Below, one piece after another: positions 1 through 43,112 of a DNA stretch of 43,112 nt. The stretch is taken from the NCBI GenBank assembly GCA_027311065.1, contig DAICZP010000022.1, positions 1 to 43,112 of the forward strand. Direction: 5' to 3'. The DNA comes from Thiomonas sp. (GTDB lineage: Bacteria; Pseudomonadota; Gammaproteobacteria; Burkholderiales; Burkholderiaceae_C). Position numbers and translations under genes: made by a program. The notes beneath the pieces are model-generated. The model was not told where the DNA came from, searched no databases, and worked only from the letters and a program-made list of their open reading frames with translations. The first letter of the stretch is position 1, and every line of letters begins with the position of its first letter.

Positions 1-2
1 GG

Positions 3-677
3 GGCAGTTCGGTGACGCAGTCGCCCTACTTGTTGTTCGCGAACGATTTCATTGCCTATCCCAGCGCGACGAATGGCGCGTATCTGCACAGCATCCAGGG
101 GGGCGATGTCTACGGCGTGTTCGGTGGCAACTATGCCTTCGGCGCTTACTCGTCACCCCAGGCGGACATGAACCGTACCGGGTTCTACGCGCTGCAAGCC
201 AAAGCCGGTGCCAAGGCGCCATCGACTGCCGCTGACTACGCGGTGGTGGCGGTGCTCGCTCCGGGGGACACCACCTTTGACATCAGCCAGGCGAATACCT
301 TGTTGATCACCATGGGCAACACGCAGTCTCCTGCCGGCAACGCCAATGTGTTCACGGTTGACATGAACGACGGGGTCGGCTCGAACGCGCCGGCCAATGA
401 CTGCTCCTACGACCAGACATTGAGCGGACTCGGGGGAAATGTTTCCAGCAGTGCGTTGGGTGTGCGCAACTATGCCATTCCATTCAGCAGTTTCACTTGC
501 AGCAGCGGAAGCATGACGGGCTTGCTGTCGACCGGTATCACGACGGTGGCGGTGAAGATCGTCGGCAGCAAGAACCCGAACGTCGCCGCCGGTGAATACG
601 ACATCGTGGCTGTCGGCAGCATCGGATTCACCCACTGGGCGGCCTCGTCCAGTGACATTACGGCCTTGAGCCAGTAG
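3..677 (+). CDS. C-terminal part of a predicted carbohydrate-binding/surface protein (5' end outside window)
   Basis: The reading frame is open to the window edge, so only the last ~225 residues are visible; an internal GTG at 12 is not a convincing start. The sequence is rich in Ser, Gly, Thr and Asn and alternates short beta-strand-like stretches, as in an extracellular beta-sandwich. It resembles the last ~250 residues of the lipoprotein at 850-2745: both have a Leu/Ile-rich strand (LLITMGN versus LIILTLGK), a Cys-containing strand, an xxFSSFTC/LSDFTV-type strand and a closing GSIGF/GGISF strand. It is followed by an intrinsic terminator. Because it sits beside 1,3-glucanases I infer glycan binding, but no known CBM family is recognised. 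Confidence 0.7.
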   Translation, partial: GSSVTQSPYLLFANDFIAYPSATNGAYLHSIQGGDVYGVFGGNYAFGAYSSPQADMNRTGFYALQAKAGAKAPSTAADYAVVAVLAPGDTTFDISQANTLLITMGNTQSPAGNANVFTVDMNDGVGSNAPANDCSYDQTLSGLGGNVSSSALGVRNYAIPFSSFTCSSGSMTGLLSTGITTVAVKIVGSKNPNVAAGEYDIVAVGSIGFTHWAASSSDITALSQ

Positions 678-686
678 TGCAGGGTT

Positions 687-722
687 GGCGCAGGTTCGAG
701 CCTGCGCCAGACCTGTTTTTTT
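687..722 (+). terminator. Rho-independent terminator after the partial gene
   Basis: An 8-bp perfect GC-rich stem (GGCGCAGG, 687-694, with CCTGCGCC, 701-708) and 6-nt loop are followed within 7 nt by an 8-T run. It separates the first gene from the regulated unit that starts near 750. Confidence 0.85.
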
Positions 723-730
723 GTGGGTTT

Positions 731-746
731 ATGAAAGCGGTTTCAT
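731..746. promoter_or_regulatory. LacI-family operator, copy 1
   Basis: ATGAAAGCGGTTTCAT has 6-bp inverted arms (ATGAAA/TTTCAT) around GCGG. It lies ~105 bp upstream of the repeat lipoprotein and shares the TGAAA-N4-TTTCA pattern with sites at 4762 and 16767. No clear -10 element abuts this copy, unlike the other two. Confidence 0.7.
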
Positions 747-849
747 GCGTCGGGATTGCTCGGCTGGTTGGCACCGCAATGTGTGGTTTCGTCAAGAGCA
801 CTGTTCTTTTGCAGGACTTCTGCGCGATCGTGCGCCAAGGAGATGAGGA

Positions 850-2745
850 ATGATGAGAGCAATAAGCAAATTGCGACTGGGATGGTGGGTCCTCGGACTT
901 GCCGGCATGTTGTCTGCCTGCGGTGGAGGGTCCAACGGCACGCCGCTATATACCGTGTCTGGCGTGCTCAGCGGGTTGCCAAGTGGTGCCCAGATCACGC
1001 TGGCGGACAATGCGTCCGATACCTTGACGCTGAACGCCAACGGCAATTTTTCCTTTGCGCAGTCGGTCGCGCAAAGCGGTAATTACGCTGTGACCGTGGC
1101 CACTGCGCCCGCCGGGCAGGTCTGCACCGTGTCCAATGGCTCTGGTACGGGCATCAGCTCCAACGTGACCAACGTCACGGTGGCATGCGCCCCAAGCACC
1201 AGCACCTACACCATTGGTGGCCAGGTTTCAGGTCTTGGCGCGTCGTCCAGTGTGGTGCTGCTCGACAACAACGCAGGCCCCGTGACGGTGAATGCCAATG
1301 GCAGTTTCACCTTTGCCAACGGCATCGCGGCTGGCGGCGGCTACGCCGTCACTGTGGGCACCCAGCCCGCAGGGCAGACGTGTACGGTTTCGAACGCCTC
1401 TGGCGCGGGGGTCAACGCCAATATCACCAACGTCAGCGTGGTGTGTGCGAGCAGCGCTTCCTACACCATCGGCGGCAGCGTCAGCGGCTTGCCCAGCGGG
1501 CAGCAACTGAGCCTGGTTGACAACGGGGACAGCACGCATGCCTTGAGCGTCACCAGCAATGGCGCGTTCACGTTCCCCAATGCGGTCAGCGGCGCTTACG
1601 CCGTCACCGTGGGAACCCAGCCCAGCGGTGCCACGTGCACGGTGAGCAGCGGCTCGGGAACAGCGACCGCCAACGTGACCAATGTTGCGGTCAGCTGCTC
1701 TGTTCCCAACGATACGATCGGGGGCACCGTGAGTGGGTTGAGCAGCGGGCAGACTGCGACGCTGGAACTCAATGGTGACGCGGCCAACACCGTCGCGCTG
1801 ACATCGACCACGTCGAGCTTCACCTTTCCGACGCCGGTCGCGCAAGGCGGCCCCTACGCGGTGACGGTGGCAACCCAACCGACGGCCGAAACCTGCACGG
1901 TGACGAATGGTAACGGTACGGCTGCCGGCAACGTCACCAACGTCGGCGTCAGCTGCGCGACCGCAGCCTCCGCGTTGACCTTCTCCAGTGGTTTTCAGAC
2001 GACGGCAACCAATCCTGCCACCACGGTCGAAGGTGGGGGTTACGGAGGATACGGCGGTAGCAGTCTGGACGGGAACTCCACCTATGCACCTAGCTCGGGC
2101 TTTGGGGCCGGCACGGTCGCGCAGAATTCGCTCACGCCTGCCTCGACCTACATGTACTTTTATTACCAGTTCCCGGCGGCCGCGCTGCCGGCCAACGCTC
2201 CGACCTACGAGTACGTGGGTGCCTACGTGCAGGCACCTGGTGTGACGGCTCTGAACGGTTCGGGCGATACGAAAGGGGTGACAATCAGCGGGCAGAATTA
2301 CCTTCAGTTCACGCTGAACGAGAACGCCGAATGGGCCAACGCCTCCAGCAACAACTTCCTCATCATCCTGACCCTTGGCAAGTACTACAACATCGGCACC
2401 TCGAGTGCACCCACGGTCTGCAGGCTGCAGCTTCAGGACGTCGTCAAGCCAGCCAGCGCCACAGCTGCCAAGACGGCGACCGCCTACAAGGTTGCGCTGA
2501 GCGACTTCACCGTCGCGCAGAACTGCAATCAGCCGATCAGCACGGTCGCGCAGGCCCTGGCAGCGTCGCCGATCTCGCAGATCGACTTCCAGGCCGCGGG
2601 TGGAACGTCAGCGTTGAAGCAGGGGGTCAATGGTCTGGTCAGCAGCTCCAACCTGAGCGTGTCGACGCAGACGACGGGGGGAGCGGCACCGTATCTGGTG
2701 CCGACCACGCTGGCATTGACGGGCGGCATCAGCTTCGCCCCCTGA
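850..2745 (+). CDS. Repeat-containing lipoprotein with four ~80-aa beta-rich repeats and a C-terminal putative glycan-binding domain
   Basis: The start is ATG 850 behind AAGGAG. The N-terminus is a lipoprotein signal with lipobox LSAC (Cys at about residue 25) followed by Gly-Gly-Gly-Ser. Residues ~33-370 hold four tandem repeats of ~80 residues. Each has the skeleton Y-x-I-G-G-x-V-S-G-L, then NG-x-F-x-F, Y-A-V-T-V-x-T-Q-P, C-T-V, and VTNV-x-V-x-C, with two conserved Cys per repeat that could form a disulfide. Residues ~380-631 form a Tyr/Gly-rich domain that resembles the protein fragment at 3-677. Its place in front of the LacI regulator and beta-glucanases, and its operator at 731, suggest an outer-membrane glycan-capture protein that holds its binding domain away from the surface. 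That function is inference; the lipoprotein and repeat calls are direct. Confidence 0.85.
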   Translation: MMRAISKLRLGWWVLGLAGMLSACGGGSNGTPLYTVSGVLSGLPSGAQITLADNASDTLTLNANGNFSFAQSVAQSGNYAVTVATAPAGQVCTVSNGSGTGISSNVTNVTVACAPSTSTYTIGGQVSGLGASSSVVLLDNNAGPVTVNANGSFTFANGIAAGGGYAVTVGTQPAGQTCTVSNASGAGVNANITNVSVVCASSASYTIGGSVSGLPSGQQLSLVDNGDSTHALSVTSNGAFTFPNAVSGAYAVTVGTQPSGATCTVSSGSGTATANVTNVAVSCSVPNDTIGGTVSGLSSGQTATLELNGDAANTVALTSTTSSFTFPTPVAQGGPYAVTVATQPTAETCTVTNGNGTAAGNVTNVGVSCATAASALTFSSGFQTTATNPATTVEGGGYGGYGGSSLDGNSTYAPSSGFGAGTVAQNSLTPASTYMYFYYQFPAAALPANAPTYEYVGAYVQAPGVTALNGSGDTKGVTISGQNYLQFTLNENAEWANASSNNFLIILTLGKYYNIGTSSAPTVCRLQLQDVVKPASATAAKTATAYKVALSDFTVAQNCNQPISTVAQALAASPISQIDFQAAGGTSALKQGVNGLVSSSNLSVSTQTTGGAAPYLVPTTLALTGGISFAP

Positions 2746-2780
2746 GTGTTGCGCGCTGGCGCCGACCGCTCTACGGCTCG

Positions 2781-3629
2781 GTGCTGGCCATGATGCTCGC
2801 CACGCCCGTCGCGCCCGCCGCGACGGGTATCGTGGTCCCCCAGCGCAGCGTGACCGAAGTTCCGGTCACGCTGCGCGGTGCATTCGGGATGCCGGTTCGG
2901 CGGGCGATGGTGGTCACCATGGTGGCGCCGCGCGGCGTCAGGCATGCACCGTTCCTGATCATCCTCCACGGGCGTCCGGCCAGCCGGGATGGGCGCATCC
3001 GTATGGGGCGCGTTGAATTCCCGGGTAACGCCGATTGGTTCGCGTCTCTCGGCTACGTCGTGCTGGTGCCCACGCGCGTCGGTTATGGCGTGACCGGTGG
3101 GCCGGATCTGGAGTTCACCGGGCCCTGTTTTTACAAGGACTACGCCCAGGGAATGCGGCCGGTGGTTCAGGAGACGCGCCAATTGCTGCGGGTCGCCGCG
3201 GCGCTTGCGCAGGTCGATCCGACCCGCGGGCTGATCGTGGGCGACTCGTTCGGGGGCATTGCGGCGATCGCGGTGGCAGCAGCAAAGCTGCCCGGCGTGC
3301 GGGGTGTCGTCAACTTTTCCGGTGGCGATGGCGGCGATCTGCGGCGCCACATCGACCACCCGTGTCGCGGTGACCAGATGGCCGCAACCTTGGCGGGCTA
3401 CGGTCGCACCGATCGCATCCCGAGCCTTTGGCTTTACAGTGCGAATGATCGGTACTGGGGAGTGCGGGAGCCGCGCGTGTGGTTCGGTGCCTTCCGCAGC
3501 ACCGGGGGCGCGGGCCGTTTTGTTGAACTGCCCGCCGACAAAAACAACGGACATTTCATTTTCAATCGCAACCCGCAAGCTTGGCACGGCGTCTTTCGTG
3601 CGTTCGCATCGAGCTTGGGCCTACCCTGA
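2781..3629 (+). CDS. Secreted alpha/beta hydrolase (dienelactone-hydrolase-like)
   Basis: This is an alpha/beta-hydrolase fold protein with nucleophile elbow G-D-S-F-G-G, a later acidic residue in SANDRY and a His in NNGHF, which together make a Ser-Asp-His triad. The N-terminal region (LAMMLATPVAPA) looks like a signal peptide, so it is probably exported. The start is uncertain. The most natural signal peptide would include RWRR immediately upstream, but the frame has no ATG, GTG or TTG there. GTG 2781 and ATG 2790 are the usable starts, and a CTG at 2742 overlapping the previous stop is another possibility. It follows the lipoprotein by only 35 nt and precedes the regulator, so it is probably co-transcribed. 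An esterase that removes acyl groups from glucan is a guess from context. Confidence 0.75.
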   Translation: MLAMMLATPVAPAATGIVVPQRSVTEVPVTLRGAFGMPVRRAMVVTMVAPRGVRHAPFLIILHGRPASRDGRIRMGRVEFPGNADWFASLGYVVLVPTRVGYGVTGGPDLEFTGPCFYKDYAQGMRPVVQETRQLLRVAAALAQVDPTRGLIVGDSFGGIAAIAVAAAKLPGVRGVVNFSGGDGGDLRRHIDHPCRGDQMAATLAGYGRTDRIPSLWLYSANDRYWGVREPRVWFGAFRSTGGAGRFVELPADKNNGHFIFNRNPQAWHGVFRAFASSLGLP

Positions 3630-3648
3630 TTGAGCAGGAGATCGCAGG

Positions 3649-4704
3649 ATGCCACGACTACCTGCGGCGCGCGGCGCCGCTGCCAGCGCGCAAGCGCAGC
3701 CACCACTGGTGACGATCGAAATGGTGGCGCAAGCCGCCGGGGTTTCACCGAGCACGGTTTCGCGCATCCTGAACGGCACCGCGGTCGTCAGCGAGGACAA
3801 GGCAAAAGCCGTGCACGGCGCCATCGAGCGCCTGGGCTATGTTCCGAGCCCGGTGGCGCGCGGGCTTGCAGGAGGGCGTACTTTCAGCGTGGGCGCGGTG
3901 ACGCAATCACTGGACAGCCCGTTCTATGGTGCGGCGTTGCGCGGCATCGAGATCGAGTTGCAGCAGATCGGCTACACGCCGCTTTTCATCAGTGGGCAAT
4001 GGAACGAGATCGACGAGCGTCGTAGTGTCGCTGTGCTGCGGGCGAGGCGGGTGGACGGCATCATCCTGCTCGATGCCCGGCTGAGTGATGGCGAGCTGCT
4101 CCAGCTTGCGGAACAACTCCCTGTGGTGGCGACGGGGCGCACCTTGAGCGCGCCCCGCCTCGCCAGCTTGCGTTTTGATAACTTCCAGGGAGCGGTCGAG
4201 GCCACGCAGTACCTGCTGCGGCTGGGCCACCGGCGCGTCGTCTTCATCGCCGGCGCGCCGGATCATCAGGATGCCCAGGAGCGCCAGCGCGGATATCTGC
4301 ATGCGCTCGCAGTCAGTGGTATCGCTCCCGACGAGAAATTGATCGTCGCGGGTGACTATTCGGAGGCCAGCGGCCTGCGGGCGATCGACGGACTGCTGCG
4401 CCGAGGCGCCGAGTTCTCGGCGATATTTGCCGCCAACGACCAGATGGCGCTGGGTGCGATGCTCGGGTTGTACCGGCATGGCATCGCGATCCCCGATCAA
4501 GTTTCGGTGGTTGGCTTCGACGACCTGCAGGCGGGGCATTTCTCGATTCCTCCCCTGAGCTCGGTCCATCAACCGAGCTGTGAGATGGGGCAGATCGCGG
4601 CGCGTGCCATGGCAGCGCTGCTAGGCGGTACGCGACCGGAACTGCAGCTGCCTGTCCCACGACTGATCGTGCGCGAGTCCGCGGCGCCGTGCCGTCGCGA
4701 GTAA
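3649..4704 (+). CDS. LacI-family transcriptional regulator of the glucan locus
   Basis: The protein has 351 aa, the usual size for the family. Residues ~21-75 are a LacI helix-turn-helix with hinge (VTIEMVAQAAGVSPSTVSRIL, then LGYVP and a hinge-like SPVARGLAGG). The rest is a periplasmic-binding-protein-like effector domain with the usual FIAG, GYLHAL, AIFAANDQMALGAM and VSVVGFDD segments. An AGGAG-like site precedes ATG 3649. It lies between a transport/glycosidase operon and the lipoprotein genes, all preceded by TGAAA-N4-TTTCA palindromes of the kind LacI proteins bind. I infer that it represses the locus until a glucan-derived sugar binds. The effector is unknown; a beta-gluco-oligosaccharide such as laminaribiose or gentiobiose is plausible. 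Confidence 0.93.
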   Translation: MPRLPAARGAAASAQAQPPLVTIEMVAQAAGVSPSTVSRILNGTAVVSEDKAKAVHGAIERLGYVPSPVARGLAGGRTFSVGAVTQSLDSPFYGAALRGIEIELQQIGYTPLFISGQWNEIDERRSVAVLRARRVDGIILLDARLSDGELLQLAEQLPVVATGRTLSAPRLASLRFDNFQGAVEATQYLLRLGHRRVVFIAGAPDHQDAQERQRGYLHALAVSGIAPDEKLIVAGDYSEASGLRAIDGLLRRGAEFSAIFAANDQMALGAMLGLYRHGIAIPDQVSVVGFDDLQAGHFSIPPLSSVHQPSCEMGQIAARAMAALLGGTRPELQLPVPRLIVRESAAPCRRE

Positions 4705-4734
4705 GCTCGCCGCGCATTCCGTAGATACCCTAGG

Positions 4735-4763
4735 TTGACGCCAGCCGGTGTTACCTCAAGAAT
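4735..4763 (+). promoter_or_regulatory. Sigma-70 promoter of the glucan uptake/hydrolysis operon
   Basis: TTGACG (4735-4740), a 17-bp spacer and AAGAAT (4758-4763, 4/6 match to TATAAT). The operator palindrome begins at the end of the -10 box, so bound repressor would cover the start site. Confidence 0.55.
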
Positions 4764-4785
4764 GTGTGAAACCGCTTTCACACAT
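4762..4785. promoter_or_regulatory. LacI-family operator, copy 2 (perfect 10-bp arms)
   Basis: The arms ATGTGTGAAA (4762-4771) and TTTCACACAT (4776-4785) are exact inverse complements around CCGC. The core TGAAA starts 4 nt after the putative -10 box. Reading the operator as part of a longer coding frame (a start at 4735) is unlikely; the gene start is placed downstream at 4864. Confidence 0.8.
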
Positions 4786-4863
4786 GATCTGCGACGCACC
4801 GTGGGCATTTGCCTGCTGTGCGCCGCATCCGCAGTTGCTTTGGAGTCATCGCTTCACGCTGTC

Positions 4864-6144
4864 ATGCTGCTGCACCGCCGCCAAATCCTTCAGACCCTGA
4901 CCGTCGGGTGCGCAACGCGCGTGCTGAGCGCATGCTCGCAGGGTGCGCGCCTGTCGGTGCCGTCGCTGGTGGTGGCGGCTTACCCGTCGTTGGATCACGT
5001 CGCTCGCGCCGCGGCACCCGCATGGGCTGGGCTGCATCCGAAGATTCCGCTGCGGGTGATCAGCCGTCAGTTCAACGACCACCATACCGCCATGATGACG
5101 GCACTCGCCACCGGCTCCGAGTTGCCTGACGTGATGGCGATCGAGGTCGGCTTCCTGGGACGCTTCGCCCGCGGCAGCGGTCTGCTCGACCTCGCGGCCG
5201 CGCCTGTCGATATTGGCGCGCAGCGAGCCCACTACACGCCTTACGCGTTCGAACAGGCGCGCCAGCCTGACGGCCAGGTCGCCGCGGCGCCGTGCGACAT
5301 CGGCCCGGGAACCATGCTGGCGCGTATCGACTTGCTGCGTGCGGCCGGTGTGCCGCTGTCGCGCTTGCAGGGGTCGTGGGACGAGTTCGTGCAGGCGGGC
5401 CAGATCATTCGCCAGCGCACCGGAGCATGGCTGGTGCCTGACGCTCGCGATGTGCTGGACATCGTGATTCGCAGTGGCATGGCGGCGGGTGAAGGACTCT
5501 ATTTCGACGGAGCCGGCAGGCCTGCGCTGCAGAGCGCGCGGTTCGCGCGCGGCTTTGCTCTGGCTGCCAGGGTGCGCAGCCTCGGGCTTGACGCGCGGGC
5601 GAAGTCCTGGTCACCGGCATGGGCCAGCGGGATTCGTAACGGACGTATCGCAGTGGTCATGTCCGGGGCCTGGCTTGCTGGCCACATGGCGACCTGGCTG
5701 GCGCCACGCACCGCCGGACGCTGGCGCGCGGCGCAGTTGCCTGCGGGTGCGTGGAGCGCCTATGGGGGCAGTTTCCTCGCCGTGCCGCGTCGACTGCCGG
5801 CTCGACGTCGAGCGCTGGCGTGGGACTTCCTGCGCCTGCTGACGTTGCAGCGTCAGCGCCAGTTGGATGCCTTCGCCAGCGTCGATGCCTTCCCCGCACT
5901 GGTCGACACGTATGACGACGCCGCCTTCGATGTCCCAGTTGCTTTTCTCGGCGGTCAACGCGCGCGACGTCTGTGGCGCACGGCGGCGCTGAACATACGC
6001 GCCGTCGGCGTGCATGCGCAAGACGGTTTCGCGGGCGAAGTTGTCGGTGATGCGCTTTACGACGTCCTGGAACGCGGTGTCGAGCAAGGCGTTGCGCTGC
6101 GCCGGGCGCAACAGCTGTTGCTGCAGCGGGTGGGGCAGGCGTGA
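4864..6144 (+). CDS. ABC transporter sugar-binding lipoprotein (family 1 solute-binding protein)
   Basis: This extracellular solute-binding protein delivers oligosaccharide to the permeases encoded next. From ATG 4864 it has 426 aa. The N-terminus carries HRRQILQ, a possible twin-arginine motif, and a lipobox LSAC, so it is probably anchored to a membrane on the periplasmic side. Family 1 features include an early HHTAMMTALATGSELPDV segment, where related proteins have a quota/ALASG/PDV motif, and an aromatic-rich C-terminal lobe. The frame is open up to 4735 but that stretch holds the promoter and operator, so I chose the start just before the signal sequence. Its stop overlaps the start of the first permease gene. 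The ATPase partner is encoded far downstream at 15629. Confidence 0.85.
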   Translation: MLLHRRQILQTLTVGCATRVLSACSQGARLSVPSLVVAAYPSLDHVARAAAPAWAGLHPKIPLRVISRQFNDHHTAMMTALATGSELPDVMAIEVGFLGRFARGSGLLDLAAAPVDIGAQRAHYTPYAFEQARQPDGQVAAAPCDIGPGTMLARIDLLRAAGVPLSRLQGSWDEFVQAGQIIRQRTGAWLVPDARDVLDIVIRSGMAAGEGLYFDGAGRPALQSARFARGFALAARVRSLGLDARAKSWSPAWASGIRNGRIAVVMSGAWLAGHMATWLAPRTAGRWRAAQLPAGAWSAYGGSFLAVPRRLPARRRALAWDFLRLLTLQRQRQLDAFASVDAFPALVDTYDDAAFDVPVAFLGGQRARRLWRTAALNIRAVGVHAQDGFAGEVVGDALYDVLERGVEQGVALRRAQQLLLQRVGQA

Positions 6145-7118
6145 TGCGAGCGCATGCCACGACCCAGGTTGCAACGGCACGCCGCCGCATGCCAACCCTG
6201 TCACCGACATGGGCTCCGTACGTCATGCTGGCGCCATTCGTTGCGCTGTTTCTCGTGTTCGGGCTGTTTCCGCTGGGCTTTTCGCTGTACCTGGCGTTTC
6301 ATCGCTGGCAGCCTGCCGCTGGGCTGCGTGCAATGCATTTCGTCGGCCTTGGCAACTTCGCCTTCGCCTTGCGCGACCCCTGGTTCTGGTTGTCCATGCG
6401 CAACACGCTATGGCTGGCGTTGGTGGCAGGGACAGCGCAGCATCTCGTCGCCATTCCACTGGCGGTGTTCCTTCAGGGATTGGCCGCGCGTGTCCGCGAC
6501 GTTCTGGTTGGTGCCTATTTCATGCCCTACATCACGTCGACGGTTGCCATCGCGATCTTGTTCAGCGCGCTGTTTTCGCTTCACCATGGGCTGCTCAACC
6601 AGTTGTTGCAAGGGTTGTCGCGCGTGCCATTACTCGGGGCATGGTTGCCGGCCCATGCGATCGACTGGCTCGGGCAGCCACGCTTTGTCAAACCGACGAT
6701 CGCCGCGGTGGTGTTCTGGCGTTATCTTGGGTTCAACGTCGTCTTGTATCTGGCGGCGTTGCAGACCATCGACGGCGATTTGTACGAAGCGGCGCAACTC
6801 GATGGCGCGAGCGCGCTCCAGCGCTTCTGGCACATCACGCTGCCGGCGCTGCGGCCGATGATGTGGTTTGCCGTCACCCTCAGCGTCATCGGCGGCCTGC
6901 AGTTGTTCGACGAGCCTTTCATTCTGACCGGTGGCCACGGCGGCCCGGATCAGGCCGGCATGACGGCAGCGTTGTACTTCTATCGCGAAGCATTTGATTT
7001 CGATGACTTTGGCGGGGCAGCCGCCATGTCGTGGATCTTGTTCGGCTTCGTCGCGCTGTTGACCTGGCTGACCGGGCGTGCCTTCGCATCGAAGTCGACA
7101 GGGGAGTCGGGAGCATGA
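6144..7118 (+). CDS. ABC sugar transporter permease (MalF/UgpA type)
   Basis: This is an inner-membrane permease with about six transmembrane helices. The EAA loop that contacts the ATPase is clear (YEAAQLDGASALQRFWHITLP), about 80 residues from the C-terminus. ATG 6144 overlaps the previous stop (TGATG), a sign of translational coupling; a GTG at 6141 is an alternative. It pairs with the second permease that starts at 7115. The whole set is a CUT1-type importer, a class that takes up di- and oligosaccharides. Neighbouring glucanases suggest beta-gluco-oligosaccharides as substrate. Confidence 0.93.
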   Translation: MRAHATTQVATARRRMPTLSPTWAPYVMLAPFVALFLVFGLFPLGFSLYLAFHRWQPAAGLRAMHFVGLGNFAFALRDPWFWLSMRNTLWLALVAGTAQHLVAIPLAVFLQGLAARVRDVLVGAYFMPYITSTVAIAILFSALFSLHHGLLNQLLQGLSRVPLLGAWLPAHAIDWLGQPRFVKPTIAAVVFWRYLGFNVVLYLAALQTIDGDLYEAAQLDGASALQRFWHITLPALRPMMWFAVTLSVIGGLQLFDEPFILTGGHGGPDQAGMTAALYFYREAFDFDDFGGAAAMSWILFGFVALLTWLTGRAFASKSTGESGA

Positions 7119-7963
7119 GCGCCACGCATGCGCATCGCGCACTGATGGTCGCTCCATCGAGAGTGGCTGCGTACGCGCTGGTCGGGATCGGCGCGGTGGT
7201 GATGGCGGCGCCACTGTATTTCATGTTCGTGTTCGCCACCCACAGCCGCGAAGCGATCTTCGCATCGCCGCCGCCATTGGGCCTGGGCAGCCAGGCCTGG
7301 AGCAATCTTGGCATCCTGGTGTCGGCGATCCCGTTCTGGCGCAACGTCGTCATGAGTCTGTACGTGGCGTGCGTATCGACCTTGCTGACCTTGATGCTCT
7401 GTTCGATGGCCGGCTATGCGTTCGCCATGTTCCGTTTCCGCTTCCGCGGTGCGCTGTTCCTGCTCGTGCTCGGCACGATGCTCGTGCCACAGTTCATGAA
7501 CATGATCCCGATGTTCATGGTCATGGATGCGCTTGGCTGGATCAACCAGCCGCGCGCGCTGTACGTGCCGGGTGCGGCCAGTGCCTTCGGCATTGTCTTC
7601 ATGCGCCAGTACATCGCGAGCGCAGTGCCGCGAGATCTCATCGAAGCCGCACGTCTGGATGGCTGCGGCGAGTTTTCCATCTACGTGCGCATCGTGCTCC
7701 CGTTGATCAGGCCGGCGCTTGGAACGCTGGGCTTGATCAGCTTCATCGCGTCGTGGAACAGCTTTCTGATGCCCCTGATCGTCATGCGCTCGCCTGGCAT
7801 GTACACCGTCCCGCTGGCCTTGCGAAGCCTGCAAAGCCCGACGGATACGCAGTGGGGGGCGCTGATGGCTGGTTCTGCCATTGCCACACTGCCGCTCGTG
7901 GTGATGTATTTCCTGTATTCGCGCCGTCTGGTCGACGGTCTGACTGCCGGTGCCGTCAAGTAA
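7115..7963 (+). CDS. ABC sugar transporter permease (MalG/UgpE type)
   Basis: The second permease of the CUT1 importer, 282 aa with about six transmembrane helices. The EAA loop is LIEAARLDGCGEFSIYVRIVLP. Its ATG overlaps the stop of the first permease (ATGA at 7115-7118). The NSFLMPLIV segment near the C-terminus is typical of MalG-like subunits. An 88-nt gap follows before the GH1 gene, with no obvious terminator, so transcription probably continues. Confidence 0.93.
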   Translation: MSATHAHRALMVAPSRVAAYALVGIGAVVMAAPLYFMFVFATHSREAIFASPPPLGLGSQAWSNLGILVSAIPFWRNVVMSLYVACVSTLLTLMLCSMAGYAFAMFRFRFRGALFLLVLGTMLVPQFMNMIPMFMVMDALGWINQPRALYVPGAASAFGIVFMRQYIASAVPRDLIEAARLDGCGEFSIYVRIVLPLIRPALGTLGLISFIASWNSFLMPLIVMRSPGMYTVPLALRSLQSPTDTQWGALMAGSAIATLPLVVMYFLYSRRLVDGLTAGAVK

Positions 7964-8051
7964 CTCCCGGCGCCGCGCGATGTCCCAGCCGCCGTGGACG
8001 TGGCAGGCAGTCGCGCTGTCGTGATTCTGAAACTGTTCATTCTGAAAACTC

Positions 8052-9410
8052 ATGCAACAAGAACTCTCCATCGATTCCCGAGCGCTGGCAGCGCGCTTCC
8101 CGCGCGACTTCACGTGGGGCGTAGCCACCAGTGCATTCCAGATCGAAGGCGCGACGCAACAGGACGGGCGCGGGGAATCGATCTGGGACGCGTTTTGCAG
8201 ACGCACCGGGGTGATTGCCGATGCCAGCAATGGGGATGTTGCCTGCGATCACTATCACCGTTGGCAGGATGATCTCGATCTGATTGCCGGGCTCGGCGTC
8301 AACGCTTATCGATTCTCTGTCGCCTGGCCGCGTGTGCAGCCGCTCGGGCAGGGCGCCTGGAACGCCGCCGGCCTTGCGTTTTACGACCGCCTGCTGGATG
8401 GATTGTTGCAGCGCGGCGTCGCCCCTCACCTGACACTCAACCATTGGGACTTGCCGCAGGCATTGCAGGAGCAGGGGGGCTGGGCAGCCCGTGATACCGT
8501 GCATCGATTCGTTGACTACGGGCTGGAGCTGGCGCGTCGCTTTGGTGACCGCCTGAGTTCGTTGACCACGCACAACGAGCCGTTCGTGCAGGCGGTGCTG
8601 GGCAACGAGACGGGAATCTTTGCGCCTGGAATCCATCATCGGCGCACGGCGATGCAGGTTGCCCACCATCTGCTTCTCAGCCATGGACTGGCGCTGCGGG
8701 CGCTTCGAGCCGAGGGTGTGGACTGCCGGCTTGGCATCGTGCTCAATCTGGCACCGGTCGAGGCCGCCAGCGATTCCGAGGCGGATCGCGCACGAGCGCG
8801 TCTCGAGGACGGACGCCTGGTGCGCTGGTACATCGATCCTCTGCTGCGTGGGAGTTACCCCGACGACGTCTGGATGGACCTGGGCGCGGACGTTCCGGAG
8901 ATACACGGAGATGACATGAAGATCATCTCCACGCCAATGGATTTCCTGGGCGTCAACTATTACTCGCGCAGCGTGGTCAATGCGGGTGGTGCGGTCGACC
9001 CGAAACAGCTTGGAGCCAAGGTGACGGACATGGGTTGGGAGGTGTACCCGGAAGGGTTGACCAAGTTGCTGTGCAGGCTTCACCGTGACTATTCGATCCC
9101 GGACCTGTACGTCACGGAGAACGGCGCTGCATTCCCTGACGAATGGCGCGACGGCGGCGTGCATGACGTGGAACGCAGAGACTACATCGCGCGGCACATT
9201 GCCGCGGCGGGGGCGGCCCTCGCTGCCGGCGTGCCTCTGAAGGGTTTCATGGTGTGGAGCCTGATGGACAACTTCGAGTGGGCCAGTGGCTACGCGAAGC
9301 GTTTCGGCATCGTGCATGTCGACTACGCGACCCAGCGTCGGACGCCGAAAGCCAGTGCGATCTGGTACCGTGACTTTCTGCTGGGCATGCGCCGACGCGA
9401 AGCAGCTTGA
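8052..9410 (+). CDS. GH1 beta-glucosidase, cytoplasmic
   Basis: A family GH1 beta-glucosidase of 452 aa, the normal length. The N-terminal GH1 signature is FTWGVATSAFQIEGA. The acid/base is E176 in TTHNEP and the nucleophile is E356 in YVTENG; the aglycone/-1 site segment WSLMDNFEWASGY is intact. There is no signal peptide, so it acts in the cytoplasm on imported beta-gluco-oligosaccharides and releases glucose. The start ATG 8052 has only a weak ribosome site. The enzyme probably handles 1,3- and perhaps 1,6- or 1,4-linked disaccharides; GH1 sequence alone does not fix the linkage. Confidence 0.95.
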   Translation: MQQELSIDSRALAARFPRDFTWGVATSAFQIEGATQQDGRGESIWDAFCRRTGVIADASNGDVACDHYHRWQDDLDLIAGLGVNAYRFSVAWPRVQPLGQGAWNAAGLAFYDRLLDGLLQRGVAPHLTLNHWDLPQALQEQGGWAARDTVHRFVDYGLELARRFGDRLSSLTTHNEPFVQAVLGNETGIFAPGIHHRRTAMQVAHHLLLSHGLALRALRAEGVDCRLGIVLNLAPVEAASDSEADRARARLEDGRLVRWYIDPLLRGSYPDDVWMDLGADVPEIHGDDMKIISTPMDFLGVNYYSRSVVNAGGAVDPKQLGAKVTDMGWEVYPEGLTKLLCRLHRDYSIPDLYVTENGAAFPDEWRDGGVHDVERRDYIARHIAAAGAALAAGVPLKGFMVWSLMDNFEWASGYAKRFGIVHVDYATQRRTPKASAIWYRDFLLGMRRREAA

Positions 9411-9426
9411 GGCGCCACGATCGATC

Positions 9427-10779
9427 ATGCTGCGAATTCATCGTACTGTCCGCGATACCGGTTTGAAGCACGCTGAAGCGTCGGGCCGCGTGGAACGGCC
9501 TGCTGAATCAGCCGACGCCGTCATCGTTGGTATCGATGCTGGGCGCCAGTTCCAGCGTATCGAAGGTTTCGGCGGCGCCTTCACCGAGTCCGCTGCGGTC
9601 AACTGGCTCGGTCTGTCGGCTGGCGCCCGCGATGATGTCCTGCGTGCTTACTTCGCATCGCCCGCGCAGGGCGGCCACGGCTACACCTTGTGCCGTATGC
9701 CCATGAACAGTTGCGATTTCGCCCTCGGCCACTACGCGCATGTGGAGCAAGAGGGCGACGTCGAGTTGCGCAGCTTCAACATGGAGCGCGATCGCGGGGC
9801 CCTGCTGGCGCTGGCGCTTGCGGCGGGACGCATCGCAGGAACTCCTCCGGGGGTACTGGTGTCGCCGTGGAGCCCGCCGGCATGGATGAAAGACAACGCG
9901 CGCATGCGCGGTGGCGGCCGGCTACTGCCCCAGTACCGTGAGGCCTGGGCTCGATGTTTCGTGCGATTCATCCAGGAGTGCCGCCGCGAGGGTCTACGTC
10001 TATGGGGCGTGACGGTACAAAATGAACCCATGGCGGCCCAGACCTGGGACTCCTGCCTGTATTCGGCGGAGGAGGAGCGCGATTTCATCGCGCAGTACCT
10101 CGGACCGGCTCTGCGCGACGCCGGACTCAGCGACGTACGCATTCTCGGATGGGACCATAACCGCGATCAGCTGGGCGAGCGCGCACGGGTTCTCTATGCG
10201 GATCCGGTCGCGCGGGGATTTTTGTGGGGCCTCGGTTTTCACTGGTACGGGGAGCCGATGTTCGAGAACGTGCATCGCGTGCATGAAGGGTGGCCCGAAA
10301 AAGGGCTGCTGCTCACCGAGGCATGCCAGGAGGGAGGGCCGCACCGGGACGATTGGGGTGTTGCCGAGCGCTATGGCCAATCACTGATCGCTGATCTCGG
10401 CCACGGCAGTTGCGGCTGGATCGATTGGAATTTGTTTTTGGATTTGCAGGGGGGGCCGAATCATGTCGGGAACTATTGCAGCGCGCCGATTCTCATCGAT
10501 GCGGGGCGGGACCAGTGGTTCGCGCAGCCCTCCTACCACTACATCGGGCATTTCTCGCGCCACATTGAACCCGGCTCGCGCAGGGTGTTCTGCGCGACCT
10601 CGAGCCATGCAATCCAGGCCACCGCTTTCAGGCGCCCGGACGGCGCATTGGTCGTGGTGGCAATGAACACGCACGAACACGCGCAGGCGCTGAGCCTGCG
10701 CATCGACTCGCACGCGCAAGCCGATGTGCTGCCCGCGCACTCCATCGCCACCTATGTCCGCGCCGTGGGGCCGGACTGA
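9427..10779 (+). CDS. GH30 family glucosidase/glucanase (probable beta-1,6- or beta-gluco-oligosaccharide hydrolase), cytoplasmic
   Basis: A 450-aa GH30 enzyme of the glucosylceramidase-like branch. Landmarks are GFGGAFTESAA near residue 47, SPWSPPAWMK near 146, acid/base E200 in TVQNEP and nucleophile E298 in LLTEAC, then a small beta-sandwich at the C-terminus. No signal peptide is present, so it acts inside the cell, next to the GH1 enzyme it follows by 16 nt. GH30 members of this kind hydrolyse beta-1,6-glucan or beta-glucosides. With GH81 and GH16 in the same operon, this suggests a 1,3-glucan with 1,6 branches as the natural food. An earlier in-frame ATG at 9286 lies inside the GH1 gene and was rejected. 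Confidence 0.9.
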   Translation: MLRIHRTVRDTGLKHAEASGRVERPAESADAVIVGIDAGRQFQRIEGFGGAFTESAAVNWLGLSAGARDDVLRAYFASPAQGGHGYTLCRMPMNSCDFALGHYAHVEQEGDVELRSFNMERDRGALLALALAAGRIAGTPPGVLVSPWSPPAWMKDNARMRGGGRLLPQYREAWARCFVRFIQECRREGLRLWGVTVQNEPMAAQTWDSCLYSAEEERDFIAQYLGPALRDAGLSDVRILGWDHNRDQLGERARVLYADPVARGFLWGLGFHWYGEPMFENVHRVHEGWPEKGLLLTEACQEGGPHRDDWGVAERYGQSLIADLGHGSCGWIDWNLFLDLQGGPNHVGNYCSAPILIDAGRDQWFAQPSYHYIGHFSRHIEPGSRRVFCATSSHAIQATAFRRPDGALVVVAMNTHEHAQALSLRIDSHAQADVLPAHSIATYVRAVGPD

Positions 10780-10816
10780 TCTTGCAGAGCGCGTCATGAC
10801 AACCAAGGAGACTATC

Positions 10817-12199
10817 TTGAACACTCGTATCGTGCTTGCCAGCATGCTCGGTGCGGCAACGCTGAGCGCGCATGCCGCCGACTTCGGACCGCTAAGCCTG
10901 ACTGGATTCGCCAAGGATGAGGTCGGTGTGGCCAACAACGTCGGTAGCGTTGCCAACAACACCAGCGCGCCTCCCGTGTGCTACGGCGATTCGAGAGAGG
11001 TACTGCCGTCTTCGGCAAAGTGCTTCCCGACCAGCCTCGGCACCGTGACCACGCCAACGCCCATGTACCAGCTCACGGGTGATCTCAAGCACGAGTTCGA
11101 CAATGGTCTGAGAGTCGATGCCGTGCTCACGAAGCGCTTGCGTAACGGTTCGAATGACATCGTCGGGCAGAACTGGTTCGAGAAATACGTGGGCTTGTCC
11201 TATCCATCCGTGGGCTCGCTCAAGGTCGGCACGCAGCTGGCGCGCGCCTGGTCGCGGCAGGACGGTTTCAGCTATCCGATTGGCCTGTCCACGGCATGGA
11301 GCGAGACCGGCGCCGGCTTTGGTCTGTTCCCGCAAGCCGTACGCTTGACGTCGCGGACTCTCAACTATTCCTTTGGCAAGCTGACCCTCGAGGCAACCTA
11401 CGCCACCAACAACAAATATGACCAATACACCGGACCCCAGGGTCCGGACCAGGCGTCGACACCGCAGATGCTTGAGCTGTTTGCGCAGTTTTCGAACCAC
11501 AACAACTTGATTGAATTCACGTTCGAAACCAGCCACGGTGCTGGGCAGTCGTCCTGGGGCAAGGCGCCGTTCGTGGGAGCATCGAACCTGCCCGTGCTCG
11601 GCCCGGGCGGGGCTGGTGGAAGCGCGACCAACATCTACAGTGAGTTGCCGCGTCAGAGCGTGGCCATCCTGGAGGGGGACCACTGGTTCACGCCCCAGTG
11701 GATGCTGACCTGGGGACTTCGACACAGCTACTGGTCGGGATCGGCCATTACCTGTGGCTTCACGAGCAATGTCGGCAACGGACAGTCCGGATGCCTGTAC
11801 CCGTCGCAAGGTTTCAACTATGCGAATGGGATGTACAGCGGCGTCTCCTACCAGCCCGGCTATTCAGCGTCGACGAACGACTTTCTGCTCGGCTTGAGTC
11901 ACTACCGCGGGCTTTGGACCTACACCGCCGGCATGGTCTATCTCGGACGTGCGCGCACCAGCAATCCGACGGAGTGGGGCCAGAGCAACTGGGCGGTGAT
12001 CACGAATCTGGGTGCATACCGCAAGTTGCCCGAGGTCTATCGCAACCTGAGCGTGTATGGCGGCTTCGGCTACGTGCGCTTTGGGCGGCTTGGTCCCGCA
12101 CCTTTGAGCATGCCGAGCAATACCCAGTTCTCCGGGATCAATTCGTGGGTGTCGCGCTCCGGCGAGACATTCACGCTTGGCGCGCTGGTGACCTTCTGA
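10817..12199 (+). CDS. Outer-membrane beta-barrel porin of the glucan operon
   Basis: The protein starts at TTG 10817, chosen because AAGGAG sits 6 nt upstream (10805-10810) and because the product then begins with a clean signal peptide ending SAHA-ADFG. An ATG at 10796 would place the ribosome site inside the gene. The mature part has many amphipathic beta strands with aromatic girdles (for example WFEKYVGLSY, TLEATYATNNKYDQY) and ends in ...TLGALVTF, the C-terminal Phe that outer-membrane barrels need for assembly. The size (460 aa) fits a 16- to 18-strand porin. By position it should admit gluco-oligosaccharides to the periplasm. I do not recognise a specific named family. Confidence 0.85.
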   Translation: MNTRIVLASMLGAATLSAHAADFGPLSLTGFAKDEVGVANNVGSVANNTSAPPVCYGDSREVLPSSAKCFPTSLGTVTTPTPMYQLTGDLKHEFDNGLRVDAVLTKRLRNGSNDIVGQNWFEKYVGLSYPSVGSLKVGTQLARAWSRQDGFSYPIGLSTAWSETGAGFGLFPQAVRLTSRTLNYSFGKLTLEATYATNNKYDQYTGPQGPDQASTPQMLELFAQFSNHNNLIEFTFETSHGAGQSSWGKAPFVGASNLPVLGPGGAGGSATNIYSELPRQSVAILEGDHWFTPQWMLTWGLRHSYWSGSAITCGFTSNVGNGQSGCLYPSQGFNYANGMYSGVSYQPGYSASTNDFLLGLSHYRGLWTYTAGMVYLGRARTSNPTEWGQSNWAVITNLGAYRKLPEVYRNLSVYGGFGYVRFGRLGPAPLSMPSNTQFSGINSWVSRSGETFTLGALVTF

Positions 12200-12219
12200 A
12201 GCCGGACAAGGACTGCACG

Positions 12220-14538
12220 ATGCCAACTATTTCAAAACTCATCGCCGGCGCCTCCGCGGCGCTGGTGATGCTGCCGGCGCTCGGTGCGACGGTCAATCCC
12301 AGGATCCCCGCCGGACTTGGCGGATACTTTGCCCAGCCCCACGCTGGCGGGCTGTTCTCGTCGGCGGGGCCCAAGCCGCCTCAGGCACCCTGGCGAACGC
12401 CGGCAATGCTGGCCCAGGCGGCACCAACGAATCAGTGGTATTCCTCGGTCATGTTCACCCGCTGGTCGGAGCCGCTCTTCGCCTTTCCGGTGAGTTACCA
12501 GGCCGTGGCTTCGGGTTGGGAGGTGGGCGTACCCACACAGTCCATCCACTCCGCGGCCGACGGGTTCCGCGAAGTTGTATGGCCTCACCATGCCGATCTG
12601 ACGGTGCGTCCCGACTTCAAGCCCGAGTCCGCATTGCTCGCGGGGCATGGTGACTGGAGCGTGACGGTGTCGATGCCAGGCCAGGGTCACAAATTCCTTG
12701 CCACCGCCGTGCAGGGGTCTCCATTCAGTTATTACCAGACCGACGGCAAGGACGTCACGCTCGAACTGGCCGCAGCGGCTCAGCAGCACACTGACATGTC
12801 CGGTCGCGCTGGCGAGGTGTTCACCGTCAACGGCCAGCCGTGGGCGGTCTATGGACCCGAGGGCGGACACGTGGAGTGGGTGTCGGCGACCGAACTCAAG
12901 CTGGACCTGCCTCCGGGGAAGGGTTATTTCTCGATCGCTGCCTTGCCTGACACCAACGCCACGACCTTGCAGCAATTCGCCCGGCATGCCTACGCATTCG
13001 TGACCGACACGCGTGTGCATTGGCACTACGACCAGGCGGCGAGCCAGGTCGACACCGACTACACCTACACCACACAGCCCATGCAGGGCGGGCAGCAGGT
13101 GCCGCTTGTGGGTCTGTTGCCGAACCTGTGGTGGGGCCAGCACATTCCGGGTCTTTCGCAACAGGGCTATGCCAGCGTGCGAGGCCGCGTCAGACTTCTG
13201 GCCGCGAACCACTTTCAGACCCGCCTCAATTACGAGGGTATCGTTCCCTACTGGCCCGCATTGGCCGCGAATGCCGGCGGCAGCAGGGTCGATGCTCTGC
13301 TGGGCGGCGACGTCGCGAAAATGTCCTCGGCCTTTGGCACACAGAGCCAGGGAACCTACTGGATCGGCAAGGGGCTCGGGCGCGCGGCGCAACTGATGAA
13401 TATCGGTGAGGTGCAGGGCCGGACGGGCGACGCGAAAGCGCTGGAAGAAATGATCAAGCGCCATTTCCGCCGGTTTTTTTCGGGCACGAACGCAAACAGC
13501 TACTTTGTCGTCGACCGTTCGCTCGGAACGACGGTTGGTTATCCGTCCGAGTACGGCAGCGTGAGCCATATGAACGATCATCATTTCCACTACGGCTACT
13601 GGATCCTGGCCGCAGCCCAACTGGCACTGCGGGATCCGCACTGGGCCGACAAGGATCAATGGGGTTCGATGGTCGATTTGCTGGTCGACGACATTGCGAC
13701 GGATCACCATGGTCTCGCAAGCTATCCATTTTTGCGCAACTTCGACCCCTATGAAGGGCACTCGTGGGCCAGCGGAGACGCGATGATGGCGGACGGCAAT
13801 AACCAGGAGTCGTCATCAGAGGCAGTCAACGCGTGGGCCGGACTCATTTTCTGGGGGGCTGCGACCGGCGACACCCGGCTGCGCGATCTCGGGATCTACC
13901 TCTACACCACCGAGGTGCATTCGATCGACATGTACTGGTTCGATCTTCACCATGTGGTGTTCGCTCCCGCCTATCGGCGCGGGCTGGCGGCACAGGTTTT
14001 CGGCGACAAGTACTCCTACAACACGTGGTGGACCCAGAATCCAAGGGAGGTGCAGGGGATCAATCTGTTGCCCCTGACGACCGCATCGACCTATCTCGGA
14101 CGTGATCCGCGGTACGTCGAGTCTTTCTTCGACAACATGAAGACCATGAGCGAGCGCTATGCCAAGGCGGGAATGTCAGACGGCACGCCGTCTGACATCT
14201 GGCAGGATGTATTCGCCGAGTACCGTGCGCTGGCTGATCCGGCCCAGGCCATGGCCGACTGGAACTCGCAGGGCTCGACCGAGGACGGTGACAGTCGGAC
14301 CCACGCCTACTACTGGATCCGCAGCATGCAGGCCATGGGCCGTCCGGATTTCGACATCCACGCCGATACTCCGCTATACGCGGTGTTCAAAACGCCTGCC
14401 GGTGTCGTCACGCATCTGGCCTGCAACCCGGGCGCACAGCCCTTGCAGGTGCACTTCAGCGACGGCGCAAGCCTGGTTGTCGCCCCCCATGACCTCGGCG
14501 TCGCGCGCTCTCAAACGGGCACCGGCTCCGCACAGTGA
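12220..14538 (+). CDS. GH81 endo-1,3-beta-glucanase, secreted
   Basis: A family GH81 endo-beta-1,3-glucanase (laminarinase), 772 aa including a signal peptide (residues ~1-22, ending PALGA). Hallmark segments are NDHHFHYGYW near residue 452, with D453 as likely acid, and EGHSWASG followed by NNQESSSEAVNAW, with E530/E534 as likely base region. These match the established GH81 active-site layout. ATG 12220 has an AAGGA site and lies 21 nt after the porin stop. It would cut beta-1,3-glucan such as laminarin, curdlan or fungal wall glucan in the periplasm or outside the cell. No carbohydrate-binding module is attached. Confidence 0.95.
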   Translation: MPTISKLIAGASAALVMLPALGATVNPRIPAGLGGYFAQPHAGGLFSSAGPKPPQAPWRTPAMLAQAAPTNQWYSSVMFTRWSEPLFAFPVSYQAVASGWEVGVPTQSIHSAADGFREVVWPHHADLTVRPDFKPESALLAGHGDWSVTVSMPGQGHKFLATAVQGSPFSYYQTDGKDVTLELAAAAQQHTDMSGRAGEVFTVNGQPWAVYGPEGGHVEWVSATELKLDLPPGKGYFSIAALPDTNATTLQQFARHAYAFVTDTRVHWHYDQAASQVDTDYTYTTQPMQGGQQVPLVGLLPNLWWGQHIPGLSQQGYASVRGRVRLLAANHFQTRLNYEGIVPYWPALAANAGGSRVDALLGGDVAKMSSAFGTQSQGTYWIGKGLGRAAQLMNIGEVQGRTGDAKALEEMIKRHFRRFFSGTNANSYFVVDRSLGTTVGYPSEYGSVSHMNDHHFHYGYWILAAAQLALRDPHWADKDQWGSMVDLLVDDIATDHHGLASYPFLRNFDPYEGHSWASGDAMMADGNNQESSSEAVNAWAGLIFWGAATGDTRLRDLGIYLYTTEVHSIDMYWFDLHHVVFAPAYRRGLAAQVFGDKYSYNTWWTQNPREVQGINLLPLTTASTYLGRDPRYVESFFDNMKTMSERYAKAGMSDGTPSDIWQDVFAEYRALADPAQAMADWNSQGSTEDGDSRTHAYYWIRSMQAMGRPDFDIHADTPLYAVFKTPAGVVTHLACNPGAQPLQVHFSDGASLVVAPHDLGVARSQTGTGSAQ

Positions 14539-14577
14539 TTCGAAGCCGACGCATCGAACAATCCAAGGAACTGCATC

Positions 14578-15606
14578 ATGCATAAAACCCTCATCGCGCT
14601 TGCCCTCGCCACCACGCTGCTGGCCGGATGCGGCTCGGGCTCGATCTCCTCGCTCAACAGCGCACCAAGTACCTCCGCCAGCCAGCCAGCCGGAGCGGCC
14701 GCGACGCTGGCCTCGGCCTACAAGACCACCGTGTGGCAGGACAATTTCGCCAACGATCCCACTGGCACGCCAAGCAGCGCATACTGGGCCGCCGAAACCG
14801 GCAACGGCGCCGAGTACGGGAATCGTGGCTGGGGCAACAACGAGGCGGAGTACTACCTGCCGAGCAACGCCACCGTCTCCGGCGGTTACCTCGATCTGCA
14901 CGGGCATGCTGACCCCAGCGTCCTCAACGACGCTTGCGGTGTGAGCAGCGGGAATTGCCTGTTCTCGTCCGCGAAATTGACCTCGGTTCAGACCGTTGAC
15001 CTCAGCAAGCCCGGATTCCTCGAGATCAAGGCGTCGTTGCCGACTTCCACCGGATCGTGGCCGGCGCTTTGGCTGCTGCCCGGTACCAGTCCGGGATCGA
15101 CTTTCCCGCCGAGCACCGCGCAGCTTGCGACCCAGCCGACGTGGCCGATTGGCGGTGAAATTGATATCGCCGAGTGGTTCGGTACGTACTTCTCGGGCCA
15201 GAATTCGACCGTGCAGAGCACGTTGCACCTTCCGTCTGGAACTCCGAACCCCAACTACACGGACTCTTACGAGTACCAGCAAACCACGCTGAGCAGCCCC
15301 ATCGCTGGCAACTTCCATCTTTACCAGCTCGCATGGACCCCGGGGCAGATCCAGTTTGCCGTGGATGATCAGGTGGTCATGACCTGTACCCAGAGCACCA
15401 TGCGCTGCACGCCGACCGTGGCCGGACTTGCACCCTATCCGGCTTCATCGCTGTGGCCGTATGGCACCACCTACAAGAGCTACTACCTGATCATGAATCT
15501 GGCGATCGGTGGCAATCTTGGCGCACCGCACCAGGACAACACCCAGGTTCCCGCCAACTACGACCAGACCATGAATGTCGCCTACGTGCGCTACATGACG
15601 CCATGA
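14578..15606 (+). CDS. GH16 beta-glucanase lipoprotein (laminarinase-like)
   Basis: A 342-aa GH16 family enzyme with lipoprotein signal (lipobox LLAGC, Cys 18) followed by a Ser/Ala-rich linker of ~30 residues. The catalytic signature GEIDIAEW gives E194 (nucleophile), D196 and E199 (acid/base). WGNNEAEYY near residue 85 and WPALWLLPG before the active site are typical of 1,3(4)-beta-glucanases of the laminarinase branch. The anchor suggests a location on the outer membrane or in the periplasm, where it works with the GH81 enzyme 39 nt upstream. It lies directly before the ATPase gene in the same operon. Confidence 0.95.
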   Translation: MHKTLIALALATTLLAGCGSGSISSLNSAPSTSASQPAGAAATLASAYKTTVWQDNFANDPTGTPSSAYWAAETGNGAEYGNRGWGNNEAEYYLPSNATVSGGYLDLHGHADPSVLNDACGVSSGNCLFSSAKLTSVQTVDLSKPGFLEIKASLPTSTGSWPALWLLPGTSPGSTFPPSTAQLATQPTWPIGGEIDIAEWFGTYFSGQNSTVQSTLHLPSGTPNPNYTDSYEYQQTTLSSPIAGNFHLYQLAWTPGQIQFAVDDQVVMTCTQSTMRCTPTVAGLAPYPASSLWPYGTTYKSYYLIMNLAIGGNLGAPHQDNTQVPANYDQTMNVAYVRYMTP

Positions 15607-15628
15607 GACTTTTGACGATCCGTGCATC

Positions 15629-16693
15629 ATGAGTTCGGTGCAATTGCTGGGCCTGCGCAAGATCTATGCGGATCGCGTGGTCATCGACGACATCGACCTC
15701 GAAGTGCGCAGCGGCGAGTTCATGGTGTTCGTGGGCCCGTCCGGCTGCGGCAAGACCACGACGCTGCGCATGATTGCCGGGTTGGAGTCGATCACTGCGG
15801 GCGAGCTGCGCATCGACGGGGTGCGTGCGAATGCGTTACGGCCGGCTGATCGGGGCGCAGCGATGGTCTTTCAGAGCTATGCCCTGTACCCGCACATGAC
15901 CATTGCTGAGAACATGGGGTTCAGCCTTCGAATGTCGGGCGTCGGGCGCGCACGGCGACGTGAAGTCGTCGAGCGCGTCGCACGCACCTTGCGCATCGAA
16001 CACCAGCTCGAACGCTACCCGCGTCAGCTCTCGGGGGGCGAGCGTCAGCGTGTCGCCATTGGACGCGCCATCGTGCGGCACCCCAAAGTGTTTCTGTTCG
16101 ACGAGCCCTTGTCCAACCTTGATGCCGAGTTGCGCGTGAGCATGCGCCTGGAGCTGTCCCGGCTGCACCGGGAGCTGGACGCAACCATGATCTACGTCAC
16201 CCATGATCAGGTCGAGGCCATGACCTTGGGCGACCGCATCGCGGTGTTTCGAGACGGCCGTATCGAGCAGGTCGGCGAACCCATGCACCTCTACGAGCGA
16301 CCGTGCTCGGAGTTCGTTGCCGGCTTCCTCGGTGCGCCGCGCATGAACATGCTCGATCGGCCTGGCACCGGGGCGACTCCCGCGCATGTCAAATTGTGGA
16401 CCGCACTTGGTGGGGAGGCCATCGAAGGGGCCATGCGCCTGGGGGTGCGCGCGGAGCACTTGCAGGTTCATGAAGCAGGCTATGGGGAGGCATGCGGACT
16501 GCTCGAGTTCGTCGAGCATCTTGGTGGCTTGTCGCTGCTGCATGTCCGCCTGGACGGTCTGGATTGCGTCTGGATTGCGCAGGGCCTCGGCTCCGAAAAT
16601 GCATCCAGGACGCGTGGACATCGTCTTGGTCTGCGCGCGCTGCCAGGGCGTGTGCATGCGTTTGATGCGGCGGGCCGCAACGTGCGGGCCTGA
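15629..16693 (+). CDS. ABC sugar transporter ATPase (MalK/UgpC/MsmK type)
   Basis: The energising subunit for the permeases at 6144-7963. Motifs in order: Walker A GPSGCGKTT (residues 36-44), Q-loop Q82, signature LSGGE (134-138), Walker B VFLFDEP (D158, E159), switch His192 in YVTHD. The C-terminal ~110 residues form an OB/TOBE regulatory domain as in CUT1 ATPases; 354 aa is the usual length. It follows the GH16 gene by 22 nt and is the last gene of the operon. It is separated from its permeases by five enzyme and porin genes, an uncommon but workable order. Confidence 0.95.
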   Translation: MSSVQLLGLRKIYADRVVIDDIDLEVRSGEFMVFVGPSGCGKTTTLRMIAGLESITAGELRIDGVRANALRPADRGAAMVFQSYALYPHMTIAENMGFSLRMSGVGRARRREVVERVARTLRIEHQLERYPRQLSGGERQRVAIGRAIVRHPKVFLFDEPLSNLDAELRVSMRLELSRLHRELDATMIYVTHDQVEAMTLGDRIAVFRDGRIEQVGEPMHLYERPCSEFVAGFLGAPRMNMLDRPGTGATPAHVKLWTALGGEAIEGAMRLGVRAEHLQVHEAGYGEACGLLEFVEHLGGLSLLHVRLDGLDCVWIAQGLGSENASRTRGHRLGLRALPGRVHAFDAAGRNVRA

Positions 16694-16757
16694 CGCGCCG
16701 ATCGCACCCGCGACGAAGGCCGGGAAAGTCCTAGGCCCGCGTGCAGATCACTGCCGC

Positions 16758-16780
16758 TATGCTTTGTGAAAGCGCTTTCA
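16758..16780 (+). promoter_or_regulatory. Promoter -10 with LacI-family operator, copy 3
   Basis: TGAAAGCGCTTTCA (16767-16780) is a perfect palindrome. A -10-like TATGCT (16758-16763) ends 4 nt before the TGAAA core, exactly as at the 4762 site; no good -35 was found. It lies ~120 bp upstream of the symporter gene. Confidence 0.75.
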
Positions 16781-16897
16781 GATCATTCATGGTCTGCTTC
16801 CGGATTTCGCGGATGAGCGATGGTGACTTTGACGGTGGGCTGCGGCGCGGACGTGCGGCAGCTTCGCAGAATGCGGCTCGGTTGAGGGGTGTGGTGC

Positions 16898-18280
16898 ATG
16901 AAAAGCGTGTCGTCAAGACTTTCAATTGCAGAAAAAGTCGGGTATGGGTTCGGTGATTTCGCCTCCAACCTGTACTGGCAGATGTTTTCCATCTTCATCG
17001 CCAAGTACTACACCGATGTATTTCTGCTCAGCGCTGCGCAGATGGGTACGATGATGTTCGTCACGCGTTTCGGTGACGCGTTCATCGACCCCGTGATCGG
17101 GGCCGTCGCCGACCGCACGCATACCCGCTGGGGACACTTCCGGCCGTATCTGCTCTGGATGTGCCTGCCCATGGCTGCTGCTGCCGTGCTCGCTTTTACG
17201 GTTCCTCATCTGGCTGGAAACGCAAAGGTGGTGTATGCATACGTGACGCTGAGTTTGATGATGCTGACGTATTCGGCCATCAACATTCCCTACTCGGGAC
17301 TGCTCGGTGTGCTCACGCCAAGCTCCGCGGAGCGGACCAGCGTGTGCTCGTATCGGTTCGTGATGGCATTGCTGCCGGTCTTCATCATTGTCAACAGCGC
17401 ACTGCCGCTGGCGCGTTACTTTGGTGGCAGTGAGAACTCGCCACGGGGTTGGCAAGCGAACATGATTCTGTATGCGGCTCTCGCCGTGGTGCTGTATATC
17501 GTGACCTTCGCCATGACCCGGGAGCGCGTGCAGCCGCAACCGCGCGCGGAGGGATCATTTCGCAGCGACCTCCAGGACCTCAAGCGCAATCGACCATGGT
17601 TGGTGCTATGCGCTGTTGGCGTGGCGGCACTGACCTTTTCCAACATTCGCAATACCGTGGCGATCTACTACTTCCAGAACGTCGTGCCGCACGGCGGCGG
17701 CTACTTCGGTCCCGTGATGACGTCTGGTGCGTTGGCGTTCATCGTGGGCGTGATGGCCACCTCGCCGCTGTCACGCCGGTTTGGCAAGCGTAACTTGTAC
17801 ATCGCTGCGATGGGCAGCGCCGGCCTGTTCTGCATTGGCTTTTATTTCGTGCCCCCGGCGGACATCACCCTGGTGTGGATCGTGCAGACACTGATCAGTC
17901 TGTGCGCAGCGCCAACTGCGCCACTGGTCTGGGCCATGTATGCCGATACTGCGGACTTTTCCGAATGGAAGAATGGTCGCCGTGCGACTGGCCTGGTGTT
18001 TTCCGCGGCATCATTCGCCCAGAAGTTCGGCTGGGCCGTCGGAGGTGCCGGCACCGGCTACCTGCTGTCTTTCTTTGGTTACCTGCCGAACATCGCGCAA
18101 AGCGCCCGGACCGTGCACGGCATCATCATGATGAGCAGCTTGATCCCCGCGATCGGTGCGCTGGTGGCGGTCATTGCCTTGCTGTTCTATGAAATTGATG
18201 AGCCCATGGTGCGACGCATGGGACACGAGCTCGATCTGCGCCGCCGCGCCGCGGCCTCGGACTCCCAGCCAGCGCATTGA
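16898..18280 (+). CDS. GPH-family glycoside:cation symporter (MelB/XynP-like)
   Basis: A 12-helix inner-membrane transporter of the glycoside-pentoside-hexuronide family. Family signs are an N-terminal KVGYGFGDFASNLYW, DAFIDPVIGAVADRTHTRWGHFRPYL in the first cytoplasmic region, NIPYSGLLGVLTP, and MYADTADFSEWKNGRRATGLVFSA later on. The asparagine and aspartates that bind the coupling cation are present. ATG 16898 has a GAGGGG site; GTG 16889 is a less likely start. It has its own operator and probably takes up disaccharides or oligosaccharides released from glucan with H+ or Na+. It gives the locus a second import route beside the ABC system. A convergent mgsA gene ends ~100 bp downstream. Confidence 0.93.
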   Translation: MKSVSSRLSIAEKVGYGFGDFASNLYWQMFSIFIAKYYTDVFLLSAAQMGTMMFVTRFGDAFIDPVIGAVADRTHTRWGHFRPYLLWMCLPMAAAAVLAFTVPHLAGNAKVVYAYVTLSLMMLTYSAINIPYSGLLGVLTPSSAERTSVCSYRFVMALLPVFIIVNSALPLARYFGGSENSPRGWQANMILYAALAVVLYIVTFAMTRERVQPQPRAEGSFRSDLQDLKRNRPWLVLCAVGVAALTFSNIRNTVAIYYFQNVVPHGGGYFGPVMTSGALAFIVGVMATSPLSRRFGKRNLYIAAMGSAGLFCIGFYFVPPADITLVWIVQTLISLCAAPTAPLVWAMYADTADFSEWKNGRRATGLVFSAASFAQKFGWAVGGAGTGYLLSFFGYLPNIAQSARTVHGIIMMSSLIPAIGALVAVIALLFYEIDEPMVRRMGHELDLRRRAAASDSQPAH

Positions 18281-18377
18281 GACGCCGCCGCACGCGCATC
18301 CGTCGATCGATGGGACTGCTCCGCGGAGCATGATGGGGGTGACACCCAGCGGCGTCGCCCCGCGCGCCTGCGCTGGG

Positions 18378-18737
18378 TCAGATGCTGCGCAGCAGGCGCG
18401 TGGCACTGGACAGATTCGTGGCACAGGCGACGTCGTGGACGTCGCAGGCGCGAAGCAGGGCCGTGATGTCGGGTTCGTGGGGCTGCGCGGTCATCGGATC
18501 CCGTAAAAAAATCACCATATCAATGCCACCGTCGGCCAGACGCGCACCGATCTGGAGGTCGCCGCCAAGCGGGCCGCTGCGCAGGCATTCCACTTCGAGG
18601 CCCACCTCGTTGCGCAGTCGCGATCCCGTGGTTCCGGTGGCCACCAAGCGGTGCTCGCGCAGCAATGTGGCATGCTGCCGTGCGAGTTGGATCATGCGGT
18701 CCTTTGTGGCGTCATGGGCGATCAGCGCAATATTCAT
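18378..18737 (-). CDS. mgsA: Methylglyoxal synthase
   Basis: Converts dihydroxyacetone phosphate to methylglyoxal, an overflow bypass of lower glycolysis. The protein has 119 aa and begins at the ATG in ...ATTCATG (18737, minus strand), directly before NIALIAHD. Conserved active-site parts are present: AHD (His/Asp near residue 8), GTTG, SGPLGGD with the catalytic Asp, FLRDPM, PHEPD with substrate-binding His/Asp, and ATNLSSA. It is ~30 residues shorter than the E. coli enzyme, lacking part of the N- and C-terminal tails. It lies 29 nt after glk on the same strand, so the two are probably co-transcribed. The pairing fits control of phosphate stress when sugar intake is fast. Confidence 0.92.
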
Positions 18738-18766
18738 GGCAGGGGAGTTGGTGACGTGGGAGGTTT

Positions 18767-19744
18767 TCAGAGGCCAGGGTGCTGGCGCTCGAGGTACTGG
18801 CGCAGACCCACTCCGGCACCGATCAGGGCGGGCCAGGGGCTGTGAATGACAAAGACAGGGATACGTGCCAGGAGCGGCGACATGCGGCCTTTGTCCTCGA
18901 ACCGCGCGCGGAACGCGGACTGCGCGACGAAGTCTCCGAGCCGCGGCACGATGCCACCGCCGATGAACAGCCCGCCGCGTGCGTCGACGGTGAGTGCGAC
19001 GTTCGAAGCGACCGTTCCCAGCAGTCGGCAGAACACCTCGAGACTGCGCCGGCACAGTGGGTCGGCTGCGCGCAGCCCCAGCTCCGTGATGCGAGCCGCA
19101 CTGAATCCGGCACGCATCCCGCCCGTTCCCCCGCTCACCCATTCGTGAATGAGTTCGAGGCCGCGGCCCTGCAGCAGCCGCTCGGCCGAGACGTGACCAA
19201 AGCGTGCATGCGCGAATCGCCACAGGTCGATTTCTTCTTCGTCGAATGGGCTGAAGCTGACGTGTCCACCCTCTCCAGCCACCGCCTGCCACGCTCCGTC
19301 GGCTGTGGGCACGAGAGCGCCCACGCCAAGCCCGGTGCCGGCACCAACCACCCCCCGCGCAGCGCGCGGCTCGGGATCGGCGCCACCGATGCGCCGCAGT
19401 TCATGCGCCGGCAGGTAAGGCAGGGAAAGCGACAGCGCTGCGAAGTCATTCATCACGAGCAGCGTATCCAGCGCCAGCTCCTGTCGCGTGGCCTGAATCG
19501 AGAACGCCCAGTGATGATTCGTCATGCGCACGTCGTCCGTGGTGACGGGGGTGGCGATGCCGATGGCGGCTTGGCGCACGTCGACTGCCTGCTCGCGCAA
19601 GTAGGCGCGGATGGCGTCCTGCATGCTCGGGTAGTCGGCGCAAGCAAGCACGCGCACCCGGTCGATGCCACCGTCGAGCTGCAGCGCGAAGCGGGCGTTG
19701 GTGCCGCCGATGTCGGCGAGCAGGCGGGGTGGAGACGTTGACAT
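18767..19744 (-). CDS. glk: Glucokinase
   Basis: Phosphorylates glucose to glucose 6-phosphate with ATP and so would process glucose released by the GH1/GH30 enzymes. The 325-aa protein starts at ATG 19744, directly before the ATP-binding motif [14 protein letters not shown]. Other marks are VMNDFAAL with the catalytic Asp, [17 protein letters not shown], and the acidic E-I-D-L-W-R-F-A-H segment typical of the bacterial Glk family. An upstream in-frame ATG at 19825 would add 27 poor residues and come very close to the promoter. In several Burkholderiales glk is fused to a hexR-type regulator; here it is a stand-alone enzyme, yet the promoter carries a HexR-like site. Confidence 0.94.
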
Positions 19745-19836
19745 CACGGATTCCGGTCGTAAGCGATGGCGACCAGCTGGCGCGGAGGGCCGCGGTCCGA
19801 AGTCCGCGAGCCTGCAGCAGGACACCTTGTTTGCGT

Positions 19837-19866
19837 AGTGTATGTAGCGAAACTACATACCGTCAA
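19837..19866 (-). promoter_or_regulatory. glk-mgsA promoter with embedded HexR-like operator
   Basis: On the minus strand TTGACG (19866-19861), an 18-bp spacer and TACACT (19842-19837) form a sigma-70 promoter. The inverted repeat of 19840-19860 (8-bp arms around 5 nt, core TGTAGCGAAACTACA at 19843-19857) fills the spacer and overlaps the -10. The core closely resembles the HexR motif as I recall it (TGTARTwwwAYTACA). Confidence 0.65.
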
Positions 19867-20094
19867 TGCCAGGAGGGTGGCATCATTCACAGCGCAAGTG
19901 CATCTGTAAAATCTATAAAATCTTTTAAAACAATTGACTACAGGTCTTTCTTCAAATTTTTTTCGGCCAACTTTACATCCGCACATGCCATGGTGTCGTT
20001 AAGCTACGTCAGATCTTCGGTCCTCGGTCTTCGCTGCAGCACGTCGCGGGTTGCCTGCGGTGGCGCGCGCAGGACCCGTCTGCCGGCCATGTCC
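19867..20094. other. AT-rich intergenic stretch, no gene seen
   Basis: Positions ~19900-19985 are strikingly A/T-rich compared with the rest of the window and lie between the glk promoter and a decayed gene. I see no intact coding sequence, inverted-repeat ends or target duplications. It may be a deletion or insertion scar. Confidence 0.5.
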
Positions 20095-20601
20095 CGGTAC
20101 GCCGCCGATCCAGCCCGGGGCGTTGTCGAGCAGCATCTGATCGAAGCGGTCGACATCGTGCAGACCGTGCTCGACGTGCTTGGGGTTGCGTTGCCGACGC
20201 ACCGGCTTGAAGGTTTCAGCCTGCTGCCGCTGTTATGTGGACAGCCCGTGCCCGCATGGCGCGATTTCGCGTACAGTGAGCTTGACTACAGTAATCGTCA
20301 GGCGCGCCTGACCCTTGGCAAGGATGTCCACCAGTGCCGTGCTTTCTGCCTGCGCAACGCGCATTGAAACTATGTGTATTGGCTCGATGAGCCCGAGCAG
20401 CTCTTCGACCTGCGCGCTGACACCGAAGAGTTCCGTGATCTGGGCCGAAACCCCACGACCGAAGGCGTGCGCATCGGGCTACGCGACAAATTGCTCAGCT
20501 TCCTGGCGAGGCGGCGACACCGCGCAACCGTGACCGATGCGGCGGTGGAGCGTGGCACCAACGCCTGCAAGCAGGCGGGAGTGTATTTCGGTCAATGGTG
20601 A
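20095..20601 (+). pseudogene. Decayed C-terminal remnant of a sulfatase / phosphonate-monoester-hydrolase-like gene
   Basis: The translated frame resembles the C-terminal third of alkaline-phosphatase-superfamily sulfatases: EAVDIVQTVLDVLG, then LEGFSLLPLL, P-A-W-R-D, Y-S-E-L-D-Y, and YWLDEPEQLFDL...EEFRDLG, ending in G-V-Y-F-G-Q-W. The N-terminal part with the catalytic formylglycine site is missing. A TGA at 20365-20367 interrupts the same frame where relatives have Trp (…H-[stop]-N-Y-V-Y-W). Reading resumes in the same frame to 20601, so a single base change caused the stop. Start is approximate. Both truncation and nonsense change argue that it is not functional. Confidence 0.75.
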
Positions 20602-20649
20602 GTCCGCGAGCCTCTGCCTCAACTCCGCAACGAAATCTCAGGAACAGAC

Positions 20650-21732
20650 ATGACTGATCTCTTCGACAACCCTATGGGCTTGATGGGATTCGAATTCGTC
20701 GAATTCGCGTCTCCTTCGTCAAACGTGCTTGAACCCATCTTTGAGCGCATGGGGTTTACCCTCGTGGCGAGGCACCGGAGCAAGGACGTGGTGCTTTACC
20801 GGCAGGGCGATATCAATTTCATCGTCAACCGCGAACCGAGCAGTCTTGCCGGCTTTTTTGCCGCCGAGCATGGCCCCAGTGCTTGTGCGATGGCATTTCG
20901 TGTGCGCGACTCGCACCGTGCTTATGCGCGCGCCTTGCAACTCGGCGCGCAGCCGGTGGACGTGCCAACCGGTCCCATGGAGCTCAAGTTACCCGCAATC
21001 AAGGGCATCGGGGGCGCACCGCTGTATCTGATCGACCGTTTTGACGATGGCAAAAGCATTTACGACATCGATTTCGCGTTTCTTCCCGGGATCGATCGCC
21101 ATCCCGGAGGGCATGGCCTTCGCATGATTGACCACCTCACGCACAACGTATACCGAGGGCGGATGGCGTTTTGGGGTGACTTCTATTCGAAGATCTTCAA
21201 TTTTCGTGAAATCCGCTACTTCGACATCAAGGGCGAATACACCGGATTGACGAGTCGTGCCATGACTGCGCCTGACGGCTTGATCCGCATTCCCCTGAAC
21301 GAGGAGGCGAGCAAGGGCGGAACCGGTCAGATCGAAGAATTCCTGATGAAATTCAACGGCGAAGGCATTCAGCATGTCGCGCTGCTGACCGACGACTTGC
21401 TCGCCACCGTCGACGGTTTGCGGCGCTCCGGCGTACCGCTGATGACGGCACCCAACGCTGCCTATTATGAGATGCTGGAAGAGCGCATGCCGGGCCATGG
21501 CGAGCCAGTACCGGAACTGCAGTCGCGCGGCATTCTGCTGGATGGTTCGACCGCGCGTGGTGACAAGCGTTTGCTGCTTCAGATCTTCAGTGAAAGCCTG
21601 CTCGGGCCGGTTTTCTTCGAGTTCATCCAGCGCAAGAACGACGACGGCTTCGGTGAAGGAAATTTCAAAGCCTTGTTTGAAAGCATTGAGCGCGATCAGC
21701 TCCGGCGCGGCGCCCTGCAGGCCGATTCCTGA
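20650..21732 (+). CDS. hpd: 4-Hydroxyphenylpyruvate dioxygenase
   Basis: Converts 4-hydroxyphenylpyruvate to homogentisate in tyrosine breakdown, using Fe(II) and O2. The 360-aa protein has the two vicinal-oxygen-chelate halves. The Fe ligands are visible: H162 in IDHLTHNV, H242 in GIQHVALL and E324 in FFEFIQRK. The C-terminal [18 protein letters not shown] segment that closes the active site is present. ATG 20650 follows CAGGAA at a normal distance. No homogentisate dioxygenase or other tyrosine-pathway gene is next to it here. Some relatives use the same fold for hydroxymandelate synthesis, but the overall match favours hpd. Confidence 0.96.
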
Positions 21733-21843
21733 ACGCAGCACGGTCCGACGCGCATGCGCCTTCCGGGGCGGTGGCAAGGCATGCTTCGGGCGTCGATCGC
21801 GGTCGGCATGGCGTGGCTGACGCGGGCGCCTGACGTGGCGGGC

Positions 21844-23940
21844 TCAGGCGGCGCCCATCGCGGCGATCAGGCAGCGCCGCAGACGTGCGCCAAGAGCGCG
21901 GTAGCGCAGAATCGGCAGCCGGTTGTCGAGGTCGTGATGGCGCACAAGATCGTGCAGGATGATGCGCTGCTGGCGGTGCAGCCGACGCGCGTCGGGCACG
22001 TCGGCCAGCGCTGTTTCCAGATCATCCAGCGCGGCGTCGTCCAGTAGCGCCGGGCTGAGATGTGCCGGCGCGATCTGCAACAGGCCCAGCACGTGCGACT
22101 CCGTCATTTGCTGCCGCGCATAGGCCGCGGCCAGCGGATTGCCGTGGGGTGGCAGGGTCCATGCGCGCAGCTGGTGCAGGAGTTCAGGCACTTCGTCGCT
22201 CGGGCAGGGGCGCGCAATGGCGTAACCCTGGACTTCGCGCACGCCGAGTACGTGCAGCATATTGAGCACATCGGCCGACTCCGCGCCTTCGACCACGAGG
22301 TCGACTTGCAGGGAACTGGCGAGGTTTTGCACACTATGCACAAACGCGATGTCTTGCAGGCGCGTGGCGATTTCGCGGACAAACGTCTGATCCATCTTGA
22401 TTTCGTCGATCGGCAGGCTGCGCAGGCGCAGCAGACTTGAGTAGGCCGATCCGAGGTCGTCGATCGCCAGGCGTACGCCGAGCGCGCTGATCTCCAGCAG
22501 GTTGCGCCGCGTCACATCGGGGGAAAGAAACTCGCCACGCTCGAGAATTTCAAGGGTCAGCTGCGCGGGCTGCGCCTGCATCGCGCCCAGCGCGTCGGCG
22601 ATGGCCTTGGCGATGTCCGCCTCGGCCAGCGACTCTGGGTCGATGTTGACCGACACCCCCACGCAGTGACCGCCGAGGCAGTTCCATTCACGCTGTGCCT
22701 CGAGTGCGGCCTCCATCACGGCGCTGAACAGGTGGCGGCGCTGGCGCGGACCCAGGCCTGGAAGAAATTCCAGTGGCGAGATCAGCTTGCCCTGTCGGCG
22801 CAGCCGTGCCAGCGCTTCGAAGCGGGTCGCGCCAGCGCGCTGGATATCGAACACCGGCTGATAATGGACTTCCACCCGTCCGGGGAGGCGCACAGGCGCA
22901 GGCAGTGACGTCGCCTCGGCGTCAAAGGCCGCATGGACTTCCCAGGCGCCCGTATCCGTCTGACGGCGACGCTTGGCGCGGTACATGGCCGCGTCGGCAC
23001 TGCGCATCAGGGTTTCGGCGCCTTCGCCATGCCCGGGATACAGTGCCGCCCCAATGCTGGCCGGGCAACTCACCGGCGTGCCGCCTTGAATCAGGTAATG
23101 CATGCCCAAAGCCCCGCACAATCGTTCCAGCAGCCCTTCGAGGGTCCCGCGGTCAGGAACCTTGCGCAGAATCAGGGCGAACTCGTCGCCACCGAGACGG
23201 GCAACCAGATCTCCATCGCGCAAACCGGACTTCAGGCGCGCCGCGAGTTGCTGCAGCACTTGATCACCGGCTTCGTGGCCGAACGTGTCGTTCACCGGCT
23301 TGAATCCGTCCAGGTCAATGATGGCAACCGCGACGCCGTCCGGCGAACCCTGGGTTTGCGCCAGAATCCGTTGCAGGTTTGCGTAGAGGTGACGCCGGTT
23401 CGGCAGGCCGGTCAGTGGGTCGTGTCGCGCCTGCTGCTCCAGGTCATGCTCGAGCGACTGACGGTACATCGCCCCGTAGATGAGATCGGCAATCAGCAGC
23501 ACGATGTCGAGCGCCTCAGGGCGGGGCGCAAGCGGCGGCGTCTTGGTAAACCACGCGATCGCGAGCACGCCCCGGCGATCATCGCGGGGCCCCACCGGCA
23601 CGACCAGATTCCCCTGCAGGCCCGTGGCGACGAACGCCGGCATCGCCTGCGGACTGCCTGCGTAGTCGGGTGTGAAGATCGGCACACCTTCATGGAGCGC
23701 GCGTCCGGCGGTGCCTTGATGGTCCGGGAAGGAAAAGCCGACCGCGAGCTGTTCATAGCGAAGCGGCAAGCCCTGGAAAAAGCGGTATTCCAGGCGCTTG
23801 TCGTCGATGCACTGAATCAGTGCTGCGCCATCAGCGTCCACCACGCGCGCGCCCTCGGCTGCGGCGAGCTGGAAAAACCGGCCGAACTCCGGTTCGGCCG
23901 CGAGTCGGCGCAGCATGTCAAGGTCAATACTGGGACGCAT
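21844..23940 (-). CDS. GAF-GGDEF-EAL cyclic-di-GMP signalling protein with C-terminal extension
   Basis: A 698-aa cytoplasmic protein. Residues ~10-160 form a GAF-like sensor domain. The GGDEF domain has an intact active site (GGDEF 250-254) and an RxxD inhibitory site at 241-244, so it may make c-di-GMP. The EAL domain (~355-600) keeps EAL 375-377, N in SVNIDPES, E in TLEILERG, DD in AIDDLGSAYSS (DDLG instead of the common DDFG), K in IKMDQTF and VEGAE, so phosphodiesterase activity is also possible. Residues ~600-698 are a helical, His- and Leu-rich extension I do not recognise. It is convergent with hpd. The ligand of the GAF domain cannot be told. Confidence 0.93.
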   Translation of the reverse strand: MRPSIDLDMLRRLAAEPEFGRFFQLAAAEGARVVDADGAALIQCIDDKRLEYRFFQGLPLRYEQLAVGFSFPDHQGTAGRALHEGVPIFTPDYAGSPQAMPAFVATGLQGNLVVPVGPRDDRRGVLAIAWFTKTPPLAPRPEALDIVLLIADLIYGAMYRQSLEHDLEQQARHDPLTGLPNRRHLYANLQRILAQTQGSPDGVAVAIIDLDGFKPVNDTFGHEAGDQVLQQLAARLKSGLRDGDLVARLGGDEFALILRKVPDRGTLEGLLERLCGALGMHYLIQGGTPVSCPASIGAALYPGHGEGAETLMRSADAAMYRAKRRRQTDTGAWEVHAAFDAEATSLPAPVRLPGRVEVHYQPVFDIQRAGATRFEALARLRRQGKLISPLEFLPGLGPRQRRHLFSAVMEAALEAQREWNCLGGHCVGVSVNIDPESLAEADIAKAIADALGAMQAQPAQLTLEILERGEFLSPDVTRRNLLEISALGVRLAIDDLGSAYSSLLRLRSLPIDEIKMDQTFVREIATRLQDIAFVHSVQNLASSLQVDLVVEGAESADVLNMLHVLGVREVQGYAIARPCPSDEVPELLHQLRAWTLPPHGNPLAAAYARQQMTESHVLGLLQIAPAHLSPALLDDAALDDLETALADVPDARRLHRQQRIILHDLVRHHDLDNRLPILRYRALGARLRRCLIAAMGAA

Positions 23941-24115
23941 GTGCGGGAGGGGGATGGGTTGCAGGATCTGGGTGTCTTTGCGGAAAGCAATAATCAGGCC
24001 AAATGGATCGCAGGAGATGTCGCTGCGCTGCGGCCATTTTCACGAATCTTTAAGCTCCACCCCATCTTCAAGCCGTAATATATTGACATTGAAGGGTTTT
24101 TAGGGATTTTGTGTC

Positions 24116-24364
24116 ATGCGCCAGCCATTCTCTCCACTGGATCTCAAGAACATGCAACCCGTGTCCAATGCAACGCAACCCGATGACGCCCGGTTGCCGC
24201 TTCGCGATTCCCCGCATGTGTCAATGCCTTCAGTGACATGTCCACCCGGGCGCCTTCGATCGGCTTGCGCCAGCCTCCGCGCGCCGCTGGCGCCAGAGCG
24301 CGACGCCCGGTTCTGGGATGCGCTGGATCGGTTCGAGTTGGATGAACCGGGCGGCGACGCCTGA
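24116..24364 (+). CDS. Small hypothetical protein (uncertain)
   Basis: An 82-aa frame from ATG 24116 with no recognisable domain; the C-terminal part (RDARFWDALDRFELDEP) looks protein-like while the middle is low complexity. A TTGACA at 24083-24088 lies upstream but its -10 partner is poor. The frame ends exactly where the convergent porin gene stops. It may be a chance frame in GC-rich DNA. Confidence 0.3.
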   Translation: MRQPFSPLDLKNMQPVSNATQPDDARLPLRDSPHVSMPSVTCPPGRLRSACASLRAPLAPERDARFWDALDRFELDEPGGDA

Positions 24365-25450
24365 TCAGAAGCTGAGGTGGATCCGCAGCCCGGCGACCCA
24401 GGCACCAGTGTATGAGCCGGCAGGATGATCGAACCATTGCAGGTCCGGTTGCAGCGCCAGGGACGGTGCAAGCAGCCAGGAATACACCGCTTCGATGAAG
24501 GTCTCGGGCGCCGGTGCGCGCAGATTCAATCTTCCAAAGCCCAGACTGCATTGATCTTGCGGGCGCCGCGGCAGCAACCCGGTGACCAGGATTCCAGCCG
24601 CGGAAAATTCGGTGGCAAGATTGACTTGCGCCGGGGAGCTCCCGGCGAGCACGAAGGCGCCCCATGTTCTGTGCGCCGAACGCCAGCGCGTTTCGCCGAC
24701 CATGTAAGCGCCCGACGTCGTCGCACCGAAACCACTGCCCGCCTTGTGGGCGTAGTGCCAGGCGCCGACCTTGAGATCCGCACGCGGTTCGGTTCCGGCA
24801 TTTCCCCAGTCACGCTCGACTTCCGCGATGCTGAGCGCCCCTTCCCGCAGCGCACCGACGAGGCTTGGCGGATTGCCTTGCCAAAGCCCGGCCCGGGCCT
24901 GCCACGCCGACGTGATCTGCACATTGCTCATCACCCCCAGACCGGGATTTGGAAAGGATGGGTCGTTGATGTTGGCCGTGAAGTTCGGCGCCATGCCGAA
25001 GGTGCCGTTGTGAAGCAGGTCGGCGACGTCGCTGGCCTCGAAATACTGATTCAGGTCCATGATGCCGGCACGCAACTGCGTAGCCCCCAGATCCTGCGCG
25101 TACGTGAACTGATAGATCCTCAGGAAGTTCGGCGCCCACTCGTTGCTGGGAAGCTGCACTGCGCCGGTGCGCCCGGGCAAATCACCGTCGGCACGGACCC
25201 CCTCGAGGCTGAAATCGAGATGACCACCCTTCCACCAGCCGGCCGCCGTGGTGTCCACGCTGGCTCCCCACTGTAGCAAGGCGGATGAGGCGGCCCGCCT
25301 TTGCAGACCACCTGCCACGTTGGCCATGGAATCGAGGTCAATCCTTCCAGCGCTGGTCCATCCCGGCGCCGCCGCGGCAATGGCCGACCCGGTTCCCGAG
25401 CTGACCATCAACCCAAGGCCGAGAAGAACCGCAAAAAGACGGACATGCAT
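24365..25450 (-). CDS. OprB-like carbohydrate porin
   Basis: A 361-aa outer-membrane porin of the carbohydrate-selective OprB type. Start ATG 25450 has a perfect AGGAGG 7 nt upstream and is followed by a signal peptide that ends near AIAAAAP. Typical elements are LQWGASVD, LDFSLEG, QLRAGIMDLNQYFE and PNPGLG, followed by repeated amphipathic strands and a C-terminal ...LRIHLSF with terminal Phe. A longer frame to 25597 lacks a ribosome site and would bury the signal peptide. It lies 130 nt after a small membrane-protein gene of the Nramp cluster on the same strand, so it could be read from that operon or from its own promoter. Confidence 0.88.
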   Translation of the reverse strand: MHVRLFAVLLGLGLMVSSGTGSAIAAAAPGWTSAGRIDLDSMANVAGGLQRRAASSALLQWGASVDTTAAGWWKGGHLDFSLEGVRADGDLPGRTGAVQLPSNEWAPNFLRIYQFTYAQDLGATQLRAGIMDLNQYFEASDVADLLHNGTFGMAPNFTANINDPSFPNPGLGVMSNVQITSAWQARAGLWQGNPPSLVGALREGALSIAEVERDWGNAGTEPRADLKVGAWHYAHKAGSGFGATTSGAYMVGETRWRSAHRTWGAFVLAGSSPAQVNLATEFSAAGILVTGLLPRRPQDQCSLGFGRLNLRAPAPETFIEAVYSWLLAPSLALQPDLQWFDHPAGSYTGAWVAGLRIHLSF

Positions 25451-25580
25451 CACGCAACCTCCTCTGTTCCGATTCTCGGGCGGGATGATGACGGGACGAA
25501 GAACCCCGGTCTGGGGGAAACCACGACGTGGCGGGCGCCGCGGCGATGAACAGGCCGCCGCGCCTGCCGACACGGATGCC

Positions 25581-25778
25581 TCAGCGGATGGCCCCATGCA
25601 TGAATGCCCAGACGACGATGGCGGTCATGATGACCACGTAGACCCGCAAGCCCCAGAACACCGCCTGCTGGCGTGCGGATAGCCGGATGCGGGTGACCTC
25701 GGCCATCGGCTGGTCCCAGCCTTCGTCGGCAATCAGACGATGAACAGCGTCATGATCAAAATCTCGAAGTTGCTTCAT
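25581..25778 (-). CDS. Small single-pass membrane protein downstream of the Nramp gene
   Basis: A 65-aa protein from ATG 25778. It starts one base after the Nramp stop (TGA-C-ATG), so translation is likely coupled. The N-terminal half is soluble and charged (FDHDAVHRLIADEGWDQPMAEV). The C-terminal ~20 residues form one transmembrane helix (YVVIMTAIVVWAFMHGAIR). I recognise no family. Its position suggests an accessory subunit or stability factor for the transporter; this is inference. A start at 25820 would overlap the transporter gene and is less likely. Confidence 0.65.
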   Translation of the reverse strand: MKQLRDFDHDAVHRLIADEGWDQPMAEVTRIRLSARQQAVFWGLRVYVVIMTAIVVWAFMHGAIR

Positions 25779-25779
25779 G

Positions 25780-27162
25780 TCAGCCCCCAAGCGCGTGAGG
25801 AAACAACGTGACCACGCCATACAAGCCGTTGCAGGCGATCAGCGCAACCATGATTGCGACGGCGACCGCATTGCGTGCGTGCGAGTTCACGTGCGCGCCC
25901 ATCAACTCGTGGTCGTTGAGCAGCATCAGGAGAAACAACATCGCGGCTGGCATGAACACCGTTGCGATCACTTGCACACTCAGGTTCAGGAAGCCGAGGT
26001 CGATACCTGGAATCATCACCACGGCAGCGGCGACCGCAGTGCCCAGGATGGCCGGCAGGTAAAAACCCATTGCCTCGCGCGGGGCGGCGTTGATAGAGCG
26101 CTCGATCCCGAACGCTTCGCCCACCGCCCAGGCGCTGCTGGCGGTGATGACAATCGAGGCGATCAACCCTGCCTCCATCAGTCCGAGGGCGAACAATGCC
26201 ATCAGGCCATCCCCGAGCTTGGCGCGCAGCACGTGCAAAATCACGTTGGCGTCCAGTCCCTGCGCGTTCGGAATGCCCTTGAGGGTCTGCGCCGAGAGGA
26301 CGATCAGCGCCATGGCGACGACCACCATGCCCGCCACCCCGAGCATTAGATCCCGGCGTCCGGCCTTGATATCCTGCGGCAGCAACCCCTTGTCAACGAC
26401 ACAGGACTGCTGAAAGAACAGTTGCCACGGCGCGATCGTCGTACCGATGTTCGCTGAAATGAGAACCAGAAATGTGATGGACAGGAAGCCGCCGGGAACA
26501 ATCCAGCCGTGTCCAGCGAAGGATTGCGCCACCTGATGCCAGTCCGGATGGGCCAGCAGCGCGAGCGGCACGAAAATCAGATTCAGTACGGCGATGAATA
26601 ACGAGATGCGTTCCCAGGTCCAGTAGCGCAGGCCGACCAGGGCGTAGGTGATGAACAGCAGGGCGCCGGGCACTGTGAGCCAGGCCGGCAGACCAAGCGC
26701 CTGTCCTCCAAGCCGGATACCGACGAATTCCGTCATGAGGGTCAAGACGTTGGCGACGATCAGATCCACCAACGAAAACCATCCCCAAAACGCGCCGTAG
26801 CGTTTCCAGATCAATTCCGCATGACCTCTGCGCGTCACGGCGCCCAGGCGCACCGTCATTTCCTGCACGACGTAAGCGACGACCCCCAACAGGAGCATCA
26901 TCGGCAGAAAGATGCCGATGCCATAGGTGGCGCCCGTCTGCGTGTACGTGACCACTCCACCGGCATCATTGTCGCCAAGCATGACCAGAACGCCAGGTCC
27001 GATGAGCGCAAGTCCGAGCGCAAGTCGTCCTTTCCAGTCGGTGGCATTGCGACGCAGTTCGGCCAGATGCATGCGATCGCGCAGGCGATGCTCCAGCGCA
27101 TCGGGCAGATCAGGGCAATCGGGACACAGCCGCAGGCCGACCGTTTGTGCTTGCTCGGTCAT
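25780..27162 (-). CDS. Divergent Nramp-family divalent-metal transporter
   Basis: A 460-aa inner-membrane protein with ~11 helices and the Nramp fold. ATG 27162 has AGGAGG upstream and overlaps the stop of a small upstream frame (ATGA). The helix-1 motif that is DPGN in classical Mn/Fe transporters reads D66-A-G-G, and the helix-6 MPH motif reads A244-P-W. So the Asn and Met that coordinate metal in MntH-type proteins are absent. The soluble N-terminus has a CPDC motif (C13, C16) that could bind metal. It is clearly an Nramp homologue, but substrate cannot be assumed to be Mn(II); Mg(II) or another solute is possible. Confidence 0.9.
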   Translation of the reverse strand: MTEQAQTVGLRLCPDCPDLPDALEHRLRDRMHLAELRRNATDWKGRLALGLALIGPGVLVMLGDNDAGGVVTYTQTGATYGIGIFLPMMLLLGVVAYVVQEMTVRLGAVTRRGHAELIWKRYGAFWGWFSLVDLIVANVLTLMTEFVGIRLGGQALGLPAWLTVPGALLFITYALVGLRYWTWERISLFIAVLNLIFVPLALLAHPDWHQVAQSFAGHGWIVPGGFLSITFLVLISANIGTTIAPWQLFFQQSCVVDKGLLPQDIKAGRRDLMLGVAGMVVVAMALIVLSAQTLKGIPNAQGLDANVILHVLRAKLGDGLMALFALGLMEAGLIASIVITASSAWAVGEAFGIERSINAAPREAMGFYLPAILGTAVAAAVVMIPGIDLGFLNLSVQVIATVFMPAAMLFLLMLLNDHELMGAHVNSHARNAVAVAIMVALIACNGLYGVVTLFPHALGG

Positions 27163-27356
27163 ACGCCACCTCCTGGCGTGCGGTCGTCCATCGTGATCCG
27201 GTGTCCGAAAGGCCCGCCGACAGATGACAGTGGAACCGGCGCCGCGGCGGATCGCGGCGTTGCTGCTTGTGGATGCCGCAGCATCGGAGCCTGGAGTTGG
27301 ACCGCACCATTGCGGAACAGGCCGCCCTGGGCGTGATTTTTTTTGAACACCTGCAT
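27159..27356 (-). CDS. Small 65-aa upstream protein coupled to the Nramp gene
   Basis: ATG 27356 is preceded by a very strong ribosome site, AAGGAGG with 5-nt spacing. The 65-aa product begins MQVFKKNHAQGG and is basic, with no membrane helix and no known domain. Its TGA overlaps the Nramp start (ATGA at 27162-27159), so ribosomes finishing it would restart on the transporter. It may be a leader peptide or a small partner protein. The same frame is open to 27548, but the ribosome site fixes this start. Confidence 0.6.
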   Translation of the reverse strand: MQVFKKNHAQGGLFRNGAVQLQAPMLRHPQAATPRSAAAPVPLSSVGGPFGHRITMDDRTPGGGV

Positions 27357-27613
27357 GATGTCCTCCTTGCGTGCGTAAAAGGCACGGACTCGCGAGCACA
27401 CGCTGGGAACGTCGCGTATGCGCCGACGAACTCGAAGAGGACAGGAATCAACGTTTGCACATCCGGCAAACGTTGGAGCCGCCACAGGCCTTCCCAGGCC
27501 GGTCGCGGCTGAACCATGACAGTCAGCCACCGGGCCTTGTTCAGGCACTCAACGATGTTCGACTAGGGTCACAGTCCATGGTGAGGGTAAGCCAGAATAG
27601 GCAAAGTAATAAC
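27357..27613 (-). ncRNA. Structured 5' leader of the Nramp operon (possible regulatory RNA)
   Basis: The ~255-nt leader between the putative promoter and the first ribosome site holds two strong hairpins: a 10-bp perfect stem with 7-nt loop (27449-27458 with 27466-27475) and a nested stem at 27478-27509 (GCCGC/GCGGC enclosing GGCCT/AGGCC). It does not match the yybP-ykoY Mn riboswitch core as I know it. No U-run follows either hairpin. Confidence 0.4.
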
Positions 27614-27619
27614 TCTACG

Positions 27620-27649
27620 ATGTTAGGACTGCAACGCGCGGTAAGTCAA
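27620..27649 (-). promoter_or_regulatory. Putative sigma-70 promoter of the Nramp operon
   Basis: On the minus strand TTGACT (27649-27644), an 18-bp spacer and TAACAT (27625-27620, 4/6 match). Confidence 0.4.
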
Positions 27650-27719
27650 TATCTGGCGGGCAATCGCAGCCTGCCTCGACAAATGGGCGGCGCGCCCTTG
27701 TCGCTGTGGAACGTCCGAT

Positions 27720-27780
27720 TGGTGCCCGGAACGGGAATCGAACCGTATGACCCTGTTCGGGTCGGCGGATTTTAAGTCCG
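27720..27780 (-). repeat. attL: displaced 3' fragment of tRNA-Leu(UAA)
   Basis: 61 bp match the 3' part of the intact tRNA-Leu at 32592-32653 with one deleted C and one substitution. The match stops at TTTTAAGTCCG, within the anticodon stem; the following bases diverge. This marks the left end of the integrated element. Confidence 0.9.
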
Positions 27781-27909
27781 GAAAGTCGTTCATTCCGAAC
27801 TGTTGAAATGTATTCCTTTCCGGCCATCAACCCTTGCGGAGCCAATGGAAACGGGCCTTCCGCAGCCGGTGGTGCATTCCCTTCTATTCCTTTGTATGCC
27901 TAGAATCTG

Positions 27910-27926
27910 CCTACACAGTGCCTACA
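27910..27926 (+). repeat. Arm-type repeat, left copy
   Basis: CCTACACAGTGCCTACA, itself two CCTACA units 11 bp apart, just upstream of the integrase; an identical copy in the same orientation lies at 32497-32513. Probable integrase arm-binding sites. Confidence 0.6.
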
Positions 27927-27936
27927 TGGGGCAAGC

Positions 27937-29125
27937 ATGGGCAAGCGACAGCAGCGGGAAAACTTCACGGCGGGGCGCATCGCAGCCTTTGCCTGCCCTG
28001 AAGGCAAGCAGCAGGCGATCTACTGGGACGGCAAGCAGCCTGGCCTCGGGCTGCGGGTCACTGCGGCCGGCGCGCGCGCCTACATCTTCGAATCGCGTTT
28101 GAAGGGGCGAACCGTACGCGTGACCATCGGCACCCTGCCGTCTGGCCGCTCGAATCGGATGAGCTGCTGGACCGTGTAACTGGCGAGGTGCGTAAGCGCG
28201 AGGGAGCGCGCCAGCGTGCAGCTGCGTTGATGGTGCTGATCGATCAGGGCATCAATCCGGCCGAGCAGCGCCGTGAGGAGGATGCCGAGAAGAGTAGGCG
28301 CAAGGCCGCGGCGGAATCGTTGAAGACCCAGACGGTCGAGGCGCTGTTCACGGCGTACACCGACCTGCTCAAGCAGCGCGAGAAGGTCGACGCGCGCGAC
28401 GCCGAGTTGACGCTGAAGCGATTCCTCGCCGCGAACGAGACACTGGCGGCGAAGCCGGCGCACGCCGCGATCGCCGCGGACTTCGGTTCAACGTCACGGC
28501 CAACCCGCTGGCCACGATCGGCGCCACGCCGGCGCGCGCCGACAAGCGACCGTTGACCATCGCCGAGCTACGCACCTTCTGGGCGATCGCCAAGGCGACC
28601 GAGGGCGCGACCGGCGCGCTGATGAAGCTGCATCTCCTGACCGGCGGCCAGCGGATCGCGCAGCTGCTGCGGCTGCAGCGCGAGGACGTCCACGCCTCGT
28701 ACATCGTGCTGCGCGACGGCAAAGGGCGCCGCGCCGAGGCGCGCCGGCACGCGGTGCCGCTGCTCGACGATGCCTGGACCGCGCTGGGCGCCTTCACGGG
28801 TTCACCGGAGGTGTTCACCATCGGCAAGCGGGTGATGTCTCCGGCGGCGTTCTACCAGCTCGAGGTCGAGGCTGTCGGCGACCAGATCGAAGGGTTCGAG
28901 CCCAAGCGGCTGCGCTCGGGCGTCGAGACGGCGCTGGCGTCGTTGGGCATCGGCCGCGAGGTGCGTGCCCAGCTCCAGAGCCACGGTCTGGGCGGCGTGC
29001 AGGATCGGCACTACGACGACCACGACTACATGCCCGAGAAGCGCGCGGCGCTGCAGGCGCTGCTCGACCTGCTCAACACCGTCCCCGCCGACAACGTGAC
29101 GCCGATCCACGGCGCCGCGGCGTGA
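27937..29125 (+). pseudogene. Tyrosine recombinase (integrase) broken by frameshifts
   Basis: A phage-type integrase spread over three frames. Residues of the first part (from ATG 27937) form the N-terminal arm-binding domain, with WDGKQPGLGLRVT and ARAYIFESRL. A shift near 28137 moves to the frame of LESDELLDRV...LIDQGINPAEQRR. A second break near 28485, which also seems to remove ~40 residues of the core-binding domain, moves to FNVTANPLATIG..., leading to the catalytic domain. There the first Arg is in TGGQRIAQLLRL and the C-terminal box is SHGLGGVQDRHYD. The element is therefore probably immobile unless helped in trans. Confidence 0.85.
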
Positions 29126-29181
29126 TCGCGCCTCCAGTCGGTCCCAGCTCAGTTGCAGCGCAATAGCAAAAAGGCGATACT

Positions 29182-29505
29182 ATGTCCCAATGGACGGTGC
29201 AGTTTCACCCGGCGTCCGAGCCGGAATTGAGGGCGCTGCCGGCGGACATGCAGGCGCGGCTGTTGCGCGTGGCCGGCCTGCTCGAGGCGTTCGGGCCGCA
29301 GAAGGTCGGCATGCCTCACGTCCGCCCGCTGGAAGACAAGCTGTGGGAGATCAGGGTACAGGGGCGCGACGGCATCGCCCGGGCGGTCTACGTCGCGATG
29401 CACGGGCGCACGTTGACCGTGCTGCATGTGTTTGTGAAGAAGACGCAGACGACGCCGCGCGCCGCCATCGACACCGCGCGCAAACGCCTGGAGGCCATGC
29501 GATGA
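29182..29505 (+). CDS. higB: RelE/HigB-family toxin (phage Gp49-like)
   Basis: A 107-aa protein of the RelE/ParE superfamily, Gp49/HigB branch. Signs are LWEIRVQGRDGIARAVYVA in the central sheet and LHVFVKKTQTTPRAAIDTA near the end, where family members have the F-x-K-K-x-x-x-TP motif. Such toxins cleave mRNA at the ribosome. The antitoxin gene overlaps its stop by ATGA (toxin first, as in higBA). It lies in a decayed mobile element and is intact, so it may now serve to keep the element. Confidence 0.88.
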   Translation: MSQWTVQFHPASEPELRALPADMQARLLRVAGLLEAFGPQKVGMPHVRPLEDKLWEIRVQGRDGIARAVYVAMHGRTLTVLHVFVKKTQTTPRAAIDTARKRLEAMR

Positions 29506-29777
29506 AAACGCTGAAACAGATGAAGACCGAGCTGCTGGCCGAGCCGGCGGTCAAGGCCGAGTACGACGCGCTCGCCGACGAGTTCGCGATCGCGCACGAA
29601 ATGATCGCGGCGCGGGCGCGCGCCGGCCTGTCGCAGGCCGAGGTCGCGCAGCGCATGGGTACGACCCAGAGCGTGGTCGCGCGCCTGGAAAGCGGCAGGC
29701 GGCCGCCGTCGCTGCGCACGGTGCAGCGCTACGCCCAGGCCGTGGGCGGCCGTGCTGTGGTGCGCATCGAGGCGTGA
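29502..29777 (+). CDS. higA: HigA/XRE-family antitoxin
   Basis: A 91-aa protein whose ATG overlaps the toxin stop. Residues ~35-90 form an XRE helix-turn-helix (RARAGLSQAEVAQRMGTTQS followed by SVVARLESGRRPPSLRTVQRYA). It would bind the toxin and repress the pair's promoter, as other HigA proteins do. The frame is open further upstream inside the toxin gene, but the overlapping start is the standard arrangement. Confidence 0.88.
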   Translation: MKTLKQMKTELLAEPAVKAEYDALADEFAIAHEMIAARARAGLSQAEVAQRMGTTQSVVARLESGRRPPSLRTVQRYAQAVGGRAVVRIEA

Positions 29778-29871
29778 CGGTTCGCGCCAGGCTACCGCGA
29801 CGGCGGGAAAAGCGGGAACCTTCGCCCGCCTGCCTGGCGCCCCTGAATGAAGGTGCGCAGAAGGAGCGCGC

Positions 29872-30129
29872 ATGGATGATCGCGATACCCAGCCCGACGC
29901 CGGCACGATACCGACCCATGAGCTCGCCGCTCGGCTGCTTGAGCCATACCTCAACGAAAAGTTCGGAGACTGGAATCCGCTGACGCTGCGCGCAGATGGG
30001 CTCTACGCGAACGCGATGCCGGATGAGGTTCGCGAGCAGCTGTCGGGGGACGAGGCTGAGGCGATGCTCATGGGCTGCCCAGCGGATGGAATGCTCGTTC
30101 CGGTGCTGAATTCGGCGTGTCGACGGTAG
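29872..30129 (+). CDS. Hypothetical protein of the integrative element
   Basis: An acidic 85-aa protein from ATG 29872 with a GGAGCG site upstream. It begins MDDRDTQPDAG and has no recognised domain. Its end overlaps the next gene by 13 nt, which supports both as real and co-translated. Elements of this class often carry such small cargo genes beside the integrase. Confidence 0.55.
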   Translation: MDDRDTQPDAGTIPTHELAARLLEPYLNEKFGDWNPLTLRADGLYANAMPDEVREQLSGDEAEAMLMGCPADGMLVPVLNSACRR

Positions 30130-31241
30130 CTGATGCGAACCGGTTTCTGACCGAGAGCGGCCGCGGGCCGTTGTGGGATGAGCGCCGTGATCTGGTCGAA
30201 GAGTTTGACGCTGCCGGGATTGCCGCGCTGCAGGCGAGCCAGCATTGGACAGAGCGCCAGCTGGAGTCGCTGTGTCTGGGTGTTCCCCCCGACATATACG
30301 ACGAGAGCGATCGGATCAAGATCGATCCCGACGAACGGCAACGCGTTCGCGAGGCGATTGCGCGATCGTGTCGCGATGGCGCGTTGGTTGCCGTGGACAC
30401 GCAGAGCGCCGCTGGGGCGATGTACGGGAGCCGTTGGCAAATACTGAGCAGCAGCGCGCGACGGTGGGCAAGCGCGAGGTTTGGCAGCCGCTTTCCGGCG
30501 GCCCTTGGCATGGCGAGAGAAGAGGTTGCACAGCCAAATTGGAGCTATTGGCGCTCGGATGACGCGGAGTGGTGGACGCCGGCTCAGGCGGTGTCATTGT
30601 CCCTCGGATTCGCGCCGGAATCGCCCATTCCCGATGAGCACTCGGAGGCGTACGCAGCGCGGATGCAGCAGTTGACGCGCGACATGACCACGTTCGTCGC
30701 CCCCAGGCTTGGCGGCCGGCGCGGCCTGGTCAACCGTCTGGACCTCGTAAATTGGGCACGCGCCGAACCGCAGGATTGGACGGTTCCGCAAGAGATGATG
30801 ACCGCCGCGATCGGCGCCGGCGCAGTCATCACAGAGTGCGATGACACCTCGGACTGGACCGAGGCCATCGTCAACGGCCACCTCATTGATTGGGAATTCT
30901 GGGTCGAAAAAATGCCGAAGCTTTCGGCGCATCAGGCGACGCAGCTCATGGCGGGACTCGATCCGCACTCAGCAAAGGCGGAAATCGAATCAAAACGCGT
31001 CAAGGCGATGGCGCACGCGCGCCGCCTCGCGGTGCTCGCAAATGCGCACGGTGTGGGCGACCAGTCGCCCGGCGACTGGCTTGCATGGGCAGATGACTTG
31101 CAGGAACGGGTGCACGGAGCGTTCCGGCGAGCGGTTGAGAAATCTCGAGACGTCTCCGGCTCGGCGACCACCAGTCCGGTCTCGGCGGCGAAGATGTGCG
31201 TTGGAAGGCTGGCCCTGTTTGGGTTCAGCTGCGCGAACTAG
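30117..31241 (+). CDS. Hypothetical protein with three related helical modules
   Basis: A 374-aa protein from GTG 30117. Three segments share a pattern of aromatic residue, Thr/Ser, a Gln/Ala-x-x-x-Leu helix and a G-x-x-P turn: HWTERQLESLCLGVPPD, then WWTPAQAVSLSLGFAPE, then KLSAHQATQLMAGLDPH, each followed by charged helices. The third is followed by SPGDWLAWADDL. It has no signal peptide or membrane helix. I do not recognise the function; similar W-x-x-x-E/QA-x-x-L-x-G-x-x-P modules occur in proteins of proteobacterial integrative elements, from memory. The last residues (VSAAKMCVGRLALFGFSCAN) look less conserved and may reflect a frameshifted end. Confidence 0.65.
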   Translation: MSTVADANRFLTESGRGPLWDERRDLVEEFDAAGIAALQASQHWTERQLESLCLGVPPDIYDESDRIKIDPDERQRVREAIARSCRDGALVAVDTQSAAGAMYGSRWQILSSSARRWASARFGSRFPAALGMAREEVAQPNWSYWRSDDAEWWTPAQAVSLSLGFAPESPIPDEHSEAYAARMQQLTRDMTTFVAPRLGGRRGLVNRLDLVNWARAEPQDWTVPQEMMTAAIGAGAVITECDDTSDWTEAIVNGHLIDWEFWVEKMPKLSAHQATQLMAGLDPHSAKAEIESKRVKAMAHARRLAVLANAHGVGDQSPGDWLAWADDLQERVHGAFRRAVEKSRDVSGSATTSPVSAAKMCVGRLALFGFSCAN

Positions 31242-31502
31242 CACTTTCGGAGACCAAGCCCTTTTCTGGAGACTGCGGGGCCGAAGGTCTCGGCTACACG
31301 ACGCTCGACGACCGTCAGAAGCGGCTCACGAAAGACGCACTCGCAGCTCGCTTGTCGCGCAGTCGACAAGGGTGCGATACGCCTTAGGGAGCCTTCGGAA
31401 GCCGTCGTTCCCCCTCGTTTGCCGTTGTTTGCCGTCGCGCCTATCGGCAAATCGAGCGCAGCAATCAACGATGCGAACCATCGACACCCACCGGGGAAAG
31501 AG
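31242..31502. other. Intergenic stretch with TTTGCCGT repeats
   Basis: No gene seen. TTTGCCGT occurs at 31418-31425 and 31428-31435 (10-bp period), and the inverse CGGCAAA at 31445-31451, ~50 bp upstream of the HTH gene. These may be operator half-sites or short iterons. Confidence 0.45.
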
Positions 31503-31721
31503 ATGGCCCGCACCGACGTACAAATCCCAGACCTCACCGCCATGCCGCCGAGCGCGGTGCTTGTCACGCGCGACGCTGCTGCGGCGCTCGGCAAGGCGCC
31601 GCAGACCCTGCGCAAGTGGGCCTCGCAGGAAAACGGCCCGGTCCGTCCGATCCGCATCAATGGCAGATTGGCCTGGCGCGCCACGGACCTGCTGGCTCTC
31701 GTCAACCGCGGGAGCTTGTGA
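31503..31721 (+). CDS. AlpA/MerR-like helix-turn-helix DNA-binding protein
   Basis: A 72-aa protein from ATG 31503 behind GGGAAAGAG. The core (LVTRDAAAALGKAPQTLRKW, then PIRINGRLAWRATDLLALV) is the winged HTH found in AlpA regulators and phage excisionases. In phage-like elements such proteins activate or direct excision, or control replication genes. It overlaps the next start by one base (TGATG). The TTTGCCGT repeats just upstream could be its binding sites. Confidence 0.75.
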   Translation: MARTDVQIPDLTAMPPSAVLVTRDAAAALGKAPQTLRKWASQENGPVRPIRINGRLAWRATDLLALVNRGSL

Positions 31722-32026
31722 TGGCCGAGACGAAAAAAAACCCGCCGGGGCAGGCGGGCGGCGTGGGCGAAATGGAATGTCTCGGCCGTGCGCTGACGAA
31801 TCATGGCAGCACTAGTGCGGGTGTGAATGAGGACGAAGTCCGCGAACTGCGCATCGCTGATCTGGGCGTGGCGGTCGAGGCAGCATATGCCCTTGGTCAT
31901 CGCGATGAGGCACGGCGGCTCGCAGCGCTGATGCGGCGCGAGGTTGCGATGCGCAGCCCGGCGCAGGTTCGGCGCATGGAGATGTACCGCGGGCTGATCG
32001 CCTCCCAGGCTGCGACGGGGGCGTGA
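31721..32026 (+). CDS. Hypothetical protein of the integrative element
   Basis: A 101-aa protein whose ATG overlaps the stop of the HTH gene (TGATG). The first 25 residues are Gly/Lys-rich; the rest is helical and charged (IADLGVAVEAAYALGHRDEARRLA and following). There is no known domain. The stop is followed after one base by the start of the truncated replication gene, so the three genes form one unit. Confidence 0.6.
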   Translation: MAETKKNPPGQAGGVGEMECLGRALTNHGSTSAGVNEDEVRELRIADLGVAVEAAYALGHRDEARRLAALMRREVAMRSPAQVRRMEMYRGLIASQAATGA

Positions 32027-32027
32027 C

Positions 32028-32130
32028 ATGCGCGACTACGCGACTGTCAGCCCTCGCTTCTGGACTGGCCGCACCGGCCGGGGGCTGAAAGCGAAGGGCG
32101 CCGAGGCGCTCATCGTCTCGATGGTCAATT
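32028..32130 (+). pseudogene. Truncated phage-type replication gene (N-terminal fragment)
   Basis: ATG 32028 begins MRDYATVSPRFWTGRTGRGL, then KAKGAEALIV, which resembles the start of phage and island replication-initiation proteins (M-R-D-Y-x-K-V-S-P-x-F-W-T-G). After about residue 33 the similarity ends and the frame runs as nonsense to 32378, antisense to another gene fragment. The junction near 32125 suggests an internal deletion joined two unrelated gene pieces. The end coordinate is approximate. Confidence 0.55.
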
Positions 32131-32391
32131 TTCGCTCGGCGTCAACAGCAGCGCAGTGCTCGCGCTCTGCAGCAGCGACAGCGCGGCGCTGGCAAGCGCG
32201 TGGAGATTCTGGCCGGCGGCGCGCCGGGATAAGGCTTTGTCCTCTCGAAGCTCGGCCAGCGCCAGCGCATGTTGGCGCTTCGCCTGCCAGATCGCAATCC
32301 CAATTGCTGCAAGCGTGCCGATTGCCTGCACCCAGGCCGCCCAGTCCGATGGGGTCATCGTCGAGTGAGCGCAGGTGAGGGCGTTCGTCAT
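32125..32391 (-). CDS. Small phage-like membrane protein, probably C-terminally truncated
   Basis: From ATG 32391 (GGAG upstream) an 88-aa frame has one transmembrane helix (DWAAWVQAIGTLAAIGIAIW) followed by a charged helix (QAKRQHALALAELREDKAL). This layout is common in small phage proteins of unknown role. Its end coincides with the deletion junction, so the natural C-terminus is probably lost. Confidence 0.5.
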   Translation of the reverse strand: MTNALTCAHSTMTPSDWAAWVQAIGTLAAIGIAIWQAKRQHALALAELREDKALSRRAAGQNLHALASAALSLLQSASTALLLTPSEN

Positions 32392-32496
32392 CGCAGAGAT
32401 CTCCAGTGGGCCTGCCCGTGGCTGGCGCGCGCCTGGTGCGCCGGCCGCCGCGGGGATAAGGTGGTGCCGCGTCGCGGCGCGCATTCCTTGCGAAAA

Positions 32497-32513
32497 CCTA
32501 CACAGTGCCTACA
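32497..32513 (+). repeat. Arm-type repeat, right copy
   Basis: Identical to the 17-bp repeat at 27910-27926, same orientation, ~80 bp inside the right att site. Confidence 0.6.
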
Positions 32514-32591
32514 CGATGTTCCGGCTAGGGCTCGCGGGGTTCTTGGTTTGGGTGCGCCGTGTTCGTAAACTGTTGTTTACAAAAGAAATAA

Positions 32592-32681
32592 TGGTGCCCG
32601 GAACGGGAATCGAACCCGTATGACCCTGTTCAGGTCGGCGGATTTTAAGTCCGCTGCGTCTACCGATTTCGCCATCCGGGC
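32592..32681 (-). tRNA. tRNA-Leu(UAA), integration target
   Basis: The minus strand reads GCCCGGATGGCG... with acceptor stem GCCCGGA/TCCGGGC, a long class II variable arm, T-loop GGTTCGATTCC and encoded CCA. The anticodon loop CTTAAAA gives anticodon TAA. The gene is intact: the element restored its 3' half (32592-32653 is attR) and left the displaced copy at 27720. Confidence 0.95.
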
Positions 32682-32895
32682 AGGGTGCCGCGGAATGCTA
32701 GCAGTTGTTGACCTCGCACACGGGGTCGCGTTGCGCCACGATCGTAGCGATGGAAGTGTCACCGGTGACCATTGCGTAATAAAGTGCGGCGACTCTGCTG
32801 TTTGCCAGGCATCGCCCCGTGGAACCATCGATTGTTCGATGGTGTCGTACGAGGAGATGTTCCGCATTTGGCGGGGCCGAACCGGAAGCACAATC
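32682..32895. other. Intergenic stretch upstream of tRNA-Leu, nothing recognised
   Basis: It should contain the tRNA promoter on the minus strand but no convincing -35/-10 pair was picked out. Composition is less GC-rich than the flanks. Confidence 0.4.
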
Positions 32896-33579
32896 ATGAA
32901 GATCTCGGCGCACGGGAATGATGCCTACGTCACCACCAACTCGACGTATGGTCGTGATGTACACAAACAAGGAAACAATACGCAACCGGCTGGCCAATTC
33001 CACGGCTCCAGACAGATTGCTGGCAAGTTGCAGCTATTCGGTGGCAAGCGTTCAGCTGGCGTCAATGATGCATTCATCACCACCAGCTCGGCGTATGGTC
33101 TGCTCGCGTTCAGCGGCGGCAACCAGACGAAAATCGCGCGCCTCTCGCGCCACCCTGCATCGGTCACCCCGAAGGTGCATTCGAACGCGGACAATCAATT
33201 GAATGGGCTGGTGCGCAACATCCGCAAGTCGATGCGGACTGAGCCGGCGGGAAATTTCCTGGATTCCCGCAAGCGCGTTGGCGCCGGCGTCACATCGATG
33301 GCCAAGCTCATTGCGCATGCGTACGTCAAGACGACGGCAAAACATCAACCCTTGCGCTTGCGCGGTGAGCAACAGCCATTCGCCCAGCCGTACCGCGCCG
33401 GCAGGGTCTCGACGTCGAGCAAGGTCGGGAGCGTACGAAACGCCTCGGATTCCGGGGTGTTGCAGCCGATCCGAGGTGCGGATTCGAAGGCTCTTGGCAC
33501 GGATGGAGAAGGGCGGGCAGCAACACCCCGTGTTTCCAGGTTCGGCAATGCGTCGAAGTTGGCGCGACATGGCGCATGA
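32896..33579 (+). CDS. Uncertain hypothetical protein with a repeated NDA(Y/F)(V/I)TT(N/S)S motif
   Basis: A 227-aa basic frame from ATG 32896 (GGAAG 7 nt upstream). The segment NDAYVTTNSTYG recurs as NDAFITTSSAYG 49 codons later. The DNA repeat (32917-32951 and 33064-33098, 30/35 identical) differs by one synonymous and several conservative changes in this frame, which suggests coding ancestry. However, the third-codon-position GC is low for this genome, no domain is recognised, and the ends look degenerate. It could be a foreign gene, a remnant or non-coding. Confidence 0.3.
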   Translation: MKISAHGNDAYVTTNSTYGRDVHKQGNNTQPAGQFHGSRQIAGKLQLFGGKRSAGVNDAFITTSSAYGLLAFSGGNQTKIARLSRHPASVTPKVHSNADNQLNGLVRNIRKSMRTEPAGNFLDSRKRVGAGVTSMAKLIAHAYVKTTAKHQPLRLRGEQQPFAQPYRAGRVSTSSKVGSVRNASDSGVLQPIRGADSKALGTDGEGRAATPRVSRFGNASKLARHGA

Positions 33580-33589
33580 CAGACCCCCG

Positions 33590-33621
33590 CCACCCGCGCC
33601 CCGTGGCGAGGGCGCGGGTGG
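33590..33621 (-). terminator. Hairpin after ahpF (probable terminator)
   Basis: A 12-bp perfect stem (CCACCCGCGCCC with GGGCGCGGGTGG, 8-nt loop) lies just after the ahpF stop on the minus strand. No U-run follows. Confidence 0.5.
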
Positions 33622-33625
33622 TGGT

Positions 33626-35206
33626 TCAGGCAGCGATGGCTTGCGGCACTGGCAGTCGGATCAGGTAATCGAATGCCGAAAGCGCCGCCTGCGCGCCTTC
33701 ACCGACGGCGATGACGATTTGCTTGAACGGGGTGGTGGTCACGTCACCAGCGGCGAACACGCCCGGCAGCGATGTCTCTCCGCGCGCGTCAACCGCGATC
33801 TCGCCGCGGGCTGACAGTGCAAGCGTTCCCTTGAGCCATTCCGCATTGGGCAGGAGGCCGATCTGCACGAAAATGCCTTCAACGTCGAGGGTGTGTGCAG
33901 CACCGCTGGTGCGGTCGGTGTAAGCCAGGCCGCGAACCTTGCCGTCAGCGCCCAGCACCTCGGTGGTCTGGGCGCTGACGATCACCTTCACGTTGGCGAG
34001 GCTGCGCAGCTTGCGCTGCAGCACGTCGTCGGCGCGCAGTTGGTGATCAAACTCGAGCAAGGTCACCTCGGCGACGACTCCGGCCAGATCGATGGCAGCC
34101 TCCACTCCCGAGTTGCCGCCTCCGATCACCGCGACGCGCCGGCCTTTGAACAGCGGGCCGTCGCAGTGCGGGCAATACGTCACACCTTTGGTTCGGTACT
34201 CCTGCTCACCGGGGACGTTCATGTTGCGCCAACGCGCGCCGGTGGCGAGCACGACACTGCGCGCATGCAGCGTCGCGCCGCTGGCCAGGCGAAGTCCCAC
34301 CAGCCCCCCGGGGGCATCAGGTGGAATCAGCCGCTCCGCACGCTGCTGATTGATGACGTCGACCGCGTATTCACCGACGTGCTGCTCCAGCGCGGCAACG
34401 AGCTTCGGGCCCTCGGTGTAGGGAATCGAAATGTAGTTTTCGATCGCCACGGTATCGAGCACCTGGCCGCCGAAGCGCTCGGCCACGAGGCCGGTACGAA
34501 TTCCTTTGCGTGCCGCATAGATGGCCGCTGCGGCGCCGGCTGGCCCGCCGCCGACCACAAGCACGTCGAAGGGGTCCCGGGCTTCGAGCTCGGCGGCGGT
34601 GCGCGCGGCGGCACCTTTGTCGAGGCGGGAAACCAGTTGCTCCACGCTCATGCGGCCTGTGTCGAATAATTCGCCGTTGAGAAAGACAGTCGGCACCGCC
34701 ATGACTTCGCGCGCCGTGACCTCATCCTGAAACAACGCGCCATCGATGGCGACATGCCGGATGCGCGGATTCAGCACCGCCATGGCGTTGAGCGCCTGAA
34801 CCGTATCGGGGCAGCTGTGGCATGACAAGGACATGAAGGTCTCGAACTGGAAGTCGCCGTCCAGGGCTTGAACCTGTTCCACCACGGAGGGATCAAGCTT
34901 CGGTGGGTATCCGCCGACTTGCAGAAGCGCCAGCACCAGCGAGGTAAATTCATGCCCGAGCGGGATTGCGGCAAATGTCACCGCGATCTCCGTTCCGGTG
35001 CGTCGAATGATGAAGGAGGGCCGCCGCGCATCAACGCCGGCGAAATCAACCTGGATGAGGTCCGGGCGCAATGACGCCACCGTTTCAAGCAGGCTGCGCA
35101 TGTCCCTGGCAGTGGCGCTGTCATCGAGCGACGCGACGAGTTCGATCGGATGCGACATCCGCTCCAGATAGGCCTTCAACTGGCTTTGAAGATCAGCATC
35201 CAACAT
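33626..35206 (-). CDS. ahpF: Alkyl hydroperoxide reductase subunit F
   Basis: A 526-aa flavoprotein that passes electrons from NADH through FAD and two disulfides to AhpC. The N-terminal thioredoxin-like domain has C129-HS-C132. The FAD/NAD part has GGGPAG near residue 219, redox-active C345-PH-C348, [10 protein letters not shown] for NAD binding, and a C-terminal [13 protein letters not shown]. All four cysteines fall at the same positions as in the E. coli enzyme. It follows ahpC after 117 nt on the same strand. Confidence 0.97.
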
Positions 35207-35252
35207 GACGGGGCTCCTGCGGGTTGGGGGAATTTGAGGTGCAGACGACTCC

Positions 35253-35271
35253 CGGCCGGGATCTCCGGCCG
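35253..35271 (-). other. Hairpin between ahpC and ahpF
   Basis: A 7-bp stem (CGGCCGG/CCGGCCG) with 5-nt loop in the 117-nt spacer, after a run of T on the minus strand. It may stabilise the abundant ahpC message or reduce read-through into ahpF. Confidence 0.35.
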
Positions 35272-35323
35272 TGAAGTCGAAAAAAATGGGGGCAGCAGTC
35301 GCGAGCGCGGCCCGCGGCCAAGG

Positions 35324-35887
35324 TCAGATCTTGCCGACCAGGTCCAGCGAAGGCTTCAGGGTCTTGTCGCCTTCCTTCCACTTCGCCGGGCACACTTCAC
35401 CCGGGTGCGAGGCGACGTACTGGGCGGCGCGGACCTTGCGCAACAGCTCGGTGGCGTCGCGGCCAATACCGTTGTCGTGGATTTCGCACAACTTGATCTG
35501 GCCCGCCGGGTTGATCAGGAAGGTGCCGCGCAGTGCCAGACCCTCTTCCTCGATCATGACGTCGAAGTTGCGGGTGATGGCGCCGGTGGGGTCACCGATC
35601 ATCACGTATTCAACCTTTTTGATCGCGGCCGAGGTGTCGTGCCAGGCCTTGTGGGCGAAATGCGTATCGGTGGACACAGCGTAAATTTCGACGCCGAGCT
35701 TCTTGAACTCGCCGTACTGCTCTGCCAGGTCTTCCAGTTCGGTCGGGCAGACGAAGGTGAAGTCGGCGGGATAGAACACGACCACGGACCAGCCGCCCTT
35801 GAGGTTCTCGTCCGTCACGGTGACGAACGTGCCGTTCTTGAGTGCCTGGGCCTTGAAAGGTTTGACTTGGGTGTTGATCAGCGACAT
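35324..35887 (-). CDS. ahpC: Alkyl hydroperoxide reductase subunit C (peroxiredoxin)
   Basis: A 187-aa typical 2-Cys peroxiredoxin that reduces H2O2, organic peroxides and peroxynitrite. The peroxidatic C47 is in DFTFVCPTE and the resolving C166 is in [10 protein letters not shown]. Length and cysteine positions match the E. coli protein. A GAGGAAG site precedes ATG 35887. The promoter region carries an OxyR-like array, which fits peroxide induction, with ahpF downstream as its reductase. Confidence 0.98.
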
Positions 35888-35923
35888 GGTGACTTCCTCA
35901 GGGTTGCAAAATAGTGAGATGCA

Positions 35924-35989
35924 ATCCTAAGGCGGGCTTGTCGATCAATCCAATTGATTTTCAGGATGTCAGCGATTGAGTGAGACTAT
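35924..35989 (-). promoter_or_regulatory. ahpC promoter with OxyR-like site
   Basis: On the minus strand TTGGAT (35953-35948), an 18-bp spacer and TAGGAT (35929-35924). Directly upstream (35953-35989) four tetranucleotides spaced by 7 nt read ATAG, CAAT, ATCC, CAAT. They match the OxyR pattern ATAG-N7-CTAT-N7-ATAG-N7-CTAT at 12 of 16 bases and abut the -35 as an activator site should. Confidence 0.5.
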
Positions 35990-36065
35990 CGTCTGCAGCA
36001 TGCCTCTGGCGTGGGCAGGCAGCCAGTTTGGGTTCCACGACGCCGGCGAAACCGCCCAAACGCAA

Positions 36066-36097
36066 AACGGCGCAGGTGCATGAACACCTGCGCCGTT
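36066..36097 (-). terminator. Terminator after tRNA-Cys
   Basis: A 13-bp perfect stem (AACGGCGCAGGTG/CACCTGCGCCGTT) with 6-nt loop; on the minus strand a short T-run follows. Confidence 0.75.
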
Positions 36098-36105
36098 GGC
36101 GTGTC

Positions 36106-36179
36106 TGGAGGCGCGGGAGGGAGTCGAACCCACCTGGAAGGATTTGCAGTCCTCTGCATAGCCGCTTTGCTACCGCGCC
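36106..36179 (-). tRNA. tRNA-Cys(GCA)
   Basis: 74 nt including CCA. The minus strand starts GGCGCGGTAGC, acceptor GGCGCGG/CCGCGCC with U discriminator (as expected for tRNA-Cys), anticodon loop CTGCAAA (GCA), T-loop GGTTCGACTCC. Confidence 0.95.
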
Positions 36180-36227
36180 GTGTTTCTCAAGCGACACTGT
36201 AGCGTTTCCCGCCGCAGTATCGCCGTC

Positions 36228-36259
36228 AAAAAAAAAGGGAAGCCATGTCTTCCCTTTTT
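36228..36259 (-). terminator. Terminator between tRNA-Gly and tRNA-Cys
   Basis: Stem AAAAAGGGAAG/CTTCCCTTTTT (11 bp) with 6-nt loop; the minus strand has a 9-T run at its end. The A/T flanks could make it work on both strands. It implies the tRNA-Cys gene has its own promoter or depends on read-through. Confidence 0.7.
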
Positions 36260-36278
36260 CGTCACTGCTCAAAAATTC

Positions 36279-36354
36279 TGGAGCGGGAAACGAGTCTCGA
36301 ACTCGCGACCTCAACCTTGGCAAGGTTGCGCTCTACCAACTGAGCTATTCCCGC
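36279..36354 (-). tRNA. tRNA-Gly(GCC)
   Basis: 76 nt including CCA. The minus strand starts GCGGGAATAGCTCAGTTGGT, anticodon loop TTGCCAA (GCC), T-loop GTTCGAGAC, acceptor GCGGGAA/TTCCCGC with U discriminator. Confidence 0.95.
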
Positions 36355-36427
36355 GAAAACAGAAATTCTATACCTTCCAGGCACCCTGTCAAGTCCCTGG
36401 GGACGATCCGGCGGGCGGCTGAAGAAG

Positions 36428-37234
36428 TCACAGTTGTGCGGCCAATCCCCCGACCACTGCATGCATGCCTGCGTCGACGTGGAGGACCTCCGCGGTGACA
36501 CCGCTTGCAAGGTCGGATAGCAGGAATGCGCTGGCATCGCCCACCTGCTCGATGGTGACGTTGCGCCGCAACGGCGTGCTGGCCTCGTTGAATTTGAGCA
36601 TCTTGCCGAAATCCGCAATACCCGAGGCAGCCAGTGTCTTGATCGGACCGGCACTCACGGCATTCACGCGCATGCCACGCGGACCAAGGGATTCGGCCAT
36701 GTAGCGTACCGTCGCCTCGAGCGCTGCCTTGGCCACGCCCATGGTGTTGTAGTTGGGTACGACGCGCTCGGCGCCAAGGTAGGTCATGGTGACGAGCGAT
36801 GGTGTGGCGCCGGCCGCGACGCTGGCCTGAAGCATTGGCAGCGCTGCCTTGGCGAGGGCAGGAAACGAGTATGCCGAGATGTCATGGGCGATACGAAAAC
36901 CCTCGCGTGAAAGACCGTCCACGAAATCACCCGCGATGGCCTCGCGGGGCGCGAAGCCGATCGAGTGCACAAGCCCGTCAAGCCGCGGCCAGTGCTGGCC
37001 GAGGCTGGCGAAAAGGGCGTCGATCTGGGTGTCATCGGCAACGTCGCAGGGAAAGGTCAGGGTGCTGCCAAACTCTTCGGCAAAACCCTTGATTCGTTCC
37101 AGGAAGCGGTCGCCGACGTAGGTGAATGCGAGTTCGGCACCTTCGCGATGGCATGCCTGCGCAACGCCGTAGGCGATGGAACGGTTGGACAGCAGCCCGG
37201 TGATCAGGATGCGTTTGCCGGTGAGAAAGCCCAT
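36428..37234 (-). CDS. fabI: Enoyl-ACP reductase (NADH), FabI
   Basis: Last reduction step of each fatty-acid elongation cycle. A 268-aa short-chain dehydrogenase with the FabI-specific nucleotide-binding start [24 protein letters not shown], and catalytic Tyr152, Tyr162 and Lys169 (Y-x6-Y pattern with Y-N-T-M-G-V-A-K). AGAGGA precedes ATG 37234. It lies upstream of tRNA-Gly and tRNA-Cys on the same strand. This class is the target of triclosan and isoniazid-type inhibitors; nothing in the active site looks unusual. Confidence 0.97.
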
Positions 37235-37470
37235 GAGGAAGTCCTCTGACTGAAAATGATGTGCGGAGTATCGAGCGTTCGATCAGGGATGAACACGCGG
37301 TCATGCGCCGGAATTCTCGCACGGCCCGCGCAATCGGCTTTTCACGCAGCCCCGTGATGGACGGCCGGCAGTTGGTCGAGCGCGGTCTGCCCTGCTCATT
37401 CATCTGCCGTGACCGGCGTGTGATCGCAGCCATGGCGCACCGCCCTCATCCCTGTTGCACACGCTCCGGC
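37235..37470. other. Divergent intergenic region between fabI and the rimP promoter
   Basis: Frames here have no ribosome sites or known domains. The fabI promoter should lie within ~80 nt of 37234 but its -35/-10 are not clear (a weak GATACT is present). Confidence 0.5.
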
Positions 37471-37499
37471 TTGCCGGGCGGTGCGCATTCCCCTATAAT
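37471..37499 (+). promoter_or_regulatory. Strong sigma-70 promoter of the rimP-nusA-infB leader
   Basis: TTGCCG (37471-37476), 17-bp spacer, perfect TATAAT (37494-37499). Transcription should start near 37506. Confidence 0.85.
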
Positions 37500-37505
37500 C
37501 CCATT

Positions 37506-37816
37506 TTGTTGCTCACTGGCCGTGCTGGACTGGTGTCGTGCGAGGTCTGGTCTCAAGCCAGGGAGCTTGCAGGCCAATCAAGGCAGGAAAATCAAGGCTG
37601 ATGCAGGTCCGAACTGGGTCCGAAGCGGGTCTGGAGTGTTTGCGTCAGGGTTTTGACGCAGCGTCCGGGGAACCGTTCGTCGGGGTGAGCGGTGCGGCAT
37701 GGGTGCGAACCTGGCGGGTTCGGACCTGGAGAAGCGGCCTGTAGAGGCTTGTGGAGTTTGCGCAGAGGAAGACCGGGTTGACCAAAAAAGGGCGACACCA
37801 ATCGCCCTTTTTTTTT
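37506..37816 (+). ncRNA. ~310-nt structured leader RNA ending in an attenuator
   Basis: Between the promoter and rimP lies a discrete transcript that ends in an intrinsic terminator. CAGGTCCGAAC (37604-37614) can pair over 100 nt with GTTCGGACCTG (37718-37728), while the 3' half of that pairing can instead form a local hairpin with CGAACC at 37706-37711. A further hairpin is at 37641-37660. It does not match RNase P RNA, 4.5S RNA, tmRNA or a tRNA-fMet gene. It may be a leader for autoregulation or a stand-alone small RNA. Confidence 0.5.
37784..37816 (+). terminator. Intrinsic terminator/attenuator upstream of rimP
   Basis: Stem AAAAAAGGGCGA/TCGCCCTTTTTT (12 bp), 6-nt loop, then T-run to 37816. 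It lies ~130 nt before rimP, so transcription must read through it or start again to express the operon. Confidence 0.85.
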
Positions 37817-37944
37817 GCTCTGCCGTATTGCGGTCGCTGCGGCGACCGGGTCGGCTGGGCGGTTGTGATTGTGTGGCGGTGCGCGGACGCATTTCAGGAG
37901 CGGGTTTGACCGGACGTACGTTGTTGGGGCAGGGCAGCCAGAGC

Positions 37945-38514
37945 ATGGCGGACGCGATCGAGGCGACAGTCGAGGGGCTCGGCTGTGTGTTCGTCGAGTT
38001 CGCGTTGCTCAGTGGTGGATTGCTCCGGGTGACCATCGATCGCGCCGAGAGTGAAGGGCCGGTCACGGTGGAGGACTGCGAGCGTGTCACGCGCCAATTG
38101 CAGTACGTGCTCGAGGTCGAGGGTGCTGATTACCGGCGCCTCGAGGTTTCGTCCCCGGGATTGGACAGGTTGTTGCGCAAGCCTGAGGATTTTCTGCGGT
38201 TTGCCGGCCAGGCAGTCGACGTGACGCTTCGGACGCCGTTCCAGGGGCGGAAGAAATATCGTGGCATTCTGCAGGCGCCGGTGCCTGCGGTCGGTGACGC
38301 GGCGCAGCAAAACTATGCCATTTTCTGGGATGAGGCGCTGCTGACTGCGTTGACGGTGTCGCGACCGGGTGCCCCGAAGCCCAGGCCCGGAAAAGTGGGG
38401 GCGGGCAAACCGGCAAAGCCGGAGGATGTTCCGCAAGAGCTGCGATTTACGATGGCCGAGGTGCGTGAAGTGCGCCTCGTGCCCGTGCTTGACTTTAGGG
38501 GGCGAAAATCATGA
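37945..38514 (+). CDS. rimP: Ribosome maturation factor RimP
   Basis: Needed for 30S subunit assembly. From ATG 37945 the protein has 189 aa with the family pattern [58 protein letters not shown] and the C-terminal SH3-like domain with KKYRGIL. The frame is open for 82 codons upstream but those residues are not conserved and include the terminator, so the later start is right. A TTG at 37921 is a possible alternative. Its stop overlaps nusA (ATGA). An insertion of Pro/Lys-rich residues (~150-170) is seen near the C-terminus. Confidence 0.94.
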
Positions 38515-39989
38515 ACCGCGATTTGCTGATGCTGGTCGATGCGCTGGCGCACGAGAAGAACGTCGACCGTGACGTGGTGTTCAGCGCTGTTGAGGCGGCG
38601 TTGGCCTCGGCGACCAAGAAGCGCTACCCCGGTGAAGTCGACATTCGCGTGGCGATCGATCGCAACACCGGCGGCTACGAAACGTTTCGCCGCTGGTTGG
38701 TGGTGCCTGACGAGGCAGGATTGCAGCAGCCGGATGCGGAAATTCTGCATTTCGAAGCTGTCGAGCAAATTCCTGATATCGAGATCGGCGAATACATCGA
38801 AGAGCAGGTCGAGAGCGTCGAGTTCGGTCGCATTGGTGCGCAGGCAGCCAAGCAAGTCATTCTGCAGAAGATCCGCGACGCCGAGCGCGAGCAGATTCTG
38901 AATGACTTTCTCGAACGCAACGACAAGATCTTCATCGGCAGCGTCAAGCGCATGGACAAGGGCGACGCCATCGTCGAGTCTGGCAAGGTTGACGCGCGCC
39001 TGCGCCGCGGCGACATGATTCCGAAGGAAAACCTTCGCATCGGCGACCGCGTGAAGGCGGTGATCGCGAAAGTGGACCGGCAGGCGCGGGGCCCGCAGAT
39101 CGAACTTTCGCGGACGGCGCCTGAGTACATGAAGGAACTGTTTCGCCTCGAGGTGCCTGAGATCGAGCAAGGTCTGCTGGAAATCAAGTCCTGCGCCCGC
39201 GACCCCGGTCTCCGGGCCAAGATCGCGGTACTGTCCCATGATCGCCGCATTGACCCGATCGGCACCTGCATCGGTGTGCGTGGTTCGCGCGTCAACGCGG
39301 TCAGCACAGAGCTTGGCGGCGAGCGCGTGGACATCGTGTTGTGGTCCGACGATCCAGCGCAGTTCGTGATCGGCGCCCTGGCGCCGGCCAATGTGCAGTC
39401 CATCGTTGTCGACGAGGAGCGACACGCAATGGACGTCGCGGTGGACGAGGAAAATCTCGCGCTGGCCATCGGTCGCGCCGGGCAGAACGTGCGCCTTGCG
39501 TCGGAGCTCACCGGGTGGGCGATCAATCTGATGTCCGCCGAGGAATCGCAGAACCGGCACAATGCCGAGGTCGAGACCATGCGTGAGTTGTTCCGCACCA
39601 AGCTCGACGTCGATCAGGAAGTCGCTGACATCCTGATTGCCGAAGGATTTGCGAGCTTGGAGGAGGTCGCCTATGTTCCCCTGCAGGAGATGCTGGAGAT
39701 CGAGGCGTTCAACGAAGAAACGGTTCACGAGCTTCGTAACCGTGCACGTGATGCCCTGCTCACGCAGGAAATCGCGCGCGAGCAGAAACTCGAAGGCGTC
39801 TCGCAGGATCTGAAGGATCTCGAGGGACTGACGACCGACGACATCACCAAACTCTCCGATTCCGGCGTGCACACGCGCGACGACCTCGGTGATCTGGCTG
39901 TCGACGAGCTCACCGAGATCATCGGGGGGGACGGGGCCCGCGCCAGCGCGCTCATCCTGAAGGCCCGGGAACACTGGTTCAACGCCTGA
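38511..39989 (+). CDS. nusA: Transcription termination/antitermination factor NusA
   Basis: A 492-aa RNA-polymerase-binding protein with the full domain set: N-terminal RNAP-binding domain (1-~130), S1 (~135-200), KH1 and KH2 (~205-350), then two acidic C-terminal repeats ([24 protein letters not shown] and [20 protein letters not shown] regions) found in proteobacterial NusA. ATG 38511 overlaps the rimP stop. NusA is known in E. coli to regulate its own operon through termination in the leader; the attenuator at 37784 would suit such control. Confidence 0.98.
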
Positions 39990-40020
39990 GCGCTTGAGGC
40001 CCAAGGAGCAAGGAATATCC

Positions 40021-42963
40021 ATGGCACAAACCACCGTCGCGCAACTCGCCAATGAGCTGCACATCCCAGCCGCCACGTTGCTTGAGCAACTTGGCGCCGC
40101 CGGCGTGCACAAGCAAGCGCCCGACGATCCGATCAGCGACGCCGACAAGGCTCGTCTGCTGGACCACTTGCGCGTCGCGCATGGGGCGCAGTCCGGCGAT
40201 CGCAAGAAGATCACCCTGACGCGAAAGCAAACCACCGAGATCAAGCAGGCCGATGCCACCGGCAAGGCCCGCACCATCCAGGTCGAGGTTCGCAAGAAGC
40301 GTGTCTTCGTCAAGCGCGACGAATCCATGCCGGACATGCCGGCACAGGCCGCAGAGCCCGCGGTCAGCGAGGCGGAGTTGCTGCGTCGTGAGGAAGAGGC
40401 GCAGCGCGAGTCCGAGCTTCTCGCACGTCAGGCCGAGGAACTGAGCCGTCGTCAGCGCGAGGAGGAAGAGGCGCGCCAGCTTGCCGAGGAACGCGAGCGT
40501 GTGCGTCAGCGTGAAGAAGAAATGCGCCGTCTCGCAGCGGAGGCGGAGGCTGCCGCCGCGCGCGAGGCGGCACAGGCCGCCGCCGCACTGGCAGCGAAGG
40601 CCCTGAACTACAGCGGCAATGACGCCATGGTAGCTGCAGCGACCGCCGCGGCCAAGGCGGCCAAGGAACAAGCAGTCCAGCAGGAGCAGGCCGTGCATGC
40701 GGCGCAGGAAGCAAAAGACACCAAGGCACGTGCCGAGGCGCAGGCGCGTCAGGACGCGGACAAGCGTGCGGCGGAGGAAACCGCGGTGAAGCGCGCGGCT
40801 GAACTTGCCAACGTCGTGCAGCGGCGTCGGGCTGCCGAGGCGGAGGCAGCTGCCATTCGAGACATGCTCGCACGTCCCCGCGCCGTGCTTCACGCACCGA
40901 AGCCGGAGGCACCGAAGCCGGTGGAGGCACCCGCGATCAAGGGGACGATCCACAAGCCGGCTGCGGGGGCGGCTCCGAAGCCTGCCGCGACAGCGGCAGC
41001 CCCCGCTGGGGACGCCAAAGCCAAGAAGCAAGTCAAGTCCGAGCAGCTGTCATCGTCGTGGGCGGATGAGGCTGCCAAGCGTCGCGCCATCAAGACACGC
41101 GGTGATGCCAGCGGCGGTACCGGTACATGGCGTGGCGCAAAGGGCGGCAATCGCCGCGATTCGCGCGAAAAGGACCAGCCGCGTTTCGTCGCTCCGGCCG
41201 AGCCACAGGTGCGCGAGGTGCACATCCCCGAAACGATCACCGTCAGTGATCTTGCCCACAAGATGGCCGTCAAGGCGTCCGAGGTCATCAAGACCTTGAT
41301 GAAGCTTGGCCAAATGGTGACCATCAACCAGGTCCTTGACCAGGAAACGGCGATGATCATCGTTCAGGAAATGGGCCATACGTCCATTGCCGCGAAGCTC
41401 GATGACCCCGAGACCTTTCTCGAAGAAGAGGGCCAGGCGCCGCACGAAGTTGAATTCGTGCCACGCGCTCCAGTTGTCACTGTCATGGGCCACGTCGACC
41501 ATGGAAAGACCTCACTGCTCGACTACATTCGGCGTGCCAAGGTTGCGGCGGGTGAGGCAGGCGGTATCACGCAGCACATCGGTGCCTACCATGTGACCAC
41601 ACCGCGCGGCATGATCACCTTCCTCGATACTCCTGGTCACGAGGCTTTCACCGCCATGCGGGCGCGCGGTGCCAAGGCGACCGACATTGTCATTCTGGTG
41701 GTTGCGGCCGACGATGGTGTCATGCCGCAGACCAGGGAGGCGATCGCACACGCCAAGGCTGCAGGCGTACCCATCGTGGTTGCCATCAACAAGATCGACA
41801 AACCGGACGCGAATCCCGATCGTGTCAAGCAGGAGCTGGTCGCCGAGCAGGTGCTGCCTGAAGAGTACGGTGGAGATTCACCCTTCGTGGCAGTGTCGGC
41901 GAAGACTGGGCAGGGGATCGACGAGTTGCTGGAGCAGGTCCTGCTGCAGGCCGAGGTACTCGAGCTCAAGGCCCCGATCGATGCCCCGGCGAAGGGCCTG
42001 GTCATCGAGGCGCAACTCGACAAGGGCCGCGGCCCGGTGGCCACTGTGCTGGTGCTGTCTGGCACGCTCAAGCGCGGCGATGCAGTGCTCGCCGGCTCTT
42101 GCTGGGGCCGTGTGCGGGCCATGCTCGACGAAAACGGGCGGCCGGTGCAGACCGCGGGTCCGGCGATCCCGGTCGAAATCCAGGGTCTCAGCGAAGTGCC
42201 GAGTGCTGGCGAGGAATTCATGGTTCTCGCCGATGAGCGCCGGGCAAGGGAAATCGCCTTGTTCCGCCAGGGCAAGTACCGTGACGTCAAGCTCGCTCGC
42301 CAGCAGGCGGCCAAGCTCGAAAACATGTTCGATCAGATTGCGGAAGGGACCAAGACCCTGAACCTGATCATCAAGTCGGATGTGCAAGGTTCCCAGGAAG
42401 CGCTCGTGCACGCGCTGACGAAGCTGTCGACCGAAGAAATCAAGGTCGCGGTGGTCCACGCAGCGGTCGGCGGCATCACCGAAAACGACATCAACCTCGC
42501 GATTGCCTCGAAAGCGGTGGTCATCGGGTTCAACACCCGTGCCGACGCCGGCGCCCGCAAGGCGGCCGAGCAGAACGGCATCGATATTCGCTACTACAAC
42601 ATCATCTACGAAGCCGTGGATGAGATCAAGGCGGCGATGTCGGGCATGCTTTCACCCGAGAAGCGCGAGGAGGTCATTGGCATGGTCGAGGTCCGCCAGG
42701 TCTTCCGCATCAGCAAAGTCGGAACGGTGGCCGGTTGCCGCGTGATGTCCGGGACGGTCCGTCGTTCGGCGCATGTGCGGGTGCTGCGTGACCACGTGGT
42801 CATCCACACCGGTGAACTCGACTCGCTGAAGCGCTTCAAGGATGATGTTAGCGAGGTCCAGGAAGGTTTCGAGTGCGGTCTGTCACTCAAGAGCTTCCAT
42901 GATCTCGAGGAAGGTGACCAGCTCGAAGTGTTCGAGGTCAAGGAAATCGCCCGCACGCTTTGA
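40021..42963 (+). CDS. infB: Translation initiation factor IF-2
   Basis: A 980-aa GTPase that places initiator tRNA on the 30S subunit. Domains: IF2_N (residues 1-~50), the IF2-associated segment ([20 protein letters not shown]), a long Glu/Arg/Ala-rich coiled coil (~120-300), a second IF2_N (~400-455), the G domain with G1 GHVDHGKT (490-497), DTPGH (536-540) and NKID (590-593), then domains II-IV. ATG 40021 has AAGGAGCAAGG upstream; ATG/GTG-like codons further up lie in the nusA spacer. The sequence is typical of Burkholderiales IF2. Confidence 0.98.
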
Positions 42964-42996
42964 GCGTTCCGCAAGGAAGCGGTCCGCAACTTCCCA

Positions 42997-43028
42997 GGCC
43001 GGAGCGCCCCGCGGCGGGTGCTCCGGCC
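42997..43028 (+). terminator. Hairpin after infB
   Basis: A 13-bp stem (GGCCGGAGC + GCCC with GGGT + GCTCCGGCC) and 6-nt loop, 33 nt after the infB stop. The following T-rich part is weak, so it may only reduce read-through. Confidence 0.5.
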
Positions 43029-43107
43029 TTCGTCCGTTTGCCGCATCAAGGGCGCGGGTGTGTTGATCCAGCGCAATTTTCCAGATCGTTGTTCAAGGTC
43101 GTAGTCC

Positions 43108-43112
43108 ATGCC
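43108..43112 (+). CDS. Possible start of rbfA (cut by window end)
   Basis: ATG 43108 is followed by only two bases. rbfA normally follows infB in Proteobacteria, so this may be its start; nothing of the protein is visible. Confidence 0.2.

Follow-up and report, generated by a model that had tools for sequence, protein, structure and literature searches.

The window analysed here, a contig stretch of 43,112 nucleotides, carries from position 731 to 18280 a run of genes that the initial annotation ascribed to capture, import and degradation of beta-1,3/1,6-glucan, and every gene named there has an open frame at its stated position. The source genome, from an uncultured Burkholderiales genus, is a MAG of 2.76 Mb in 143 contigs with 91.9% completeness. 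Its placement among the betaproteobacteria was borne out by RpoB, which matches that of Ideonella at 80%, those of Limnohabitans and an Oxalobacteraceae MAG at 78%, those of Ferrovum and Gallionellaceae MAGs at 74% and those of three gammaproteobacterial MAGs at 59-69%. All calls of signal peptides and lipoboxes were made by eye.

Four glucan-cleaving enzymes are encoded on the plus strand, and their families were confirmed by Pfam; by eye, as expected, GH81 and GH16 are exported and GH30 and GH1 lack a signal peptide. The GH81 endo-beta-1,3-glucanase (12220-14538) has a signal peptide and a C-terminal domain at Pfam E 4.9e-52, and residues 49-762 of its 772 align to the solved 6fop (E 2.6e-154), a full-length similarity. 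Its conserved active-site stretches NDHHFHYGY and NNQESSSEA align to the solved enzyme. The laminarinase-type GH16 enzyme (14578-15606; Pfam E 1.9e-12) is a lipoprotein with an LAGC lipobox, and its GEIDIAE, which holds the ExDxxE motif, aligns to GEIDIME of laminarinase 2vy0 (E 6.8e-23). The GH1 beta-glucosidase (8052-9410) reaches Pfam E 2.1e-150 and 601.9 bits in the NCBIfam beta-glucosidase model with a cut-off of 478.5. The GH30 enzyme (9427-10779) is a family member by Pfam (E 1.3e-65), and by eye it has no signal peptide, nor do two sister proteins at their starts or a distant homologue. Its nearest solved proteins are 2wnw, titled 'activated by transcription factor SsrB' and which we take to be SrfJ, and human glucosylceramidase, and its stretches QNEP and TEAC align to the solved enzymes. 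The 1,3 part of the proposed substrate stands on these families and the 1,6 part is unproven, GH30 reaching 187.9 bits in the NCBIfam BT3312-type endo-beta-1,6-glucanase model, whose cut-off is 700. A glucokinase gene (18767-19825, minus strand) is the convergent neighbour of the locus with no operator in front, and is likely the next step for released glucose.

Two import systems of the families first assigned were found, both on the plus strand. An SBP_bac_1 sugar-binding protein (SBP, 4864-6144, E 1.2e-7), whose best solved relative is the cellobiose-binding protein 8bfy, is followed by MalF-type (6141-7118) and MalG-type (7115-7963) permeases matching BPD_transp_1 at E 1e-14 and 1.8e-18, and together with a MalK/UgpC-type ATPase containing ABC_tran and a TOBE domain (TOBE_2; 15629-16693) these make up a CUT1 ABC sugar importer. 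GH1, GH30, porin, GH81 and GH16 lie between the ATPase and its permeases. The second system is a GPH-family sugar:cation symporter (16889-18280; MFS_2 E 4.8e-96), which passes TIGR00792 of NCBIfam with 380.7 against a cut-off of 231.35. No TonB-dependent transporter and no TonB or SusD family was detected by Pfam among the locus proteins, in agreement with the initial view of a locus without SusC/SusD.

The locus includes outer-surface proteins of kinds without a name so far. The GH81-linked porin-like protein (10796-12199, plus strand) is in place as proposed and passes no Pfam cut-off, so that the label 'porin' rests on gene place, a signal peptide by eye and weak beta-barrel Pfam matches in one to two of 12 homologues; a profile search of solved chains gave no match at E 1. 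Among the supposed repeat lipoproteins, one, LIPO (850-2745, plus strand), lies inside the locus and has an LSAC lipobox, and about four repeats of some 90 residues, with an SdrD_B match in one stretch. Its C-terminal domain (residues ~371-631) has no Pfam match. The other, P14 (3' part at 1-677, plus strand), is non-repeat and cut by the contig start, its 5' part lying beyond the contig end; its homologues are about 240-310 residues long with a lipobox. None of the P14 and LIPO domains studied exceeded a Pfam cut-off, and P14 sequences gave no profile match to CBM11, the best Pfam family being MBG_3, which 2 of 18 members matched below threshold. Fold models were built from 18 P14 and 9 LIPO sequences. 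The P14 model, a CBM11/CIA30-like beta-sandwich, matched CBM11 1v0a (Foldseek E 4.2e-5, TM 0.60 by target), with lectins, capsids and further proteins of beta-sandwich fold lower in the list, and the LIPO model (pLDDT 70) was weakly CIA30/CBM11-like with a best match at E 1.1e-3. P14 is a putative surface glucan-binding protein with a predicted CBM11-like fold, and LIPO a putative one with a modelled fold weakly of that type. Of the proposed esterase-like hydrolase, an alpha/beta-hydrolase gene remains (HYD, 2790-3629 with approximate start codon, plus strand), with a GDSFGG motif, homologues exported by eye and a borderline DLH match of 22.1 bits against a cut-off of 21.

The LacI/GalR-family regulator (3649-4704, plus strand; LacI E 8.6e-14 and Peripla_BP), a family assignment that also held, is presumed to regulate the locus. 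A palindromic, CG-centred LacI/CcpA-type operator TGAAANCGNTTTCA occurs 84-109 bases upstream of the lipoprotein, binding-protein and symporter genes: ATGAAAGCGGTTTCAT at 731-746, the first base of the locus as initially delimited, 105 bases before the LIPO start, GTGAAACCGCTTTCAC at 4766-4781, 84 bases before SBP, and GTGAAAGCGCTTTCAG at 16766-16781, 109 bases before the symporter; with the LacI-family protein these form a pathway regulon in which binding is predicted. When up to two mismatches were allowed, the pattern matched four times in the window with 0.25 expected, and 0 of 100 shuffles gave four matches; besides the three exact operators, the fourth is a 2-mismatch site at 36496 outside the locus. 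The whole 2.76 Mb genome has five exact operators and none of the reversed-pattern control, and the remaining two sites precede a lipoprotein paralogue. In 40 related loci 42 exact operators were found (reversed control 0), and 39 of them precede a homologue of a locus gene or of the neighbouring glucokinase; in the near-complete sister genome G021 all six sites lie inside its locus, over a stretch of 24 kb. The exact operator is absent from 17 of the 40, and outside the genus it occurs in one of the eight loci that have GPH and in 4 of the 11 that have neither importer. One sister genome, G017, has GH81 and no operator, on a contig that begins inside GH30. Among genomes without the locus, exact operators were present in 3/15 of the same genus, one each, and in 15/32 outside it, one to three each, while the reversed control was present in 6 of 60 genomes.

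The gene set recurs in other Burkholderiales. Public genomes gave 40 GH81 loci, 31 of them with the same porin, and many have the same locus genes beside GH81, which together with the family assignments supports a locus for beta-1,3-glucan capture, import and degradation. In a set of 60 relatives the porin is present in exactly the 11 genomes that have GH81, and 399 genomes sampled from the order added only two with the porin, both also with GH81, ABC genes, GH1 and operators. A GH81 search of the plasmid collection gave nine records, all below 60% identity and none from Burkholderiales. Two loci labelled Planktophila (L015) and Janthinobacterium (L039) look like mis-binned contigs, and their labels were left out as taxonomy. 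Both ABC and GPH importers are present in the genus of the window, and the 31 loci outside it comprised 12 with ABC only, 8 with GPH only, none with both and 11 with neither (Fisher p 0.012). This split follows clades of a GH81 tree, which was built by a quick method and has no bootstraps, and many of the contigs are short; the exclusion is accordingly put forward as a pattern of importers differing by lineage rather than as a set of independent events.

The locus was initially called complete, which did not hold: a second GH16 and GH17 genes are present in all nine sister loci and missing from the window, the GH17 queries that hit every sister locus giving no hit there. In seven of the nine these genes, a second GH16 and two GH17, occupy the interval that in the window is a GH16-MalK junction of 22 bases (15607-15628); L007 and L008 have them beside either the first GH16 gene or the region of GH81, and MalK is not found or is elsewhere. 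Since the Pfam GH17 model matched none of 14 control genomes, its result on the window's own genome was set aside and a sister GH17 protein was used as query, matching 9/9 sister loci and nothing in the 92% complete MAG, which has a single GH16. The lineage of the window is probably a trimmed version that lost, or never had, the GH17 enzymes and the additional GH16 found in its sisters. An assembly gap or chimera, for which the 143 contigs and 91.9% completeness of the MAG leave room, is an unlikely explanation of the absence, as the window is a single contig in which GH16 and MalK are both open on either side of the 22 bases, and neither the window nor the rest of the genome gives the sister GH17 match.

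These data identify the locus as very probably a dedicated LacI-controlled regulon for utilisation of a beta-1,3-glucan of laminarin type, the substrate being read from the genes. That another beta-glucan (fungal wall, mixed-linkage or cellobiose-type oligosaccharides) is the main substrate is possible and rather doubtful: the cellobiose-binding name of the closest SBP structure, the breadth of GH1 and GH30 as families and the CBM11 entries near the P14 fold, titled as complexes with beta-1,3-1,4-linked tetrasaccharides, point that way, whereas GH81 and laminarinase-type GH16, the lack of any cellulase family in the locus, the GH17 partners in sister loci and a porin that tracks GH81 speak for the laminarin-type storage glucan. 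Fungal walls can be attacked by GH81 and GH16 enzymes, and exported GH81 and GH16 might accordingly lyse fungi or algae as a weapon with feeding secondary; this is very improbable given the importers, the cytosolic GH1 and GH30 and the lipoprotein anchoring of GH16, which point to uptake rather than secretion alone, and the LacI-type operator common to importer and lipoprotein genes. The names of sister MAGs begin with SKS, JA6 and ZJ1, of which SKS stands for a mine-sediment site in the available part of PMC9948709, where JA6 and ZJ1 do not appear. Euglena paramylon from acid mine drainage as the food would be a guess.

For the laminarin-type regulon we propose the following chain. The polymer would be held by the two lipoproteins, either on the cell surface or in the periplasm, and cut to oligosaccharides by exported GH81 and the lipoprotein GH16. 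The porin may pass these across the outer membrane, and both the CUT1 importer and the symporter would bring them in. Cytosolic GH30 and GH1 would then yield glucose for phosphorylation by the neighbouring glucokinase. The LacI protein is predicted to act on the three cre-like operators before lipoprotein, importer and symporter genes and to be released by an imported beta-glucan oligosaccharide. Tentatively, P14, LIPO and the porin could constitute an outer-membrane system that captures beta-1,3-glucan and lets it enter without TonB, a functional counterpart of SusC/SusD from unrelated parts that has spread through Burkholderiales and other Proteobacteria.

Bacteroidetes laminarin PULs combine surface polymer binding, endo-cleavage, oligosaccharide import and a local regulator, all of which the chain proposed for the window resembles, and the window differs in lacking SusC and SusD and in its outer-membrane route and regulator class. 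Such PULs with SusC/SusD are the subject of PMC6246565, as far as its accessible part goes. Laminarin clusters of gammaproteobacterial MAGs from North Sea blooms combine, in the available part of PMC8371827, GH3, GH16, GH17 and GH30, occasionally GH81, without a SusCD tandem; PUL-like structures there have other TonB-dependent transporters and clusters without them were also searched. GH combinations and absent SusCD are shared with the window, which against that part of the study is distinguished by the porin-like protein, ABC importer, GPH symporter, two lipoproteins, one LacI-type operator and its Burkholderiales origin. A locus of another genus in the same family (L073 in genome G034) shares LacI, SBP, MalFGK, GH1, GH30, a GH16, glucokinase and three TGAAAGCGCTTTCA operators, but has a TonB-dependent receptor adjoining a tryptophan-halogenase-family gene, and searches of its genome found neither GH81 nor the porin nor P14. 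The P14 model is alike in fold to Clostridium thermocellum CBM11 (1v0a, 6r3m), but at 10-12% identity and as a free-standing lipoprotein. Beta-1,3-glucanases of Clostridiales have a LacI/GalR regulator that is presumably GlyR3. Such LacI/GalR control is described in the accessible part of PMC5171806, and regulator family, glucanase control and the cre-like operator TGAAAGCGCTTTCA are alike between the window and CcpA and other LacI/GalR regulons, whereas here a local pathway regulator acts, as predicted, in a betaproteobacterium. No described Burkholderiales or Limnohabitans laminarin locus was found in searches of an open-access library, a scope outside which most subscription papers fall, and in the available parts of some papers naming both Limnohabitans and laminarin the latter is mentioned for Verrucomicrobia.

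Laminarin-type glucans are a main carbon store of algae, and most descriptions of their breakdown concern marine Bacteroidetes and Gammaproteobacteria that use TonB. A system that recurs in Burkholderiales and has a porin family, surface lipoproteins, an operator and an importer choice of its own would be a second route. The cultured freshwater Limnohabitans strains G3-2 and B9-3 (L032, L033) have GH81, porin, ABC, GH1, GH16, LacI and operators, with no P14 in the available stretch of B9-3. As these strains carry most of the gene set, the system is testable.

The gene set claimed in the initial annotation for positions 731-18280 is established, every gene being coded on the plus strand in the order lipoprotein (LIPO, 850..2745), alpha/beta-hydrolase (~2790-3629), LacI regulator, sugar-binding protein, two MalFG-type permeases, GH1, GH30, porin-like protein, GH81, GH16, MalK-type ATPase and GPH symporter. 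The GH81 aligns with solved enzymes across nearly its full length (6fop, E 2.6e-154) and conserves the stretches NDHHFHYGY and NNQESSSEA, while GEIDIAE is conserved in the GH16 and QNEP and TEAC in the GH30. Judged by eye, the proposed division into exported GH81 and GH16 and GH30 and GH1 without signal peptides was also borne out: GH81 carries a signal peptide, lipoboxes are present in GH16 and LIPO, and both features are absent from GH1 and GH30. The description of the locus as complete did not hold, since a second GH16 gene and at least two GH17 genes, present in 9/9 genus loci from a GH81 scan, are absent. Seven of the nine sister loci hold them in the interval from GH16 to MalK, which in the window measures 22 bases. 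Pfam confirms both families in the sister locus L010, and no signal peptide was seen on the second GH16 in the three sisters inspected. A sister GH17 protein was unmatched in the window's genome, which holds one GH16 gene. The window lineage has likely lost these genes, a loss short of proven because the MAG is 92% complete.

Several flanking features were observed. A methylglyoxal-synthase-like gene with an MGS domain (18378-18842, minus strand) is convergent to the symporter and has a homologue in 6/9 sister loci; in L010 it is followed by a gene resembling, by eye, glucose-6-phosphate isomerase, at the place of the window's glucokinase. Between glucokinase and HPPD, a sulfatase-like remnant at 19729-20600 (SGSH_C, E 4.7e-7, one short frame) looks like a decayed gene. 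The stretch 36106-42963 is a housekeeping flank with tRNA-Cys, tRNA-Gly, FabI, RimP, NusA and IF-2.

The strongest new evidence concerns regulation. PMC5171806 lists TGAAAGCGCTTTCA as the cre operator for CcpA, which belongs to the LacI/GalR family. Cre-like palindromes, the putative binding sites of the locus LacI protein, which a glucan-derived inducer would release, stand at 731-746, 4766-4781 and 16766-16781, respectively 105, 84 and 109 bases 5' of the lipoprotein, binding-protein and symporter starts. Allowing up to two mismatches added one window match, which lies beyond the locus at 36496. Across the 2.76 Mb genome there are five exact copies of TGAAANCGNTTTCA and none of its reversed control; the remaining two sites precede another lipoprotein gene, which shares ~44% identity with LIPO over the C-terminal domain. 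In the locus L063 (G000:C137), a second operator at 6003-6016 lies 251 bases upstream of the lipoprotein paralogue and 311 from the contig end, immediately past which there may be a divergent gene of the regulon.

The tight local operator set is likewise established. The 40 related loci (590,710 bases) contain 42 operator sites, spread over 23 loci, and none of the control pattern; 39 of the sites are followed within 1,300 bases by a homologue of a locus gene or of the glucokinase neighbour, and three are not. At least two sites occur in 12 of the 13 locus-bearing genus genomes, the exception being G017 (0 sites), with a contig starting inside GH30. A 24 kb stretch of the near-complete sister G021 holds every one of its six sites, located upstream of GH1, porin, binding protein, hydrolase/P14, LIPO and GPH. 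Among the 15 genus genomes without the locus, 12 have no site and three have one, none with G/C at both variable places. An operator background exists, as one to three sites occur in 15 of the 32 genomes outside the genus, and requiring G/C at both variable places there leaves only G034 (three) and G051 (one). The reversed pattern is present in 6/60 genomes.

The betaproteobacterial (Burkholderiales) host was borne out by RpoB, which is 93% identical to RpoB of two congeneric genomes and 80% to that of Ideonella. Identity is 78% for Limnohabitans and for an Oxalobacteraceae MAG, 74% for Ferrovum and Gallionellaceae MAGs, and 68, 69 and 59% for three MAGs of Gammaproteobacteria; of the 14 genomes queried, 11 returned a match and three MAGs did not. 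GH81 was found in 11/28 genomes of the genus, against 0/8 in a sample from other genera of the family and 0/24 in one from further families of the order. Two further genus genomes (G004 and G007) have the left half, which a contig end breaks off within GH1, so that at least part of the locus is present in 13/28.

Recurrence of the gene set in other Burkholderiales, which the initial annotation had proposed to search for, was established by scanning species genomes for GH81, giving 40 loci, nine in the genus and 31 outside. Neighbours in the latter were porin (24), LacI (17), GH1 (14), GH17 (13), the second lipoprotein P14 (12), ABC genes (12), GH16 (9), hydrolase (8), GPH (8), LIPO-type (7), GH30 (1) and glucokinase (1), all lower bounds because many contigs are short; some of the LIPO matches are lipoproteins sharing the N-terminal repeats but with a GH17-like domain. 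Of the named isolates, two Limnohabitans strains (sp. G3-2 and B9-3) carry most of the set, and Ideonella sp. B508-1 has GH81, porin and an operator on a 5 kb contig. The contigs L015, labelled Planktophila (Actinomycetota), and L039, labelled Janthinobacterium, form one tight GH81 clade with L017, and both labels are probably wrong.

The closest partner of GH81 is the porin-like protein (10796..12199, plus strand). Among 60 relatives the two co-occur in the identical 11 genomes and neither is found in the others. At E 1e-20 the porin profile matches 3/399 genomes sampled from the order: that of the window and two more, each of which has GH81, ABC genes, GH1 and operators around the porin. No Pfam family above cut-off and no match among solved chains was obtained, so its role as an outer-membrane channel is one that we infer from the position of the gene, the signal peptide and the weak beta-barrel matches of a few homologues. 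A second porin, of the carbohydrate-selective OprB family, adjoins an NRAMP transporter at 24365-25597 on the minus strand.

The least known parts of the locus are P14, cut by the contig start in the window (3' part at 1..677, plus strand) and complete in sisters, and LIPO. Strong P14 matches come from 12 genomes of the genus, comprising the two with cut loci and every GH81 carrier except G017, which is cut (10 of 11). No P14 member passed a Pfam cut-off, MBG_3 appearing below threshold in 2/18 (best E 3.3e-4); the N-terminal repeats of LIPO match SdrD_B, and its C-terminal domain in the window has no Pfam match. The P14 structure model (pLDDT 79, 18 sequences) matched CBM11 (1v0a, E 4.2e-5, TM 0.60 by target) and CBM30 (1wzx, E 9.5e-5). 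Its top match was a chain from an assembly intermediate of complex I (7zkq, E 8.3e-6), a chain that we take to be the CIA30/NDUFAF1 protein, and lower matches included lectins, other beta-sandwich domains and capsids. The weaker LIPO domain model (pLDDT 70) gave nothing at E 0.001, its best match again being an NDUFAF1 entry (7zkp, 1.1e-3). Similarity between the two families is weak (hhalign probability 82%). P14 and LIPO may bind glucan, a role suggested by their fold, lipobox, operator and gene neighbours.

Import in the window's locus is doubled, with both ABC genes and GPH. Outside the genus (n=31), 12 loci have ABC only, eight GPH only, none both and 11 neither; the nine genus loci have both in five, ABC only in three, of which L004 has enough flank that a GPH at the usual place would have been seen, and GPH only in one. 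Outside the genus an operator is present in 11/12 ABC loci, 1/8 GPH loci and 4/11 with neither. G034, from another genus of the same family, resembles the window in LacI, ABC set, GH1, GH30, a GH16, glucokinase and three operators. It differs by a TonB-dependent receptor, and GH81, porin and P14 are unmatched in its genome. At 7622-12038 of its locus (L073), a tryptophan-halogenase-family gene lies beside this receptor, with a TGAAAGCGCTTTCA site upstream. We read these distributions as two wirings, both present in the window's genus under the ABC-type operator. We regard the locus, with beta-1,3-glucan as its putative substrate, as a new arrangement of genes for an ordinary function.
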